Shown here: one piece after another, positions 1 to 64,000 of the stretch
Position numbering within the stretch: the first letter of the stretch is position 1
How the letters are laid out: each line of letters starts with the position of its first letter
DNA from: Gloeocapsopsis sp. IPPAS B-1203
GTDB taxonomy: Bacteria; Cyanobacteriota; Cyanobacteriia; Cyanobacteriales; Chroococcidiopsidaceae
Direction of reading: 5' to 3'
NCBI RefSeq assembly: GCF_002749975.1
Contig: NZ_PEIG01000009.1
Location: forward strand, 1 to 64,000
DNA: 64,000 nucleotides
Made by a program: the position numbers and the translations under genes
The notes under the pieces: model-generated
The model's database searches: none
What the model was told of the DNA's origin: nothing
Seen by the model: only the letters and a program-made list of their open reading frames with translations

Positions 1-278
1 AAACCTCTTTGGAAAAACCTAAAAGCTGTTCAAAAAGGCAGGTTTATCTTTTTGGTGTTAATGCATGGGCAGGAAATAGCCCACTTGCAGCTAATATTGT
101 GATTAATGATTTATATAAATATTTAGTCAACACATCCTCAAATATATTCAAACACATCTTTTTTGTCTGTAAATCATGCCTCCGTTCCTTTGCAGAAAAA
201 CGTTTGGCTACGCTCATAGTAAAGCGCGAAAATTACCTAGGTGTAAACGTAATGCTCTCTCTATGCTATTCAAACTAA
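1..278 (+). pseudogene. C-terminal remnant of siderophore-type ABC substrate-binding protein (frameshifted, cut by window start)
   Basis: Frame 1 at the window edge reads PLWKNLKAVQKG, and the reading then continues in another frame as QVYLFGVNAWAGNSPLAANI and INDLYKYLV. Joined by restoring one base near position 39, this matches the usual C-terminus of FecB/FhuD-type periplasmic iron-siderophore binding proteins (pattern W..L.A...G.V...D...W....P.AAN...DDL.KYL). The family normally stops just after the KYLV segment, near position 140; here the frame runs on for about 45 residues to 278, so the natural stop is also lost. Family assignment rests on this short motif only. The single-base frameshift could be a sequencing error, but the run-on tail and the decayed neighbours favour a pseudogene. 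Confidence 0.55.
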
Positions 279-432
279 ACCATTTCCCAAAAAACCGATC
301 GCACCATGCACGGGCTGCGTTATCGCGCTTTGTATAAATTGGGCGTTCAATTAAATCGGCAAAGTGCTAGGAGCAAAATCAACTCGCCTTCATTTGCTCT
401 GTTTCATTGCCAACCGATTCAGGGTTCGAGAG

Positions 433-699
433 TTACTCACCTTCGCAAAACTCATTTAGTAGCTTGAAAAAGGACTCAAACGCCTCTTGCTGATTAATGG
501 AACGAAATTCCAGCATCTTTGCCCAAGATCGAGAAGTCGTCATCCCCAATCGACGCTGTAACCAAGGTTGAAACTCTCGGTAAAATCTTTTCTCTGCGTC
601 AGTTAGCGGAACACCAAACTCCTGTTGTGCCATTTTATATCCCGCCAAAAACATGAACAGATCTGTAACCGAGGCTCCACCAATCTACATACCAGGTTT
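433..699 (-). pseudogene. Small conserved protein with nonsense codon in its N-terminal RPGMYIG-like motif
   Basis: From an ATG at 654 the minus strand encodes 73 residues, but the same frame is coding-like upstream: K-P-G-M, then TAG at 685-687, then I-G-G-A-S-V-T-D-L-F before that ATG. The string PGM-stop-IGG with a following S(V/I)T and a GY(K/E) block looks like the RPGMYIG...S.T...F..GY start of a family of small bacterial proteins of unknown function; here the expected Tyr codon (TAT/TAC) is TAG. The C-terminal part (EFQPWLQRR, SWAKML, AFESFFKLLNEF) is intact. A shortened protein from the internal ATG is possible. The family recognition is from memory of the motif, so moderate confidence. 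Confidence 0.45.
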
Positions 700-791
700 A
701 ACCCTACCCCTGCCTCTCAGGGTAGCGGCTACAGCGATACCTCAATTGATCACGATCGCGTTCTCGCTAACTTTGATCAAGACCCCTCAGC

Positions 792-1189
792 ATGAGAAGC
801 GCGATCTCTGATACTGATCCTCTCTATGCTGCCTATGATCCAAGCGATAGCTATCACTCACAAGCTCTAGCAGAAGTAGAACGTCTGGCGAACAAAATCT
901 CACGGTATTGATCCCATATCCGATTTTCCTGAAGACTCACAGCCTGATTCTCAAACGACTAGGAATTCAAATAGGGTTTCGCAATATTCAGGAAATTTCC
1001 GTTGGGACAGAACAACTGCAACCCGCTTTCGAGGATTGTCAGATGGCTACCCAAATCATTCAACGCTATCCAGACCAAGCAATTACACTGTTCGATGCCA
1101 CTATAGCCGCAATTTCTCAGCGTTTGAGAGTTCCGATCTGGACGTATGACTTTCATTTTGATGCGATCAACAGCATGGTTTGGCGGTAG
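792..1189 (+). pseudogene. PIN-domain (VapC-like) ribonuclease toxin, frameshifted
   Basis: The ATG at 792 starts a frame reading SDTDPLYAAYD and HSQALAEVERLANK, the first acidic motif of a PIN domain. After an A-run near 890-896 the homology moves to another frame, IPYPIFLKTHSLILKRLG, then the final motif DATIAAISQRL and VPIWTYDFHFD, which ends at 1189. Adding one A in the run restores a single PIN frame of about 133 residues, the usual VapC length. PIN toxins cleave RNA and are paired with an antitoxin. The upstream frame ends with TGA overlapping this ATG (ATGA, 792-795), as in many vapBC pairs, but that upstream frame has no recognisable start. Inactive as it stands. Confidence 0.6.
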
Positions 1190-1570
1190 TGTGCTATAAA
1201 CTACTTCAACTAGGAATAAAAATGAACCGGCGATCAAATGTGTAAAGCGCTAGGAGGGCGATGAGGGCGCTCATCTCTTTGTAAAATCCTGTAATCATAC
1301 TTCTCTTCAAGACACTACGCGAACACATATGCTGCGCGAATATACCTTCGTTTTTCAGTGGCGATCGCATTGGTCAAGCAGTAAGAGAGTAAGGGCGATC
1401 GCCAGGATCAAGTGAAGCACTAGGAGGGAGCGAGAAGCGCTCGCACCTAACAGACATTGGGGCAATCGAGGGGGATTTCTACCAATTAACAACAGTTAAC
1501 GCATTCACTTTAGCAAACTCTTGATCAGCCGTTATTAAAGCTGAACAATGAATTGTCATTGCAGCAATGA
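1190..1570. other. Intergenic, no gene seen
   Basis: No supported coding region. It holds several HIP1 octamers and two similar short strings near 1245 and 1418 (AGCRCTAGGAGGG followed by GC-rich inverted bases); a weaker relative lies near 365. These may be small dispersed repeats, but too short to classify. Confidence 0.4.
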
Positions 1571-2084
1571 TCGATTCTCAACGACGACATTAACCAGCTA
1601 GAGCGGTTTCTCAACTTTGGTGCCCAGGATCTCATCAGCTGCTTCACGCGCGTGTTTGCGGTTGGGTTCAGCTTTGTGCTGCTGGCTCCTGGCATTGCGT
1701 GGCTTGCCATGTTGCCCATCTCGTTCATTTGGTGGGGGACATTCGCCTTTCAATCCCGACTAGCTCCCCGTTATGATACTGTACGCAATTATGCAGGAAT
1801 CAAAGAGCGATCGCCTCTCTCACAACCTTTCTGGCATTGCTACAATCAAGAGCTTTACCGCTGAAGCCTACGAGCGCGATCGGGTTTACACCGAAAGTGA
1901 TGCCTACCGTCGCAGTAATCACAGAGCGATCGCCCTGAGTGTTGCCTTTCAACCAGTGTTGCGATTCTTCATCCTGCTAGGGTTTGTGATGACGCTGTAC
2001 TTAGGCGGTCGAGAAGTCCTTCAAGGTCGCCTCACTGTAGGTACTTACGGCTTCATGGTGTTTATCGTTTTTATATTCCTCTAA
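1571..2084 (+). pseudogene. Fragment of ABC exporter transmembrane domain (no ATPase domain)
   Basis: The frame from about 1571 reads ILNDDINQLERFLNFG, then hydrophobic FSFVLLAPGIAWLAMLP, and switches frame near 1800-1815 to HNLSGIATIKSFTAEAYE and ending in LGGREVLQGRLTVGTYGFM. These are the intracellular-loop and late helices of the transmembrane domain of ABCB/MsbA-type exporters (signature NL.GI..IK.F.AE..E and G...V..G.LT.G). The N-terminal helices and the entire nucleotide-binding domain are missing, and the fragment stops abruptly at 2084 where a minus-strand gene ends. It is a decayed, rearranged piece. Confidence 0.7.
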
Positions 2085-2403
2085 ACTCTTCACGCAATTG
2101 GGTAATACTCCAACCACTGCCATACACTGAATCTTCTGGATAGCTTTGTGCTAATGACTCCAGCTTAACTTCAGATTTAGGTTGCTCTAGCTCGAACTCC
2201 AATTTGTCTATGTCAATTTCAACTTCTGCTGCTTGTGCAGTTTGCAAATCAGGTTGTTTGGGCTTTTCTACTAACTTCTTAATAGGCTGGTTGACTCTAA
2301 TGATTTTGCTTGAATTCATACTTAGTTGTAGGGAAGCAAAGTTGTCTTTAACTATAGCGATAAATCTGGTGTCAAGAGCACACCTAATATTATCAACTAG
2401 CAC
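2071..2403 (-). CDS. Hypothetical protein, acidic C-terminal half
   Basis: An ORF of 110 residues that I do not recognise. It has a moderately hydrophobic N-terminus, a charged middle ([13 protein letters not shown], then [15 protein letters not shown]) and a C-terminal [15 protein letters not shown] that could be a small helix-turn-helix tail. It begins 11 bases inside the end of the 80-residue zinc-ribbon gene at 2393-2635, so the two are probably translated together. Its 3' end abuts the broken ABC-transporter fragment, so it may itself be truncated. No signal peptide or membrane segment is evident. Confidence 0.45.
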
Positions 2404-2635
2404 GACGCCGCTTCTGTTGCTTGACGAGAACTGGTCTAGGTTTCTTCTTCTTAACCACCTCAGTGCGAGCCATACTTGGTCGGCAGCAATCGCAGTACAG
2501 CGGACGCGGACCGTAAGTTTCGCGCTTAACGTCTTTGTTACATTGCTTGCAGATGAACTTATATACGCGCGTATGAATCACTCGCTCGTGTGCCCTTACT
2601 GTGTATTCTCGAACATGAACTCGCTTAGATGGCAT
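2393..2635 (-). CDS. Small basic zinc-ribbon-like protein
   Basis: An 80-residue, strongly basic protein with two cysteine pairs, C-K-Q-C near residue 29 and C-D-C-C near residue 48, typical spacing for a zinc ribbon. The C-terminus is a lysine/arginine tail ([15 protein letters not shown]). Such proteins often bind nucleic acid, but no specific family is recognised. It overlaps the following 110-residue gene by 11 bases in a different frame, which suggests translational coupling. The start at 2635 is the only ATG giving the full protein. Confidence 0.55.
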
Positions 2636-2770
2636 AACCTAGAAATATGACACTGCTGTACATAATATGCTAGCGACAGTAGACGCTCCAACTTTTGAGT
2701 TTGAGCAACTTTAACACTTCATTTATAACTTAATCGCGCTATTTTCCATACAACAGAGCTTTGACAGAAG

Positions 2771-3324
2771 CTAAGCTGAAGTTTGCTTAAAGTACGCCAA
2801 CACATCCTCAATACTGTTGGGATGTTGTTCTAAAACAGCACATAGATTGGGATTGATGCGCAAACTGTCAATAGGTTCGTCAACGAGGAGTGCTAAATCT
2901 TCTAAAATCGGTGAGTGAACTGGAGTGACGCGCAGTTGGTAGTTCGTGTAAAATTTTTATTTCCAGTCTTTGAGTGAGAAACTCTAATCGCTCCGTGTTA
3001 TCCAGAACAACTTGCTTCATTTTTTCTAACCCCTCTTTGCTTGATTCATGGTGAGGAGTTAGGGGAGATGAGGGATTTACTTTATTAGGAATACCTTTAT
3101 CTGTCAAATTTGATAAGGGGTAGTGCTATCAATTCTGGTAGGAGGGTACTGTCAGATTTAGTAGGGGTAGATAATGAACGCAATTCTTGCAAGCGATCAG
3201 GTGCGACCCACTCAGATTGAGGTTTTGGGCGGCGAAGCGTAGTATTTCCTGGACGTTCAATACTCTCAATCAATCGAGCTTGCTTCAGTAGTTGTAAAAC
3301 TTTTGTGCTTTGAGTGTGTGGCAT
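2771..3324 (-). pseudogene. Degenerate gene in three frames, family unknown
   Basis: Three consecutive minus-strand frames look like pieces of one gene: 3324-3097 (STKVLQLLKQARLIES), 3107-2880 (LEKMKQVVLDNTERLEFLT) and 2930-2771 (ILEDLALLVDEPIDSLRINP then EQHPNSIEDVLAYFKQ, stop at 2771-2773). Each is coding-like but they shift frame at about 3100 and 2930. The start is joined directly to the IS5-type remnant. Its position in decayed DNA and the overall look suggest an accessory or plasmid-type gene, but I cannot name the family. Confidence 0.35.
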
Positions 3325-3612
3325 TTATGGTTGCCACTATAGTATTGTTTCTATTTTTTTGGGGACATTCAATTTCCATTTCGCCTACATCGAGCACCAT
3401 CACTTTCCATTCCCAATTTGGTTGATACAATTGCCGTTGGCTGGGAAGCCGGAATTTACCGCATTGAATTAGCAGGTCTTCGACTTTTCTGACAATTCGT
3501 CCGACAGTCGTTTCGTGCAATCTCCAACTCACTCCGAAAAGGTGTTTCGACTAACTCCACACAAGCGTTTGAACTCCGCATCCGCAAGCTGTTGTAACTC
3601 GATGTATGTCAT
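3298..3612 (-). mobile_element. IS5-family transposase N-terminal remnant
   Basis: The minus strand starts at ATG 3612 with MTYIELQQLADAEFKRLCGV, breaks frame near 3535, continues as TVGRIVRKVEDLLIQ and GKFRLPSQRQL, then VMVLDVGEMEIECPQK, and after a further frameshift and in-frame stop reads KQYYSGNHK and HTLKAQ. This matches IS5/IS1031-type DDE transposases (pattern S..TV.R......LI..GKF.LP, then DVTE.P.ERP.KKQ..YYSGKKK.HTLK). The first catalytic Asp region is present; the middle and C-terminal catalytic region are gone. It lies between the decayed gene at 2771-3324 and the truncated hemerythrin gene, so it likely took part in the rearrangement that removed the latter's 5' end. Confidence 0.65.
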
Positions 3613-3662
3613 AGCACTTCCTCCCTGGTTCTAGTTGTGCCATGCACTGACTTACTTCGGCA

Positions 3663-4442
3663 ACCTTAGATGAGTTTACTTTTTATCAAAAACTCATTCA
3701 CCATGAACTGATGAAGCATGGTCAAGCCATGAGTGGAATTATGATTCACAAAGCCGCTCAAGTGGTAGGGGCTGATATTGAAGTGGCAATTGCTCCTCTT
3801 AATACCGTCAACTTCGAGGGTCGCGCTCACCAAGAACAACTCAAGGGGATGCTCGAACAAGTGGGTGTTCGCGAAATGACTGGTCAAGATGCCAAGCAGG
3901 GAATCTGGGCACGGGTGCAAGATGCGATCGCTGCAGTGTCGGGTGTGGCTGGTAGTGTGATTACCCAAAACACTGATAAACAGGATATGAATATCCAGAC
4001 CTTAATCCGGCTGGATCATAACAAGGTAAATACCATCTTCACTGAAATCGGAGCCACGAAAGAGCCTCAAAAGCTCGAAGAGTATTTCGGACAGCTTTAC
4101 AAAGATTTGTTAGCACACGCTCAAGCCGAAGAAGAAGTCGTCTATCCAAAAGTACGCTCTTTCTATGGTGATGACAACACTCAAGAGCTTTACGATGAAC
4201 AAGCTCAAATGAAACAGATGCTAGATGAAATTAAGTCTATTGACCCTGCTTCTGCTGACGAATTTAGATCGAAAGTTAAAGACTTAATGGATGTGGTTGG
4301 CGACCACATTCGTCAAGAAGAGAGCACGATGTTTGCAGCGATTGACAACAATTGCAGCAACGAGCAAAAAGAGCAAATGGCGACTGAATTCAAAGCTGCC
4401 AAGAGCAATATCCAACAAGAGTTTGCAGGGTCTACACAGTAA
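3663..4442 (+). pseudogene. 5'-truncated hemerythrin HHE-domain protein
   Basis: The coding frame is recognisable from about 3663 (TLDEFTFYQKLIHHELMKHG) and gives 243 residues from the ATG at 3711. It is closely related to the 342-residue protein at 25158-26186 but lacks the first ~90 residues of that protein; upstream DNA is IS debris and an in-frame TGA precedes the homology. The C-terminal half is a hemerythrin HHE four-helix bundle (LIRLDHNKVNTIF, HAQAEEEVVYP, GDHIRQEESTMF) with the His/Glu ligands for a di-iron centre in place. Family members bind O2, NO or iron. A truncated product from 3711 could still be made, since the HHE domain is complete and the frame is open. Confidence 0.75.
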
Positions 4443-4480
4443 AAATAAGCATTCTGCACTTCTGTAAGGGGAAAGGAAAT

Positions 4481-4538
4481 TTCCTTATCTTTAACCATGT
4501 CCCTTTCTCCTTTTCCCGACAAATCCCACGAAGTCTAT
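4481..4538. repeat. 58-bp dispersed repeat, copy 1
   Basis: A pyrimidine-rich 58-bp segment (core CATGTCCCTTTCTCCTTTT) that matches 21467-21524 at 53 of 58 positions. A partial, weaker relative lies at 58447-58484. Both full copies sit just downstream of a plus-strand gene. The left flank (GGGGAAAGG) can pair with the core, so it may form a terminator-like structure. Confidence 0.6.
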
Positions 4539-4613
4539 TCATTGATCATTTTTCGATTCGTGTAGGAGTTCTAGTAGTGTTAAGTCAGTTTTGTGTTCTG
4601 AACTGACATTCAA

Positions 4614-4898
4614 CTACCGTTTAGGATAAAAATCAGAGCAGTCAATTGCTTCTTCTGTCAGAGCGGAATCAGGACGCACAGTACACTTGAGCTGATAGCT
4701 ACCTGTAAAAAATTGACATCCTGAACAGGGAATTCGATGCATCTGCTTTGCCTGGGTAAAGGTATCATGCACCGTTCGCCAAATTGTTAATAGGAATAGA
4801 ACAACGACTGCCCAAGCAATTACGAAGTAAACAAGCTTTAAAGCAGGTTGTAAGGTTAGAATCAAAGTAGGTATAAAGTGGGACATCAGATTAATCAT
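4614..4898 (-). CDS. Conserved cyanobacterial membrane-anchored protein with CxxC
   Basis: 94 residues: one N-terminal membrane helix (about residues 10-43), then a soluble tail with HRIPCSGCQFFTGSYQLKCT and a later Cys in AIDCSDFYP. This arrangement (helix, HRIPC..C.FFT...LKCTV.P, C.DF.P) is a family I recognise as widespread in cyanobacteria and of unknown function. Four cysteines could hold a metal or a disulfide. The gene is monocistronic, and the minus-strand neighbour at 5000-5254 lies about 100 bases upstream. Confidence 0.75.
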   Translation of the reverse strand: MINLMSHFIPTLILTLQPALKLVYFVIAWAVVVLFLLTIWRTVHDTFTQAKQMHRIPCSGCQFFTGSYQLKCTVRPDSALTEEAIDCSDFYPKR

Positions 4899-4999
4899 CC
4901 CCTCCTAAATCTTTGCTTCATTGTGTAATAGCACTGACTCAAAACTTATATTTGAGATTGGAGCGTAATTTGAGCGTTGCAGTATTTTTGAGTTAACCA

Positions 5000-5254
5000 T
5001 TATCGAGACAACACAAATTGCTTGTTAACTTGTGTATCTGGTACTAGTTTCCAACCTGCTCGCAGTAACTTTTGGTAAGTTGCCCAACCTCTAGAACCGC
5101 CAGATATCTCGTAATCTGGGACAGCATATTGTGGAAAAAATTTATATGGTCGCCAATCTTCACCCGCATGAGTTCGTAAGTGTAAAATCTTTTCTTCCGT
5201 TGATTGAGGTGTAGGTAACCAGCACATTTGTCCTGACATCTTAAACTCCTTCAA
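5000..5254 (-). CDS. Small hypothetical protein
   Basis: 84 residues, aromatic-rich (CWLP, WRPYKFFPQYAVPDYEI, GWATYQKLLRAGWKLV). No signal peptide, membrane segment or known motif. A second ATG (residue 6, MSGQM) preceded by AAGGAG (bases of the MKEFK codons, on the minus strand near 5245) is probably the true start, giving 79 residues. I do not recognise the family; the consistent codon use and good ribosome site argue it is a real gene. Confidence 0.55.
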   Translation of the reverse strand: MKEFKMSGQMCWLPTPQSTEEKILHLRTHAGEDWRPYKFFPQYAVPDYEISGGSRGWATYQKLLRAGWKLVPDTQVNKQFVLSR

Positions 5255-5566
5255 ATGCGTTCATTTAATTATTTGCATCATAGTTTTCTCTATTGAGGCT
5301 TGTATTGTATTTGGATTTAAAGCCTAGAATAATAGAGATTAGTAGATTAGCAACGCTAAACATTTGATATAAACTACCAAAAACTGTATGGCTTTTTGTA
5401 GAAGAGTTTATTTGGTAAAGATAAGTGATACTGTTAATCAACTCACGTTATATCAATGAATAACAGTAAACACTTGCAACCAACTGTAGCTATCTCTCAG
5501 ATACTTTTACGCCAATATAAACATGTTAGTCAAAATGTTAGGCTGCTGTTGAATGCCTGATACTGC
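5255..5566. other. Intergenic, AT-rich, no gene seen
   Basis: Between two minus-strand genes. I see no coding frame, repeat or clear terminator; it should hold the promoter of the 5000-5254 gene. Confidence 0.4.
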
Positions 5567-5767
5567 TTAGCCAATTAAGTGGAGTACATCACGTAGGACA
5601 TTATAACCAGCTAAATCCCACAGTAAGTAAGCAGCAAATCCAATCATTGCTAAGCGCCCATTCCATAACTCTTGTTGAGGATTCCAGCCAAAGATCCAAG
5701 CATTACGGTCAACACCGTTGTATGCTGGAGCTACAGGTGGTACATCGATAGAAGAACGTTGATTCAT
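5567..5767 (-). CDS. High-light-inducible protein (Hlip/SCP, chlorophyll a/b-binding-like)
   Basis: 66 residues ending in a single chlorophyll-binding helix. The signature ELWNGRLAMIGF (E-x-x-N-G-R-x-A-M-I-G) is visible around residues 33-44 and carries the Glu, Asn and Arg that bind chlorophyll and lock helices in homodimers. Hlips are thylakoid proteins that bind chlorophyll and carotenoid, quench excess energy and assist photosystem II assembly and repair; they are induced by high light and other stress. The length and single helix match the cyanobacterial HliA/HliB type. It stands alone; which paralog it is cannot be decided here. Confidence 0.92.
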   Translation of the reverse strand: MNQRSSIDVPPVAPAYNGVDRNAWIFGWNPQQELWNGRLAMIGFAAYLLWDLAGYNVLRDVLHLIG

Positions 5768-6253
5768 TGTTGTTAATACTCCTCAGTCACTGTTAATTTT
5801 ATACTCTTTTTCTAATAGTATCTACTTAAAAAAACTCCGAGTCCTACCTTCAGGCTTAAACTGCAACCAACTCTAAAGGATGATTCTCTAAATAAAGATT
5901 TTGTATACAAAAATACAGTGATACCTTAATATTATTACCAGTATTAAGTAGGTGTAACTGAAAGATACCTGCGCTACAGTTAGACAGGAAGTTACTTAAT
6001 AAAATCTCATAAATTTGTGTAAAGTAGCTAAGCCATTTTTAATTAAAGAATATTTTATTTATAACAAAGCAACAAAATGTTTGTTATTTAATGGGTTTGT
6101 TCTATCTTGCTTAATAAGCGTAAATTCATCGCAATTCCAAGTGTGTTTATAGCTACAACACAAATTTACAATAAGTTAACTCTTTGAGCAGAATATCTTT
6201 CAAACTAAAGTTCTTCTTAAGAAAGATGTGAGTTTGAGCGATGATTTGAAACT
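5768..6253. other. Intergenic, AT-rich, upstream of hlip
   Basis: No coding frame supported. This divergent-facing spacer should carry the stress-responsive hlip promoter on the minus strand and the promoter of the small plus-strand gene at 6294. A 16-codon frame (6254-6304) overlaps the next start but is not supported as a gene. Confidence 0.4.
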
Positions 6254-6293
6254 ATGTCAGCACAAGCATTACTAAATAAAATCAAACAAGCTT

Positions 6294-6530
6294 ATGAAAT
6301 CTGATGAAAATCAAACCCCAAAGACAGAGAATAATGTTCCCATAGCTCAGAACACAGTGTCCGCCCATAATCCTGCATCAAAATCAGAGCCATTAACTCA
6401 GGTTCAGGCAGATAGCGTCATCACTCGTAAAGATATACCCAACTTAGGCTTTCGCATTACTGTTACAGCGATCGCTATAGCAATCATCATATTTGTTATA
6501 GGTACCTATTACGGCATTATCAATGTCTAA
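6294..6530 (+). CDS. Small single-pass membrane protein, hypothetical
   Basis: 78 residues: a polar Asn/Gln/Ser-rich N-terminal half, then one membrane helix (about residues 52-74, FRITVTAIAIAIIIFVIGTY) and a short end. Helix at the C-terminus with a soluble N-terminus suggests a tail-anchored protein. No family recognised. It is followed by a decayed SDR fragment on the same strand. Confidence 0.5.
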   Translation: MKSDENQTPKTENNVPIAQNTVSAHNPASKSEPLTQVQADSVITRKDIPNLGFRITVTAIAIAIIIFVIGTYYGIINV

Positions 6531-6570
6531 AGCACTGCCTTTATGGTTTATGAACGCTAGAACCTGTTGA

Positions 6571-6741
6571 CTAATATTAGAGAAGCCGGAAGATGTGGCT
6601 CAAGCTGTTTGGAAAGCCGTTAAGCGTAGACGCAAAGATGTGGTAGTGGGCACTGCCAAACTGTGGACAACCTTACATCATACGCTTTCTGGCGTGATGA
6701 ACCCTATCTTCCGGCAGGTTTTTGGTATGGGCGAATTATAA
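6571..6741 (+). pseudogene. C-terminal remnant of a short-chain dehydrogenase
   Basis: From about 6571 one frame reads LEKPEDVAQAVWKAVKRRRK, DVVVGTAKLWTTLHH and ends NPIFRQVFGMGEL at a TAA (6739-6741). This is the C-terminal segment typical of classical SDR oxidoreductases (P..VA.A...A...R..D..VG...). The Rossmann fold and the YxxxK active site are absent, and an in-frame TGA precedes the homology, so only about 55 residues survive. The stop overlaps the end of the convergent DUF4383 gene. Confidence 0.6.
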
Positions 6742-7215
6742 TTGTTCGCGTAAGTTAGTCCCTTTGACTTTCGCGGGGAGAACAATTCCGTAGTAAGCTG
6801 TCGCGATCGCAGTCAAAGCATTAAACCAGACATTGTTACCAAAAATCGGCATTAAGCCAAATGTTGTTCTCGCAAAGGGTAATAAACCCATAATCGCTAG
6901 CAAGGTATAAGCGATCGCAAATCCGCGATTGAATGTGCGGGCACTACTTAAACTATAGTATGAGGCAATTCCTAATAATCCTACAGCAGTGCGGACAATG
7001 TTATGCAAAAGATTAGTAGGAAATAGCCCAAAGACATAGCCATAGCCTATATTATAGGCACTATGAATTTCATTCGCTGGGACATCAAGAGCGTTTGATC
7101 CTTGAACAGAAACAAATGCAGGAATAAATCCAGCTATGCCAACAATTAAAAAGAGAACACCGACAATGAGCGCACAATACCGCTCAGTGAGATTTGCTGT
7201 ATTTGTATTTTCCAT
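6736..7215 (-). CDS. DUF4383 four-helix membrane protein
   Basis: 159 residues with four membrane helices (about 14-36, 62-82, 91-111 and 127-147). It is a clear paralog of the plus-strand protein at 46048-46554: shared blocks include RY.ALI.G.LFL..GIAGF.P, GYGYV.GLFPTN.LHN.V, FGLMPI.GNNVW.N..TA. These are features of the DUF4383 family of small integral membrane proteins of unknown function, common in cyanobacteria and actinobacteria. The gene ends six bases into the SDR remnant on the other strand. A strong promoter should lie in 7216-7500. Confidence 0.8.
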   Translation of the reverse strand: MENTNTANLTERYCALIVGVLFLIVGIAGFIPAFVSVQGSNALDVPANEIHSAYNIGYGYVFGLFPTNLLHNIVRTAVGLLGIASYYSLSSARTFNRGFAIAYTLLAIMGLLPFARTTFGLMPIFGNNVWFNALTAIATAYYGIVLPAKVKGTNLREQL

Positions 7216-7540
7216 CGTGTTGATTCCTTGTTCGTCAATTTCTGAGAGTGTTTTGATCGAGACATACTAATTCAACTAGAGATTGCATACAAAAGTAATT
7301 TAATTTCTCTAGCTAAATAGGCACTCAATACTATTTACTTCAACTAATATTTTGTTTTTGAATCTCTATCAAAAGTTGTGTGTTTAGCTTGATAAGATTA
7401 CGTGCTTTTTATACAAATAAGTACTAAAAAATTAGGAATTTGTCTATTTTTTGAATTATCTGTGGCAAGGTCATAGTAAAATATCTAAATAGTGAATCTT
7501 ACTACTCAGGGACTTAATTTACTTTGTTATTAACAAGCAT
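7216..7540. other. Intergenic, AT-rich
   Basis: Upstream region of the DUF4383 gene. No gene, terminator or repeat recognised before the repeat element beginning near 7541. Confidence 0.35.
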
Positions 7541-7667
7541 CACAGACGCCCTACGACTGAAGTCGGGGCTACTGAGACAAAGTGTGCCTGCGCACACTAA
7601 GTAAGATAGTAGGCTTATCAATAAGTCTACGGAGGTGGAAAGTGTTTGTTGATCTGCGAATTTATTT
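7541..7667 (+). repeat. MITE-like element, copy A (partial)
   Basis: Contains the element's internal hairpins: CGACTGAAGTCG (7555-7566), GTGTGC-CTGC-GCACAC (near 7582-7597) and a decayed AAGTCTAC-GGAG-GTGGAAAG. The first and last ~20 bases of the full element are missing. The right edge runs into the stop codon (7662-7664) of the GH1-RmlD gene. The second hairpin differs from other copies by paired changes that keep the stem. Confidence 0.75.
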
Positions 7668-9854
7668 GAGTTCATCGAAGTAACGAGCGATCGCACTCTC
7701 AAGGCCAGGAAGCAACTCGCCGCGATTACTACCAAGAACACTATAACTTGGGCGGGGAGCGATTAAGCCTAGTTCTTGCAACGGACGAGCAATCACGTTA
7801 CTGGTACTCAAACCGGCTGTTTTGGCAGCTAGTCGTGCCAAGTCAGCCCAGGCGATCGCACTTTTGTTTGCCAAGTGCCACAAGCCGCACTCACCATCAA
7901 TTAACAAGTCAAGGCTAGTATGGACAAGATCGGGGACATATGTGGGTGAGACGATGGCATCCTCTGCGGCAATAAACGTCCGCCCCGCAGCCAACTCACG
8001 CAATGCGATCGTCACAAAGTTGTAATTATCCCAAGGTCCGAAAAAGGCACTCGTGCGAATTACCAATGATGCAGGATAAGCACTTAATACTCGCTCTTCG
8101 GCTAAAGCTTTACTCTGTCCATACACATTCAGCGGAGTCGCTGGATCGTCTTCTACATATGGCGTGGATATCGCACCATCAAACACCAAATCTGATGAGA
8201 AAGTCAGCAATGCTATATTATGTCGAGCGCAAACAGCGGCTAAAGTTGCGGGTCCTTGCGTATTGACCAGCATACAAATCTCCGGTTCGCGTTCCGCGTC
8301 GTCTACCCGTACATATCCAGCGGCATTGACAATTGCCCACGGCTGTAACTCAGTGAGAAATGCATCAACAGCGATGGGATCGGTAATGTCCATCTCTTGG
8401 CGCGTCAATAACTGGTACGAGATCCCCCGTAGATCGCAAATGCGTGCAAAAGCTTGACCAAGCGTTCCGGTTGCTCCCACGATCGCAATCGGTTTAGAGG
8501 TAACTCCTAAAGGAGGCTCAAAAGACGTTTTCTCCTGAGTTGAAACAGGGGGAAATAACAGCCGCGCTTGCCGATGCCACCATCCTGGGGTTGCTAGTAA
8601 TGGGTGCTGTGGAGTATGTCCAGCAGCAAGATCGCAGATCATTTTAGCGATCGCTGTCGGTCGGGGATGCAGCGAACGGACATCGAATACACCTGGCTCG
8701 TAATAGCCGTCACAGCGAGTGACTAAGTTATGCCAATCGTAGCTACCTAACAGCGACCAAGCGGTAACAGCGCGAACATCCACACCGCGATCGCGCAATT
8801 CTTGTGTGGTATTCCATACTTCGTATAGCCAGCGCAACTGTTCCTCACGGGTGCAGTTGAGGTGAACTTCAGTAATTGCCAGCGGTAATTTGTAGCGTTC
8901 CCACGCTTCTGCAAGCAAGCGGCGATGTCCAGCTATGCCTTCAGCACATACCCGTACCGCCTCGATATCTGCGTACTGATGCTTGCCATTACCTCCATGC
9001 GACCAACTTGGATAGCGTTCGATCCGCTCGTCCAACAAGCGATCGCTTGTTAGGTAGTGATTAATTCCCATAATATCCGGCGGACAAGGATTTTCTAAAA
9101 ATCCCGCAAGTTCAGCTTCATCGACTCCACACTGATGCAAGTAGTGCCACATCGGATGCGTTGGAGACAGCCTACCACACAACAAATCGAAACTTAGCCA
9201 GCGGCGCTCGTTTTCTAACGCTGCTTGGTATGCCAACAACGGCGTACTAAAAATTTTACCCAAATCTTCGGTTTGCACGAGTTGAGCATGAGGATTGACT
9301 TCGCGGATTGCCAAAATTGAAAGTGCGATCGCTCGGCACTGCCCTAACAAAGCGCGGATGAAAGTTAATTCATCTCTGCCGTGAGGATACCAATGACCGT
9401 ATAATCCACTAAATCGTGCCGTTGTTAATGGCTCATTGATTGGCGTGTAATGTGTCACCCAAGGATAGCGTTCAGCAACCGCACGCGCAAACGCAGCGAG
9501 TTTCTCTGGAAATTCTGGATCTACCAAGCTGGTATCGCTAGGACCACTACCATGATGCACTAATCCGACAATGGGACAAATGCCCAGTTCTCGCAATCGA
9601 CCTAGCCGTACATCAGCCCAAGTCCAATCAGCATTCTCGATGCCATTGGGTGCGATCCGCTCCCACAAAATTGGGTAACGAATCGTACGTATCCCCAGTT
9701 CGGCAAATAAATCCAAGTCATTCACGCGGGTTGCATGACCGTTGCGTTGCAACTGATCGAAATACTCATCACCCACACGATTAACTGTACACTCCAATCC
9801 AGCCCAGATTTCTACGGGATGTTTTGATACCATTTGGTTGAATGATTGTGACAT
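7662..9854 (-). CDS. GH1-like glycosidase fused to RmlD-type sugar-nucleotide reductase
   Basis: 730 residues. Residues ~15-405 are a glycoside hydrolase family 1-like barrel: TPINEP places the acid/base at Glu141, and ITEVH places the nucleophile at Glu329, although the usual TENG is TEVH. Residues ~450-728 are an extended SDR domain of the dTDP-4-dehydrorhamnose reductase type, with the NAD(P) loop GATGTLGQ (460-467), VNAAGYVRVDDAE, the active-site YGQSK and a SPTYVPDL substrate loop. The N-terminal barrel would cleave or transfer a beta-glycoside and the C-terminal domain would reduce a nucleotide-linked keto-sugar; linking these suggests glycan modification or synthesis. It lies head-to-tail with the glycosyltransferase-Glf fusion. 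Its 3' end borders a repeat element, so the last residues may be altered. Confidence 0.85.
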   Translation of the reverse strand: MSQSFNQMVSKHPVEIWAGLECTVNRVGDEYFDQLQRNGHATRVNDLDLFAELGIRTIRYPILWERIAPNGIENADWTWADVRLGRLRELGICPIVGLVHHGSGPSDTSLVDPEFPEKLAAFARAVAERYPWVTHYTPINEPLTTARFSGLYGHWYPHGRDELTFIRALLGQCRAIALSILAIREVNPHAQLVQTEDLGKIFSTPLLAYQAALENERRWLSFDLLCGRLSPTHPMWHYLHQCGVDEAELAGFLENPCPPDIMGINHYLTSDRLLDERIERYPSWSHGGNGKHQYADIEAVRVCAEGIAGHRRLLAEAWERYKLPLAITEVHLNCTREEQLRWLYEVWNTTQELRDRGVDVRAVTAWSLLGSYDWHNLVTRCDGYYEPGVFDVRSLHPRPTAIAKMICDLAAGHTPQHPLLATPGWWHRQARLLFPPVSTQEKTSFEPPLGVTSKPIAIVGATGTLGQAFARICDLRGISYQLLTRQEMDITDPIAVDAFLTELQPWAIVNAAGYVRVDDAEREPEICMLVNTQGPATLAAVCARHNIALLTFSSDLVFDGAISTPYVEDDPATPLNVYGQSKALAEERVLSAYPASLVIRTSAFFGPWDNYNFVTIALRELAAGRTFIAAEDAIVSPTYVPDLVHTSLDLLIDGECGLWHLANKSAIAWADLARLAAKTAGLSTSNVIARPLQELGLIAPRPSYSVLGSNRGELLPGLESAIARYFDELK

Positions 9855-9875
9855 TTAAATAACTAAAACTGACGA

Positions 9876-10023
9876 TTGGTAAGATGCCCTCCGACTGAAG
9901 TCGAGGCTACCCAGGCAAAGTGTACCTTCGTACACTCAAACAAAACATTTAGCAGCAATTCCACGGAGGTAAATGTGGTTTGTTTAGCTACGAATTCATT
10001 CGCAATCGCATTCGTACAGGAAG
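9876..10023 (+). repeat. MITE-like element, copy B
   Basis: Carries CCGACTGAAGTCG, GTGTACCTTCGTACAC, a decayed CCACGGAGG hairpin and the GAATTCATTCGC segment. The terminal inverted repeats are weak. It lies between the two sugar-locus fusion genes, about 20 bases upstream of the GH1-RmlD start on the other strand. Confidence 0.8.
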
Positions 10024-10136
10024 TTTGATGAGTTAAAAACACAAGCCGTAATTTCTAAGCAAACAGCAGCTTGCTTAAATACAGCAGTCGAAGTATAGGT
10101 GAGAACATTATGGAAGCTCAGAGCCTTTGTCTTGTA

Positions 10137-10180
10137 AAGTTTGCTCAACGGGGAAACCCCGCACGCAACGCAAACCGCTG
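10137..10180. repeat. Short hairpin repeat (GTTGCTCAACGGGG type)
   Basis: The hairpin CGGGG-AAA-CCCCG is flanked by TGCTCAA and GCAACGC. A similar hairpin element with CGGAGG-AAA-CCTCCG and flanks GTTGCTACAA / GCAACGC lies at about 30890-30922. These look like one family of small palindromic repeats. Confidence 0.5.
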
Positions 10181-10253
10181 TCCTAACTAGCTTTTAACAC
10201 TGACCCTTACTACAGGTGATGTGTTGATTGCAACTTGTTTCACCATTACCAAT

Positions 10254-12647
10254 TCAAGCTTTAAGTGCAATTTGCTTGTAAACCGCCAGCGCCTGGGCAA
10301 CGCATTGATCCATGTTGTAATACTTGTACGTTGCTAGCCTTCCGACAAAATACACTCGTGGTGTTGTATCAGCGAGTGCTTTGTACTGCTTGTAGATTTC
10401 CTGATTCTCAGGGCGCGGTACGGGGTAGTAAGGATCTCCCTCAGCTTGGGGAAATTCGTAAACGATGCTTGTTTTATGGTGTTCTTGCCCAGTTAGGTAT
10501 TTAAACTCTGTGACACGAGTATACAAGTGTTCGTTGGGATAGTTAATGACTGGTGCTGGTTGAAACACAGCAGCGTGATGCGTTTCGTGTTTAAAATCGA
10601 GCGATCGATACGGTAACTTACCATAGCGAAAATCAAAAAACTCATCAACCGGTCCAGTGTAAACCATCTCGCGGCAAGGTATCGCTTTGGCAATTTCTCG
10701 ATAATCCGTATTTAGCATGACTTTAATGTTGGGATGAGCCAACATATTCTCGAACATCCGTGTAAAACCGTGTCGTGGCATCGCTTGGTAGATGTCGGTG
10801 AAATAGCGATCGTCGCGGTTGGTACGAGTGGGAATCCGCGCGATTACCGATTTATCGAGTTCTGAGGGATCGAGTCCCCATTGTTTGCGCGTGTAGCCTC
10901 GGAAGAATTTTTCGTATAACTCCCGGCCGACTTTACTCACTACGACATCCTCACTCGTGCGGATGTATTCCCTTGATTCCCCAATCGATTTAAAGAATTC
11001 TGCTGCTTCAAATGAATTGAGGTTCATACCATACAGCTTGTTGATGGTGTCGAGGTTAATCGGAATCGGGACAAGTTGCCCATCTACACTTGCAAGAACG
11101 CGGTGTTCGTAAGCCCGCCACTGTGTGAAACGTGAAAGATACTCGAAGACTTCACGGGAGTTGGTATGAAAAATGTGCGGACCATATTTGTGAATTAGGA
11201 CGCCATGCTCGTCGTAACAATCGTAGGCGTTGCCACCAATGTGATTGCGCTTGTCTACAATCAGCACTGTTTTGCCATCACTTGCCAACCGTTCGGCGAT
11301 CGCACTGCCAGAAAACCCCGCCCCGACAATCAAGTAATCGAAGACAAATCTAGTAATAATGCTTGGTGCTTGTGGAATACTGGTCGTGCTGTCATGTTTA
11401 GCCGCGATCGCTGAATCAATGAGTTGGATCATTGATCCCCAAGTGCGATCCCATGAAATCTGTTCTAAAAAGGTATCTACTCGGCTTAACCATCTCAATG
11501 CAACATCCTCTTGCATTGCTGTTTGCACAGCGGTGACAAACTCCTCAACTGTGTCTGCAATTCGCACCAACTGCATCTCACCATAGGGACGCACCACGTC
11601 GCGAATTGAGGTGGATACCACAGGCTTACCCGCAGCGAGATACTCCGGAGTCTTCGTCGGGCTAATAAAGCGGGTTGATTCGTTGTGTGCAAACGGTAGT
11701 ATCGCCAAATCCCATCCAGCTAAATACGCAGGTAGCTGTTTGTAATCTTTCGCACCGAGGTAATGAATGTTTGCGCGTTGTGGTAAAGTTGCCGGATCGA
11801 TTTTTGCTACAGGTCCAAGCATCACCAAATGCCAGTCGGGACGCGCATCAGCAATTCCAGCGACTAACTCGATATCCATGCGTTCGTCAATCACGCCAAA
11901 AAAGCCTAAGCGGGGATGAGGAATATGAGCTTGATCGGCTGGTTCCTCTGCTTGAGATCTTGCTTGGGCAAAGTGGGCTACATCAACACTGCTAGGAAAA
12001 GCATAAACGTTCGGGTGCTGGTTGACTTTACTTTCGTAAAGGCTTTGTCCTCCGGTAAATACTAAGTCTGCACGACGGAATAATTCAGCTTCATAGTTTT
12101 TTAAAGCAGGGGATGCCCCTTTAAATGCAGACAATTCATCCATGCAATCGTATACCACTACTTCAGGTTGCAAATGACGTGTAAAGGCGATCGCCATTGG
12201 AGTGTAGTACCAACAGATGTACTTGCTGATGTTCTGCTGGGCAAACAAATTATCAATTAATTTTTGTAAGGTGGGAGCGATCGCCTCTTCACTCAATGCT
12301 TCTGGTAAGTGCGGCACAACAACCCAAACCCCACTTTCATCACGATTGATCTCCAACCTTTCTTCTTGATGTGAGCTAAAAATAGGTTCCTCAATGAAGA
12401 AGACTCGTTTTCTTTGAGCGCAGCGATTTAGAAGATGTTGAGGTCTTTGATAAACAAACTTCCAGCGCAAGTGAGATAAACAAATGACATCTGCTATCTC
12501 TGTAAATTCTATTGTTCTGAAATCGGTTTTGGAGCCTGATGATGAGTCTAGTGGTTCTGTTGCTATTGATAGCTTGGCTTCATCAACGCTGGATGACACC
12601 GCACCATTACTACCATTCTCTGCTGATTGAGCGTTTTCTCTGGGCAT
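10254..12647 (-). CDS. glf: Glycosyltransferase fused to UDP-galactopyranose mutase
   Basis: 797 residues in two enzymes. Residues ~50-405 resemble the GT4-like glycosyltransferase clade that begins LSHLRW.FVYQRPQHL and ends with FISPTKTPEYLAAGKPVVST, the Glu-containing donor-sugar motif. Residues ~432-797 are UDP-galactopyranose mutase: FAD loop DYLIVGAGFSGSAIAE, NHIGGNAYD, YGPHIFHT, and the C-terminal GRLATYKYYNMDQ that closes over FAD. Glf converts UDP-galactopyranose to UDP-galactofuranose, the donor for galactofuranosyl transfer. Fusing mutase to transferase implies the product is passed directly to a glycan. Twice the usual Glf length (~380) because of the fusion. Together with galT and galK downstream on the other strand, it suggests galactose-to-galactofuranose flow. 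Confidence 0.9.
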   Translation of the reverse strand: MPRENAQSAENGSNGAVSSSVDEAKLSIATEPLDSSSGSKTDFRTIEFTEIADVICLSHLRWKFVYQRPQHLLNRCAQRKRVFFIEEPIFSSHQEERLEINRDESGVWVVVPHLPEALSEEAIAPTLQKLIDNLFAQQNISKYICWYYTPMAIAFTRHLQPEVVVYDCMDELSAFKGASPALKNYEAELFRRADLVFTGGQSLYESKVNQHPNVYAFPSSVDVAHFAQARSQAEEPADQAHIPHPRLGFFGVIDERMDIELVAGIADARPDWHLVMLGPVAKIDPATLPQRANIHYLGAKDYKQLPAYLAGWDLAILPFAHNESTRFISPTKTPEYLAAGKPVVSTSIRDVVRPYGEMQLVRIADTVEEFVTAVQTAMQEDVALRWLSRVDTFLEQISWDRTWGSMIQLIDSAIAAKHDSTTSIPQAPSIITRFVFDYLIVGAGFSGSAIAERLASDGKTVLIVDKRNHIGGNAYDCYDEHGVLIHKYGPHIFHTNSREVFEYLSRFTQWRAYEHRVLASVDGQLVPIPINLDTINKLYGMNLNSFEAAEFFKSIGESREYIRTSEDVVVSKVGRELYEKFFRGYTRKQWGLDPSELDKSVIARIPTRTNRDDRYFTDIYQAMPRHGFTRMFENMLAHPNIKVMLNTDYREIAKAIPCREMVYTGPVDEFFDFRYGKLPYRSLDFKHETHHAAVFQPAPVINYPNEHLYTRVTEFKYLTGQEHHKTSIVYEFPQAEGDPYYPVPRPENQEIYKQYKALADTTPRVYFVGRLATYKYYNMDQCVAQALAVYKQIALKA

Positions 12648-13475
12648 AAATTATTTCAAGCTTTTTAATTAAAGTGATTATGAAGAGACTTACTAGATAA
12701 ACACAAAATTGCCTTGTTCTTGCACTTCACCTCAAGAACTATTGCCATGATTATTGAGTGGAATAAATTACTGCTTTTAGATTAGTAACTCTAAATTAGA
12801 GATTAAATTACATTAAATCAATTAACATCTACATTACAGAGCATATTTGTTTATATCAAAGGGAAGAAACTGTATGATTTTTATTTGTAAGCATAAATAC
12901 AAACGATTGTAATGGCTTAATAATAGAACTATGTTTTTTATTGGTAGTAATTTATTTTTCCTATAAACTTAACTAGGTTGATTCTTTTCAATTAATTTGA
13001 ATCTGCACTCCACACCAAAAAACTATTTAACAAACATAAATTTGCCTAAGTGCCAAGACAAAACTGCTGCTCAGAGCAATCTATTGCCTTCAACGTGTAC
13101 AACAAATGATTCAAGGAAACTCTACCTAAAGTTTTAGTTTAAGTTTACGTAATCTTGTATTCATTTTTTCACTTATGGAAAATGACGTGAATTCATGCCT
13201 CCAATATGCAACATTGGAATTTATCAGTTTATTGCAAAATGCTCTGATGCAAGCCTGTGAGTACTAACGATAGGTTGTCCAAGTTGTGAAACGCCGTTAC
13301 AATTCCCTCAAGCCTAGCTTTATCTGTAACCTTTAATTAAATCGTTTTTATAGATACATCTTAGTTTATATTAGTTTTACTCTTAAGGTAGAAGTGACAT
13401 TTAAGTAAAATACTTAACCTACTACTAGCAGCATTTTTTTGACAATGAATAACTTATTAGCCTACTAACTAAAAT
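12648..13475. other. Intergenic, AT-rich, divergent promoter region
   Basis: About 830 bases with no convincing coding frame and no member of the repeat families. It separates the minus-strand fusion genes from the plus-strand GH2-galT-galK group and should hold promoters for both directions. Confidence 0.45.
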
Positions 13476-13673
13476 ATGCAATTTCAAATTGAATGTAATA
13501 CCTTGAAAAATAGTGAAACTTGCTTGATATGTACAAAGCAGTTTCAGATGCAGAAGGCAAGATTAATTGTCTGCAATGACCAGGGTGATAGTTATGGAGA
13601 TATTTGCCCTCAGTGCGCGGCTATGGGCGCTTATTGGATTGGTCAACAACTTAAAGCCTTAGACGGGCGATAG
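13476..13673 (+). CDS. Small cysteine-rich zinc-ribbon-like protein
   Basis: 65 residues with two Cys pairs, ETCLICTK (C-L-I-C, residues 16-19) and ICPQCAAMG (C-P-Q-C, near 44-47), spaced as in a treble-clef or zinc ribbon. Ends in a short helix (YWIGQQLKALDG). No family name recognised; the protein is short but the Cys pattern and codon use support a real gene. It lies 470 bases upstream of the GH2 gene and is probably transcribed independently. Confidence 0.55.
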   Translation: MQFQIECNTLKNSETCLICTKQFQMQKARLIVCNDQGDSYGDICPQCAAMGAYWIGQQLKALDGR

Positions 13674-14145
13674 ACTTGGCTCCTAAGTTCTTTTGAAGAG
13701 TTACAAATTTAGTTTGTGCAAATAAATTATTCCTAGTTCCTAAGTTTATTGTATACATAAAACTTTTGAACTATTTTGCTATTAACAAAATAGCCACTAC
13801 TTGATTTGCCTAAAATCTTCAAAATATAGGATGCCATTCTCGCTAGTGTGAAGTCGCAAAACTTTTGAATAATATATTTAAATACGCAATTTAAACATAT
13901 TTAGCGTGCTATTGAATCTTTAAAGCATCGTTAATGCAATCCTATTCTCTTAAGAGAGGTACTTTGCCTTGTTCAATGGCAAGTACTAGCACTGAATATT
14001 AGTAGTTGATATAAGTAATTAAACCTAGATTACTCCCTCAACAATATTGCAAAAAATGTTATATGTCTGAAGTATAGTTGAGCTTGGCTTGCCCTCGGTT
14101 TAAGGAAAAAGAATTTTTCGTGTAGCGTCTAAAGGATATGTTTTA
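13674..14145. other. Intergenic upstream of the GH2-galT-galK operon
   Basis: AT-rich spacer of about 470 bases. No gene, repeat or riboswitch seen. It should contain the operon promoter. Confidence 0.4.
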
Positions 14146-16002
14146 ATGAATTTGTTATTGGAGATGTCGAGTGGGGAGATTGAATTACACCGTAATGCTG
14201 ACGTTAATAGGACTAAGTTAGTGGTAGATGGCTACCCACGCCCACAACTACAACGTCAGAACTGGCATAGTTTAAACGGCGTGTGGAAATTTGTGTTTGA
14301 CGACAAAGGGCAGTTTGTTCAGCCTAGTGATATTAGTGAGTGGATGTATACTATAGAAGTTCCATTTGCTCCCGAATCTACCAAAAGTGGTATTAACGAT
14401 CTAGGTTTTCACTCCAACTGCTGGTACGAGCGAGAATTTGCAACGCCGTCGGGTGAAGGCAGATTGTTGCTACATTTTGGAGCTGTAGACTATCGCGCTC
14501 GTGTTTGGGTTAATGGGCACTTCATGGCTGATCATGAAGGCGGACATACTCCATTCAGTATTGATATTACACCTGTGTTAAATAACAGTGGGGTAACGAA
14601 AGTTACAGTCTGGGCGCAGGACGATCCGCATGACTTGGCTAAGCCTCGTGGTAAGCAAGATTGGCAGTTAGAACCACATAGTATTTGGTATCCGCGCACG
14701 AGTGGCATTTGGCAGACAGTCTGGGTTGAACGTGTAAGCGGAACTTATATTGATCGCATTCGCTGGGCACCAGAATTTGAACGTTGGGAAATTGGTTTTT
14801 ATGCTGCGATCGCTGGCAATCGCCAAGATGGTATCCAGCTTAAGGTAAAACTGAGTATTGGCGATACAGTATTAGTAAAAGATACTTACGAAGTTTTCAA
14901 CGGAGAGATTCATCGCCGCATAGCGCTTTCCGATCCAGGAATCGACGACTACCGCAACGAACTGCTTTGGAGTCCAGAGAAACCAACACTGATCGATGCC
15001 GAAATTCAATTATGGGAAAACGATCAGCTTTTAGATGAAGTAAGATCTTACACGGCAATGCGGACAGTAGGGATACAACGCGATCGCTTTATGCTCAACG
15101 GTCGCCCGTATTACTTACGGTTAGTTCTCGATCAGGGTTACTGGCAAGATACATTAATGACTCCACCTTCAGATGCGGCGCTGCGGCGCGATGTGGAACT
15201 TGTCAAAGCAATGGGTTTCAATGGAGTTCGCAAGCACCAAAAAATTGAAGATCCGCGTTTCTTGTACTGGGCAGATGTCTTAGGACTCCTTGTTTGGGAG
15301 GAAATGCCCAGCGCTTACCGTTTTACTCCCAAAGCTGTAGAACGCATTACCAAAGAGTGGACAGAGGTGATTGAGCGAGATATCAGTCACCCGTGTATTG
15401 TCGTCTGGGTGCCATTTAATGAATCTTGGGGAGTCCCGAACTTAGTTGAAACACCAGCACACCGCAACTATGTTCTGGCAATGTATCACCTTACCAAGAC
15501 GCTCGATCCATCGCGTCCGGTGGTGGGTAACGATGGTTGGGAAAGTACTGATACCGATATTCTCGCAATTCATGACTACGAAACCAACGCTTTGCGGTTA
15601 GCGCATCGTTATGGACCAGAAGTCAAGCTATCAGATCTTTTTGAACGGCGGCGTCCTGGAGGACGAATCTTAACCTTAGATCACTATCCGCATCAAGGGC
15701 AACCTGTCATGCTTACCGAGTTTGGCGGGATTGCCTACGCCCCAGATGATAAACCGGATGCTGATAAAGCTTGGGGATATGAGCGATGTTTCAATATTTC
15801 CGAACTCGAAATGAAGTATACGGCACTCTTGGAAACAGTGAATAATATCGAAATGTTCAGCGGATTTTGTTACACGCAGTTTGCAGATACGTTTCAAGAA
15901 GCTAACGGGTTAGTGTATAGCGATCGCACGCCCAAAATCTCGATTGAGGCAATTCGTCAGGCAACTTTATCAGGAGGAGTATGTACTCCCACAAGCTGCT
16001 AA
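14146..16002 (+). CDS. Glycoside hydrolase family 2 (beta-galactosidase/glucuronidase-like)
   Basis: 618 residues. N-terminal jelly-roll (LNGVWKFVFD, FGAVDYRARVWVNG, GGHTPFSIDIT, about residues 40-195), a beta-sandwich (~200-300), and a TIM barrel with FNESWG (acid/base Glu426) and MLTEFGGIA (nucleophile Glu525). All core GH2 catalytic features are present. It lacks the extra C-terminal domains of LacZ and is nearer in size to beta-glucuronidase-type members. It overlaps the galT start by 22 bases, so the three genes form one operon; this context argues for release of galactose from a beta-galactoside that then enters the Leloir pathway. No signal peptide, so it is probably cytoplasmic. Substrate is inferred. 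Confidence 0.85.
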   Translation: MNLLLEMSSGEIELHRNADVNRTKLVVDGYPRPQLQRQNWHSLNGVWKFVFDDKGQFVQPSDISEWMYTIEVPFAPESTKSGINDLGFHSNCWYEREFATPSGEGRLLLHFGAVDYRARVWVNGHFMADHEGGHTPFSIDITPVLNNSGVTKVTVWAQDDPHDLAKPRGKQDWQLEPHSIWYPRTSGIWQTVWVERVSGTYIDRIRWAPEFERWEIGFYAAIAGNRQDGIQLKVKLSIGDTVLVKDTYEVFNGEIHRRIALSDPGIDDYRNELLWSPEKPTLIDAEIQLWENDQLLDEVRSYTAMRTVGIQRDRFMLNGRPYYLRLVLDQGYWQDTLMTPPSDAALRRDVELVKAMGFNGVRKHQKIEDPRFLYWADVLGLLVWEEMPSAYRFTPKAVERITKEWTEVIERDISHPCIVVWVPFNESWGVPNLVETPAHRNYVLAMYHLTKTLDPSRPVVGNDGWESTDTDILAIHDYETNALRLAHRYGPEVKLSDLFERRRPGGRILTLDHYPHQGQPVMLTEFGGIAYAPDDKPDADKAWGYERCFNISELEMKYTALLETVNNIEMFSGFCYTQFADTFQEANGLVYSDRTPKISIEAIRQATLSGGVCTPTSC

Positions 16003-17093
16003 AGCCAGATGGTCGTCATTTAACTTTATACAGTCGCTACCCAATTGATAGCAATATCACAGCCGTCAGCCCCAGTAATGAACCAGTGCAAGCAAATCCG
16101 CATCTGCGCTGGCATCCCTTACGCGGTGAATGGGTAGCCTACGCGAGTCACCGTCAAGCGCGGACATTCATGCCGCCTCCAGAATATAACCCCCTCGCAC
16201 CTACCAGCAATCCCACGTTTCCGACGGAACTACCATTAGGTAGATATGACGTCGCCGTGTTTGAGAACCGCTTTCCCTCACTCACAGTGGCTGCACACGA
16301 TCCGCCGCCGTCGATTGTGGAAACTTTACCCGCGCATGGTGCTTGTGAGGTGGTGGTATTTACGCAAGATCCGCAAGCTTCACTGGGTTCATTGGCACTC
16401 GACCACTTAGATTTGCTGTTGCAAGTGTGGGGCGATCGCACGCGCGTCCTTGGGGGAAATTCCCAAATTCAGTACGTCCTACCGTTTGAAAATAAGGGTG
16501 TGGAGGTGGGCGTAACGTTACACCATCCCCACGGACAAATTTATGCTTATCCATTTATTCCACCCGTACCCGCACGCATGCTAGAGATGCAACGGCGCTT
16601 TTACGCAGAACATCAACGGGGTTTGCTGCAAGATTTGATTGTCAAGGAGATTGCCGACAACCAAAGAATCGTTTATCAAGATGAAGCAGCGATCGCATTC
16701 GTGCCGGTATGTGCGCGTTATCCTTATGAGGTCTGGATTGCCCCGATTCAACCCGTTGCCACCTTTTGTGACCTGAGTGCAGCGCAACGCTGGAGTCTTG
16801 CCAAAGCTTTAAAAACGGTGACACTTAAATATGATGGCTTATGGCAGCGCCCATTTCCGTACTTGATGGCGTGGTTTCAAGCACCTACCGATGGCGAAGC
16901 GCATCCCGAAGCACATTTGCACGCCCAATTTTATCCTCCCTATCGGACAAGCGATCGCCTGAAATATTTAGCAGGAACTGAACTCGCCGCCGGGATGTTT
17001 GCTAATGATGCCCTACCAGAGGAAAAAGCAAAAGAGTTACAAGCTGTCGTTATTAATAGTGATGACACAACTCTATGGTTGCGGAATAGGTAA
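15981..17093 (+). CDS. galT: Galactose-1-phosphate uridylyltransferase
   Basis: 370 residues. GalT exchanges UMP between UDP-glucose and galactose-1-phosphate, the second step of the Leloir pathway. The HIT-type active site HHPHGQIYAYPF is present, with the uridylylated His in H-P-H-G-Q, as are HLRWHPLRGEWV near the N-terminus, VFENRFPS, and the C-terminal EAHLHAQFYPP metal motif. The ATG at 15981 lies inside the GH2 gene and is preceded by AGGAGG at 15972-15977, a very strong ribosome site that supports coupling. The last two codons and the TAA stop fall within a GGTAAT heptad repeat, so the repeat has supplied the C-terminus. Confidence 0.93.
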   Translation: MYSHKLLKPDGRHLTLYSRYPIDSNITAVSPSNEPVQANPHLRWHPLRGEWVAYASHRQARTFMPPPEYNPLAPTSNPTFPTELPLGRYDVAVFENRFPSLTVAAHDPPPSIVETLPAHGACEVVVFTQDPQASLGSLALDHLDLLLQVWGDRTRVLGGNSQIQYVLPFENKGVEVGVTLHHPHGQIYAYPFIPPVPARMLEMQRRFYAEHQRGLLQDLIVKEIADNQRIVYQDEAAIAFVPVCARYPYEVWIAPIQPVATFCDLSAAQRWSLAKALKTVTLKYDGLWQRPFPYLMAWFQAPTDGEAHPEAHLHAQFYPPYRTSDRLKYLAGTELAAGMFANDALPEEKAKELQAVVINSDDTTLWLRNR

Positions 17094-17148
17094 TAGGTAA
17101 TGGGTAATGGGTAATGAGAAACAAAAAGATATTTACCAATTACCAGTT
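17085..17148. repeat. GGGTAAT/ATTACCA heptad inverted repeat, site 1
   Basis: Four tandem units of the AATRGGTAAT type are followed after a short loop by TTACCAATTACCAG in inverse orientation, so the segment can fold into a hairpin. It contains the galT stop codon and lies in the galT-galK spacer. Confidence 0.8.
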
Positions 17149-17181
17149 TCTACGATTCCGTTTATTCCCACCTACGAACTT

Positions 17182-18276
17182 ATGAACTTTCAACAGATAT
17201 TTGATAGTCTACCTGAAACTGAAGCAAGTGCGCCTGGAAGAGTCAATTTACTTGGCGAACATACTGATTACAACGATGGATTTGTTCTCCCCACTGCAAT
17301 TCCCCAACGCACAACCGTACAAATAGGTTTGAGTCGCGATTTGCAGCATCACTTTTACTCGGAAAATTTAGACGAGAAAATAAGTATTTCTGGCGATCGC
17401 CCGTCGTCTGGATTCGCAAGTTATATTTTTGGCTGTATCGACTTATTGGTCAAATCAGGGTATAAAATACCACCACTAAATATATGGGTTAACTCTACCG
17501 TACCAATCGGTTTAGGTTTATCCAGTAGCGCCGCGTTGGAAGTCGCAACACTAAGGGGAGTGCGATCGCTTTTCGATCTGCCACTTAATGATGTTGAACT
17601 TGCCCAAATTGGACAACAAGCAGAAATTCAGTACGCAGGTTTAAACTGCGGCATTATGGATCAAATGGCGTCTAGCTTAGCTGATATCGACTCGATGCTA
17701 TTTCTTGACACGCGCACCTTAGAACGGCGAGTGTTACCTTTTCCCAAAGGTGCGGAAATTTTAGTCATCGATAGTGGCGTCCATCACGCACTCGCAAAAG
17801 ATAGCGGCTACAATCAACGTCGGGCTGAATGCGAGGAGGCGGCGCGGCTATTGCATCTTGTAGCACTGCGCGACATCACCGATCCACAAGCTGTAGAGTT
17901 CTTACCCGAACCACTTAAACGTCGTGCGCGTCATGTCATTACCGAAAACAACCGAGTGCTAGAAGCTGCACAAGGAGTATCCGCTGAACGCTTTGGCGAA
18001 TTAATGAATGCTTCCCATGCAAGTCAGCGCGATGATTACGAAGTTTCCGTCGTCGCCGTCGATACCTTAGTCGCCATTTTGCAGAAAACCCCAGGAGTCT
18101 TTGGCGCACGTCTTACAGGTGGAGGTTTTGGCGGGGCTTGCGTTGCTTTGATTGCATCGGGTGAGGAAGCGATTGCGCGCAGCGTAGCACCGGAGGCGAT
18201 CGCAACTGATGTCCTCGAACAATTTAACCACGCCGGTTATGTTGGACGCATTTTAGTTCCTATTATTGGCTTCTAA
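17182..18276 (+). CDS. galK: Galactokinase
   Basis: 364 residues from the ATG at 17182. GHMP-kinase motifs are all present: APGRVNLLGEHTDYNDGF (substrate loop), PIGLGLSSSAALEVA (phosphate loop), CGIMDQMAS with the catalytic Asp, and TGGGFGGACVALI. The enzyme phosphorylates galactose to galactose-1-phosphate, the substrate of the upstream GalT. The open frame extends 25 codons further upstream, but that stretch is translated repeat DNA and does not resemble galactokinases, whose conserved start aligns at MNFQQIFDSLPETEASAPGR. There is no good ribosome site in front of 17182, so expression may depend on translation of the upstream genes. Its 3' end overlaps the end of the convergent gene at 18263-18481. 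Confidence 0.93.
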   Translation: MNFQQIFDSLPETEASAPGRVNLLGEHTDYNDGFVLPTAIPQRTTVQIGLSRDLQHHFYSENLDEKISISGDRPSSGFASYIFGCIDLLVKSGYKIPPLNIWVNSTVPIGLGLSSSAALEVATLRGVRSLFDLPLNDVELAQIGQQAEIQYAGLNCGIMDQMASSLADIDSMLFLDTRTLERRVLPFPKGAEILVIDSGVHHALAKDSGYNQRRAECEEAARLLHLVALRDITDPQAVEFLPEPLKRRARHVITENNRVLEAAQGVSAERFGELMNASHASQRDDYEVSVVAVDTLVAILQKTPGVFGARLTGGGFGGACVALIASGEEAIARSVAPEAIATDVLEQFNHAGYVGRILVPIIGF

Positions 18277-18481
18277 CCCGCAGCCAAACTTTCTTAACCA
18301 AAGCTTCTTCATCTGGCGATCGCTGTACCTTTTTCAACAGCGGTGCAACTTGATAAGCTTCTTCTGAAGGTACCCCAGCACGGATGAGGTTTTGGATCAA
18401 AATGTGATTTTGGGATAGTTGTTTATCTTGCACGTGTCGCCTATCCTCTTTACTCTCCATAGTCAAATCTAGTTCTGCCAT
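18263..18481 (-). CDS. Small hypothetical protein
   Basis: 72 residues, charged and helical (LSQNHILIQNLIRAGVPSEEAYQVAPLL, then SPDEEALVKKVWLRVRSQ). No membrane segment or motif recognised. Its last 14 bases overlap the end of galK on the opposite strand. Possibly a small regulatory or structural protein; family unknown. Confidence 0.5.
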   Translation of the reverse strand: MAELDLTMESKEDRRHVQDKQLSQNHILIQNLIRAGVPSEEAYQVAPLLKKVQRSPDEEALVKKVWLRVRSQ

Positions 18482-19122
18482 AGTTTTTACGTTTTTTTAA
18501 GGCAATTTTCTGTTTATCTGGTGTTAATTTAAGGCGATTTTAGACTGCCTAGATATAAGTTTTCTTTTGCACAACTTTGTCCTTTTCAAAAGTTAGTAAA
18601 CAATTAGATATTGATTGAACCGTGCTGTGTTAGCATTATTAAACTTCTATTTTTTGTACCTAACTATTTTACTAATCTGTTTTAGATATTGAGTAAATAT
18701 TCATCAATATTGAAGCATCTTCTAGTAATTTGATTATGAGTGCTTCTTAAAATGGCAGCTTCATCCTTACAGCTTATTATCCTTGTACTTGAGACATATT
18801 TTGGTGTGAAGTTTGTATGTTTGGTTGAATACAAGAAGTAGTCTTATTGTTATTTGTATGAAAGGCTACAAACTAAGTTTACATCCAAGTAAAATTGTCA
18901 AATCAGAATTGCAAATTTAGTATTTTACTTGCGATCGCAAATCAGCCATTTTCGATTAAAAAAATGTATTTTTTACAACAAACTAAATTGATAAATACCC
19001 ATGCCTGGAGGTAGAAGGGAGCGTACATTATGAAGCTTAATCTTGGGTAAAAGACAAACATAGTCATTAACGTCAATTAAGATTTTTATTCAAGCTATTC
19101 ATCGCACTTTCGTAAATAAATT
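18482..19122. other. Intergenic, AT-rich
   Basis: About 640 bases between divergent genes. No coding frame or repeat-family member seen. The stretch GGAGGTAGAAGGGAG near 19005-19020 is purine-rich but has no start codon at a useful distance. Confidence 0.35.
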
Positions 19123-19853
19123 ATGAGTTCTATCGATTTCAATTCAGATGACTCTTTTGGAAAAGAAAGAATAATCGCTCCAGCGAGCTATGAAGTCACT
19201 CAGAAACTCTCCGAAAACGTCATTTTGACGACACTAGATGATGTCTATAACTGGGCTAGATTATCCAGTCTATACCCTCTGTTGTACGGTACCGCTTGCT
19301 GCTTCATTGAATTTGCGGCGTTGATTGGTTCGCGGTTCGACTTTGACCGATTTGGTTTAGTGCCGCGTGCTAGCCCGCGTCAAGCAGACTTAATTATTTT
19401 GGCAGGCACACTGAACATGAAAATGTCTCAACCGACGATGCGTCTTTACGCACAAATGCCTGAGCCAAAGTACGTTATTGCAATGGGAGCGTGCAGATTA
19501 CGGGTGGTATGTTCAGTGCTGATTCTCCTACAGCAGTTCGCGGGGCAGATAAAATTCTGCCCATTGATGTTTACATCCCTGGTTGTCCTCCCCGTCCTGA
19601 AGCCATCATGGATGCGATTGTCAAACTTCGCAAAAAAATCGCCAATGAATCGATCCAAGAGCGAAGCAAGATTAAGCAAACACATCGCTTCTACAGCACT
19701 AGGCACAATATGAAAGTTAGCGATCGCATTCTGACGGGTGAATACCTGCGATCGCCTTCGCGTCAAAAGCCACCGCAAGAGATTGCACAAGCAATGGGAA
19801 TGGAGATCCCGCCTGCACTCCAGTCAATGGAAAAGGAACTAAACCAAGGCTAA
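19123..19853 (+). pseudogene. ndhK: NdhK-type NADH/plastoquinone oxidoreductase subunit, single-base frameshift
   Basis: Two frames joined at 19495 make a 244-residue NdhK, the normal length. Frame one gives [20 protein letters not shown] and YVIAMGAC; frame two resumes ITGGMF, VDVY-type [13 protein letters not shown] and IKLRKK-type sequence. All four cysteines for the N2 4Fe-4S cluster are encoded (C-C, MGAC, PGCPP). The break is one missing base in the conserved ACG-ATT codons after MGAC (A-G-ATT seen). NdhK carries electrons to plastoquinone in the NDH-1 complex and is normally encoded in ndhC-ndhK-ndhJ; here it stands alone, so it is probably a second copy that has lost function. A sequencing error cannot be excluded. 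Confidence 0.85.
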
Positions 19854-19976
19854 AAATCTATTGACTTATGCTTACTTACATATTCTTGTAGGTGATTGGT
19901 GGCTTTAGTAGTGTAATGACAGATGCAGTGCCTTTGCGTTGTTATTATGCTGGATATGCAGATATCAATAATTATT

Positions 19977-20570
19977 AGAAAGTCAGCCGTCAAGCAATTT
20001 AATAATGAACCAATAGTTGAGTCAGGAGCTATTGCTGTGAATAGCGATCGCAATCGGGAGGAACCCGATGTTGTAGAAGTTGATGGGGTGGCTCTACGCA
20101 ACCGAGGTTTCCCAGAAACAGATGCAGCCTTGACTTGACCAGAGTGTGGCGGTTCCCTGTTCCAGGTGCACGAAAGAAAGAATTAGTGCAGGCACAAGCA
20201 GGCGAGCAATTGCGATCGGGTATAGTTTATATCGCTCCTCCTACTTCGCATCTGTTCGTTACCTCAAACGGTATTTGCCTATCTGAAGCAGTATTTGTAG
20301 ACTTGGCACGTCCCTCGGCTGACTTACTGTTGCAGTCAGTAGCGGCTAGTTTTAAAAAACGGGCGATCGTTTGTGCTGTCTGGTAAAGGTAACGACGGTG
20401 CCACAGGAGTGCAAGCCATTCACAAGACGGGTGGTAAAGTTATTGCCCAGGATGAAAATACTTCCGAGTTTTTCGAGATGCCTAGTGCTGCGATCGCCAC
20501 TAGGGTTGTAGATCTCGTCCTGCCACTAAGCGAAATTGCTTCTACCATAAAGCAGTGGGTGAGTACTTGA
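19977..20570 (+). pseudogene. Scrambled CheB methylesterase remnants
   Basis: Two pieces in unusual order. First, 19977-20170 resembles the C-terminal tail of CheB-like proteins (REEPDVVEVDGVAL, then T-stop-PECGGSL): the first Cys codon of the expected CPECGG zinc motif is TGA at 20136-20138. Second, 20190-20570 is the middle and end of a CheB methylesterase domain (GEQLRSGIVYIAPPTSHLF, RPSADLLLQSVAASF; frameshift near 20385; then LSGKGNDGATGVQAI, ViaQDE-type VIAQDENTSEFFEMPSAAI). The N-terminal part with the catalytic Ser and His is missing. The simplest explanation is a deletion between two tandem cheB genes followed by decay. Confidence 0.7.
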
Positions 20571-20685
20571 GGTAAACTACCTTAGACTGCTGTGAAGTAG
20601 TTTAAACCAACACTTGTTAGACAAGATGATAAGTTTACGGTAATGATGAGACGATATGAAGACAACTCGCAAAGTTGAATTCAAT

Positions 20686-20849
20686 AGACCTCCTGCGTGA
20701 ATACTAGGCGAATGAATTCGCTGCTACATAAACTAAGTCCACTTCCGTGGACTTACCCATAAAAACCTTGTTTGAGTGTACGAAGGTACACTTTGCTTGA
20801 GTAGCCCCGACTTTAGTCGTAGGGCATCTGCCATTCATACAGAAGGTCT
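20686..20849 (-). repeat. MITE-like element, copy C (full length)
   Basis: 164 bp bounded by imperfect 17-bp terminal inverted repeats: AGACCTCCTGCGTGAAT at the left and the complement of AGACCTTCTGTATGAAT at the right, each flanked by TA. Internal hairpins AAGTCCAC-TTCC-GTGGACTT, GTGTAC-GAAG-GTACAC and CGACTTTAGTCG. Orientation is opposite to copies A, B, D and E. Confidence 0.9.
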
Positions 20850-21153
20850 AATCATCTCTACTAAGCTTTTTTATCTATTTGTATTCCTGACTACTTGTTA
20901 AGTTAACACTCGTTTCTGTCTTAAGAAAGCTGCCATTCAAAACAATAAAAGTATATTAATTAATAGATGTAATTTTACGAAAGGCTTATATTATTAAGTC
21001 TGCTATGTTTTTTGGTTTTTAAAGTCTGTATTCTGCTTAATTAAATGACGGTTTAAATCAAAAAAAACTAATATAAATTTAGGATACTAGCTCGTAGAAA
21101 TTTACAATGAACGGCAAGAATCAGTCGGCAAAATTCTTAGTCATCTAAACTTT

Positions 21154-21453
21154 ATGAATTCTGAATCTAAGTTTGTTGAACCTCCTAAGATGGAATTTCC
21201 AAACCATGATATTACATTCCTCAACCAGGTAACAGAGACAGTTTGGCAACTATTCTTTAAAGAGGGGAAGCTAATGGTAGATGTACCAAATTATAGCTTT
21301 CAAATTGCTCCTGATAACTTAAATAAATTTAGACCAGTGAATTCATTAGTTAACCTAGAGTTTGAGTTTGAACAACCCTTAAAAAATCACTATTTTTTAA
21401 TGCATATTTATGCTAAAGGTATCAAGAGAGCTACCTTTAAAGCTATTAATTGA
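21154..21453 (+). CDS. Hypothetical protein, beta-rich
   Basis: 99 residues, no membrane segment. Alternating hydrophobic pattern (LMVDVPNYSFQIAP, LVNLEFEFEQPLKNHYFLMHIYAKG, IKRATFKAI) suggests a small beta-rich fold. Not recognised. Followed 13 bases later by the second 58-bp repeat copy. Moderately confident it is a gene because of codon use and length. Confidence 0.45.
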   Translation: MNSESKFVEPPKMEFPNHDITFLNQVTETVWQLFFKEGKLMVDVPNYSFQIAPDNLNKFRPVNSLVNLEFEFEQPLKNHYFLMHIYAKGIKRATFKAIN

Positions 21454-21466
21454 GATGACTTAAATG

Positions 21467-21524
21467 TTCCTTGTCTTTAACCATGTCCCTTTCTCCTTTT
21501 CCCAACTAATGCCACGAAGTATAT
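21467..21524. repeat. 58-bp dispersed repeat, copy 2
   Basis: Matches 4481-4538 at 53 of 58 positions. It lies immediately downstream of the 99-residue gene, as copy 1 lies downstream of the truncated hemerythrin gene. Confidence 0.6.
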
Positions 21525-22226
21525 GAAAATACAGCGATCGCAATTTTTAGGATTGTTCTCACAATTAAACGTCAAAATTACAAATCAGTTGTAATTATAA
21601 ATACAACTTGACTTTAGTTCGGGCTAATCCCTAGCTTTGTTTTGCAGGTGGAATATGTAGTGTCCATTGAATTGCCATTTTGAAATATTAAAGGCATCAG
21701 ACGTTAGTAGCTCACACAAAGAGTTTTTTTAAGGAGTACAAATTATCCAAATTTACTTCTTCTTACTGTAGGTAGTATTGCTATTAGGAGACAATTGTTT
21801 TCCTTTGCATCTCATCTAAGGAAAGATCTTGCTTGATAATTTTGTTTTCAGCAATACAAATATATTTAACATTAATCTGTTTCAGAAAGTAGAGGAAGTC
21901 TGAGTAGCAACAGTGTTACCTATGGAAATTGAGTTTCTAGAGGAAGACTATTACCAATATCTGGTAACGCTAGCCTAATATTAACCTAGCTTGACGTCTT
22001 TGCTAACAGAAAATTCATATTTATAAATTGACTGTTTCTGCACAAATAAATATTTAGGATGATTTACAAGTAGAACTACAGATATAAGTAGAAACTTGTT
22101 AGTTCAATAGAATGAAAATGTTGCACAAATAGTTAGTTAAATGAGTTTTTAAACTTGTAAAAGTCAAGAGAACTCATTTTATGCTTAGAGTTCGGTTCAC
22201 TAAACCGAATCTAGATTGGGCAATTC
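21525..22226. other. Intergenic upstream of crtW
   Basis: About 700 bases with no convincing gene or repeat member. Should include the crtW promoter; I see no unambiguous -10/-35 pair. Confidence 0.35.
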
Positions 22227-23120
22227 ATGCTTTCGTTTGATTACACGAGGAGTATCTGTTTGAATATCTGCGATCGCTTCCGATGCTGCGCTGTGCACAA
22301 TAGCTTGCGCTTTGACAATGCAAAGTTCGAGCAAATTTTTCATAAACAAAATAATAATATTTATGGGCTTGCTGTTGCTTTACTCATTATTAGTCTTTGG
22401 GCAGCTAGTTTAACTTTGCTACTTTGCCTTAACGTTGCTAATTTTTCAAGCTGGTTGCTACCAATCGTCATAGCGTGGCAAACGTTTCTTTATACGGGAC
22501 TATTTATTACTGCTCATGATGCTATGCATGGCTCTGTTTTTCAGCAAAACAAGAAAATCAATCATTTTATCGGTTCGTTAGCTGTATTTTTTTATGCCTT
22601 TTTTTCATATCGACAGCTTCTGAAAAAACATTGGTTACATCATCATCATCCTGCTAGCGAACTTGACCCCGATCATCATGATGGCAATAGCAGCAATCCC
22701 ATCTATTGGTATTTCCACTTCATGAAGAACTACTGGAGTTGGAATCAATTTTTAGGTATGGTTATCGCATTCAATCTAGCTAACTATATGTTGCCGATTG
22801 CTCAGACAAATCTCATTCTATTTTGGATTGTGCCTTCAATTCTTAGTTCCGTTCAACTGTTTTATTTTGGTACGTTTTTGCCCCATCGAGAACCCGAAGA
22901 AGGATATATTCGTCCTCATTGCGCTCAAACGATTGCATTGCCAATTTTTTGGTCATTCATCAGTTGCTACCACTTTGGCTACCATCAAGAACATCATGAG
23001 TTTCCCCACGTATCTTGGTGGCAACTTCCAGCCGTTTACAAGCAGAAAGCAGATGTTAGCAAAGCTCCTAGTAGAGAAGGTTCAACTTCCGTTTCCATCA
23101 ACGATAGACAACCTATTTAG
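22227..23120 (+). CDS. crtW: Beta-carotene ketolase, CrtW type
   Basis: 297 residues. CrtW is a membrane di-iron oxygenase that adds keto groups at C4/C4' of beta-carotene, giving echinenone and canthaxanthin. The histidine clusters are in place: HDAMHG (from His97), HWLHHHHP and HFGYHQEHHEFPHVSWWQLP, with four hydrophobic spans between them. SILSSVQLFYFGTFLPHR and the final WWQLP match Nostoc-type CrtW closely. The first ~45 residues precede the first helix and are poorly conserved, and there is no other ATG before residue 100, so the start is uncertain. A CrtO-type ketolase, unrelated in sequence, is encoded at 46818-48512. Confidence 0.93.
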   Translation: MLSFDYTRSICLNICDRFRCCAVHNSLRFDNAKFEQIFHKQNNNIYGLAVALLIISLWAASLTLLLCLNVANFSSWLLPIVIAWQTFLYTGLFITAHDAMHGSVFQQNKKINHFIGSLAVFFYAFFSYRQLLKKHWLHHHHPASELDPDHHDGNSSNPIYWYFHFMKNYWSWNQFLGMVIAFNLANYMLPIAQTNLILFWIVPSILSSVQLFYFGTFLPHREPEEGYIRPHCAQTIALPIFWSFISCYHFGYHQEHHEFPHVSWWQLPAVYKQKADVSKAPSREGSTSVSINDRQPI

Positions 23121-23157
23121 TTCTTGAGTGTTGAATTATGACATTGACTGATAGATA

Positions 23158-23321
23158 AGACCTCCTGCATGAATCGTAGATGCCCTACGACTGAAGTCGG
23201 GGCTATCCAGGCAAAGTGTACCTTCGTACACTAAAATGAGATTTTTAGTAGTAAGTCCACGGAGGTGGACTTTGTTTAGATAGCAGCGAATTTATTCGCC
23301 TAGTATTCACGCAGGAGGTCT
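23158..23321 (+). repeat. MITE-like element, copy D (full length)
   Basis: 164 bp with terminal inverted repeats AGACCTCCTGCATGAAT and its complement in ATTCACGCAGGAGGTCT. Internal hairpins CGACTGAAGTCG, GTGTAC-CTTC-GTACAC and AAGTCCAC-GGAG-GTGGACTT are all perfect. This is the best-preserved copy and can serve as family reference. It lies 38 bases downstream of crtW. Confidence 0.92.
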
Positions 23322-23329
23322 ATAGAGTA

Positions 23330-23445
23330 TGCCCAAGCGGTATTGATTTTTGCAACTGAGCGTTTGGGTTTAGATTTCAAGTGGCGATCGCTACAACTGA
23401 TAGATGAAGCTGTTGCAGCTATTGTGGTAACACAAAAGTCGTAAC
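23330..23445 (+). pseudogene. Short orphan coding remnant after MITE copy D
   Basis: A frame starting in the element's right flank reads EYAQAVLIFATERLGLDFKW then SLQLIDEAVAAIVVTQKS and stops. It looks like a protein C-terminus cut off by the element, but I do not recognise the family and only about 39 residues remain. Confidence 0.25.
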
Positions 23446-23525
23446 AACAAATATCATATGAACTCAACACACAACTTCCATTACTTTCAATTCAAATTTT
23501 GCACCATTTTCATCTGTTACCCGAT

Positions 23526-23636
23526 TGCCCACCCTGCACTATAAAGTGCGGGCTAACAGCAAAAATCAGCTTTTCAGTCCACTTTGAGTGGACTTGAGCT
23601 ATGAGAGGGGGAATCAATCCGCAGGTGGGCTGTATG
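23526..23636. repeat. Short inverted-repeat segment
   Basis: GCCCACC near 23528 is complementary to GGTGGGC near 23629, and between them are AGTCCACTTTGAGTGGACTT and GCACTATAAAGTGC hairpins. The layout suggests a second small MITE-like element, single copy in this window. Confidence 0.4.
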
Positions 23637-23859
23637 GCTAACTTGGTATTATGCGCGCAGTTGTCACTCAGACGATTGGCAAAATCCACACCTAAAAGTA
23701 TTCGGTTGCGTCCTCCACGGCATTAATTTCGCTTGTTACCTTAGAGAAGCAATTTATTGCAGACTCAATCCTTACTCAGAACTAAAACCATTAACAACGG
23801 TTGCAGTTAGTTTTGAGAATGGAAGTAGAAATACCATTGGTAGTTTGCAGCAGAATTTC

Positions 23860-24738
23860 ATGCAAGCAAAGAACTTTTTAGTAGCAGGACTTGCGCTCCT
23901 GACTTTTGTCATGGTTGTACTGACGACATCTATTCAGAATACTCCTTCCATCACAGAACTTTATGTGTTTGGGGACAGTCTTTCGGATGCGGGTACGGTG
24001 TTCCGAGCAACAGGAGGGATGTATCCACCATCACCACCCTACTTTCAGGGGCGTTATTCAAATGGTCGAGTTTGGGTTGAGTATCTTGCCGATCGCCTGC
24101 ATCTCTCCTCGAATCAAGTCCACAATTTTGCTTACGGAGGAGCTACGACTGGAAGCGATCGCAATTTTGTACCAGGGTTGTTGACACAGGTGCAGTCACA
24201 TGTAAAGACACATCAAAAGACGCATTCTAATGTACTGTATGTTGTATGGGCAGGGGCGAATGATTATTTGCAGGGAGCAAGCAGTACTACTTTACCTGTT
24301 GAAAATATTTCCAGGGCGATCGCCTCTCTAGCTGATGTCGGTGCTCAAAAGATCCTGGTCGCAAATTTACCAGATTTGGGACAGTTACCAACTACGCGAA
24401 CTACTGTGAATTCTGTGAGACTTAGTGCCTTAACACAAACACACAATCAAGGCTTGAGGCGATCGCTAAAAATATCTCAACAGCATTCTGACATTCAGAT
24501 CGCTACTCTAGATGCCAATACACTTTATCGAGAAGCAACCGCAAATCCCGCTGCTTTTGGCTTTACTAATGTCATCAGTCCGTGTTTAGCTGGCTCAAGC
24601 TGTGGTAGTCCAGACACGTTTTTGTTCTGGGATGGCATTCATCCAACAACAAAGGCGCACCGCATTTTAGGAGACACTGCTTTTGCGGCAATTCAAGACG
24701 CAGGATTCGTCAATTCTGGTTCGGTACTGCCGCCGTAA
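23860..24738 (+). CDS. Secreted GDSL (SGNH) esterase/lipase
   Basis: 292 residues from the ATG at 23860. Residues 1-30 form a signal peptide (hydrophobic FLVAGLALLTFVMVVLTTS). Block I VFGDSLSDAG carries the nucleophile Ser; block II includes NFAYGGATTG; block III GANDYL; and block V DGIHPTTKAH carries the catalytic Asp and His. These place it in the GDSL lipase/esterase family with thermolabile-hemolysin-like and plant-type members, hydrolysing esters outside the cytoplasm. A CSGS-like CLAGSSCGSPDTF segment before block V suggests a disulfide. An upstream TTG could add five codons but would place polar residues before the signal peptide. Confidence 0.88.
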   Translation: MQAKNFLVAGLALLTFVMVVLTTSIQNTPSITELYVFGDSLSDAGTVFRATGGMYPPSPPYFQGRYSNGRVWVEYLADRLHLSSNQVHNFAYGGATTGSDRNFVPGLLTQVQSHVKTHQKTHSNVLYVVWAGANDYLQGASSTTLPVENISRAIASLADVGAQKILVANLPDLGQLPTTRTTVNSVRLSALTQTHNQGLRRSLKISQQHSDIQIATLDANTLYREATANPAAFGFTNVISPCLAGSSCGSPDTFLFWDGIHPTTKAHRILGDTAFAAIQDAGFVNSGSVLPP

Positions 24739-25050
24739 ACCACCCCTGAAATTGTGGCACAATCCGGCTTAAGATTGCTACAGATGGCTGACGCGGGATT
24801 AATTTGTGGCTAGAATTTAGGAAATTGGTATTAGTCAATTTTGTATCATAAATAACAAAGTTACTTGATAAAAAAGCCTTCCTTAAGCGCAGCTAAGACA
24901 CCTCTCAGGATGAAGCTGCGATTTTTTTGGGTGTGTTTGAATGTAAAACAAGTATTAAATGCTAGCTGAATAAAGAGTTCACGTATCAAGTACGTCTCCT
25001 TCACGTGGCGATCGCGATCGTATCTGACAAGAATTGAGTAGGAGTCATAG
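24739..25050. other. Intergenic
   Basis: About 310 bases without a supported gene. Contains HIP1-like sites and a ribosome-site-like AGGAG at 25040 belonging to the remnant at 25051. Confidence 0.35.
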
Positions 25051-25143
25051 ATGACAGTAGCCATCATTGTTCATGGCGGAGCAAAAACCATTACAGAGGA
25101 CAAGGTTGAAGCCAATGTAGATTTTATTGGTTCACAACTATAA
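25051..25143 (+). pseudogene. N-terminal stub of isoaspartyl peptidase/L-asparaginase
   Basis: A 30-codon frame, MTVAIIVHGGAKTITED then KVEAN and an unrelated end, stops at 25143. IIVHGGAKTI is the standard start of plant-type isoaspartyl peptidases (pattern IVHGGA..I), proteins of about 310 residues that autocleave to an Ntn-hydrolase. Everything after residue ~21 is missing. The ribosome site (AGGAG at 25040) is retained, so it may still be translated as a short leader before the hemerythrin gene that starts 15 bases later. Confidence 0.6.
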
Positions 25144-25157
25144 GGGGAGAATCAAAA

Positions 25158-26186
25158 ATGGTATCGAGTCTTGATGACACCAAGCGCCTGGCAATTGCCA
25201 CAAAATTAGCAGATATGAAAGCACTACAAAATCTGCTGATTAACAATGAGCAGCAACTTATCAAGGATTGCACTGATGATATTCGCGCTCGCCTACAGAA
25301 TATGCTAGAAGACGATCGCAAAAATCTAGGTGTTCTCGATACTGCGATCGTTCAGTACGGTGTTAAAGGTGAACCGACAACAACCACTCAGAAAATAATT
25401 GAGCAAATTCAAGAACGCATGGCAAGTTCCGATGTGAGTTTGTTTGAGAAAGTACAAGAACATGAACTGCTCAAGCATAAGCAAGTAATGGCAGGATTGC
25501 TTGTTCACAAGGCTGCGCAAGTTGTTGGTGCTGATGTTGAAGCGGCGATCGCTCCTTTAAATACAGTTAACTTTGAAAACCGCGCACATCAAGAGCAACT
25601 TAAAGGAATTTTAGAAATCTTAGGCGTTCGTGAACTGACAGGGCTTGAGGCAAAACAGGGATTGTGGGCGCGGGTTCAAGATGCTGTTGCGGCTTTAACT
25701 GGTGTCGTGGGTAGTGTAATCACGCGCACCGATAACGAGATGAGCATCCGCGAACTGCTGCTGATGGATCATACTAAAGCCGATATCCTGTTTAGGGAAA
25801 TTTTGAATGCTCAAGATCCGCAAAAAATCCAAGAATATTTTGGACAACTTTACAAAGACATAAAAGTTCATGGTACAGCCGAAGAACAAGTTCTTTACCC
25901 AGCAATTTGTCCGTATTATGAACACACACAGGAGATATTCGATCAGACCGATGAAGTGATGGATATGTTAGATGAAATTAAACCTCTAGATCCTACTTCA
26001 TCTGAGTTTAAAGCAAACATTGAGCAGCTAAGAACTGCAGTGCGAACCCATATTAATCAAGAAGAAAACGATATATTCCCCAAACTCCGTGACAATTTTA
26101 GCCATGAGCAACTTCTCCAAATGGCAACTGAGTTTAAAACAGCTAAAAGCAAATTACAATCTTCAATGGCTGATTTAGAAAACTAA
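25158..26186 (+). CDS. Hemerythrin HHE-domain protein with N-terminal DUF892-like helical region
   Basis: 342 residues. Residues ~1-190 are helical and rich in QLIKDCTDDIRARLQ-type sequence with an AHQEQLKGILE segment; residues ~200-340 form the HHE hemerythrin domain (LLMDHTKADILF, HGTAEEQVLYP, HINQEENDIFP), with His and Glu residues placed to bind a di-iron site. Such proteins sense or store O2, NO or iron, or serve in oxidative-stress repair. Strong ribosome site AGGGGAGA at 25143-25150. It is the intact counterpart of the truncated gene at 3663-4442. The N-terminal domain's function is unknown. Confidence 0.85.
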   Translation: MVSSLDDTKRLAIATKLADMKALQNLLINNEQQLIKDCTDDIRARLQNMLEDDRKNLGVLDTAIVQYGVKGEPTTTTQKIIEQIQERMASSDVSLFEKVQEHELLKHKQVMAGLLVHKAAQVVGADVEAAIAPLNTVNFENRAHQEQLKGILEILGVRELTGLEAKQGLWARVQDAVAALTGVVGSVITRTDNEMSIRELLLMDHTKADILFREILNAQDPQKIQEYFGQLYKDIKVHGTAEEQVLYPAICPYYEHTQEIFDQTDEVMDMLDEIKPLDPTSSEFKANIEQLRTAVRTHINQEENDIFPKLRDNFSHEQLLQMATEFKTAKSKLQSSMADLEN

Positions 26187-26232
26187 TTAAATTGATAGTT
26201 ATAGCCAAAAATATTGTGTACTTTGTGCAATT

Positions 26233-26628
26233 ATGAACAATCAAATGACCTGGAAATATATATTTCAACTCAAGGCTGTCATTAATTGGGTTGAATCGAT
26301 ATTTTTGCTACTATCCGACCAATGGATTCGCGAGGTGCTTGGCGAAAAACCTCTCATCAATTCTGAATATTCACACCTATTTCTCGCATTAGTATTTGCG
26401 ATCGGGATTGGCTATTGGTGGGTTGGTAACGACATCTCCCGCAATCATGGCATCGTGAAACTTGGAATTATTGCGCAATCTTCGGTCTTCCTTGTGCTGG
26501 CTTATCATACTTTGATCAGCAATCTTCACCCTTTTTATTTAATTCCAGGTGTGATTGACCTGACTTTTGCTATTCTCTTTGGTATCTTTTTAAACTCTTA
26601 CAATCGTACTCAAACAGCTACAGAGTAG
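26233..26628 (+). CDS. Four-helix membrane protein, hypothetical
   Basis: 131 residues with membrane segments around 14-30, 47-66, 78-95 and 102-120. No cysteines or catalytic motif. The gene starts 46 bases after the hemerythrin gene and may be co-transcribed. Its size and pattern (short loop with GNDISRNHGIVK) suggest a DoxX-like or other small multi-pass family, but I cannot assign one. Confidence 0.6.
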   Translation: MNNQMTWKYIFQLKAVINWVESIFLLLSDQWIREVLGEKPLINSEYSHLFLALVFAIGIGYWWVGNDISRNHGIVKLGIIAQSSVFLVLAYHTLISNLHPFYLIPGVIDLTFAILFGIFLNSYNRTQTATE

Positions 26629-26915
26629 AGGAATTGTTGCTCATAGCCTGCACAATTTTCTCGTTTTACTGTTACTTAAATCGTATTATAGTTTAAGTTG
26701 TTTGGCAATTATAAAAACACCTATAACTTTAATGACTTATGTAGTTCAATAAACAGTTGATTTGATGAATTCAAAGATAATATTAAATTGTTTCTATTAT
26801 TTGTAATAAAAAATACTAACTTTGTTAAAACTAATTCATTTCTTTAGATAGAAAAAGCTGAGTAGATCGATTTGATAAGTTTTCAGAAGAGTACGATATT
26901 ATGCATATTATTAGT
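26629..26915. other. Intergenic, AT-rich
   Basis: No gene seen; leads into MITE copy E. Together with 27080-27330 it separates the membrane protein gene from the PHA locus. Confidence 0.35.
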
Positions 26916-27079
26916 AGACCTCCTGGATGAATCACATATTGCTCTACGACTAAAGTTAAGGCTATCCAAGCAAAGTGTACCTTCGTACACTCAAAAGCTT
27001 TTTAGCAGAAAGTCCACGGAGGTGGACTTTGTTTATTTAGCAAGCGAATTCATTCGCCCAGCATTCTCCAGACGCTGCT
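26916..27079 (+). repeat. MITE-like element, copy E
   Basis: Left terminal repeat AGACCTCCTGGATGAAT is good; the right one has decayed (CATTCTCCAGACGCTGCT). Internal GTGTAC-CTTC-GTACAC and AAGTCCAC-GGAG-GTGGACTT hairpins are perfect; the third is CGACTAAAGTTA, disrupted on one side. Length matches copies C and D. Confidence 0.88.
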
Positions 27080-27330
27080 ACTTGAAAGAATAGGAATTAT
27101 ATTTGTTGTTTAAAACTCAACTGGCAAATTTAAGAGGCTTTGTGGATGGTCATTTTCAGTATTTTTTTAATTATCAATATAGTTAATTTACTGCAAACAA
27201 AAAACTACTTTGAAGAAGAAAAAGAACATAAAATTTATCCCAAAAATTATAAAGTTATTAGTTACTTCCATTTATGACTATAAAGAAAGTAATCCAAGCT
27301 TTAGTAATGATAAAGAATTAGGGAGTACCA

Positions 27331-28350
27331 TTGATGCAACTGAAGCCGATTGATCAACAAGTCGTTGTCGTCGTTGGGGCTTCCAGCGGGATTGGACGCG
27401 AAGCGGCGCTGCAATTTGCTAAACATAAAGCTAAACTTGTTGTCGCTGCACGGAGTGAGTCGGGACTGCAATCTTTAGTAGAAGAAATTCGGCAATTGGG
27501 GAGTGAGGCGATCGCAGTCGTTGCTGATGTGACAGTATTCGATCAAGTTAAAGCGATCGCAGATCGTGCTGTTGAAGCGTATGGACGACTAGATACGTGG
27601 GTGCATACTCCCGCTACTGGCGTATTTGCGAGTTTTGAAGACACAAAGCCTGATGAGTTCAAGCGTGTTATTGATATCGGCTTAACAGGACAAGCATACG
27701 GTGCAATGGCAGCACTACCGCATCTCAAGCGTGAGGGACGAGGGGCGTTAATTCATATTTCGTCAGTTTTGGGTAGGCGAAGTCTACCGCTGCAAAGTTC
27801 GTATTGTTCTGCAAAACATGGTGTTGAAGGCTTTCTAGAAGCCCTGCGCGTCGAACTACAACATGAAAAAATACCGATTAGTGTGACAAGTATATTACCC
27901 GCTTCAGTTAACACGCCCTTTTACAACAATGTGCTGACAAGATTAGGTGTCAAACCATCAGGTGCACCACCTTACTACGAACCTAGCTTAGTTGCTGACG
28001 CAATTGTTTATACTGCAACTCATCCTACTCGTGACTTTCTCGTCGGAGATGTAGCCAGAGTCACCGATCTCCTTCAGCGATTGTCACCTTCGTTAGTCGA
28101 TTTTGTGCTAGCCAACGTTGGCTATCAACTCCAGCGCACGTCAGAACCAAAATCTGAAGATGCACCTAATAATCTTTACGAACCAATTCCAGCCAACGAC
28201 AAAGTTGAGGGAGACTTTGGTAATTTAGCAATACCGAGTATCGGTGACTGGTTAGATAAGAATCCCTTCCTCAAGTGGGGTGCAATCATGAGTACGGCTA
28301 CACTAGTATTTCTAGCTACACAGGCGTTCAAAAATGGGGGAAAAACATAA
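27331..28350 (+). CDS. Short-chain dehydrogenase/reductase with C-terminal membrane helix
   Basis: 339 residues. Rossmann motif VVGASSGIGREAA (T-G-x3-G-x-G type), the NNAG-equivalent HTPATG, catalytic Ser in ISSVLGRR, and YCSAKHGVE with the active-site Tyr and Lys. Longer than classical SDRs (~250); the extra C-terminus ends in a helix (WGAIMSTATLVFLATQAF) that may anchor it in a membrane. The gene is immediately upstream of phaE with its end near the phaE ribosome site, so it belongs to the phaE-phaC transcript. A role in supplying or reducing hydroxyacyl intermediates is possible but not shown. Confidence 0.85.
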   Translation: MMQLKPIDQQVVVVVGASSGIGREAALQFAKHKAKLVVAARSESGLQSLVEEIRQLGSEAIAVVADVTVFDQVKAIADRAVEAYGRLDTWVHTPATGVFASFEDTKPDEFKRVIDIGLTGQAYGAMAALPHLKREGRGALIHISSVLGRRSLPLQSSYCSAKHGVEGFLEALRVELQHEKIPISVTSILPASVNTPFYNNVLTRLGVKPSGAPPYYEPSLVADAIVYTATHPTRDFLVGDVARVTDLLQRLSPSLVDFVLANVGYQLQRTSEPKSEDAPNNLYEPIPANDKVEGDFGNLAIPSIGDWLDKNPFLKWGAIMSTATLVFLATQAFKNGGKT

Positions 28351-28351
28351 G

Positions 28352-29083
28352 ATGGATCAAGCAACACCCCTAGAATGCAATACCAATAAAGACGGGCAGA
28401 TCGAGAGTAACTATGCTCAGTTATGGCAAACTACAAAAGAGTTCAATCAACTTTGGATAGATCTATTAGCATTAGTGATAAATAATAGTAAATTTGGCGA
28501 TCGCTCACTATTGCTGGAGTTAAACGATCTTTACTGGGATATTTATGAAAAGACTTTTAGTCAATGGTTACAAAGTCCCAGTTTAGGAATTACCCGTGAG
28601 TTCAATCACAAGCTATTTCAAGGAATCGATACCTGGCTTAACTTCTGTAAAGCAAGCTTTGACTATCAAATTGTCATTACTGATGTTTGGGTAAAAACCT
28701 TCGCAGAAATACAGCAATTGGATTTCAATAAACAAGATCCCAACTGGCGAAAGCTATTGCAAGTTTGGAGTCACTCATTTGACCGCATATTTGCACAGAC
28801 ATTTCGTTCGGAAGAAGCCCTACAAATTCAAGGGAACTTCTTGAACACAGCCATGAAATATCGGTTTTATCAGCAACAGTTGATAGAACTATTTCTCAAA
28901 ATGTATGACCTGCCAGTTAAAAGTGAAATTGATGAACTTTACCGCAGCATCTACGAGTTGCGCAAGGAAGTTAAAAGCCTGAAAAAAGCTTTAACATCGC
29001 AAACAAAGGCACAACCAGCCGTACCAACTAAAGAAGAGAACATTAGAACTGCAAGTGTTTTGGGCGGAGTGTGGGGAGAATAG
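28352..29083 (+). CDS. phaE: Class III PHA synthase subunit PhaE
   Basis: 243 residues from the ATG at 28352, which is preceded by GGGGGA (28335-28340); an ATG at 28334 inside the preceding gene would add six residues. Class III PHA synthase needs PhaE with PhaC to polymerise hydroxybutyryl-CoA. Family landmarks are seen: YAQLW near the N-terminus, ELNDLYWDIYEKTFSQWLQ, SPSLGITREFNHKL, FAQTFRSEEALQIQG and the C-terminal helix YELRKEVKSLKKAL. No catalytic residues expected. The gene lies 15 bases before phaC. Confidence 0.92.
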   Translation: MDQATPLECNTNKDGQIESNYAQLWQTTKEFNQLWIDLLALVINNSKFGDRSLLLELNDLYWDIYEKTFSQWLQSPSLGITREFNHKLFQGIDTWLNFCKASFDYQIVITDVWVKTFAEIQQLDFNKQDPNWRKLLQVWSHSFDRIFAQTFRSEEALQIQGNFLNTAMKYRFYQQQLIELFLKMYDLPVKSEIDELYRSIYELRKEVKSLKKALTSQTKAQPAVPTKEENIRTASVLGGVWGE

Positions 29084-29098
29084 TTTAAAAAGGCAATA

Positions 29099-30151
29099 AT
29101 GTTTACAGAAATAGCCGAACTTTGGCAACGTGGTGAAATTTTTAGCCGTTTGCGCGAAGAAGACAATTTAATTGGAGTGACGCCGAAGGAAGAAGTCTAT
29201 CGCGAAGACAAGGTAATACTGTACCGCTTTATTCCACAAGTCAAAAATTTACTTAGCACCCCGATTCTGATTGTTTATGCCTTAGTTAACCGTCCTTATA
29301 TTGTTGATTTACAAGAGAAGCGATCGCTTGTTGCTAATTTGCTCAAACTCGGTGTTGATGTTTACTTAATTGACTGGGGTTATCCAACTCGGATCGATCG
29401 TTGGCTGACACTTGACGACTATATCAATGGCTACATTAATAACTGCATAGATGTCGTATGCGATCGCCACAACCTGGAGCAAATTAATCTTTTAGGAATT
29501 TGTCAAGGAGGAACCTTTAGCCTTTGCTACAGTTCGCTTTATCCAGAGAAGGTGAAAAACCTAATTGTGATGGTTACGCCTGTTGATTTTCATACTCAAG
29601 AGGGACTACTTAATGTTTGGAGTGGCTGTACTTTAGGCGCAAAAGCTCTAGATGTAGATCTTGCGATTAATACTTTAGGTAACGTTCCTGGCGACTGGCT
29701 AAATTTCCAATTTCTGATGCTGAAACCTTTTCAATTAGGAGTTGAAAAGTATATCAAATTCTTAGAAAGTAGTGACTCTGAGGAAAAAATTATCAACTTC
29801 TTCCGCATGGAAAAGTGGATTTTTGATAGTCCCGATCTAGCTGGAGAAACCTTTCGACAATATATGAAGGACTTTTATCAAGAAAATAAACTGATTAAAG
29901 GTCAGCTAGAAATAGAAGGAAATCCAATACATTTAGAAAATATTCGCATGCCAGTTTTCAATATATACGCTGAGCAGGATCATTTAGTACCGCCTATTTC
30001 TTCATTGGCTTTGGAGAAATACATTACTATTAGCGACTACACTGTAAGCTCTTTTCCGGTTGGGCATATTGGGATGTATGTGAGTAGTAAAGTACAAAAA
30101 AACCTGCCTATAGCGATCGCTGATTGGTTGAGAATAAGAGAGGAAAATTAA
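29099..30151 (+). CDS. phaC: Class III poly(3-hydroxyalkanoate) synthase PhaC
   Basis: 350 residues, the standard class III length. The lipase-like box GICQGG carries the catalytic Cys135; the Asp is in NIYAEQDHLVPP and the His in PVGHIGMYVS. Neighbouring signatures VYLIDWGYP and VMVTPVDFH are typical. It polymerises (R)-3-hydroxybutyryl-CoA into PHB on granules with PhaE. The transcript probably ends at the hairpin at 30384-30438. Confidence 0.95.
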   Translation: MFTEIAELWQRGEIFSRLREEDNLIGVTPKEEVYREDKVILYRFIPQVKNLLSTPILIVYALVNRPYIVDLQEKRSLVANLLKLGVDVYLIDWGYPTRIDRWLTLDDYINGYINNCIDVVCDRHNLEQINLLGICQGGTFSLCYSSLYPEKVKNLIVMVTPVDFHTQEGLLNVWSGCTLGAKALDVDLAINTLGNVPGDWLNFQFLMLKPFQLGVEKYIKFLESSDSEEKIINFFRMEKWIFDSPDLAGETFRQYMKDFYQENKLIKGQLEIEGNPIHLENIRMPVFNIYAEQDHLVPPISSLALEKYITISDYTVSSFPVGHIGMYVSSKVQKNLPIAIADWLRIREEN

Positions 30152-30383
30152 CGAACCTTATAAGTGATTGACTGAATTTGATAATATTTTGTATTTTTTC
30201 TCACATACTAACTTGATATGAACTTCTCTCTTTGGTTGTAACAGGCTGAATCTTACGATAGAAGTTTTATCAAGTTTTTACCATTATTTTGGTTGAGGAG
30301 GACAATATTTTCACTATTTTTTGAGGATAATATAAATAAATGGCTAAAATAAATTCAATTCATATTAGTTGAGTTCTAATAAA

Positions 30384-30438
30384 TCAGAATCCAGGAATTT
30401 ATATAGGTAGCTTTTGCTCTGGATTCTGACGTTTTTTT
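30384..30438 (+). terminator. Intrinsic terminator after phaEC
   Basis: 11-bp perfect stem TCAGAATCCAG / CTGGATTCTGA with a 24-base loop, followed by ACG and seven T. It lies about 230 bases past the phaC stop and before the convergent phasin gene. Confidence 0.7.
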
Positions 30439-30466
30439 GATCGAGGTTAACTTCTTATATTAACAC

Positions 30467-30745
30467 TCATTCAGATTTTTGCGTTTGTGATTTCCGTATT
30501 GTCTGAAAATATCCATTCCACAATTGCTGCTGAATTTCAATCGACATACGAGCAATTAGAGCTTGAGTTTCCAGCGAGTTTTTGATTAATTCCTCTTGAA
30601 AGTTCAATGTTTTTTCAACAGTATCAGAAAATTGTGTATTCACATTTTCCATACTCGGCATCGTGTCATTCCAGTTATTAAAAGCAGCCTTTTGAACTTC
30701 ACTTAACTGTCGAAAAAACTGTTCAACATTACTTGACCAATCCAT
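30467..30745 (-). CDS. Phasin-like PHA granule protein
   Basis: 92 residues, mostly amphipathic helix with many Gln, Phe and Asn (VEQFFRQLSEVQKAAFNNW, FQEELIKNSLETQALIARM). Short helical phasin-like proteins coat PHB granules in cyanobacteria, and its place between phaC and phaA strongly supports this role. It is transcribed opposite to the pha genes. The sequence alone is only weakly diagnostic; context does most of the work. Confidence 0.75.
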   Translation of the reverse strand: MDWSSNVEQFFRQLSEVQKAAFNNWNDTMPSMENVNTQFSDTVEKTLNFQEELIKNSLETQALIARMSIEIQQQLWNGYFQTIRKSQTQKSE

Positions 30746-30869
30746 AGCGATCGCTCCTACATTTAAATGAAATATCCTAACTATCTATTAACAATAATGT
30801 TGACAAATACGCAAGCACAAACACTACATTCACAAAGATAAAACATAAATTAATACATCTCCTCTTATT

Positions 30870-30945
30870 CTTACTCTGCGTTACGCCAGTTGCTACAACG
30901 GAGGAAACCTCCGCAACGCACTGGCTCCTCTGCGTCTCTGTGGTT
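30870..30945. repeat. Palindromic repeat upstream of phaA
   Basis: Nested inverted repeat: CGGAGG-AAA-CCTCCG inside GCCAGTTGC ... GCAACGCACTGGC, flanked by CTCTGCG on both sides. A related small hairpin is at 10137-10180. It lies directly before phaA and could affect the leader of that transcript. Confidence 0.6.
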
Positions 30946-30977
30946 CGTTAAAAATCCCTTTCACTCAACAAAGTTAT

Positions 30978-32168
30978 ATGCAAGAAGCCTACATCATCTC
31001 CACAGCACGTACACCCCTGGGTCGATTCGGAGGAGTACTTGCAAATTGTTCTCCGGTGGAGTTAGGTACACACACAATCCAAGCAGTCTTAAAACAAGCC
31101 GGAATCTCAGGTGAATCTTTAGATTTGTACATCCTGGGTAACGTACTTCGCGCCGGACACGGACAGTCATTACCGCGTCAAGCAGCTTTAAAAGCTGGAA
31201 TTCCAGAATCAGTAAACGGATACGCCGTTGACATGGTTTGCTCTTCAGCAATGATGAGCGTCATTAATGCAACCACTGCGATTAACGCCCAAGCTGCAGA
31301 TCTCGTGCTTGCAGGCGGAATGGAGTCAATGTCGCAGACAGGCTTTTTAATATCACACCGCGCACGGTGGGGATACAAATCGCTGAGTTCGCCAGAGCAA
31401 CTCACTGATATCCTACTCTACGACGGTCTTACCGATCCCACATCCTCAGAAACTATGGGAGAACAAGCTGAGCGCCTGGCATCAGCTTACAATATCGCGC
31501 GGGCGGAGTTAGATGAAGTCGCCTTATATTCACACCAACGAGCAGCGATCGCCACCGCACAAGGAACTTTTAAACGCGAAATTGCCCCGATTGAAGTCAA
31601 AAGTAAAACTGGAACCCTCCTTGTAGACAAAGACGAGGGAATTCGCCCAGAAAGCACATTAGAAAGCCTCAGCAGGCTCAAATCTGCATTTATCGAAGAT
31701 GGAATCTTCACGGCTGGTAACAGCAGCCAACTCTCAGATGGAGCCGCAGCGCTGGTTGTAGCGAGCAAAAAAGCCGTGGAACAGCACGGACTCAAACCAA
31801 TGGCACGGATTTTTGGCGGGACGTGGGTAGGTGGAGAAACTTGGCGCTTTCCAGAAGTGCCAATTGTGGCAGTGCAAAAGCTATTAGCCAAGTTAAAGAT
31901 GAGAATCTACGATTTTGATCTGTTTGAAAACAACGAAGCGTTTGCCTTAAGCAACGTGTTATTTAATCGACTTCTGGGTGTTCCCTACGAGAAGCTTAAT
32001 GTTCATGGAGGCGCGATCGCACTGGGACATCCGATCGGTGCTTCTGGGGCGCGAATTATTGTGACGCTACTCAATGCTTTACAGGAACGCGATGTGCAGC
32101 TAGGGTTAGCGGCGGTTTGTCATGGTACTGGTGGGGGGACAGCGATCGCAGTAGAACGATTGCAATAA
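30978..32168 (+). CDS. phaA: Acetyl-CoA acetyltransferase (beta-ketothiolase)
   Basis: 396 residues, typical thiolase length. It condenses two acetyl-CoA to acetoacetyl-CoA, the first step of PHB synthesis. Nucleophilic Cys in VDMVCSSAMMSV, GGMESMSQTGFL, NNEAFAL, the histidine in GGAIALGHPIGASGARI and the C-terminal second Cys in AAVCHGTGGGTA are all present. Begins at ATG 30978. The next gene is phaB, with a heptad inverted repeat between them. Confidence 0.95.
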   Translation: MQEAYIISTARTPLGRFGGVLANCSPVELGTHTIQAVLKQAGISGESLDLYILGNVLRAGHGQSLPRQAALKAGIPESVNGYAVDMVCSSAMMSVINATTAINAQAADLVLAGGMESMSQTGFLISHRARWGYKSLSSPEQLTDILLYDGLTDPTSSETMGEQAERLASAYNIARAELDEVALYSHQRAAIATAQGTFKREIAPIEVKSKTGTLLVDKDEGIRPESTLESLSRLKSAFIEDGIFTAGNSSQLSDGAAALVVASKKAVEQHGLKPMARIFGGTWVGGETWRFPEVPIVAVQKLLAKLKMRIYDFDLFENNEAFALSNVLFNRLLGVPYEKLNVHGGAIALGHPIGASGARIIVTLLNALQERDVQLGLAAVCHGTGGGTAIAVERLQ

Positions 32169-32171
32169 AGA

Positions 32172-32268
32172 TTGGGGAATGGGTAACGGGTAACGGGTAA
32201 TGGGTAACGGGTAATAGATATTCTCAATACATTACCAATTACCAATCACCAATTACCTATTACCAGTC
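32172..32268. repeat. GGGTAAT/ATTACCA heptad inverted repeat, site 2
   Basis: Five tandem units GGGTAAC/GGGTAAT, a 20-base spacer, then five inverse units (ATTACCAATTACCAATCACC and so on). It can fold into a long hairpin and lies in the phaA-phaB spacer. Confidence 0.8.
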
Positions 32269-32301
32269 TTAAATTTATATTCACTTTGTAGAGAGTAACT
32301 G

Positions 32302-33021
32302 ATGGTATCTTTGGGACTAGAGGATAAAGTTGTTTTAGTTACTGGTGGTAATCGCGGGATTGGAGCCGCTACTGTTGCGTTACTCGAACAGTTAGGTGCT
32401 AAGGTTGCTTATACGCATCGCAGCGATCGCATTAATCCACATGGTATGGCGATCGCAGCTGATGTTACTGATCCTGCAACGATGGAGCAAGTCGTCGAAA
32501 AGATTGAACAAACATTAGGTTCGATCTACGGAGTTGTGGCAAATGCAGGAATTACGCGCGACAATTTTTTCCCCAAACAAACAACTTCAGACTGGGATGC
32601 AGTCATTGACACGAATTTAAAGGGAGTCTATCACACACTCATGCCTGTGATTCCCAAAATGTACGAGCGGGGTGAAGGATCGCTTGTCTGTATCAGTTCA
32701 ATTTCCGGCGAACGTGGTAATGTTGGTCAAACTAACTATGCTGCATCCAAAGCAGGTTTAATTGGTCTAACGAAAACACTAGCGTTAGAGGCGGCGCGAT
32801 ACGGAGTCCGAGCTAATGTGGTAGCACCAGGATTTATCGATACAGATATGCTCCAGAGTGTACCCGACAAAGTAAAGCAACGGATTTTATCTGAGGTGCC
32901 TCTACGTCGCTTTGGCAAGCCCGAAGAAGTTGCCTGGGCAGTAGCATTTCTACTTTCACCGATTGCAAGTAGCTATGTTACAGGTACAGTCTTGCGTGTT
33001 AACGGCGCTTGTCATACTTGA
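32302..33021 (+). CDS. phaB: Acetoacetyl-CoA reductase
   Basis: 239 residues. NADPH-dependent SDR that reduces acetoacetyl-CoA to (R)-3-hydroxybutyryl-CoA for the PHA synthase. Motifs TGGNRGIGAAT, VANAGITRDNFF, catalytic SSISGERGNVGQTNYAASKAG and VAPGFIDTDM match PhaB/FabG. The distinction between PhaB and FabG rests on its position behind phaA; FabG activity is possible. Confidence 0.92.
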   Translation: MVSLGLEDKVVLVTGGNRGIGAATVALLEQLGAKVAYTHRSDRINPHGMAIAADVTDPATMEQVVEKIEQTLGSIYGVVANAGITRDNFFPKQTTSDWDAVIDTNLKGVYHTLMPVIPKMYERGEGSLVCISSISGERGNVGQTNYAASKAGLIGLTKTLALEAARYGVRANVVAPGFIDTDMLQSVPDKVKQRILSEVPLRRFGKPEEVAWAVAFLLSPIASSYVTGTVLRVNGACHT

Positions 33022-33055
33022 AATCAGGACAGAAGGGGCAGGCATACTTTTGGTT

Positions 33056-33131
33056 GTTGGTAATGGGTAATGGGTAACAGGTAATTTTTAATAAGTAATC
33101 TTTCCAATTACCAATTACCAGTTACCTACTT
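33056..33131. repeat. GGGTAAT/ATTACCA heptad inverted repeat, site 3
   Basis: Three direct units (GGTAATGGGTAATGGGTAAC), a short spacer and three inverse units. It lies between the convergent phaB and the hydrolase gene, where it could act as a bidirectional terminator. Confidence 0.8.
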
Positions 33132-33135
33132 TCAT

Positions 33136-33999
33136 CTACTTAACTTCAACTAAAAACTGATTCACTGCGTTACTAAACAGATCAGGACGTTCGACATGGG
33201 GTAAGTGACCGCAATCGGGTATCAAAGCAAGTTGTCCTCGCTGTAATCGGCTGACGGCGGTTTCTGCTTGATATTTGGGGAAAACCGAGTCATTCGTACC
33301 CCAGACAACAAGCGTTGGGATCGTCAACTGATTTAGTGTATCAAGTAATACCTCACGCTGTCCTATGAAATTTAACTGCGCTCGTAACGCGGATAAGCTA
33401 GCCTCCAGAAAGCCAGGGAGTAGTGACATTCGCTCTTGTTCGGCGATCCATATTGCTGGGACTTTTCCAGGATGTGTAAACAGTAATGTTGCTCGCAACC
33501 ACGATCGCGGCTTTGCGCCCAAAGGAGTTTTACATCCCGCGATCATAATCTCCCCATATCCAGGTAAGGTCAACTGCGATAGCAGTGGAGTGACAGCATA
33601 ACCCAATCCTGAACTGTCTACTAGCACGAGTGACGCAACGCGATCGCTATTCGATAATGCAAACCGCAAAGCAACAATACCACCTAACGAGTTTCCAGCC
33701 AATACCGCTTTTTCTATGTTCAGTGCATTGAGAAAGTCACTGACAAACTGCGTCAAAAAGTCTAGTGAATAGTTGAGATTAGGTTTGCTACTGTCGCCAA
33801 AACCAGGAAAATCTGGCGCATAGACGCGATACTGATTTGCTAGTCTAGGCAATACCCAAGACCAATCAATAGCACTGGCAGCATTTCCATGTAAGAGCAC
33901 TAATGGTAAACCATCTTCGCCTGCTGTAAAGTAACGAATTGTGAAACCATTTAAATTAATTTGCTGTTCTTTAACTACAGTGTTCACGCTTTGCTCCAA
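33136..33999 (-). CDS. Alpha/beta hydrolase
   Basis: 287 residues of the alpha/beta-hydrolase fold. Oxyanion region LLHGNAAS, nucleophile elbow AGNSLGG with the Ser at about residue 107, catalytic Asp in VVWGTNDSVFP and His in PDCGHLPHVERP. The pattern DFPGFGDSSKP is typical of MhpC/epoxide-hydrolase-like enzymes. Substrate unknown. It is divergent from psaB's end and convergent with phaB; no functional link to PHA turnover can be claimed, although it is next to that locus. Confidence 0.85.
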   Translation of the reverse strand: MEQSVNTVVKEQQINLNGFTIRYFTAGEDGLPLVLLHGNAASAIDWSWVLPRLANQYRVYAPDFPGFGDSSKPNLNYSLDFLTQFVSDFLNALNIEKAVLAGNSLGGIVALRFALSNSDRVASLVLVDSSGLGYAVTPLLSQLTLPGYGEIMIAGCKTPLGAKPRSWLRATLLFTHPGKVPAIWIAEQERMSLLPGFLEASLSALRAQLNFIGQREVLLDTLNQLTIPTLVVWGTNDSVFPKYQAETAVSRLQRGQLALIPDCGHLPHVERPDLFSNAVNQFLVEVK

Positions 34000-34336
34000 T
34001 GCTAATTTTTAATGAGTTCAAAAATAAATTACATTAATTAATACGTCTATGTTAATTAAGCTAACTAGGTTTCTTAGCTTTGGATGAATTGTTTTTTTGT
34101 AGTGCCAATAACAATCATCAGTAATATTCTGCAAAAACTGAGTAAGACTTAAAATATTTTATAGAATTCAATCCTTCTTAAGCTATATTACTATTTTTTG
34201 TTAAGTAATTCTGTGCTATATTTAAATTCTTTTAAAACTAAAAGTATATTTTATTACCGATAGTTGTTTTTTTACATCCAACTCCTTTCAATCATATTAT
34301 AATTTTATCTATTCGCCAGCTTACTAACAATAAAAA
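34000..34336. other. Intergenic, AT-rich, upstream of the hydrolase gene
   Basis: No coding frame or repeat seen. Holds the hydrolase promoter on the minus strand. Confidence 0.35.
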
Positions 34337-34413
34337 GCCTGAAGCGTTGACAAATACATAAGCCTTGGCAGAGCTACATTTCTGTAGGCTTTGTATCTTA
34401 ACCACTTTCAGGC
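34337..34413. ncRNA. Candidate structured RNA or palindromic element
   Basis: Three nested stems: outer GCCTGAA (34337-34343) with TTCAGGC (34407-34413); middle ATACA-t-AAGCCT (34354-34365) with AGGCTT-TGTAT (34386-34396), 11 pairs with one bulge; inner CAGA (34369-34372) with TCTG (34381-34384) and an 8-base loop. The strand is undecided because the structure is nearly symmetric. No poly-U tail follows on either strand, so it is not a simple terminator. It could be an RNA gene, an mRNA processing element or a small mobile palindrome. Confidence 0.35.
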
Positions 34414-34750
34414 AAGTAGGTACACATTGATCAGGAATTCACTAATACATAAAATAACCGGTATTACTAGCCTAAAACCATAACTAAAGAAGTAGATGTC
34501 TATTAAATATTTGTGTTGGTAAAGATACAAAATGCTGTTATTAAGTCACTGTAGGTTAGTTTATTAAAATAACTTTTAAACCTTTGGTTGAAGTTATCAT
34601 ATTTTACTAAATTTTTAATAAATAAAAATATTATAACTGTGCTGCTTTGTTCAAGTCATAGTGAATAAGTCTTTTAACAAAATGTGAAAAGTTTCTAAGT
34701 TGGTCAATATACAGCAAAGTAGGTGGACATAATTAAATATCACACTTGTT

Positions 34751-34872
34751 AAGGTCGGTAATGGGTAATGGGTAATGGGTAATAGGGAACTTAAAAAGCT
34801 TTTATCACTTGGCAATTAGCATTTAGCCACACAAACGAATTGCTACCAATGACCAATGACCAGTTACCAACC
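34751..34872. repeat. GGGTAAT/ATTACCA heptad inverted repeat, site 4
   Basis: Four direct units (GGTAATGGGTAATGGG...) and, after about 65 bases, inverse units of the CCAATGACCAATGACC and GTTACCAACC type. It lies about 90 bases downstream of the psaB terminator. Confidence 0.75.
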
Positions 34873-34952
34873 TTTTAATTACGTTTATTTTCACCCACTT
34901 ACTAAACTCATTTAACTTGTCATGGATATTAAATCCAGGCTATTAATTTTGC

Positions 34953-34984
34953 AATAAAAATCCTCGCCTTTCGACGAGGAAATA
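34953..34984 (-). terminator. Intrinsic terminator of psaB
   Basis: On the minus strand, stem TCCTCG / CGAGGA with an 8-base loop followed by TTTTTATTG. It lies about 40 bases after the psaB stop. Confidence 0.8.
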
Positions 34985-35023
34985 TGACTTATTTAAAACT
35001 GAAATTTAGCTAACTTAATTTGA

Positions 35024-37240
35024 TTAGCCAAATTTACCAGCAGTTGAGGCTATCAGGAACGCAGCATATGTGAGGACGTAGCCAACCGTGAAGTGAGCTA
35101 AACCAGTCAACCAACCTTGAACGATAGATAGAGAGACTGGCTTATCCTTCCAGCGAACTAGGTTTGCTAGTGGTGTGCGTTCGTGCGCCCAAACGAGAGT
35201 TTCGATTAACTCTTGCCAGTATCCTCTCCACGAAATCAAGAACATGAAGCCGGTTGCCCAAACGAGGTGTCCAAATAAGAACATCCAAGCCCAGACCGAC
35301 AGATTATTCATGCCGTAGGGATTGTAACCGTTAATTAACTGCGCCGAGTAGAGCCACAAGTAATCGCGCAACCAGCCCATTAAATAAGTTGAAGACTCGT
35401 TGAACTGGGCGACATTACCTTGCCAAATACCGAGATGCTTCCAGTGCCAGTAGAAGGTAGTCCAACCCAGCAGGTTAAGCATCCAGAAAGTAGCCAGGAA
35501 GAAAGACTGCTCCCAAGCGGAAGTTTGGCAAGTACCACCACGACCAGGACCATCGCAGGGGAAGGTAAAGCCAAAGTCCTTTTTATCGGGAAACAGCTTG
35601 CTACCACGGGCATCTAATGCGCCCTTGACACAAATTAAAACAGTCGTGTGCAGACCAAGCGCGATCGCATGGTGTACTAAGAAATCGCCAGGACCAATCG
35701 TCAAGAATAGCGAGTTAGTACCATTATTAATTGCATCTAACCACCCTGGTAGCCATGCAGCACCCGCAGTAGACGCAATACTATCTGGATTCGACAATAG
35801 AGTGTCAAAGCCATACAGTACCTTACCGTGCGAAGCTTGAATGAACTGAGCAAATACTGGCTCAATTAGAATTTGCTTTTCTGGTGTACCGAAGGCAACA
35901 ACAACGTCGTTGTGTACATAAAGTCCTAGAGTGTGGAAACCCAAGAATAGCGATACCCAACTGAGGTGCGAAATAATCGCTTCTTTGTGCTGCAACACGC
36001 GGTCGAGTACGTTACCTTTATTTTGCTCCTCGTCGTAGTCGCGTATCCAGAAAATCGCGGCGTGAGCAAACGCACCGATCATGAAGAACCCAGCAATATA
36101 CTGATGGTGAGTATACAACGCGGCTTGTGTGGTAAAGTCCTGCCCAATGAACGCATAGGGAGGCATGGCATACATATGCTGCGCCACCAGCGAAAGTGCA
36201 GTACCGAGTGCTGCTAGGTGGATCGATAACTGAAAGTGCAGTGAGTTGTTATAGGTGTCGTACAGTCCTTGGTGGGGTAGGTTGAATTGACCTTCAGTTT
36301 TAACACCAAAGAAGTTTTTGGCATTGAGCATCTCTTTGATGCTGTGACCAATTCCGAAATTTGTCCGGTACATATGACCGGCGATGATGAAGATAACAGC
36401 GATCGCCAAATGGTGATGCGCCATATCTGTCAGCCACAACGACTGTGTTTGTGGATGAAAACCACCCAAAAACGTCAGAATCCCTGTTCCTGCACCTTGC
36501 GATGTACCGAATACATGGTTTGCCGTGTCAGGGTTGGCGGCGTAAACACCCCAGTTTCCAGTAAAGAATGGTCTCAATCCTTCTGGGTGCGGCAGTGTTG
36601 TTAAGAAGTTATCCCAGCCAACGTGCTGTCCGCGCGATTCGGGAATCGCAACGTGAACCAAGTGACCAGTCCATGCAAGGGCACTGACGCCAAATAAACC
36701 TGCTAAGTGGTGGTTTAGTCGAGGCTCCGCGCTCTTAAACCAAGTCAAACTAGGGCTATACTTTGGCTGGAGATGCAACCAACCAGCAAACAAGAATAAT
36801 GCTGCTAGCAGTAACAGAAATATTGCACCGCTATACAGGTCGTTATTTGTCCGCATCCCGATCGTGTACCACCAGTGATAGACACCCGAGTAAGCAATAT
36901 TGACTGGGTAGCTAGCACCTCCTTGGGTAAACGCATCAACTGCGGCTTTACCAAAATGAGGGTCCCAGATTGCATGAGCAATAGGACGGACATTTAATGG
37001 ATCTTTAATCCATCGTTCAAAGTTACCTTGCCAAGCGACGTGGAACAGCAAGCTTGATGTCCACAGAAAAATGATTGCCACATGACCGAAGTGAGTTGCG
37101 AAGATCCTTTGATAGAGCTTCTCTTCGGTCATCCCATCATGGCTTTCAAAGTCATTGCCCATGGCAATCCCGTACCACAGGCGACGTGTTGTCGGGTCCT
37201 GCGCGAGATCTTGGCTAAACTTAGGAAATTTTGTTGCCAT
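35024..37240 (-). CDS. psaB: Photosystem I P700 apoprotein A2 (PsaB), standalone copy
   Basis: 738 residues, close to the usual ~741. PsaB is one half of the PSI core heterodimer and binds chlorophyll, P700, A0, phylloquinone and half of the FX 4Fe-4S cluster. FX cysteines are in [18 protein letters not shown]. Eleven membrane helices can be traced, many chlorophyll-binding His are visible ([20 protein letters not shown]), and the C-terminal [15 protein letters not shown] is intact. Normal loci are psaA-psaB; here there is no psaA on either side, and the gene has its own terminator. A second, solitary psaB is known in some cyanobacteria, notably heterocyst formers. Sequence looks fully functional. 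Expression conditions unknown. Confidence 0.95.
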
Positions 37241-37582
37241 ATGCTTTACTAAAATCCTCCATTCAGGAAATTGTTGTTACTCGTTAACAGCCAACGAGCA
37301 ACACGTAGCAATAAATAAGTCCCCTTTCTGGCTTCAATTGGAGGTCAATTTGTTTGATAAAGGCAATACCTCTATCCTCTTATTTAAGTCATTCTATAAA
37401 GCAATTTACTACTAAATAACTTTCTTAAAGAAATGAAATATTCAAGAATATAAACTAAATTTGTGATCATTTTTACGTTGACTTGTAATTAAAATTAGCC
37501 AAACAAATATAGCTGTAAAACTAAGTTTTTTGGTGTAGATTAATTACCTCAATGCTTCTTCGTAATTTGAGGAATCAGTAGA

Positions 37583-37707
37583 CTTCTTGCAAAAGTACTT
37601 AAACTGTCATGTTGAGCCAAGCGTAACATCTCGCGAGATTCTGTGCTACATTACACTCCGCTCAGAATGACATTCATAAACTTCGACTTATGCAAAAGTT
37701 CTAGTCT
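37583..37707. repeat. Palindromic repeat with TAGACT ends
   Basis: Outer ends TAGACTTCTTGCAAAAGTACT and the complementary-like ACTTATGCAAAAGTTCTAGTCTA, inside which GTCATGTTGAGC ... GCTCAGAATGAC form a second inverted repeat around a central TCTCGCGAGA palindrome. The TCATTCTGAGCGGAG-type core is a dispersed bacterial intergenic repeat I recognise; the outer ends look like a MITE frame. Confidence 0.6.
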
Positions 37708-38033
37708 AGAAAAACAGGATTTACAGCTATTTTTTGAGGATTGTAATAATTGAGTTAGTGTTTTTACTGCCTAGTCTCAGAAACCTAATGTAGCTAAATA
37801 CAGAAATAATCAAAAAACATTCTAACTAGAATAAAATGTATTTATACTTAATCGTTACTGATGTTTTGCTAAAACATCAGTAATTGGAAGGCTAACAATT
37901 GCTACTAAGTTATTTTTCTAACTAAAGGTAGAGATTACTTTTAAAATATCTTGTGATCAAAAATACATCATTAAAAATAATTTAAAATAAAATCCGGTTA
38001 ATGACTTACATTTAAATAATGAGTAAGTAGCCC

Positions 38034-38075
38034 CTCCTCACTCCTCACTCCTCACTCCTCACTCCTCACTCCTCA
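38034..38075. repeat. Tandem heptanucleotide repeat (CTCCTCA)6
   Basis: Six perfect units of CTCCTCA followed by a degenerate CTAGCCA. Such short tandemly repeated repetitive heptamers (STRR) are characteristic of cyanobacteria. It lies just past the 3' end of the response-regulator gene. Confidence 0.9.
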
Positions 38076-38128
38076 CTAGCCACTCAATCATGCCTAGTTC
38101 TTCAACCGGAGTTGATATAACCATTAGT

Positions 38129-38530
38129 TCAACCACGACTGTAGTTATCAAGCTGCAAAGCAGCTGCAATTCTTAATAAGAGTTGCTCAAAATCAATGGG
38201 TTTACGGATAAAATCATTGGCTCCTGCATAAAATCCGTCTCTTGCATCAATTTGCTCGTGGGCTGTAACCAACAGAATGGGAATAAAGGGTAAAGTGTGA
38301 TTCTGTCGAATTTGTCGAGTGACTTCATAGCCATTCATATCTGGTAGCATTACATCTAGCAACACTAAGTCGGGTGGCTTAGTGCATACTTGGTTGAGGG
38401 CTTGGCTGCCATTGGTTGCAGTTTCTACCTCAAATCCTTCTGTTTCTAAAAAAGTTTGTAGTAAAAACAGATTATCTACTAAATCGTCTACAACCAAGAT
38501 CCGGTAGTTGCGAGAAGATTGCACAAACAC
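38129..38530 (-). CDS. Single-domain response regulator
   Basis: 133 residues, a single CheY-like receiver. Acid pocket in ILVVDDLVD, phosphorylated Asp in VLLDVMLPDMNGYE, Thr in VTAHEQ and Lys in RKPID. It has no output domain, so it acts through partners. It lies 130 bases downstream of the 1233-residue hybrid kinase on the same strand, which makes that kinase the likely phosphodonor. Confidence 0.92.
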   Translation of the reverse strand: MFVQSSRNYRILVVDDLVDNLFLLQTFLETEGFEVETATNGSQALNQVCTKPPDLVLLDVMLPDMNGYEVTRQIRQNHTLPFIPILLVTAHEQIDARDGFYAGANDFIRKPIDFEQLLLRIAAALQLDNYSRG

Positions 38531-38662
38531 GAAACCTTCTAAAAGGGCTATCTATTTTGATTTTGCTTTATATCTATCCTCCCCAAAGATCTATTCACTC
38601 CTGCTTTTGAGAGAGATCGGCATCATCCCTTGGGGGTAGAGCAATAATCCGATCGCTTTTAG

Positions 38663-41600
38663 TCAGCGCTGTCCGATTAAACGCGCGATCGCACTCACCA
38701 ATTCACTCGGATTAATTGGTTTAGAGATATGTAGTTGAAAACCTGCAATTTCAGCAGCTTGCCGATCTTCTTCTTTAGCATACGCAGTTAAGGCGATCGC
38801 CGGAATTTGTCTACCCTGGCTTGAGGCTAAAACTTTAATTCGGCGAATGAGTGAATAGCCATCTTCGTTGGGCATACCAATATCACTGATAACCAGATCT
38901 GGATAAAAGTCTTGCAGGCTCTCTATTGCAGCAGCAGCAGATGCAACGGCGATCGCTTCTGCACCGTATTGCTCAAGTATGAAGGTTACAAGTTCACGGG
39001 AATCTGATTCATCATCAACAACAAGAATTCGCACGCCATCAAGCGCGATCGCATCGTTATTTGGCTCACTTGCTGTAACTTCAGACTGTAGCGGTAACAG
39101 TGGTAATCTCAGCGTGAATGTAGCGCCTTGTCCTTCTCCTGGGCTGTCTGCAGTAATCGTACCGCCATGCATTTCAACAAGATGACGCACGATCGCAAGT
39201 CCTAACCCCAGCCCGCCTTGGGTGCGCGTAATTGAGCTATCAGCTTGACGAAAGTAATCAAAAACATGAGGTAGAAAATCAGCACCAATTCCTTTACCTG
39301 TGTCGCTGACTTGAATTTGGGCAAAACTTTGAGAGTTTTGAGTTGTAGAATTCCTTAATTGATCTTTCAAACCTGAGAACTCATAACGCTCTAACTTTAC
39401 CTCTACCCGTCCACCAGTAGGCGTAAATTTAATCGCATTAGAAAGTAAGTTCCAGACAATTTGCTGTAAGCGGGTTGCATCTCCTGAAACTCGCCCTACT
39501 GTCGGATCGAGCAGTAGTTCAGTTTGAATTGACTTGGCATTTGCTGCTAAACGCATTGTTTCCATAGCAGCTTCGATGACTGCAACCAAGTCAACTGAAG
39601 TAACATTCAAACTCAGTTTGCCTCGGAGGATACGCGAAACATCAAGCAAATCTTCAATGAGTTGAGTTTGTAGTTCGGCATTGCGTTCGATCGTTTCTAG
39701 CGCTCGTGCAGTGATTGCTTCATTAAATTTACGAGTGCGCAAAAGTTTTGCCCAGCCTAGAATCGAGTTCAGCGGCGATCGCAATTCGTGCGAAAGAACT
39801 GCCAAAAACTCGTCTTTGATGCGGTTAGCTTGCGTCAACTGTTCGGTTTGTTGTTGCAATGAATCGAGTAATTCAGCCCGTTGGATCGCGACTGCGACTT
39901 GATCTGAGGCGGCTTGCATTAAGTCTATTTCATCGGGTGTGAAGCTGGTACGAGTCTTACTGGCAAAGCACAGCGTACCCAAGAGGCGTCCTTGGACAAT
40001 TAAAGGTTGACCTGAATAAGCTGTAATTCCTAGTGCGCGGATCGCTTGCGTATTCGGAAGATGTGACTCTTGCACATCGTTGACGAGGAGTTGACGGCGT
40101 TCTTGCGCTACTATACCGCACATTCCTTGCCCAAGTTCGAGCCATTGAACTTCTTGCGCGACTTCTTCTGAAATGCCACTGTGAGATGCTAAGTGTAATA
40201 TCGGTTGATTGTCGCGTTCCTCAACCAAGAAGTTGAAATAAAAATGTAAGTCTAGCTGCGCAGCGAGTTTCTCAAACAACTGATTGAGCAAAGTTAGCGG
40301 TTGTTGTGTTGAAAGCAGCGTGTTCGCAGTTTCAAAGAGCAATTTGAGTCGTTCGCTACGATCGCGCAGGGCTTTTTCTGCTTGTTTATATTCGGTGACA
40401 TCGCGGCTAATGACGAGTAGCGACTGCACTGAACCATCTTGAGCAAACTCAGGCGCAATGCGTGATTGATACGAGCGAATCCCATCGGAGGAGGGAAAAT
40501 CAAATTCCAGAAAACTGCATTGTCGTGTTGTCAGAACTTCGCGCAAACTATTTTCCCAAATTGCTGTTAGTTCAAAGGTAAATGTTCCCAGTTCCGCATT
40601 GGTTTTACCTAAAAAGTTGGAGCGGGGCATTCCGGTTACTTGTTCAACCGCAGGATTAATGTAGAGGTGACGCAGTTCGGTATCGAATCGGGAAATAATA
40701 TCAGGGGAGTTTTCCGCTAAGGCGCGAAATTCTTGTTCGCGGCGGTGCAGTTCGGCTGCTACGTGCTTGCGCTGTGTAATATCTTCAGCAATTCCGTTGA
40801 CGTACAATATTGCTCCGGCGTCATTTTTCACTGGATATCCGCGATCGCGCACCCAACGAACCGTACTATCAGGACGCACAATGCGATATTCTTCGTCGTA
40901 TTTTCCCTGTAAGATATTTGTAAAAAATGCTTGGCGTACTCGTTCGCGATCTTCTGGGTGAATAGCGTCGATCCACTCTTGCCAATTTGCCTTTAAACTC
41001 TCACAACTTCGCCCCCAGATTCGTTCATACGCAGGGCAGACGTACAGCGATTGCGCTTGCTGCGGATCGGACATCCAAAAAACATCTTCAATGCTTTCTG
41101 CTAGCTGGCGAAAGCGGGTTTCACTTGCTTGCAACGCGGTTAATGCTTGTTTGCGTTCGGTAATATCGCGGAGTAACCAGCGCAGCGCCACCAGTTGTCC
41201 GGTGCGATCGCGTACTGCACCAACGGTTAAAATAACATCAATTACACGACGGTTCCGCTGTCGAACGATACATATTTCCCACTCGCGCACCCAGTCTCCC
41301 GAACGTGGCTCAGTGATTTTAGCTGCTAAGTCGTGGCGATCTGTCTCAGCAACAAAATCTAAAAATGACAATCCGATTAAGAAATGCGGTTGAACTTCTA
41401 ACAGGTTTGCAGCTGCGCAGTTGGCTTCTTGGATCGTTGCTGCTGTATCTGTGACTAAGTAACCGTCTGGCGCAAACTCAAATAATTCTTGATAGCGTTG
41501 ACGTTCTGCTGCCATTGTTTGACGTGCAGCAACTAAATCCTGATTTTGTTGCGCTAGTTCTTCATTTTGCGCTCTTAATTCCTCTTCAACGACTGCGAGT

Positions 41601-42364
41601 TCCTCCAAAGCTTCTTGACATTCCATTTCGCGCTGCTTGACTTCGTTAATGTCTTCCATCAACCCATCAATTACCCTCACACCGTTAATGATGTGGAAGG
41701 TTTTACTGATTCTTACCCAGGTTCTACTGCCATCAACTCGACGCAGTTGAAATTCGCGATCGCGAATTTGTCCGTCTTGCTGCAATTGACTGAGGAGTTT
41801 CGTATAATCTTCGGGCTGGAAATACAACTCAAGAAGCTTCTGTGTCGCCGGAATTTCTGTCAGCGAATTGAGTCCTAACAATCTCAAAAATGCTGGATTG
41901 CCTTCTAGTAAAGCACCATCTTCACTCAGGCGATAAACTCCAACATTCAAAGTGTTGAGCAGCGTTTCCAGGCGATCTGGTTCGGCGATACGTGTTTTTT
42001 GTGCCAGTGCCACGCGGACAGATGCAGACAGACGACTGTAATTTTGTGGTGACTTAATTATGTAATCGTCGAACCCTGCTTTCATTACCTCGACGGCGAT
42101 TTCCTCGTTACCGCAATCTGTAAACACGATCGCTCGGCAATCAGGATAACGATTCTTAATTGTGCTTAAAACTCTTAGTCCATCACTCCAGTGTAGTTGA
42201 TAGTCACAAACGGCGATCTTCAGTTGCCCTGCTGACAATGCTTGTTCAAAATCTGTAGCGCAAGTAATTTGCACTATATCAATGTTAGAAAATTTGCCTT
42301 CGAGTTCTGAGATCATACGAAGGCGATCGCGCGGACAATCATCAATTAAAAGAATGCGTGACAT
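38663..42364 (-). CDS. Multi-domain hybrid sensor histidine kinase (REC-PAS...GAF-HisKA-HATPase-REC)
   Basis: 1233 residues with no membrane span. Order: receiver (1-120; IVFTD and KS loop), PAS (~130-245), coiled coil with PAS (~245-410), PAS/PAC (~415-530; RIVRPDSTVRWVRDRGYPV), PAS (~545-665), GAF (~675-835), HisKA (FLAVLSHELRSPLNSILGW, phosphorylated His), HATPase (LLSNAIKF N box, DTGKGIG and GLGLGLAIV G boxes), and C-terminal receiver (LVVDDE, LVISDIGMPNEDGYS with the Asp). Receivers at both ends plus serial PAS and GAF sensors indicate a phosphorelay integrating several small-molecule or light signals. A typical GAF chromophore Cys is not apparent, so bilin binding is doubtful. A single-domain regulator follows downstream. 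Confidence 0.92.
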   Translation of the reverse strand: MSRILLIDDCPRDRLRMISELEGKFSNIDIVQITCATDFEQALSAGQLKIAVCDYQLHWSDGLRVLSTIKNRYPDCRAIVFTDCGNEEIAVEVMKAGFDDYIIKSPQNYSRLSASVRVALAQKTRIAEPDRLETLLNTLNVGVYRLSEDGALLEGNPAFLRLLGLNSLTEIPATQKLLELYFQPEDYTKLLSQLQQDGQIRDREFQLRRVDGSRTWVRISKTFHIINGVRVIDGLMEDINEVKQREMECQEALEELAVVEEELRAQNEELAQQNQDLVAARQTMAAERQRYQELFEFAPDGYLVTDTAATIQEANCAAANLLEVQPHFLIGLSFLDFVAETDRHDLAAKITEPRSGDWVREWEICIVRQRNRRVIDVILTVGAVRDRTGQLVALRWLLRDITERKQALTALQASETRFRQLAESIEDVFWMSDPQQAQSLYVCPAYERIWGRSCESLKANWQEWIDAIHPEDRERVRQAFFTNILQGKYDEEYRIVRPDSTVRWVRDRGYPVKNDAGAILYVNGIAEDITQRKHVAAELHRREQEFRALAENSPDIISRFDTELRHLYINPAVEQVTGMPRSNFLGKTNAELGTFTFELTAIWENSLREVLTTRQCSFLEFDFPSSDGIRSYQSRIAPEFAQDGSVQSLLVISRDVTEYKQAEKALRDRSERLKLLFETANTLLSTQQPLTLLNQLFEKLAAQLDLHFYFNFLVEERDNQPILHLASHSGISEEVAQEVQWLELGQGMCGIVAQERRQLLVNDVQESHLPNTQAIRALGITAYSGQPLIVQGRLLGTLCFASKTRTSFTPDEIDLMQAASDQVAVAIQRAELLDSLQQQTEQLTQANRIKDEFLAVLSHELRSPLNSILGWAKLLRTRKFNEAITARALETIERNAELQTQLIEDLLDVSRILRGKLSLNVTSVDLVAVIEAAMETMRLAANAKSIQTELLLDPTVGRVSGDATRLQQIVWNLLSNAIKFTPTGGRVEVKLERYEFSGLKDQLRNSTTQNSQSFAQIQVSDTGKGIGADFLPHVFDYFRQADSSITRTQGGLGLGLAIVRHLVEMHGGTITADSPGEGQGATFTLRLPLLPLQSEVTASEPNNDAIALDGVRILVVDDESDSRELVTFILEQYGAEAIAVASAAAAIESLQDFYPDLVISDIGMPNEDGYSLIRRIKVLASSQGRQIPAIALTAYAKEEDRQAAEIAGFQLHISKPINPSELVSAIARLIGQR

Positions 42365-42722
42365 TAAGCTACAAGGCAGTTGTACGTTAATGTGAAATCA
42401 AACCTGTTCCGAAACACTCCTAAATGGCTGTTTTCATAGATTTTCTTTGGTAATTATCAGTATCGAAGGATAACGAGTGCGATCGCCATATCCTTCTTGC
42501 TGCAGCAGATACACCAAGATGTATTACTATCATTCACAGTTTGCCATAAATTTGCAATACCACGGAAGGCATTAAAAGCTTGAAAGTTAAATGTTTAAAG
42601 CTCTATTTATACTTAATTTGTTATTTTAATCACAAACGAACTTAAAGAACAACTATTCCTTGAGTTAGGGCAAACCAAGACGTAAGGATGAAGTTGTCAT
42701 TGAATAGAAGGTGTTCCCTGCC
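42365..42722. other. Intergenic between PAS-CRP and hybrid kinase genes
   Basis: About 360 bases, no gene seen. Contains a HIP1-like site and the hybrid kinase promoter region. Confidence 0.35.
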
Positions 42723-42794
42723 AAATAGGTAATATTAAGTGGAAATATCTTTAGACTTTACCAATTACCCATTACCAATCACCAATTACCTACT
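42723..42794. repeat. GGGTAAT/ATTACCA heptad inverted repeat, site 5
   Basis: One direct unit (AAATAGGTAAT), then five inverse units (TTACCAATTACCCATTACC and following). Its last bases touch the stop of the PAS-CRP gene. Confidence 0.75.
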
Positions 42795-43956
42795 TCAACA
42801 AAATGATGTGATGTTCGTTATCAATCGAAATCATTCCTTGCTCTTTAAGTTTGTTGAGTTGGCGAGTTGTTGTCACTCGTGTCGCACAACACGCACTCGC
42901 AAGTTCTTCATGTGTAAAACGCACACTTAAACGAGTTCCTTGCGTTACAGGCTGACCGATTTCTTGTTTGAGAAATTGTAATAGATAGTGCAAGCGGTGC
43001 TTGACTCGTCGCTGACCTGAAATGTGTAAAAGTAACTCAGTTTGAAGGAGGCGAGAAGTCAGTTTGGGGACTAGTTTTTGAACTCTAAAAGGGCAATCAA
43101 GCCACTGAGTTAAGGGAAAGCGAACTAACTCAACGTTATTTGTCAGCGCGGTTGCTTGATAAATATCTAGTGAAGTGATACTTGCGCCAAAAGGCATTGA
43201 GGAACTTGCTAATCCCACAAGAACTTCTTCTCCTGTATCGCTCATCGTACTTAGCTTAACAACACCTTGGCAAACTTGATAAATTTCTTGATTATTAATC
43301 GGAATTAGTTCCCCTTTATAGTAGCGATCCTTATAGCTATTGCTCAGAATCTCGTCATCAATACTTGAACCGGATATTGATTGTCGCTGTACATTCTCGC
43401 GTAACAGCCAACGCAAACCAACTATTTGCTCGCGTTCATCACAAATTGTAATATAATTTATATCTACATTATTCAATCGCTTGCCATTAGGTAGCCAAAA
43501 GTTAACTTTGAACGGCGGAGTGAATTTAATTTTTTGATATTTTCTTGCTAAATTATAGTTAAAATGCTGACAGCTTTCTTCTGTAAGTAAATCTGTTAGA
43601 TTCTTCCCAACTAAGTCTTCTGAAGCAAGTTCAAATAGTAATGTTGCTGCACGATTAACCTCTTGAATTTTGCCTTTATCATCTGTCACAATATAGCTTT
43701 CAAAAGCAAACTCGAATAAATCACAATAGCGCTGACGTTCCGCAGCTATGATTGCTTGTGCAGCCATCAATTGTTGTTGCTGTTTATGCAGTTCTTTGGC
43801 AGCTATTTGAAGTTCTTGTGCAGCTATACCTAGTTCTTTAAATGCTGATGGTAGTAGCTCTAAACGAGGCACAAAAGAATCGTTGGCATCTTTAGATAAT
43901 ACCTCCAACCGAGAAGACATATTGTTTACTCGTTGAACGAATCTGTCAATATCCAT
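42790..43956 (-). CDS. PAS-CRP fusion transcriptional regulator
   Basis: 388 residues. Residues 1-75 are a coiled coil, about 75-200 is a PAS domain (FEFAFESYIVTDDKGKIQEV, NRAATLLFE), and 230-388 resemble Crp/Fnr proteins: a cNMP-like beta-roll (YQVCQGVVKLS, EVLVGLASSSMPFG) and a C-terminal winged helix (FTHEELASACCATRVTTTRQL, then KLKEQGMISID). The PAS sensor joined to a Crp-like effector implies a one-component regulator. The phosphate-binding motif of true cAMP receptors is not seen, so ligand use is unclear. It lies directly upstream of the hybrid kinase gene on the same strand. Confidence 0.82.
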   Translation of the reverse strand: MDIDRFVQRVNNMSSRLEVLSKDANDSFVPRLELLPSAFKELGIAAQELQIAAKELHKQQQQLMAAQAIIAAERQRYCDLFEFAFESYIVTDDKGKIQEVNRAATLLFELASEDLVGKNLTDLLTEESCQHFNYNLARKYQKIKFTPPFKVNFWLPNGKRLNNVDINYITICDEREQIVGLRWLLRENVQRQSISGSSIDDEILSNSYKDRYYKGELIPINNQEIYQVCQGVVKLSTMSDTGEEVLVGLASSSMPFGASITSLDIYQATALTNNVELVRFPLTQWLDCPFRVQKLVPKLTSRLLQTELLLHISGQRRVKHRLHYLLQFLKQEIGQPVTQGTRLSVRFTHEELASACCATRVTTTRQLNKLKEQGMISIDNEHHIILLK

Positions 43957-44024
43957 ATGAAAAGTAACCAGTTTGGGAAAAATATTTCTTGTGATATCTG
44001 AGATAAATAGTTAGAAGTAGTTTC

Positions 44025-44118
44025 AATCAATCTCCGACTTTCTTCGGGGCTATTGAGGCAAAGTATACGAAAGTACACTAAGTTTATTTAGCTGCGAACT
44101 CATTTGCTCAACTGTGAT
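44025..44118 (+). repeat. MITE-like element, copy F (partial)
   Basis: Retains TCCGACTTTCTTCGGGGCTA, AAGTATACGAAAGTACACT and GCTGCGAACTCATTTGC. The GTCCAC hairpin and both terminal repeats are missing. Confidence 0.7.
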
Positions 44119-44734
44119 TTCTAACTTTTTTTGAGACAAAATAAATCAGCGTAGTTTCCAAGCTACCTTTACATATATAGAAAAAAACAGCTAGAATCTG
44201 TATATTTCCTACTCTTGATATAACTCATAATACTCTGAACTTAATGTATTAAATATTACAAGTTTTTTATGCTTAAACCGTTTTTTTTTTTGAAAGTAAA
44301 ATAGATAAGTTTGCTTTCTTTAAGCTTCTAAAAAAAGCCATTTTCTCACATCCAACTGCGGAAAGATATCTTTATTAGCTACAATGTTCTAGCGTTATTG
44401 CTATTAGAATCAAGCATTTTATTAACTGAGTCACATATTATTGTAGTGAGCAACACAGGGAAGCTTAATACAAACCTATCTCAAAAGTTAGAGATGCTGA
44501 AGAGGATATAGGCATTAAGTTAAAAAATAAATCAGCTAAGCTCTTAACAAAAATACAAAGTTGGACTAAGTTAGACTAACTAAATCAAGCATTGAATGTG
44601 AATTAACCATCTCATCAGCTCACGCCTGTTAACCTAAATGGCTATCCTGCATCGAGTTTTATTGATCTTCAGGAGAAGAAAAGCAGGATATTGCGGCGTG
44701 AATAAAGCTTTTGATTACTCCAGTGAGTCAAATC
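44119..44734. other. Intergenic, AT-rich
   Basis: No gene supported. Contains a T10 tract near 44282 and direct leader sequence for the following gene. Confidence 0.35.
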
Positions 44735-45832
44735 ATGATTTCTCGTAAAAATGGCTATAAATCAAGGGCTAAGATTAAAAAACAAGTAATTGCTCGGAAA
44801 TATGCTCAAACTGAGCAGCAACTCAATGCACTCATAAAGTTAGAAGAATTAGATGAGCGAATCCAAGCACAACCTTGGATGGTTAGTGAGTTTGAAGTAG
44901 TTCTTGAAGACGCAATTGCCGCAGCCTATCAATCGAAAGCAGACTGTATTTTAGCTCGACATTTCTTGCACCGTTTACTGTATCGCATTAATCGATTAAA
45001 GCTGTTTTGGTATGACAATTTACAGCATTATACAAATGAGAGGTCAATTTACCTGCATTTGTGCCGTGAAAAAATTGAGACTGCTTGGCAACAGTGGGAA
45101 CTCGCCCATATTGGCGTATTATCGCTGCAAACGTTAGATGTTCAGGAAATTTTACTCGAAAGGGCTAACTGCGATCGCAACTCCTGTACTTCTGAACAAG
45201 CATATTACCTACAGCAGGAGATGACTGATATTGAATACCGCAAACTGCTGGCGATCGCATCTTTCAATTCTTTACAAGCAAGAAACAAGTTTTTTCGCAC
45301 GCTGACTAATGCAGTTAACGAAGTCGAGTCAAAGCTAACACAACTGTTACTAGAAGACTACAGCAGCAGTTACTTAAGTACTCAGCATTCGACATTATTT
45401 ACGCAAATGCTAGGTGAGTTACAGCTAGACAGCACTCCAGAAGCATATTTCAACATTGTCCCTTATGAAGTACTTGCTTATGCCAATCACAACTTTCTCT
45501 TAAGTGACTGCAAACGTTTGTTTCTCCGTTGCATCGGCGGTCTGATTTATTCAGAAATGACAAAATCTACAATGTACAGACATTACTTAGTTGCTGCACA
45601 ACGACTAGGGCTACCAGCTACCACGAGTTATTGGGAACTGTATCTTACAGAAGATGAATCCTACAAACGCCGAATCCTAGAAGAAGTCGCTTTTCCATTA
45701 ATAGAAAAATATCCTGCAAGTGCGTGGGAATTGCTGCTAGGGTATGAACAACAGAAGTACATCAGCAAGCGTGCAAGTGCTGCTACACTAGTTTCCTGCC
45801 GAGAAGTTCCTACAAATGTATGTCATATTTAG
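44735..45832 (+). CDS. Iron-containing redox enzyme, heme-oxygenase-like (HDO) fold
   Basis: 365 residues from ATG 44735 (a TTG at 44711 would add eight). The C-terminal half resembles heme-oxygenase-like diiron oxidases annotated as iron-containing redox enzyme family: PEAYFNIVPYEVLAYANHNF, FLRCIGGLIYSEM, MYRHYLVAAQRLGL, YWELYLTEDESYKRRILEEV and PASAWELLLGYEQQ. The usual DExH of the family is DESY here, replacing a probable iron ligand His by Tyr. The N-terminal ~170 residues form an extra helical domain. Family members oxidise amines, fatty acids or other small molecules; substrate unknown. Monocistronic. Confidence 0.72.
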   Translation: MISRKNGYKSRAKIKKQVIARKYAQTEQQLNALIKLEELDERIQAQPWMVSEFEVVLEDAIAAAYQSKADCILARHFLHRLLYRINRLKLFWYDNLQHYTNERSIYLHLCREKIETAWQQWELAHIGVLSLQTLDVQEILLERANCDRNSCTSEQAYYLQQEMTDIEYRKLLAIASFNSLQARNKFFRTLTNAVNEVESKLTQLLLEDYSSSYLSTQHSTLFTQMLGELQLDSTPEAYFNIVPYEVLAYANHNFLLSDCKRLFLRCIGGLIYSEMTKSTMYRHYLVAAQRLGLPATTSYWELYLTEDESYKRRILEEVAFPLIEKYPASAWELLLGYEQQKYISKRASAATLVSCREVPTNVCHI

Positions 45833-45835
45833 TGC

Positions 45836-45878
45836 TGGGTAATGGGTAATAGTTCCAATTACCGATTTCCAATGACCG
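45836..45878. repeat. GGGTAAT/ATTACCA heptad inverted repeat, site 6
   Basis: Two direct units (GGGTAATGGGTAAT) followed closely by CCAATTACCGATTTCCAATGACC. The shortest member, right after the HDO gene stop. Confidence 0.7.
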
Positions 45879-46047
45879 CTTTTCTTTGCATGACAGTTAT
45901 TTTAAGACAGTGTATATCAATAAATACAAAAGTATGCAAAATTGAATTATCACTTTTGGTAGAGTTTATTTAAAGTGAACTTATCAAACATTTAAAAGTA
46001 ACAAAACATTTTCAGTAGCAAATTCTGCTCTACCAAATTCAGGTGAT

Positions 46048-46554
46048 ATGGCTACTAAACAAAATTTTTGGAGTGGACTACAAAATCAAATTGATAGTAC
46101 AAAAATCCGTTATTTCGCCTTGATTACAGGAATTCTTTTTCTGCTATTGGGCATAGCGGGCTTCGTCCCAGGACTTGTTTCACTACCAGCCGGTGCCCCC
46201 CAAGTTGCAGTTGATGCACCGAGATTAGCACTTGATAGTGGATATGGCTATGTACTAGGGTTATTTCCTACCAATTCCTTACATAATGCAGTTCATATTG
46301 TAGTCGGGCTGTTAGGAATCGCTGCTTACACCAGTGCTAGTGGTGCGCTGACATTTACTCGCGGTTATGCGATCGCCTATGCACTCATCGCTTTGATGGG
46401 TTTATTTCCTTTTTCCAACACAACTTTTGGTTTGATGCCTATTTACGGAAATAATGTGTGGTTGAATGGAATTACTGCGGCGATCGCGTTTTCCTTTCTT
46501 GCCTTTAGTAAACCAACAGAGACAAGTACTACATCTACCTCTACTAATGTATAA
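46048..46554 (+). CDS. DUF4383 four-helix membrane protein, second copy
   Basis: 168 residues, paralog of the protein at 6736-7215, with the same blocks (YFALITGILFLLLGIAGFVPG, GYGYVLGLFPTNSLHNAVH, FGLMPIYGNNVWLNG) and four membrane helices. Its N-terminus (MATKQNFWSGLQNQID) and Thr/Ser-rich C-terminus are longer. Function unknown. It lies about 260 bases upstream of crtO with a terminator between. Confidence 0.8.
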   Translation: MATKQNFWSGLQNQIDSTKIRYFALITGILFLLLGIAGFVPGLVSLPAGAPQVAVDAPRLALDSGYGYVLGLFPTNSLHNAVHIVVGLLGIAAYTSASGALTFTRGYAIAYALIALMGLFPFSNTTFGLMPIYGNNVWLNGITAAIAFSFLAFSKPTETSTTSTSTNV

Positions 46555-46758
46555 AAGTCTTTTTCTGTTTCATCTGCTGTGCGAATAAAGCTATTAATTT
46601 TTAACTGGTTTTTAGTAGCTTTTATAACAACTACCCAATATTTTGACTCGCAAAAAAATCAACTTATCCATCTTTTGGTAGCTGTTATTTAAAGAGTTAG
46701 TATTCTAGTATGAAAAGGTGAAAAAACACACTACGGCAAGCAAGAGTGCTTACATCAC

Positions 46759-46787
46759 TGCCTCAGTTTTTTCTGAGGCATTTTTTT
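46759..46787 (+). terminator. Intrinsic terminator upstream of crtO
   Basis: Perfect 8-bp stem TGCCTCAG / CTGAGGCA, T6 loop, then seven T. It ends only 30 bases before the crtO ATG, so any crtO promoter must lie after or within it, or crtO depends on read-through. It can end the DUF4383 transcript or a short leader RNA. Confidence 0.85.
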
Positions 46788-46817
46788 ATTATTTTACATA
46801 GTTAAAAATCCCTTCAA

Positions 46818-48512
46818 ATGCAAGCTTACGATGTTGTTATTATTGGTGCAGGACATAATGCCCTAGTCTGCGCAGCGTATCTTTTAAAAGGAGGATACAG
46901 TGTTGTTCTGTTAGAAAAAAACTCAATACCAGGAGGTGCAGCAACAACACAAGAAATTATGCAAGAATCAGCTCCTGGTTTTCAATTTAATCCTTGTGCA
47001 ATCGATCATATTTTCATTCATCTAGGTCCAGTTGTTAGAGAATTAGAACTACATAAATACGGCTTAGAATATTTATATTGCGACCCAATCGCATTTTGCC
47101 CACATCCTGATGGTAAATATTTTCTCGCTCACCGTTCGGTTGAAAAAACCTGTGCTGAAATTGAACAGTTCAGCCCTCGCGATGCCAAACAATATGCAGA
47201 GTATATCGATTTTTGGCAGCGGGTAACACAAATGATTATCCCGATATTTAATGCTCCACCAAAGTCAATTATTGATATGGCGGGAAATTATGATGCTGGC
47301 AAAATCAAAGATATGTTGTCTTTGATGGGACCTCCCGATAAAACATTAAACTTGATGCGATCGCTCTTTACCAGCGCCAAAGACATTATCGAAGAATATT
47401 TTGATGCCGAATTTCTCAAAGCGCCGCTAGCTAGAATGGCAGGAGAGTTAAGCACATCACCTTCTCAAAAAACGAGTGCGATCGGCTCAATTATGATGGC
47501 AATGCGCCACAATCCTGGTGTGAGTCGTCCCAAAGGTGGTACTGGTGCGCTAACGCAAGCCTTAGTTGCTGCAGTAAAAGATCTTGGCGGTGATATCCTC
47601 ACCGACCAACACGTAGAAAAAGTTTTAATTGATGACGGACGCGCTGTTGGTGTTCGGGTGGCAAATAACCAGGAATATCGTGGAAATCGCGGCGTAATTT
47701 CGAGTATTGACGCCAAGCGCCTGTTTTTACAACTCATTGACAAAAGTGACGCTGACGCTGCCGATCCTCAATTGCGTTCTACCTTGTCGCGTCGCATTGT
47801 ACATAATAATGAATCAATTCTTAAAATTGACTGTGCGCTTGCCGAACCTCCCCGCTTTAGTGCTCATAATCATACTGATGACTATTTAGTTGGTTCGGTA
47901 CTTATTGCAGATTCAGTGAGTCATGTCGAAGTTGCGCACACCGACTGTACTGTAGGTAAAATTCCTGATGCAGATCCTTCCATGTATCTTGTTGTCCCAA
48001 CCGTACTAGACCCCTCAATGGCACCTGAAGGTAAACATACTCTGTGGATCGAGTTTTTTGCACCCTATCAAATTGCCGGTGCAGAAGGAACAGGGTTAGA
48101 CGGTACAGGCTGGACAGATGAACTTAAGCATAAAGTTGCCGATCGCGTCCTCGATAAACTCGCAGATTATGCGCCTAATCTTAAGAATGCCATGATTGCC
48201 CGACACGTAGAAAGTCCCGCAGAATTGGCAAAGCGTTTAGGAGTTTTAGAAGGAAATTACTATCACCTCGATATGACGTTTGACCAAATGATGTTTTTTC
48301 GCCCGATCCCAGAACTTGCTAACTACAAAACTCCCATTGAAGGTTTATTTCTCACAGGTGCAGGAACTCATCCTGGAGGAGCAATTTCGGGAATTCCTGG
48401 ACGCAACTGCGCGCGTGTCTTTTTGCAGACACAACAACCAATGCGACATCTGTTAACGGATGCTACGGATGCGCTTAAGTCAAGGGTCAAATCTTTTTTG
48501 AAACTTTCTTAA
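46818..48512 (+). CDS. crtO: Beta-carotene ketolase, CrtO type
   Basis: 564 residues. FAD motif VVIIGAGHNALVCAAYLLKG at the N-terminus, EKNSIPGGAATTQE, and a C-terminal GLFLTGAGTHPGGAISGIPGRNCARVF, the CrtI-like flavoprotein end. Close match throughout to Synechocystis CrtO (NPCAIDHIFI..GPV, GVSRPKGGTGALTQALV, ILKIDCAL, SMAPEGKHTLWIEFFAPYQIAG). CrtO converts beta-carotene to echinenone. It is unrelated to CrtW at 22227, which does the same chemistry. Not to be confused with CrtI phytoene desaturase, whose signature is similar. Confidence 0.94.
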   Translation: MQAYDVVIIGAGHNALVCAAYLLKGGYSVVLLEKNSIPGGAATTQEIMQESAPGFQFNPCAIDHIFIHLGPVVRELELHKYGLEYLYCDPIAFCPHPDGKYFLAHRSVEKTCAEIEQFSPRDAKQYAEYIDFWQRVTQMIIPIFNAPPKSIIDMAGNYDAGKIKDMLSLMGPPDKTLNLMRSLFTSAKDIIEEYFDAEFLKAPLARMAGELSTSPSQKTSAIGSIMMAMRHNPGVSRPKGGTGALTQALVAAVKDLGGDILTDQHVEKVLIDDGRAVGVRVANNQEYRGNRGVISSIDAKRLFLQLIDKSDADAADPQLRSTLSRRIVHNNESILKIDCALAEPPRFSAHNHTDDYLVGSVLIADSVSHVEVAHTDCTVGKIPDADPSMYLVVPTVLDPSMAPEGKHTLWIEFFAPYQIAGAEGTGLDGTGWTDELKHKVADRVLDKLADYAPNLKNAMIARHVESPAELAKRLGVLEGNYYHLDMTFDQMMFFRPIPELANYKTPIEGLFLTGAGTHPGGAISGIPGRNCARVFLQTQQPMRHLLTDATDALKSRVKSFLKLS

Positions 48513-48579
48513 ATTGAACCCAAAAAGTACTTAGCACGCGATCGCAATAGACTTCAGATGCTTTTGGATGGAAATCTTA

Positions 48580-49287
48580 TCAGCTATTAACCAAACGCTC
48601 AAACTCTCTTTGGATGATAGCATAACACTCACAAGAGGCTGCTTCTAAACCTTCTCGGTCGAGGATCGTCATTTGTCCGCGAACGTAGCGAATGAATCCT
48701 GCTTTCTGAAGAGTTGCCGCAACTAAACTCACACTGGGGCGGCGTACGCCCAGCATTTGAGCTATGAATTCTTGTGTGAGTGGAAACTCGCTGCTTCCCA
48801 CTCGGTCTTGAGTCATCAATAACCAACGACACAATCGTTCTTCTACTGAGTGCAAGCGGTTGCAAGCAGCTACTTGCGCAATGAGATTAAACAGTGCTTG
48901 CGTGTAGCGTTGCAACAAACTATAAAGTTCGCTACTTGGAGTGACCTGTGCTTTAAACACATCTACTCGCATCTTCAACGCCTCACCAGGAATTTGTGCC
49001 ATTGCCAAACCAGGAATACTCTTGGCTCCCAAGAATACGGGTAAACCTACCATTCCTTCATTACCTACCGTACCTACTTCGACGGCTGAACCATCTTCCA
49101 TCAGGCTAAGTAGAGAGACAACACCACTCCTGACGAAATAGACGTTTTTAATCGGTTCGTCAGGTTCGTAGAGAGATTGTCTAAGTTGTAAGTCAATAGG
49201 TTCCATGTGAGCAACTAACCGCGAGTATTCCTCAGCGGGTAAGGCAGCTAAAAGCCGATTTTCAACTGAAGTGCGGAGCTTAGACAC
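48580..49287 (-). CDS. Crp/Fnr-family transcription regulator
   Basis: 235 residues. N-terminal cNMP-binding-like roll (PIKNVYFVRSGVVSLLSLME, VGTVGNEGMVGLPVFLGA), long dimer helix, and a C-terminal winged helix (TQEFIAQMLGVRRPSVSLVAATLQKAGFIRY). The typical Arg/Ser of a cAMP site is absent, so it senses something else or none. Convergent with crtO, 67 bases apart. Confidence 0.88.
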   Translation of the reverse strand: MSKLRTSVENRLLAALPAEEYSRLVAHMEPIDLQLRQSLYEPDEPIKNVYFVRSGVVSLLSLMEDGSAVEVGTVGNEGMVGLPVFLGAKSIPGLAMAQIPGEALKMRVDVFKAQVTPSSELYSLLQRYTQALFNLIAQVAACNRLHSVEERLCRWLLMTQDRVGSSEFPLTQEFIAQMLGVRRPSVSLVAATLQKAGFIRYVRGQMTILDREGLEAASCECYAIIQREFERLVNS

Positions 49288-49482
49288 AAATCTTAGCAGC
49301 CTCTTTGAGCTAGTTGTATCTTAACTAGATAACTGACAGCATCAACCGAACACTTCTAACTTGAGATTTATTTTACTGTAAATACTATATGTAAGCTACC
49401 TTACATATATAATAAGAATGTGTCACTTAGCTGACATAGTTAGTTTAATTGTTGACACTACCCCCGCCTCAGCAGCAAGCGG

Positions 49483-50130
49483 ATGGGACTAGTAACGTTA
49501 GCTGTGATAACAGTGGCTCAAACGCAACACCGAATTCTGTCCCACTTCCCCAATGTTGCTTTTAATGTAGTAGCGATCGCAGCTTCTCAAGGTGGGTTGC
49601 GAGCTATTAGCGAAATCTTATCTGCTTTGCCTGCATCGTTTCCGGCAGCGATCATAATTGTGCAGCACTTGTATCCTAGTTGTCCTAGCTATATGGCTGA
49701 AATCCTCAGTCGCCGTACTGCTTTACACGTAAAACAGGCAACATCAGGAGATTTATTACGTCCAGGAGTAGTTTACGTTCCAGTACCAAACTTTCACCTT
49801 GTAGTCAAACCAGATGGCACGCTTTCCCTCAGTGATAGAGCAAAAGTTAACTTTGTTCGTCCTAGTGCAGATATCCTATTTCGGTCGGTTGCTACGAGTT
49901 ACCAAGCACGAGCGATCGCTGTAGTTCTTTCAGGTAAAGATAGTGATGGCGCGCTAGGAGTGCTGACAATTAAAAAGTATGGTGGCATCGCGATTGCTCA
50001 AGACAAAAGTAGCTGCGAGTGTTTTGGTATGCCTCAAGCAGCAATCAACACAGGCAAAATAGATTTTATCCTCAATCCACAGGCGATCGGATCTACTCTA
50101 CTAAATCTAGTAGCAGAATCAGCGGCGTAA
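49483..50130 (+). CDS. CheB-type protein-glutamate methylesterase, no receiver
   Basis: 215 residues: the catalytic domain only, without the usual N-terminal receiver. Catalytic Ser in AIAASQGGLRAI, His in IIVQHLYPSCPS and Asp in VLSGKDSDGALGV. It removes methyl groups from chemoreceptor Glu residues or acts in related signalling. It is an intact relative of the debris at 19977-20570. Followed after six bases by a 39-codon ORF. Confidence 0.88.
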   Translation: MGLVTLAVITVAQTQHRILSHFPNVAFNVVAIAASQGGLRAISEILSALPASFPAAIIIVQHLYPSCPSYMAEILSRRTALHVKQATSGDLLRPGVVYVPVPNFHLVVKPDGTLSLSDRAKVNFVRPSADILFRSVATSYQARAIAVVLSGKDSDGALGVLTIKKYGGIAIAQDKSSCECFGMPQAAINTGKIDFILNPQAIGSTLLNLVAESAA

Positions 50131-50136
50131 CTAGAT

Positions 50137-50256
50137 ATGAGCAAGCAAGTTGAACGCGATGCAGTTGCGGCTGCGTTGAACCAGATTAGTACTAGAACTC
50201 TTACCAAAGGAGAAACCCGTTGCCTGAGAATACAACTAGTTGAAGCGCTCAACTAA
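50137..50256 (+). CDS. Tiny ORF downstream of CheB
   Basis: 39 residues, basic and helical (MSKQVERDAVAAALNQISTR). Begins six bases after the CheB stop. No family recognised; could be a chance frame or the end of a lost gene. Confidence 0.25.
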   Translation: MSKQVERDAVAAALNQISTRTLTKGETRCLRIQLVEALN

Positions 50257-50292
50257 ATTAGTCTTGCCATTTGTCAAATAGATTGTGTCAGA

Positions 50293-50715
50293 CATGAAAG
50301 CTAGGTAAAAAATCGATCTTGAAAAGCGATCGCAAAGAGGTATAATAGCTCATTACTAACCAAGTCGAATTATCAGGTAGCACCACTGGAGCGGTTGTAA
50401 TTGTCCAATAACGCCAAGCATGACGTTTACCAAAAATAGTTTCTTAGAGATAACGTAACTCTGTAGTACCAGTACAAAAATATTCGCCTTTTCGTTTGGC
50501 TTCCTTTAATATTGCTTCCCATGCACCTGGGTCAGATTCATAGTGTTGAAACAAGGCTTGCCGTAAAACTTCTCGACTGATGCCGTTCTCTCTACATACA
50601 CTCTTGATGCGATCGCTCAATTGTGCCTCTCACCTTAAGGGACTTTGCTTTGTTTGAATTGGCTCAATTGGAATGGATTCAATGGTTGTTGAAGACTTTT
50701 GTACTTCTAGGTTTC
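50293..50715 (-). pseudogene. Decayed gene downstream of ParA remnant
   Basis: One frame reads STTIESIPIEPIQTKQSPLR, TGA, EAQLSDRIKSVCRENGISRE, DPGAWEAILKEAKRKGEYF, then CTGTTELRYL, TAA and ETIFGKRHAWRYWTITTAP, LPDNSTWLVMSYY. Two in-frame stops interrupt an otherwise open frame. The last part resembles strings in IS701/IS4-type transposases (LP.NSTW.VMT), the first part a short accessory protein next to parA genes; assignment is tentative. Confidence 0.4.
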
Positions 50716-51231
50716 TAGATACTGTTTGATTCCAAGTTATCTAGGTTTATAGGTGTTAAGCTAGTGTCACGAGTAAGCTTGTCTATAATTTGCTCGAAGG
50801 GATATTGGAGTTCTGGAGGTATCCTAAGTCAGACTACAGATGTCCTTGGCGCAATGCCCGTTTGAACTGCTCAGATTCTCGGATTGAAGGCAAGATAGGA
50901 ATTTTACCCATAAACTCTTTCATTGCTTCTACATTCTCTCTACTTTCCAAACTTTGGGTTCGACCAATCCAGCGATCTCTAAACGGAATGACTCCTAATA
51001 TGTTGCCTGTGAATGCTACTAAACTAGCTTGTTCTTGAAGGAAGCTTAACGTGTCAACTGAAATCAAAACAGACTCCACTCAAACAAATTTGCGATCGCG
51101 ATGGTTCATCGATCAGCACGTAGTCAAAAAGCTCTGCAACGGCTTTTAGACGTAGCTTCAGGACAAATGCGCCAGTACCACTACTACTTAGGTAATCAGA
51201 TACTTGCAATGGTGCACTGCTTTTTTCTTCG
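50715..51231 (-). pseudogene. ParA-family partition ATPase, decayed
   Basis: Fragments in order on the minus strand: GTGAFVLKLRLKAV and LFDYVLIDEPSRSQICLS (Walker-B-like region), a frameshift with a deletion, then VDTLSFLQEQASLVAFTG, ILGVIPFRDRWIGRTQ, IPILPSIRESEQFKRALRQG, a stop, and after another frameshift IPPELQYPFEQIIDKLTRD to the end at 50715. This is the C-terminal two-thirds of a ParA ATPase as found in cyanobacterial plasmids or integrated elements. The Walker A half is missing. Marks an old plasmid-like insertion. Confidence 0.7.
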
Positions 51232-51238
51232 GGACTTG

Positions 51239-51383
51239 AGCACTCTACTCAGCGTCGAATTGTTCTGCTATGAACTCGAAATTGTTTCGCCATTGCTTTG
51301 ATCTTCATTTCTTCTTCCTCGTGCAGTCATTTGACTTCACGTCTTTTGTTTACAGTTAGAGCCGCATTAGCATGGAGACGCAT
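51239..51383 (-). mobile_element. IS481-like transposase N-terminal remnant
   Basis: From ATG at 51383: MRLHANAALTVNKRREVK, TGA, LHEEEEMKIKAMAKQFRVHS, RTIRR, TGA, VE. It resembles the N-terminal helix-turn-helix of IS481-like transposases (M.LH.NA.L....R..., then ....FRVH.RT..RW). The second stop replaces the expected Trp codon TGG by TGA. Rest of the transposase is absent. Confidence 0.5.
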
Positions 51384-51447
51384 CTTCCTGTGTATTTCCC
51401 GATTCAGTCTTCCTCCCCTTCTATGCTAACCTTTTGTGTTAGTACAT

Positions 51448-53718
51448 CTAGCCACTAGACACTAATTCACATCGAAATGCACCATCATCTTGTTGCCAAC
51501 ACAAAGTATTTTGCGCGATCTGGCAAGTGAAACGATTTCGCACTCGGATATGTTTGCGACGGACATCATTGGTAATTTGTTCGCTTCCTTGAACTGTGGC
51601 AAAGATGTATAAATATCCCGCACCTTGCAATGTTGATGAGGCGCGATCGCTTCTTTGTGTCCAATCAGCAATTTTTTCTGCACAGACGAGTAATAACTGA
51701 GTTGTACTGACTGTATCGTTTGGCGGTAACACGCGAATGCAAAAGCGTAAGGCTTCCATGCGTTGAATCAGTTCTATACTATCTACTTGCGCGAGTTCTG
51801 ATACGTGAATTTGCCCTGCAAGTGCATTAGAAATGTAATCAGAACGGTCTTTATTGGCAAAATTAACAAATAACCCATCAAACTCTTCAAAAAATGGACC
51901 ATACTCACCATCCCATCCCAGTTGTGAGGTAACTTCTCCAGCTTTGACTTGTGGATGCTGGGGATGATACCCGAGTTCGCTATCGAGTAATGGTAACGCT
52001 GTTGGCGCAGAAAGAATCGCAAAAGTGCGTGCAGCATCGGGGGCTACCGCAGGCCAAAATGAATTTAGCGCCGCACAAAGCTTAGCATCTTCAGGAAAAG
52101 GACTACCCAAACCGTAAGCCGCATAGAAGTTTCCTTGGCGATCTTGTCCTAATGAAACATCCCAACCAGGGGCAAAAACGTTAGAAGCTGCATCAGGAAG
52201 AAAACTAACTAAACTATCAGCTTGACTTGTGACAGATGAATTATTAGTACGAGGTGCAGTCCCAACAATTGCAGCGATCGCCGTTTCATTGCGTTGAAAA
52301 GCTTTAGTTTCACTATCTGGTAAAAATAAATCTGGATTTGGGGGTTGTCTACCTTCAGATAAGGGTGATGGTCCTCCTTGACTAAAGTGATCGCGTAAAG
52401 TTGGTAAAAACTCATCTACCCAACGTTCAATGGCGATTTGATCGGCGAGGGGAAAGAAATCTGGGGCTGTGACTAAAGAATATGCTGGACGCACCGCAAG
52501 ATTTCTAGATAAACCATTCACTTTGACACTAATGCAACCATCACAGGAGTTATCGCTAAAGTGTGCGGCTTCATAGTTTCCATCAGCAAGAAATCGTAAA
52601 AATTCTTCTTCTGAGGCGATCGCTTGATTCAAGTCAACTAATCTTTGTTCGCCGGTTGCACTTGTTTCTACCAAATGTCGCATATTGACGTATTCAGGTG
52701 CTTCTCGCCCTCGACCATTTGCGGCAATCTGATAAGATGTCCAAAATCGATTGTTAAAGTTTTCTGGTGGTACCTGAAACCGGACAATTTCATCGCGTCC
52801 AGTGACAGAATTTTGCTGTGTTGAGGTGTAAACTAACTGTGGTGTTGGCTGTGGTACGAGTAAAACTGAGGCATTGACAGGTTGTAATTTTACTAAGTCA
52901 CTCGAATTACGCGAATCGCGCACAAATGGATGTTTATTGATATCAAATCCACTTAAAACAGGAATTCCACCACGGGTGTGTACTCGCTGTAGTTTTTCGT
53001 TGCGGTGATATTCGAGAAACTCTAAGCTGATATTTGCATCGCGCAAGCATTCATCACCAGGAAATAATTTATGTACAGGAAACAAAAATTGTCGCGTGCG
53101 ATCGCCTGATTGTTCTTCTAAAATTGCATCATCGATACTCAAACGACGTTCTACGGCAAGAAAAGCTGCATAACGTGCAGGCATGACTGCAAGGCGATTG
53201 TCTTCAGATTCTACCCAAAAACTACGTCGAGCAGCACTGTAATTTGCGACTTCTGTCCCCACCCGCGCCACTCCAGTGCGTGAAAATGCCATATCTGCAT
53301 GAATTCCATGCGGACTCCGTGCTGCAATACGATACTGATACGCAAATACTGCAATAACTGCATTTGGAAAATCGGCTAAGCTACGATTTGCGAGGCTATA
53401 GATATAGTTTTCAACAACATCCAACTCTGCCAAGGTAGGATAAGCTTCAGAGTTGTTATTTACAGAATGCACCGCTGAACTTGCTAGCGCATGATACAAC
53501 AAACTACGTGCAGGGCTTCCTGGTTCAATACCGCGAGTTCCATCTGCTGCAAAATCAGTAAATCCAGGAAGATTGCGATCAATTGTTGATAATTCTTTTG
53601 TCAGTTCTTGCTGTAAGTCAGTTGCAGTAATATCTAAACCGTGTTGTAAAAGTAAGTCTCGCCATCCTTGAAGCGCTAGGCGATCGCAGACTTGTTTTAC
53701 TTGATCAATTAAAGCCAT
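51448..53718 (-). CDS. Large protein of unknown family, third gene of peroxidase operon
   Basis: 756 residues, soluble, no signal peptide. I do not recognise a named domain. Conspicuous blocks: FAADGTRGIEPGSPARSLLY followed by HALASSAVHS, HGIHADMAFSRTGVARVG, LFPVHKLFPGDECL, NSCDGCISVKVNG (two Cys), and WDGEYGPFFEEFDGLFVNF. The G-x-R-x-I-x-PG-x-PA motif near the N-terminus looks like a conserved family feature, not a low-complexity stretch. It starts 22 bases after the hydrolase stop on the same strand and is the last gene after the heme peroxidase and hydrolase. The sequence suggests a large enzyme or structural protein that works with them. Confidence 0.75.
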   Translation of the reverse strand: MALIDQVKQVCDRLALQGWRDLLLQHGLDITATDLQQELTKELSTIDRNLPGFTDFAADGTRGIEPGSPARSLLYHALASSAVHSVNNNSEAYPTLAELDVVENYIYSLANRSLADFPNAVIAVFAYQYRIAARSPHGIHADMAFSRTGVARVGTEVANYSAARRSFWVESEDNRLAVMPARYAAFLAVERRLSIDDAILEEQSGDRTRQFLFPVHKLFPGDECLRDANISLEFLEYHRNEKLQRVHTRGGIPVLSGFDINKHPFVRDSRNSSDLVKLQPVNASVLLVPQPTPQLVYTSTQQNSVTGRDEIVRFQVPPENFNNRFWTSYQIAANGRGREAPEYVNMRHLVETSATGEQRLVDLNQAIASEEEFLRFLADGNYEAAHFSDNSCDGCISVKVNGLSRNLAVRPAYSLVTAPDFFPLADQIAIERWVDEFLPTLRDHFSQGGPSPLSEGRQPPNPDLFLPDSETKAFQRNETAIAAIVGTAPRTNNSSVTSQADSLVSFLPDAASNVFAPGWDVSLGQDRQGNFYAAYGLGSPFPEDAKLCAALNSFWPAVAPDAARTFAILSAPTALPLLDSELGYHPQHPQVKAGEVTSQLGWDGEYGPFFEEFDGLFVNFANKDRSDYISNALAGQIHVSELAQVDSIELIQRMEALRFCIRVLPPNDTVSTTQLLLVCAEKIADWTQRSDRASSTLQGAGYLYIFATVQGSEQITNDVRRKHIRVRNRFTCQIAQNTLCWQQDDGAFRCELVSSG

Positions 53719-53740
53719 AATATTTCTCCAACACGCTGTT

Positions 53741-54985
53741 TTAAACGTTAATTTCTTGTTTTACAGAAGTTTCTTTCTGTGGTTTTTCGTACAAAAAGTT
53801 TTTAGCAATACTGTCAAAGAAGGTTGTATCTTTCCAATAACCACTATGTGCTTTTGTGCCCCAAGCTGCACTATAATCCAGTCGTTTATTGGCTACATTT
53901 TCGTAACAGTCTAAACAGCCACTGATGGGATCTTTCCTATGATAATAGTTAAACCATTTTAGATGCTGCATTTGATAGCATACTGGATTATTTCTAAAAA
54001 ATGAATTTAATTTAGTTTGATCAGTAATAACTGATGAATGCATCCGAAAAGAGCTAAGTTGTTCAATGATTCGCTGCCGTACATACTGAGTTTTTGCAAC
54101 TTTCTCTCGCAAGAAAAATGCAACTTTATCTAGAGGTGAACCGAAAGTAACTAATCCTTGGATTTTATTTAAGTGTAATTCTTCAGGTGTGACTTTATTT
54201 TCATTTAAATCAAGGGAAGTTTTGATGCACAATTCATTTAAAGTATCATAAGCGATCGCACTCCCCAACGAATGACCAACAATGATAACTTGGTCATATT
54301 TGGCTTCTTTATCATGAAGAATTTCTTCTAGAAAAGTTTGGGATTCTGCTAATATCTTTTGTCGAATATTAAAGTAAGGAGATTTGCGATCTGTAGTTGT
54401 ATAAATAGCAATATCGCCAACATAACCCACAATGCTAGGAATGACTAACTTTTTGCTGTACGACCAAGCTGATTTAAAAAAAGGACCAACTGGCAATAAG
54501 TTTAGAGTAGAAAGTCCTAACCATGCTCCTACTCTCAAAACGGGATATAGTAGGCTAAAGAAATACATAAGCCAAGCAAGATTTCTGAGAGGAAATCGCC
54601 GGTGTACCTTCATATCTAGATGCTGATCGTAAAACTTGAAAGTTCCGTGTAGAGTTTTTTGCATCCATTGCAGAACTTCACAAATTTGAATTTTCTCTTC
54701 AGTTTGATATGCCCAATAGTATTCATGAACGTCAATCAACCAGTCTGCTTGACTGTTTTTTGAAGTTAATCGAACAAAACTCTCTGTCCAACTTGATTCA
54801 TTTGCTTGTTTTCTTTTAGCAATTCTATGTGATAAATCAAAAGATAATTTATCGCCAAAATAGTCAACTAAGCCACGGGTAAAATTATCTAAAGTATCAA
54901 GAAGATTTTGATCGCCAATACCATGAATAATAATAATTGCTGTTTTACCTTGTGGAACCATAAAATTAGATTCTGTATTAACCAT
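53741..54985 (-). CDS. Alpha/beta hydrolase (lipase-like)
   Basis: 414 residues from ATG 54985 (a TTG at 55009 is also possible). Oxyanion region AIIIIHGIGDQN, nucleophile elbow VGHSLGSAIAY with catalytic Ser, and two hydrophobic segments (~145-190) that may contact a membrane. The domain layout resembles large cytoplasmic lipase/PGAP1-like esterases. It lies between the heme peroxidase and the 756-residue gene with short spacers, so it belongs to that operon. It could supply a fatty-acid substrate or release an oxygenated product; this is inference. Confidence 0.8.
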   Translation of the reverse strand: MVNTESNFMVPQGKTAIIIIHGIGDQNLLDTLDNFTRGLVDYFGDKLSFDLSHRIAKRKQANESSWTESFVRLTSKNSQADWLIDVHEYYWAYQTEEKIQICEVLQWMQKTLHGTFKFYDQHLDMKVHRRFPLRNLAWLMYFFSLLYPVLRVGAWLGLSTLNLLPVGPFFKSAWSYSKKLVIPSIVGYVGDIAIYTTTDRKSPYFNIRQKILAESQTFLEEILHDKEAKYDQVIIVGHSLGSAIAYDTLNELCIKTSLDLNENKVTPEELHLNKIQGLVTFGSPLDKVAFFLREKVAKTQYVRQRIIEQLSSFRMHSSVITDQTKLNSFFRNNPVCYQMQHLKWFNYYHRKDPISGCLDCYENVANKRLDYSAAWGTKAHSGYWKDTTFFDSIAKNFLYEKPQKETSVKQEINV

Positions 54986-55069
54986 AGCTATTGTAAAATT
55001 AGTAATCAAATTGACTTCAATTTACCTGCTGAATGCAAATAACATTGAAAATCACTCTTCATAATAAAG

Positions 55070-55106
55070 AAAGAGTAGGGTAAAGAGGGAATATACCCTA
55101 CTCTTT
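55070..55106 (-). terminator. Strong hairpin after peroxidase gene
   Basis: Perfect 13-bp stem AAAGAGTAGGGTA / TACCCTACTCTTT with an 11-base loop, followed on the minus strand by CTTTATTATG. Lies between the peroxidase stop and the hydrolase start. May be a partial terminator or an mRNA-stability element within the operon. Confidence 0.7.
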
Positions 55107-55127
55107 GCTCTTGTACGGAGCGCTTAA

Positions 55128-56723
55128 TTAATCACCAACTGGATTAATATCACTAACAAACCTGAGTAAATCAGCCATTGTAAATGTTCCTGGATTTTGT
55201 GCAGGAAGTGTTGGTTTCCAATCAGGTTTTCTCACTAAGAATGAACTACTATCTTTTTGCAATAAACCAACAAAAACTTCAGCAACAATGCGGCTGCCTA
55301 CTTTTCCTAAATGTTCGCCGTTGCCTTGAATTTCTGCTTCTTTAAGAATGTAATACCACAAAGGAGATTCAAGATCAAAACCATGTTCTTTAGCAACTTT
55401 GCCATCTTCTCCTGTTGCAATATCGGCAGGTGATAAGGGTTGAAATCCCATTAATTTGGCAACACTTTGACCAGGTGGTAAACCTACTTTTAGTCCGCGT
55501 AGTAAGTTTCTTACTGCTAAAGATCTCGGTTCTGGAACGTTTGGCAAGTCTTTAAGCGGGTCAACAAGTAAAGGATCTAATTTACGACTTAAACCTACTG
55601 GTACGTTTGAATCAATTTCAAAAAACCTTCTCCAATCAATAATCCAGTTACTAGGAAGTGTGGGGTTAAGTCCTAGCGGTGTATCTCTTCTTCCTGATTT
55701 GGCAGTAAATTCAAAGAGGAGTTGGAGTGTGGCACTGTCAAACTTGCTATCTGTTTCTAGGAAGGTAAAGACGCGGTTATAATCATAAGCAGTACGTACC
55801 ATACTGTGTCCGAGGCGATAAGCCGCAACAGAAAACTCTAGGGGAATAAATGCATCGCCTTGAGGTTTGTAGAAAGATGGTCCCTGGTTGAGGACAAGAT
55901 TGAGTTGTTCGTTGTCAAGAATACGCTTGAGAAAATCATGAAGAACAATCCATTGATAGTGCCAAATAACTAAATCTCTGGCTTCTTCAAACGCAGACTT
56001 ACGGATAGGAGATTCTTGTTGAATTGTGTCATCTTGAATGCCTTGCACTACCTTATTGTGGAATTTGAGGAACGCAAGATGTAATTGGGAAACAATCAGA
56101 TTTTCATCATTACGAGGATCGCCGAGTAGCCCTAGCTTACTTGAGGCGCGAGGAATATCATTTGGTAGTATGCCTAATTGTTCGCCTTGTCTTCCTGTAG
56201 GGCTTTCAGTTGTTTGTCCGATTAAGAAAAATTCTGGTCTTTCCAGTTCGTAGAGATAGGGTTGCACCTCTGGACCTGCACCATAAAGGCTATCTAGGTC
56301 AAGCATAGGGGTGCGAAAGTTTCTGAGGGCTAAAGGATCGTTAAGTGTTTCTTGCAGCGAAGTGATATCAAAAGTAATGTCGTGGTCGATAAATTGACCT
56401 AAATATGTATAACCTGCAGGAACTGTTTTATTGTCGCCTGCAGGATCATTTTCACTCGGATCGTCTGGAAATTTAGGATCGCTCATGGCATTTCCTAGGG
56501 CTTCCAAACTCTTTTGAAACTCTTCTAAACTTTTATTTGCAGGTGCTAGCGGACGTAGTTCCGGAAATAATCTACCAAACTTTCCTGTAGGGACAAATTG
56601 ACCAATTGGTTGATTGTCTTCTTTGCGCGGACCAAAGCCATGCATTCTCCCAACACGTTCTCCCGCAGGTCTACGTGGAGTAAAACCTTGAATTTTGCTT
56701 TGATTTTTTTGCTGTATATTCAT
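55128..56723 (-). CDS. Animal-type heme peroxidase family protein
   Basis: 531 residues. The family motif YTYLGQFIDHDITFD holds the distal His (GQ(F/W)xDHD), and AYRLGHSMVRTAYDYNRVF holds the proximal heme His. LHLAFLKFHNKV and PRDNEN-type RNDENLI regions match bacterial members of the peroxidase-cyclooxygenase superfamily. Length fits short bacterial forms. These use heme and H2O2 or O2 to oxidise halides, phenols or fatty acids; a lipid-oxygenating role is one option. No signal peptide, so cytoplasmic or peripheral. First gene of the unit with the hydrolase and the unknown protein. Confidence 0.9.
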   Translation of the reverse strand: MNIQQKNQSKIQGFTPRRPAGERVGRMHGFGPRKEDNQPIGQFVPTGKFGRLFPELRPLAPANKSLEEFQKSLEALGNAMSDPKFPDDPSENDPAGDNKTVPAGYTYLGQFIDHDITFDITSLQETLNDPLALRNFRTPMLDLDSLYGAGPEVQPYLYELERPEFFLIGQTTESPTGRQGEQLGILPNDIPRASSKLGLLGDPRNDENLIVSQLHLAFLKFHNKVVQGIQDDTIQQESPIRKSAFEEARDLVIWHYQWIVLHDFLKRILDNEQLNLVLNQGPSFYKPQGDAFIPLEFSVAAYRLGHSMVRTAYDYNRVFTFLETDSKFDSATLQLLFEFTAKSGRRDTPLGLNPTLPSNWIIDWRRFFEIDSNVPVGLSRKLDPLLVDPLKDLPNVPEPRSLAVRNLLRGLKVGLPPGQSVAKLMGFQPLSPADIATGEDGKVAKEHGFDLESPLWYYILKEAEIQGNGEHLGKVGSRIVAEVFVGLLQKDSSSFLVRKPDWKPTLPAQNPGTFTMADLLRFVSDINPVGD

Positions 56724-57454
56724 AGTTTTTGACTTTCGTCGTTGATATTGGGGTCAATTGGGAAAATTGAATCTGTGAAGCTAGAGACAGTGAGCTACCT
56801 AAGATTTGAGAGGTAAATTCTCAGATGAAAGCGATCGCACTTTGTTAGAATTACCTGATATCTGCATGAAAAATTTGGTGACTTCATCATGCTTCACCCT
56901 TTGAAATTATAGTGACAGTTAGCTTTGCAACTAATCTGTGAGTGTATTAATGTCTTCTATTTACAAATCGAGTTTTTCGGAATTTTCTCAATTTTTTTTG
57001 TAAATATTTTTTAAGAGGAAAATAGCGTTTGATAAGTAATGTTATGTAAATTGCTGTGTTTTCTAGAGCAATCTTATCTAAGTTGTCAAAAATATTTTTG
57101 ACAGACTTTAGAGCTAGAATAACTATAATTTATTGGTATATCAAAAATATTGCATGCTAATTATGGCAGTCTTTTTCTTGTTATTTATCAGTCGCTAGAA
57201 TTGCAGAGAGTACCTTCGTAACCGTGACTATATTAGCGTGCCTTATATTACACTGAGTTTTTTGTCTACCTATAAAAAAATCTCACTTCTATCCTGACTT
57301 GTTCGGAATTGCATAATATTGTATGTTACTCATGACTTCAGTAGGTTTCTTAATGAATTTAACAATGCTGGATTGTTTTGTATAAATTAGTCTAAAACTC
57401 CAGCAAAAACCTGCGTTGACTACCTTGAACGAGATGTCAATAGGAAAGCAGCTA
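56724..57454. other. Intergenic between divergent genes
   Basis: About 730 bases, AT-rich with T-tracts and one HIP1 site. No coding frame or repeat-family member seen. Holds promoters of the peroxidase operon and the acyltransferase-like gene. Confidence 0.4.
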
Positions 57455-58315
57455 ATGAGTGACTTGCAGATACGGCATGTATCCGATTCTGTGTTAATGT
57501 CAATGACAGAAGAAGAAATGGCTAGTTGGCGTCGCCAGCAGGGTGCGCGTATCACCTATCATCATGGGCGCTACTGGGAAGAAGTCATACCTGGTTTTTA
57601 TCAGCCAATTCATTTAATGGCTCGCTTGAGTGCCCAAGAAGCAACGCGCCCTACACCTTTGTGTTGGGGATTTAGGGCAGCACTACATACTGATGATACT
57701 GTAGTTGCTAACGGTTCAGTACCTGTTTATTTGTTGACTGACGTTGCTAACTATGACTTGCATATCTTACCTCAAAAACGTAGAACTCATGTACGAAAAT
57801 GTCACAAAATGGTTACAATCGTACAGCTCATGAGTCCAGCACTGTTGCAACAACAAGGATACGAAGTTTTTTGCTCGTCGCTGCAACGAACGAAACACAA
57901 GAATCTACTCACAAAAGAAACCTATTTAGCAGGTTTAAAAGACTTTAGCACTAACAAACATCGACTGGTGCTTGCAGGTCTCATTGGAGACAAGTTAGGT
58001 GGCTATATCGATGGATATGCTGTTAATGGCACTGCATACATGGTTAGTGGCTATTATGCGACTGAGGCTTTACCAACTAGCATTGTCACTGGATTAACCT
58101 ATGAGTTTGTCCAAATCTGCCGTCGTTCTGGTAAAATCCACGAGATTGTCGATGGTTTGCACGTACGGGAAAATTCAGCGCTAGATTTGCCTAAAACAAC
58201 AATGGGATTTGCAGTTGAATATGTTCCCAGTAAAGTTTGGATGAATTTAATCATGAAAAATCTTGTCCGCTGGCGATATCCACACAAATACTATCGTTTA
58301 ACTGGACATGATTAA
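57455..58315 (+). CDS. FemAB/GNAT-like acyltransferase family protein
   Basis: 286 residues from ATG 57455, preceded by AGGAAAG; ORF extends upstream to a TTG. Blocks such as LPQKRRTHVRKCHK and LVLAGLIGDKLGGYIDGYAVNG resemble the C-terminal acetyltransferase (FemAB/GNAT-like) fold in which a basic loop precedes the acyl-donor site. Not assignable to a specific reaction. Monocistronic. Confidence 0.5.
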   Translation: MSDLQIRHVSDSVLMSMTEEEMASWRRQQGARITYHHGRYWEEVIPGFYQPIHLMARLSAQEATRPTPLCWGFRAALHTDDTVVANGSVPVYLLTDVANYDLHILPQKRRTHVRKCHKMVTIVQLMSPALLQQQGYEVFCSSLQRTKHKNLLTKETYLAGLKDFSTNKHRLVLAGLIGDKLGGYIDGYAVNGTAYMVSGYYATEALPTSIVTGLTYEFVQICRRSGKIHEIVDGLHVRENSALDLPKTTMGFAVEYVPSKVWMNLIMKNLVRWRYPHKYYRLTGHD

Positions 58316-58506
58316 GACCAATAGAGCGCTCCAAATTTCTGAAAGTTTAGTCTTCTTCAGAGGTTAACCACTTGAGGTATACCTGCACACACCAAAATAA
58401 GAAATTTAATATCAATTAAACCAAAAAAACATTCTTTATGTATAAACTTTTCCCTTTAACCTAATTAATCCCACAAAGTCTAATGTAGTTTTTAGGTGTA
58501 GTAGAC

Positions 58507-59490
58507 ATGAGTGTTCGAGCAATTTTCCAAGCAGCTAAAGTCGCAGATGTTCCTTCTCCTTACGACACCATTCACCTCAAGGTTTTCTATCCAGCCCAGA
58601 TGTCAGGTAGCGATCAAGAACAGGATATGGGCGTTGTTCCTGCGGATGAAGAGCGATCGCCTTTTAAAGTGGTAATTTTCTTTAATGGTATCAACTGCGG
58701 TCCTGAAATTTATCAATGGCTTGCTGTGAAATTAGCAGAACGCGGACTAGTCGTTGTGACCTTTGCTTGGGTATCGCAAAATATCCCTGGAATGGTTGCG
58801 CTGACTCCTGGTGTCGATCTCAAAAATCTAGCTCCCAATACTTATGGTACTGCTCCAACTGCTTCTGCTTTACCGACGCTCTTAGCTGAGTTGGAGCGTT
58901 TACAATCCCAAGGAGTTCTCGCTGGCTTACTCGATTTACAAAATATCATTTTAGGGGGGCATTCTGCTGGAGGTAGAGTCGCACTTGAAAGCGCCAATCC
59001 ACAGTTTTTTCCGCAAGTTGTCGCAGCTTTTGCTTATGGCGCTCATACAGCAGCAATTTTACAGCTAGGATATCCACCAAACACAATTTTGCCCTTACCT
59101 GATGCTTTACCTTTAATGTTAATTGGAGGAACCTGTGATGGAGTGATTGCCAAAAGCAGCCATCGCTACGGAGTTGATTGGGAACAAGCAACAACCCCAA
59201 TTGTACGTACATTTAAGGAGGCGATCGCAGCCAACAGAGGTGATAGTTATCTTCTTCTTTTAGAAGGAGCGAACCATTTTTCGATAGCACATCCGTTTGA
59301 TTCTACAACAGGTAGACCTTTCTTAGATTTTCCGGCAACTCAACCAGAAGCACAATTAAGGAATTTAATCGCAGAAGCAATTGGTTTATTTATTGAGGCT
59401 CATGTTTGTCATCAATCTACTGCTATAGAAACTCTCAATCAACACTTAGTGTCTCACAACCCCTTAATTGCTTCATTTGAACGCAAGTAG
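58507..59490 (+). CDS. Alpha/beta hydrolase (dienelactone/chlorophyllase-like)
   Basis: 327 residues. The start ATG lies at 58507. NGINCGPEIYQWLA forms the oxyanion part; LGGHSAGGRVALE has the nucleophile Ser; and EGANHFSIAHPF has the catalytic His. This G-H-S-A-G-G arrangement with a late H fits the dienelactone hydrolase/chlorophyllase-like group common in cyanobacteria. Substrate unknown. Convergent with the DHOD-like gene, 7 bases apart. Confidence 0.82.
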   Translation: MSVRAIFQAAKVADVPSPYDTIHLKVFYPAQMSGSDQEQDMGVVPADEERSPFKVVIFFNGINCGPEIYQWLAVKLAERGLVVVTFAWVSQNIPGMVALTPGVDLKNLAPNTYGTAPTASALPTLLAELERLQSQGVLAGLLDLQNIILGGHSAGGRVALESANPQFFPQVVAAFAYGAHTAAILQLGYPPNTILPLPDALPLMLIGGTCDGVIAKSSHRYGVDWEQATTPIVRTFKEAIAANRGDSYLLLLEGANHFSIAHPFDSTTGRPFLDFPATQPEAQLRNLIAEAIGLFIEAHVCHQSTAIETLNQHLVSHNPLIASFERK

Positions 59491-59497
59491 TTCATCT

Positions 59498-60502
59498 TTA
59501 GCCAAAGTAGTAAGATGATTCGTAAATGCGTGCCCATTCAGGTTTGTATGTTTGGAGCGATCGCACGTACTGCGCTCTTTCAAATGCACTTTGATCGGGA
59601 GAATTTTTCTGACTTAAAGTTCCTTGCAATTGCTGTAGCGATTCATACTCGTGTTCTGTCAGCCATTGCTCTAGTTCTCGCTCAATTGCGTGTAGGTGAA
59701 GAATGCCATGCTGCAAGAGGACTGAACACAGCATTGTCACATTAGCTCCTACCATCAGTAGTTTAACTACATCTTGCCCAGTGTGAATTCCACTTGTTGC
59801 AGCTAAGCTAGCGTTGATGCGTCCGGATAAAATTGCAATCCAGCGTAGCGGTAAGCGCATGGCTTGGGGTGTGCTTAATAGAACATTCGGCTCAACTGCG
59901 AGAGTTTTGAGATTAATATCTGGTTGATAAAAGCGATTGAACAAGACTAAAGCGTCTGCACCTGCATCATCTAATCGCTTTGCCATGTTTGCCATGTTGG
60001 TAAAGTAAGGGCTAAGCTTAATTGCCACAGGAATCGACACCGATGCTTTAACTGCTCGCAGAATATTAATATAAGTTTGCTCGATCTGCTCGCCCGTCAC
60101 TTCCATATCGGTAGGAACATAGTAGACGTTGAGTTCTAGCGCATCTGCACCCGCTTGCTCAATTTGTCGAGCATAATTTGTCCAACCACCAACCGATGAA
60201 CCATTAAGACTAGCAATGATGGGAATATTGACGTGTTCTTTAGCGCGACGGATGTGATTAAGATATTCTTCAGAACCACCGCGAAATGCAGTGTTGGCAG
60301 AAGTGACACTACTGTGCGTAAGATCGTAGGCTTCTTGGCGTTGTGAACGTAGTTGTTCCTCAAAAAGTGAATGCAAGACAATAGCAGCTGCACCTGCATC
60401 TTCCATCAGTTTGAGGTTATCAATATCTTCTGATAAGGGTGATGCTGCTGGAATCAATGGCGATCGCAGTGTTAACCCTAGATAAGTTGTTGTTAAGTCC
60501 AT
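59498..60502 (-). CDS. Dihydroorotate dehydrogenase-like flavoenzyme
   Basis: 334 residues, a TIM barrel in the PyrD superfamily. Features: YLGLTLRSPLIPAASP, IPIIASLNGSSVGGW, ALELNVYYV, IPVAIKLSPYFTNM, LVLFNRFYQPDIN. The Ser/Cys loop (SVTSANTAFRGG) and the EYLNHIRRAK segment match the DHOD-like proteins that often neighbour pyruvate:ferredoxin oxidoreductase and are not true PyrD. No cofactor-domain partner nearby. Substrate uncertain. Confidence 0.88.
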   Translation of the reverse strand: MDLTTTYLGLTLRSPLIPAASPLSEDIDNLKLMEDAGAAAIVLHSLFEEQLRSQRQEAYDLTHSSVTSANTAFRGGSEEYLNHIRRAKEHVNIPIIASLNGSSVGGWTNYARQIEQAGADALELNVYYVPTDMEVTGEQIEQTYINILRAVKASVSIPVAIKLSPYFTNMANMAKRLDDAGADALVLFNRFYQPDINLKTLAVEPNVLLSTPQAMRLPLRWIAILSGRINASLAATSGIHTGQDVVKLLMVGANVTMLCSVLLQHGILHLHAIERELEQWLTEHEYESLQQLQGTLSQKNSPDQSAFERAQYVRSLQTYKPEWARIYESSYYFG

Positions 60503-60639
60503 ATATCAATGTTGATGTAAATTACCTGGTTTGCAGTTCGAGATTTGCAATTGAAACTCAGCTATCTATAGTTTCTTTCGTCACCCATCTACTTTTATAT
60601 AAAAATGGTGTGAGGAAATTGTGATTTTTGTTGGCGCTC

Positions 60640-60784
60640 ATAAGCTTGGCAAATAAATTTGCAGCTAAACAAACCTTATCCACCTCCGTGAACTTACTAC
60701 TACCTAATAGTGTGCGGAGGCACATCTTTGTCTGTGTAGCCCCGACTTCAGTCACAGGGCACTTGCAATTCATGTAGCAAGTCT
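60640..60784 (-). repeat. MITE-like element, copy G
   Basis: Reverse orientation. Contains CTTATCCACCTCCGTGAACTT, TGTGCGGAGGCACA, CCCCGACTTCAGTCACAGGGC and ATTCATGTAGCAAGTCT. Left end degraded. On its own sense strand the hairpin TGTGC-CTCC-GCACA shows the same paired A:T to G:C change as copy A. Confidence 0.82.
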
Positions 60785-63461
60785 ATTGTAGATTCAACGA
60801 ACCGCGTAACAACATCACAGTGCATTTTGCCCGACTAGCGATCATAGCCGGAATATTGCCTTTAATGGTTTGTTGCAGTAATCCTTCGCGGCTTGCTCCC
60901 AGCATGACAACATCAATATTGTCTTTTTCAATTAAATCGAGCACGCCATCAACAACAGAAGAAGCTTTCACCGGAGTTGCAACAACTGTAGCCACAAAAT
61001 GACGTCGCCGAATTAAATATTGCAGTGCTGTTTTCAATACTTTCATATCAGGCTGAGTTTCTGACAGGGAAAAAATCTGACACAACCGAACGTAAGGCGC
61101 ACTACCTATACTAATTAACCCAGGCAGTAGTTTAACTGCTACATTTGCATTAGGACCACCTGCCATTGGGACAAGCCAGCGATTAAAATTTGGAGAAGCT
61201 TGCTCCACATCTTGTAATAAAGTTCCAGTATCCGTGTCTTGAATGGCTAGATCTTTAGCTGCACTGGATTCTTTAACCTTTGAACCTGCTCCAAATCTTA
61301 CCAAAATAACATCACACGTTGCTTGCCGAATTAAGGTATCAACAACATTGCCAAAAACTCTACCTGGAGTAATTGTTTTTCCTTTCCAACCCATCAACAA
61401 TAAATCGATGTGGCGTTCTTCTACGGTTTCTAGAATTGCTTGCGACACATCATGTGCAACGCGAATTTGCGTATGAATCGGAATATTCCATTTTCTTGCT
61501 AAAATTTCAGCTTCGCGCAACAACCGCCGACTTTTTGCGGTACTCACTTCAGTTTCTGCAGGGGAACTACGGCGAGGAACGAGAATAATTTGCAGACACT
61601 CTAATTCATAATGACGTTCGCGGGCGATCGCTGTTGCTAAATGTAGTAAAGAAACAGCAGTTTGAGGATTTGCTAGTGGAACAAGTAACCTTCCTCTCCC
61701 AATACTCGGCGATCGCGTTTGGTAAACGACATAAGAAGGCTGTGGTTGTGGTCCAATTTCGCGTGTTTCGCCATTCAGCTTATCAGCTTCTGCCCGAATG
61801 ATATCAGCCCGCGTGATAATGCCAATTAGTCTTTTGTTTTCAACTACGGGTAAACGACTCAAATTAAACCGATCTAACCGATACAACACCTCACTCAAAC
61901 TATGCAAAGGATGAACTGTTACTGGTTGAGGTGTCATGATTTCGCTTAACAGCGTATCTCCAGGAAGTTCTAGTTCTCGTGCTTTAGCCAAATCTGCTTG
62001 CGTGACAATGCCAACTAATTTACCTTCATCAACGACAGGAAAACCGCGATGTTGAGAACGCGAGAATGCTTGTATAGTTTCATCTAAACTCAATTGTGCG
62101 GCTAACGTTTCCACACGTGGTTGCATCACGTCTTTAGCTTTGAGTTCAATTAAAAGTCCTTGAATAGGACCTTCTTTTGGCAGACGAATGCCTTTTAATT
62201 CCAAAAGTTTGTCATATAATGAGCCAGGGAAAAACTTATCTGCAATCAGGTACGCTGTCACTGAACCGATCATTAACGGCAACACCAAGTTGAAATCTGT
62301 TGTCATTTCAAACACAATGACAATCGCCGTAATCGGAACCTTGGAAACTACACTAAAAAATGCTCCCATTCCTGCTAGTGCGTATGTCGCTGGCGAACCA
62401 AATCCAAATAAACTTTGTTCAGCGACACCAACGAGATATCCTAAAGACGAACCCAAAATTAGACTCGGTGCAAACAATCCTCCAGGTGCGCCTGAACCAA
62501 AAGCAACGAGCGTTAGCGTAAATTGCGCAACAAAAGCGATCGCAGCCAAAGACCAATCTGCGCCTCCTGTAATCAAAAACTCGCGTAAACCTGTATTATC
62601 TCGAAAAGTAGCAGGTAAGAACGCAACGACTAAACCAGAAGTTCCACCAGCGATCGCCATTCGTAGTGGTAAACTTAAGCGCGATTGATTGTAAAATTTT
62701 GTGCTAGCAATAATTCCTCGGTTAAACAATGAACCGAGGACTCCTGCTAAAAGTCCTAATAACAAAAAAAATGGCAGTTCTGCAAGCGAGAAACTTGTTT
62801 GAGATGCTGTTAAAACAAGATTCAGTTGTAAAGTTCGCCCCCCTAAAATCCGCGAGACAACCGCACCAATAAACGAGGCGATAATTGCCGTACCTAGAGT
62901 TAATCCCGATAAATCTTGCAGTAACTCCTCAATCACAAATAATACCCCTGTAATGGGGGCATTAAATGCTGCTGCTAATCCTGCACCTGCACCCGCCGCA
63001 ATCATTTGTCGTCGATGTTCTGGAGATGTGGGAACCCAGCGACTAAATTGTGCAGCTAAAGCCGCACCGACATGAACAGTAGGTCCTTGTCTTCCTAAAG
63101 TTAACCCTGAACCTAAAGCAATTGTTGAAGCAATAAGTTTGACTAAGGCTTCGCGTAGCGATAACTTAACAGGTGCATCTGCAAGACTCGCCTTCACTTG
63201 CGGAATTCCACTTCCTGATGCTTCAGGTGCTAAACGGTCTAAAAGGAACCCAGCAATGTATCCTAAGAAAAAACCAATTCCTGGTAGAATCAGCCATGCT
63301 GGAGCTAAGCTAGCAGTTTGAACTCGCCATGCACCAATCCAGCCGACTCCAACTCGCAGTACGATAGCAGAAAAGGCGGCGACTAATCCGATTAAACAGG
63401 CTTCAGCGATCGCTAAGCGACGGCGCGGTAATAGCCATTTACGGAAGGGCTGAACTGACAT
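60783..63461 (-). CDS. ClC-family chloride transporter with CBS pair and two USP domains
   Basis: 892 residues. Membrane ClC domain (1-440) with GSGIPQVKA, GRQGPTVHVGAAL, GAPGGLFAPSLILG; CBS pair (~445-575; VMQPRVETLAAQLS, MTPQPVTVHPLHSLSEVL) and two universal-stress-protein domains (~600-735 and ~750-890; DLLLMGWKG, DVVMLGASREG). Position 2 of the G(K/R)EGP motif has Gln instead of the gating Glu that couples proton exchange, so it is more likely a channel or uncoupled transporter. Fused regulatory domains imply control by adenine nucleotides or stress. Next to the GDSL fragment on the same strand, with 28 bases between. Confidence 0.9.
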   Translation of the reverse strand: MSVQPFRKWLLPRRRLAIAEACLIGLVAAFSAIVLRVGVGWIGAWRVQTASLAPAWLILPGIGFFLGYIAGFLLDRLAPEASGSGIPQVKASLADAPVKLSLREALVKLIASTIALGSGLTLGRQGPTVHVGAALAAQFSRWVPTSPEHRRQMIAAGAGAGLAAAFNAPITGVLFVIEELLQDLSGLTLGTAIIASFIGAVVSRILGGRTLQLNLVLTASQTSFSLAELPFFLLLGLLAGVLGSLFNRGIIASTKFYNQSRLSLPLRMAIAGGTSGLVVAFLPATFRDNTGLREFLITGGADWSLAAIAFVAQFTLTLVAFGSGAPGGLFAPSLILGSSLGYLVGVAEQSLFGFGSPATYALAGMGAFFSVVSKVPITAIVIVFEMTTDFNLVLPLMIGSVTAYLIADKFFPGSLYDKLLELKGIRLPKEGPIQGLLIELKAKDVMQPRVETLAAQLSLDETIQAFSRSQHRGFPVVDEGKLVGIVTQADLAKARELELPGDTLLSEIMTPQPVTVHPLHSLSEVLYRLDRFNLSRLPVVENKRLIGIITRADIIRAEADKLNGETREIGPQPQPSYVVYQTRSPSIGRGRLLVPLANPQTAVSLLHLATAIARERHYELECLQIILVPRRSSPAETEVSTAKSRRLLREAEILARKWNIPIHTQIRVAHDVSQAILETVEERHIDLLLMGWKGKTITPGRVFGNVVDTLIRQATCDVILVRFGAGSKVKESSAAKDLAIQDTDTGTLLQDVEQASPNFNRWLVPMAGGPNANVAVKLLPGLISIGSAPYVRLCQIFSLSETQPDMKVLKTALQYLIRRRHFVATVVATPVKASSVVDGVLDLIEKDNIDVVMLGASREGLLQQTIKGNIPAMIASRAKCTVMLLRGSLNLQ

Positions 63462-63489
63462 TAGGGGTGAAGGTAATAAACACTACTCA

Positions 63490-64000
63490 CTACAACCACG
63501 ATAACCAAGAAGACCAGCTTTGGACGATGTTTGCCAGTTCAGTATAACCGCCTGCACCTGGGTGATAGCCATCATTTGCTGCGGCTTCTTGAAACCAAAT
63601 CGTTGAAGATTGCAACTGAGTAAAAGTATTTAAATATGCAATGTCTATTTTTTGACAAACTTGAGCATATTCTACGGATAAACGCGCAATTCTATTATTT
63701 TGTTCGCGATCTGGTGTTGGTGGTGGTCCTACCATTAACACAGGAAACATTTGCTTTGCAGTATTAAGAATATGAGATAAGTTCTCAATAGATGTGGAAA
63801 AATCAACACGAGTTTTACCATTTTCTAGCGTCGTGTCATTTACACCAAACGAAAACACAACGCGGCTATCAAATTCTGAACTCAGGCGACAACTTGCTTC
63901 TGCTAACCAACGATTTTTGATTTCTGTACTAGTTTGCCTGCGTACTCCTAAGTTGTAGTAGGTGATGTCATGTCCTTGTTGACAAGCCGCAGCACAGATT
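63490..64000 (-). CDS. GDSL (SGNH) lipase/esterase, partial at window end
   Basis: At least 169 residues; the frame is open to the window edge and the beginning lies outside. Visible blocks: DITYYNLGVRRQTS (block II, catalytic Asn/Gly region), VVFSFGVNDTT (block III), and NDGYHPGAGGYTELA (block V; catalytic Asp-x-x-His). Belongs to the SGNH/GDSL hydrolase family, probably cleaving esters. It is upstream of the ClC transporter on the same strand, so they may share a transcript. Confidence 0.82.
   Translation of the reverse strand, partial: ICAAACQQGHDITYYNLGVRRQTSTEIKNRWLAEASCRLSSEFDSRVVFSFGVNDTTLENGKTRVDFSTSIENLSHILNTAKQMFPVLMVGPPPTPDREQNNRIARLSVEYAQVCQKIDIAYLNTFTQLQSSTIWFQEAAANDGYHPGAGGYTELANIVQSWSSWLSWL

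Follow-up and report, generated by a model that had tools for sequence, protein, structure and literature searches.

Matched changes in the two arms of a hairpin commonly count as proof of selection on RNA. The stretch of Gloeocapsopsis sp. IPPAS B-1203 DNA analysed here (the window, 64,000 nucleotides) raises the question of whether they should be read in this way in a short repeat in which the stem GTGTAC-CTTC-GTACAC of copies B to E appears as GTGTGC-CTGC-GCACAC in copy A and as TGTGC-CTCC-GCACA in copy G. The initial annotation quoted these sequences correctly and attributed them to selection on folded RNA or single-stranded DNA. We consider it probable that the repeat is a high-copy MITE moved by an IS5-type transposase, that its stems drift while its loops are inverted by template switching, and that the paired changes need no selection for a fold. 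Stem changes that seem to reflect RNA selection would thus be better explained by how DNA mutates.

The repeat family is real, and its seven copies in the window were all located in the sequence, with A, B, D, E and F on the + strand and C and G on the - strand. Copy D (23158..23321) is complete and served as reference. Its left TIR (23158..23174, +) is AGACCTCCTGCATGAAT, and its right TIR (23305..23321) reads AGACCTCCTGCGTGAAT on the - strand. The core was counted with four hairpins rather than the three first described: in copy D, on the + strand, H1 (23182..23203, GCCC-TA-CGAC-TGAA-GTCG-GGGC), H2 (23215..23232, 7-bp stem, loop CTTC), H3 (23253..23272, 8-bp stem, loop GGAG) and H4 (23286..23299, GCGAAT-TT-ATTCGC). 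The loops of H2 and H3 flip between orthologs of other copies. Copy C (20686..20849) is near-complete with both TIRs, copy E (26916..27061) has a left TIR with one mismatch and has lost the right one, and copy B (9876..10012) lies between ORFs with decayed TIRs. Copy A (7541..7668), which belongs to the GTGTGC hairpin-2 subfamily, has lost its left TIR and overlaps the 3' end of an ORF at 7662-9854 (-). Copy G (60640..60784) has a GTGTGC-type hairpin 2, and its TIR provides the TAG stop of an ORF at 60783-63461 (-). Copy F (44025..44118) is degenerate, lacks the spacer and hairpin 3, and is absent among the 149 matches listed for the core model. Seven is thus the right count for the window and a strong undercount of the family, since the core has at least 149 matches in the home genome (among the best 150 of 2599 candidates scored).

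The element is about 166 bp long, contains no genes or ORF, and has 17-bp TIRs that are present in C and D; in C the two TIRs disagree at 2 sites, the N position aside. Among the first 30 loci there were 17 copies with two TIRs, 14 of them of 166-169 bp and the others of 121, 152 and 177 bp. Only 1 of 163 cores lay inside an ORF of at least 90 aa. The TIR pattern AGACCTCCTGCNTGAAT, allowing up to 3 mismatches, matched 7 times in the window against 0.46 expected (0/100 shuffles reached 7), and with a leading T it matched 98 times genome-wide against 5 for a control read backwards. Being short, non-coding and bounded by TIRs, the repeat was rightly called a MITE. The TIRs described for C and D are likewise as stated, whereas the flanking TA is only loosely true of D, whose left end is AAGACC. 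An outer TA was present at both ends in 14 of the 17 two-ended copies, and no longer duplication was seen. Empty sites were sought for the C-D region and for the L003 and L002 flanks in genomes G001 and G002, where the sequence adjacent to the insertions had diverged and none of the aligned candidates (L331, L332, L329 and L317) was clean.

As for the partner transposase, elements of 0.9-1.1 kb with the TIR TAGACCTCYTGCRTGAAT carry IS5-family transposase genes in related genomes. Both TIRs were found in L337 (914 bp), L338 (949 bp), L340 (1076 bp) and L347 (945 bp); 6 of their ORF pieces exceed the Pfam cut-off for HTH_Tnp_4 or DDE_Tnp_4, and the same pieces, searched separately, match NF033581 below its whole-protein cut-off. 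A further element of the same genus, L354, has the same TIR and an IS5-family transposase with stop codons. The TIR is therefore common to the MITE and to IS5-family elements (HTH_Tnp_4 plus DDE_Tnp_4, NF033581), from which our repeat differs in being a 166-bp element without ORF whose interior is a set of hairpins. Among the 3 NF033581 matches of the home genome we found no partner with exactly this TIR; the pair at C24 (L356 and L360) has ends TAGACCTCTTGCAAAAG, with about 12 outer bases in common with the MITE TIR. The IS630/Tc1 partner suggested initially found no support, as none of the 29 DDE_3 (PF13358) loci examined has this TIR (6 from the home genome and 23 from relatives, with 6 further loci and most of the relatives' matches outside this count). 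We infer that an IS5-family transposase recognising TAGACCTCCTGCRTGAAT ends most likely mobilised the family. REP and REPIN sequences are GTAG-tagged palindromes with a RAYT transposase. In being short, TIR-bounded and non-autonomous, the element resembles Nezha and other cyanobacterial (Anabaena) MITEs.

Collectively, the 28 stem pairs show more covariation than a tree-based background produces (mean 12.8 against a null maximum of 5.0; 0/200 simulations), as computed with a purpose-written, R-scape-like script that ignores block mutations and recombination. They do so in register only, the mean lying between -0.0 and 5.7 when the pairing was slid by 1-4 columns. To this extent the paired stem changes are confirmed, but no single pair reached E<0.05 (0/28, best E 0.67), in a test of such low power that even obvious loop pairs gave only E 0.067. 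Loop columns, which do not pair, covary about five times more than stems (mean 69.3 vs 12.8), so that covariation here does not single out paired positions. The stem change common to A and G is associated with linker column 30 and loop column 43. This indicates a subfamily, and hence the shared ancestry that had been named at the outset as the alternative to selection.

The loops themselves change in another way. At orthologous loci, defined by matching flanks on both sides, we found loops replaced in place by their exact reverse complement: 3 times in H2, 7 in H3, once in H4 and never in H1 among 41 pairs, two loci being counted in three genomes. A stricter set of 38 pairs, obtained by dropping two pairs at the tandem locus L023 and one with fewer than 100 aligned columns, kept 3, 6 and 1 exact flips in H2, H3 and H4, and showed a flip plus one further change in 6, 1 and 2 cases, respectively. 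Of the seven H3 flips, that in L057/L256 is insecurely aligned and comes with 5 differences in the stem. Around the 11 exact flips the stems differ by 6.1% (not at all in 8 of 11) and the neighbouring linkers by 14.6% (not at all in 3 of 11); the figures for non-orthologous copies with opposite loops are 11.9% and 32.4%. In L108/L245 (flanks 95.1% identical) both hairpins are flipped, H2 as CTCC/GGAG and H3 as GGAG/CTCC, with both stems and all 38 nt separating the two loops identical, and H2 and H3 are also both flipped in L096/L180 (97.6%). Across 210 copies (95 from the home genome, 68 from G001, 20 from G002, 14 from G014, 6 from G010 and 7 from others), minor loop forms were the reverse complement of a common loop in 58 cases, its plain reverse in 6 and its plain complement in 0, a tally of copies rather than independent events that was summed by hand, with GGAG/CTCC counted once and mirror-symmetric loops excluded. 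Inversion of the whole element was rejected as an explanation, the linkers holding their orientation. Perfect stems were in no clear excess in flipped copies (H3, 21/31 vs 68/107; H2, 13/15 vs 97/142). Two further results count in favour of template switching. Among the stems, covariation is highest where flips are most frequent, in H2 (28.1) and H3 (11.1), and lowest in H1 (3.1), which has no exact flip. Non-family hairpins of the same flanks with stems of at least 6 bp were flipped in 0 of 116 alignable cases against 7/55 in the family (p=0.0003), and those of at least 7 bp in 0/36 against 7/44 (p=0.015; only 3 controls with stems of at least 8 bp were alignable).

Could the hairpins nevertheless be kept by selection on folded RNA or single-stranded DNA, with compensatory substitutions? 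The group covariation in register would fit, as would the strong predicted folds (z of -9.2 and -9.1 for copy D against shuffles, one per strand), although values near -9 on both strands are no more than expected of any nested palindrome. Ortholog stems also diverge less than linkers (9.1% vs 13.9%), and 9 of 20 both-sided stem changes between orthologs hold a Watson-Crick pair against 3.8 expected under uniform base change, an expectation that transition bias would raise. However, pairing in one strand should favour G·T (or A·C, for the other strand), and mismatches in the 210 copies, again counted as copies and not as independent events, were 251 G·T and 253 A·C; one-sided changes between orthologs gave 60 and 59. 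This symmetry counts against such pairing, as do the higher covariation of unpaired loop columns and the divergence of stems at about the flank rate (10.2%; 33% for the H2 and H3 loops). Neither an Rfam match at gathering score in the window nor an orientation bias between same-direction neighbouring ORFs (27 vs 39, p=0.18) was found. We thus regard the selection originally proposed as quite unlikely. Selection on double-stranded palindromes, extruded as cruciforms or bound by protein, for instance for the transposition ability of the source element, seems slightly less so, if still improbable: a need for DNA inverted repeats agrees with strand-symmetric mismatches, with the group covariation of stems and with the near invariance of the linker bases GGCTA and AAAGT across copies, but the stems are kept no better than the flanks after insertion, and the loop flips and block changes of loops are left unexplained.

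Alternatively, gene conversion over short tracts, with non-allelic copies as donors, might account for the loop changes. It has more than 100 similar copies per genome to draw on and agrees with the recurrence of common loop states; moreover, L101 and L243 differ in place by a complex H2 variant, a hint of conversion patches. The small family pool of loop states speaks against template switching, since conversion could imitate some flips. But the linkers beside the 11 flipped hairpins differ at the ortholog level (14.6%) and not at the 32% seen between unrelated copies, three flips left the stem and neighbouring linkers unchanged, and the double flip in L108/L245 would require two separate short tracts around 38 identical nt. 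On balance we judge conversion about as improbable as palindrome selection. A programmed flip, with the hairpin tips as substrate of a site-specific recombinase or of the transposase itself, appears very unlikely. It would account for the flips seen in the family and in none of the 116 other alignable hairpins. Yet H2, H3 and H4 flip despite unrelated stems, the inverted segment is merely 4 bp, and hairpins in yeast and plastids invert likewise, where the accounts available attribute this to template switching or hairpin structure (PMC8604942, PMC12371153).

We therefore return to template switching, of which the in-place reverse complement of a loop is a known signature at short inverted repeats. 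After insertion the stems would drift at about the flank rate. In H2 and H3, which have the best-paired stems (7-8 bp) and loops of 4 nt, the replication machinery would most likely switch template across the hairpin, read the loop off the opposite strand and then go back, leaving the loop inverted in place. The same strand-symmetric copying of one arm from the other, acting through the longer past of the source elements, may together with subfamily ancestry have produced the paired stem changes. Against such arm copying, both-sided stem changes between orthologs (20/1037) lie within the range of slid controls (14 to 27), so that it is invisible on that time scale. As outlined in PMC8604942, template switching at inverted repeats in yeast brings about both spacer inversion and arm homogenisation; the spacers of 2-5 nt are inverted in place, recurrently and reversibly, with the arms kept, much as in our loops, but the arms there exceed 9 bp and lie in coding genes, whereas here arms of 7-8 bp belong to a bacterial mobile repeat. 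Template-switch patterns have also been described in rRNA histories, in an account that regards full inversion of a loop as very rare (PMC8794818). Small inversions of 4-50 bp tied to hairpins, reported for plastid DNA (PMC12371153), concern single loci as there described, unlike the dispersed cyanobacterial repeat family studied here. In the open-licence PMC literature we found no report of this repeat or of loop flips in a bacterial MITE.

The many copies and their orthologs show paired stem changes without wobble preference alongside tips that change as blocks, so that a single natural data set allows selection and template switching to be told apart. The family could serve to gauge template switching throughout a bacterial genome, and it may offer a bacterial parallel to the hairpin inversions seen in chloroplast DNA. 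A more tentative possibility, which we rate as rather doubtful, is that short, well-paired hairpins of this lineage flip their loops back and forth, the 8-bp hairpin about as often as one or two of its bases mutate. This rate is a rough estimate made by hand, ignoring double flips; it is based on 41 pairs diverged by about 10% and their 7 flips, of which one is doubtful. If so, the dispersed MITE hairpins would provide a built-in readout of template switching during replication over the whole genome, and in repeat families it would not be safe to infer structured RNA from paired changes.

The seven copies of the repeat (A to G) were found in the window at positions 7541, 9876, 20686, 23158, 26916, 44025 and 60640, with seven matches to the terminal inverted repeat (TIR) against 0.46 expected, and the inverted ends of 17 bp were confirmed in copies C and D. 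The seven copies of the initial annotation are a small part of the family: copy D as a BLAST query yielded at least 42 matches in the 5.9-Mb genome (best 40 of 187 candidates scored), and a sequence-only core model at least 149, a lower bound (best 150 of 2599 scored). A match at E 1e-4 was present in 21 of 60 genomes, own included, and two same-genus genomes carried at least 60 matches each (best 60 candidates scored per genome); one relative, G001, by itself carried at least 148 (best 150 scored). The element, a MITE, is organized as TIR, four hairpins (H1 to H4) with linkers, and TIR. Among the first 30 loci, 14 of 17 two-ended copies measured 166-169 bp (ends TA included), the remaining three measuring 121, 152 and 177 bp. 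According to ORFs called with a simple script in the home genome and G001, only one of 163 copies lay inside an ORF; the surroundings were codirectional ORFs in 66 cases, convergent in 66, divergent in 14 and undecided in 16. The excess between convergent ORFs is consistent with the element inserting, or persisting, at the 3' ends of genes, and orientation between codirectional ORFs was 27 versus 39 (p=0.18). The TIR of copy G supplies the TAG stop of an adjacent 892-aa ORF (window 60783-60785), and there is an overlap between copy A and the end of a 730-aa ORF (window 7662-7668).

The TIR (up to 2 mismatches) was present in 18 of 19 chosen relatives, in a scan whose backwards control gave 0 to 2 hits per genome, so that small counts mean little. 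None of the 29 loci examined with an IS630/Tc1-type domain (DDE_3, PF13358), the partner anticipated initially, carried it. Of 20 loci returned by the TIR scan, five (L337, L338, L340, L347 and L348) had TIR pairs 914-1076 bp apart, and four of these five yielded six ORF pieces with matches to HTH_Tnp_4 or DDE_Tnp_4 that exceeded the Pfam cut-off. These pieces scored highest with the NCBIfam IS5 model NF033581, yet below its whole-protein cut-off because they were searched separately. In L347 two ORFs overlap across an A-rich stretch, which suggests possible frameshifting. The element L354, in the same-genus genome G002, is roughly 949 bp long, has arm bases matching 16/16 and carries a gene with stop codons, and the ends of L356, an IS5-type pair in the home genome, have about 12 outer bases in common with the MITE. 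Since IS5-type elements bear the MITE TIR and related ends occur in the home genome, an IS5-family transposase is the likely mover.

We compared copies at orthologous loci, taken as 41 between-genome pairs with 400-bp flanks matching on both sides (nine one-sided pairs were left out). Over 38 pairs, divergence was 10.2% in the flanks (which contain coding sequence and are not strictly neutral), 11.6% in the TIR zone, 13.9% in linkers and 9.1% in stems; in the loops it was 9.2% (H1), 8.1% (H4), 36.7% (H2) and 30.2% (H3). Exact replacement of a loop in place by its reverse complement was found among the 41 pairs three times in H2, seven in H3 and once in H4. Of nine pairs viewed as alignments, L108/L245 had both loops turned and the 38 nt separating them all identical; the H3 flip of L057/L256 is doubtful, with five stem differences. 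Linkers adjoining the 11 flips were 14.6% divergent, against 32.4% for foreign copies, and look orthologous rather than foreign. The common loops also occur in reverse-complement form (for example H3, GGAG 78/CTCC 28; H4, TTTA 88/TAAA 9; H1, TGAA 97/TTCA 5), and over all copies minor forms of this kind numbered 58, with six plain reverses and no plain complement; five of the six plain reverses were TTTC, likewise one change away from the common CTTC. Flank hairpins outside the family showed no flip in 116 alignable cases whose stems reached a length of 6 (23 more were not alignable) or in 36 whose stems reached 7. Only three with stems of at least 8 were alignable, so that flipping peculiar to the family is indistinguishable from flipping at any long perfect stem.

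The paired stem changes, which the initial annotation had ascribed to selection on folded RNA or single-stranded DNA, are real. Covariation was scored by a G-test with average-product correction over the 208 copies that had 100 or more aligned columns; for the null, the substitutions inferred on every branch were reassigned to different columns. The 28 stem pairs as a group averaged 12.8 (null mean -0.1, maximum 5.0; reached in 0 of 200 simulations), and 8.6 without pair 39-46. The excess belongs to the true register: the highest-scoring 5% of all column pairs included 11 of the 28 stem pairs, and 4-26% of them once the partners were shifted by 1-4 columns. None of the 28 was significant singly at E<0.05 in these copies, by a test so weak that even the best loop pair reached only E 0.067; the best stem pair (columns 39 and 46, E 0.67, fourth among all pairs) is the A-T to G-C change noticed initially, and its association with columns 30 (linker) and 43 (loop) makes it a subfamily mark. 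Between orthologs, both-sided changes affected 20 of 1037 stem pairs, with 178 one-sided; independent sides would give 11.5 and slid controls gave 14-27. A Watson-Crick pair was kept in nine of the 20 (3.8 expected with uniform base change), and strong post-insertion constraint on pairing was not visible in these 38 ortholog pairs.

Selection for pairing in the RNA or single-stranded DNA of one strand would break the symmetry between G·T and A·C. Over the 210 copies with scores of 40 bits or more, the cells of the 28 stem pairs were Watson-Crick in 4876 cases, G·T in 251, A·C in 253 and of other kinds in 395; G·T:A·C was 104:97, 35:46, 69:73 and 43:37 from H1 to H4, and 60:59 among one-sided changes between orthologs. 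Moreover, the unpaired loop columns averaged 69.3 over their 24 column pairs, against 12.8 for the stems, and stem covariation was 28.1 in H2, 11.1 in H3, 9.7 in H4 and lowest, 3.1, in H1, in step with the order of loop flips. Wobble symmetry, loop covariation and hairpin order thus speak against selection on a one-strand fold and point to a strand-symmetric DNA process as the source of the paired changes. A polymerase switching template across a hairpin would turn the loop around, and copying of one arm from the other could produce the paired stem changes. As a type of mutation, the loop flip is already known. According to PMC8604942, template switching between inverted repeats yields spacer inversion with the arms kept, and in yeast such inversion recurs, reverts and was observed solely where the arms exceeded 9 bp. 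PMC8794818 describes complete loop inversions as very rare in rRNA histories, where loops are conserved, and PMC12371153 describes small inversions tied to hairpins as pervasive in plastid DNA. The MITE family appears to undergo this same process as a bacterial repeat with loops free to vary, a setting for which searches of open-licence papers gave no report.

Several variants were recorded. L154 (home genome, contig C17, 66689-66889) shares the TIRs and has parts resembling H1 and H4, with AT-rich tandem-like sequence instead of the H2-H3 part. In G003, another relative, TIR pairs at a spacing of 148 bp (L341 and eight more) mark a separate 148-bp element, whose ends reproduce this TIR pair almost perfectly and which is apparently a MITE of its own. 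A complex H2 variant, GTTGACGAGCGCACAC, differs in place between the orthologs L243 and L101 and recurs in L016, L029, L100 and L189. H1 loop variants TCCC, TTCC and TTTC accompany a change of GTCGGGG to TTCGGGG in L003, L007, L019, L021 and the copy at window 44025, where CCC-TTCG-GGG could fold. L188 (G001) and L207 (G014), from two genera, have left flanks 98.6% identical and repeats differing almost only in H3, possibly through horizontal transfer. The window also contains heptamer-type runs (GGTAATGGGTAATGGGTAAT and its complement) at 17089-17134, 32175-32264, 33052-33133, 34746-34810 and 42737-42801, which we take to resemble the short tandem repeats of cyanobacteria, and a 58-nt repeat, 91% identical, at 4481-4538 and 21467-21524, the first adjoined by a weak TIR-like match of the MITE family at 4556-4572 (-).
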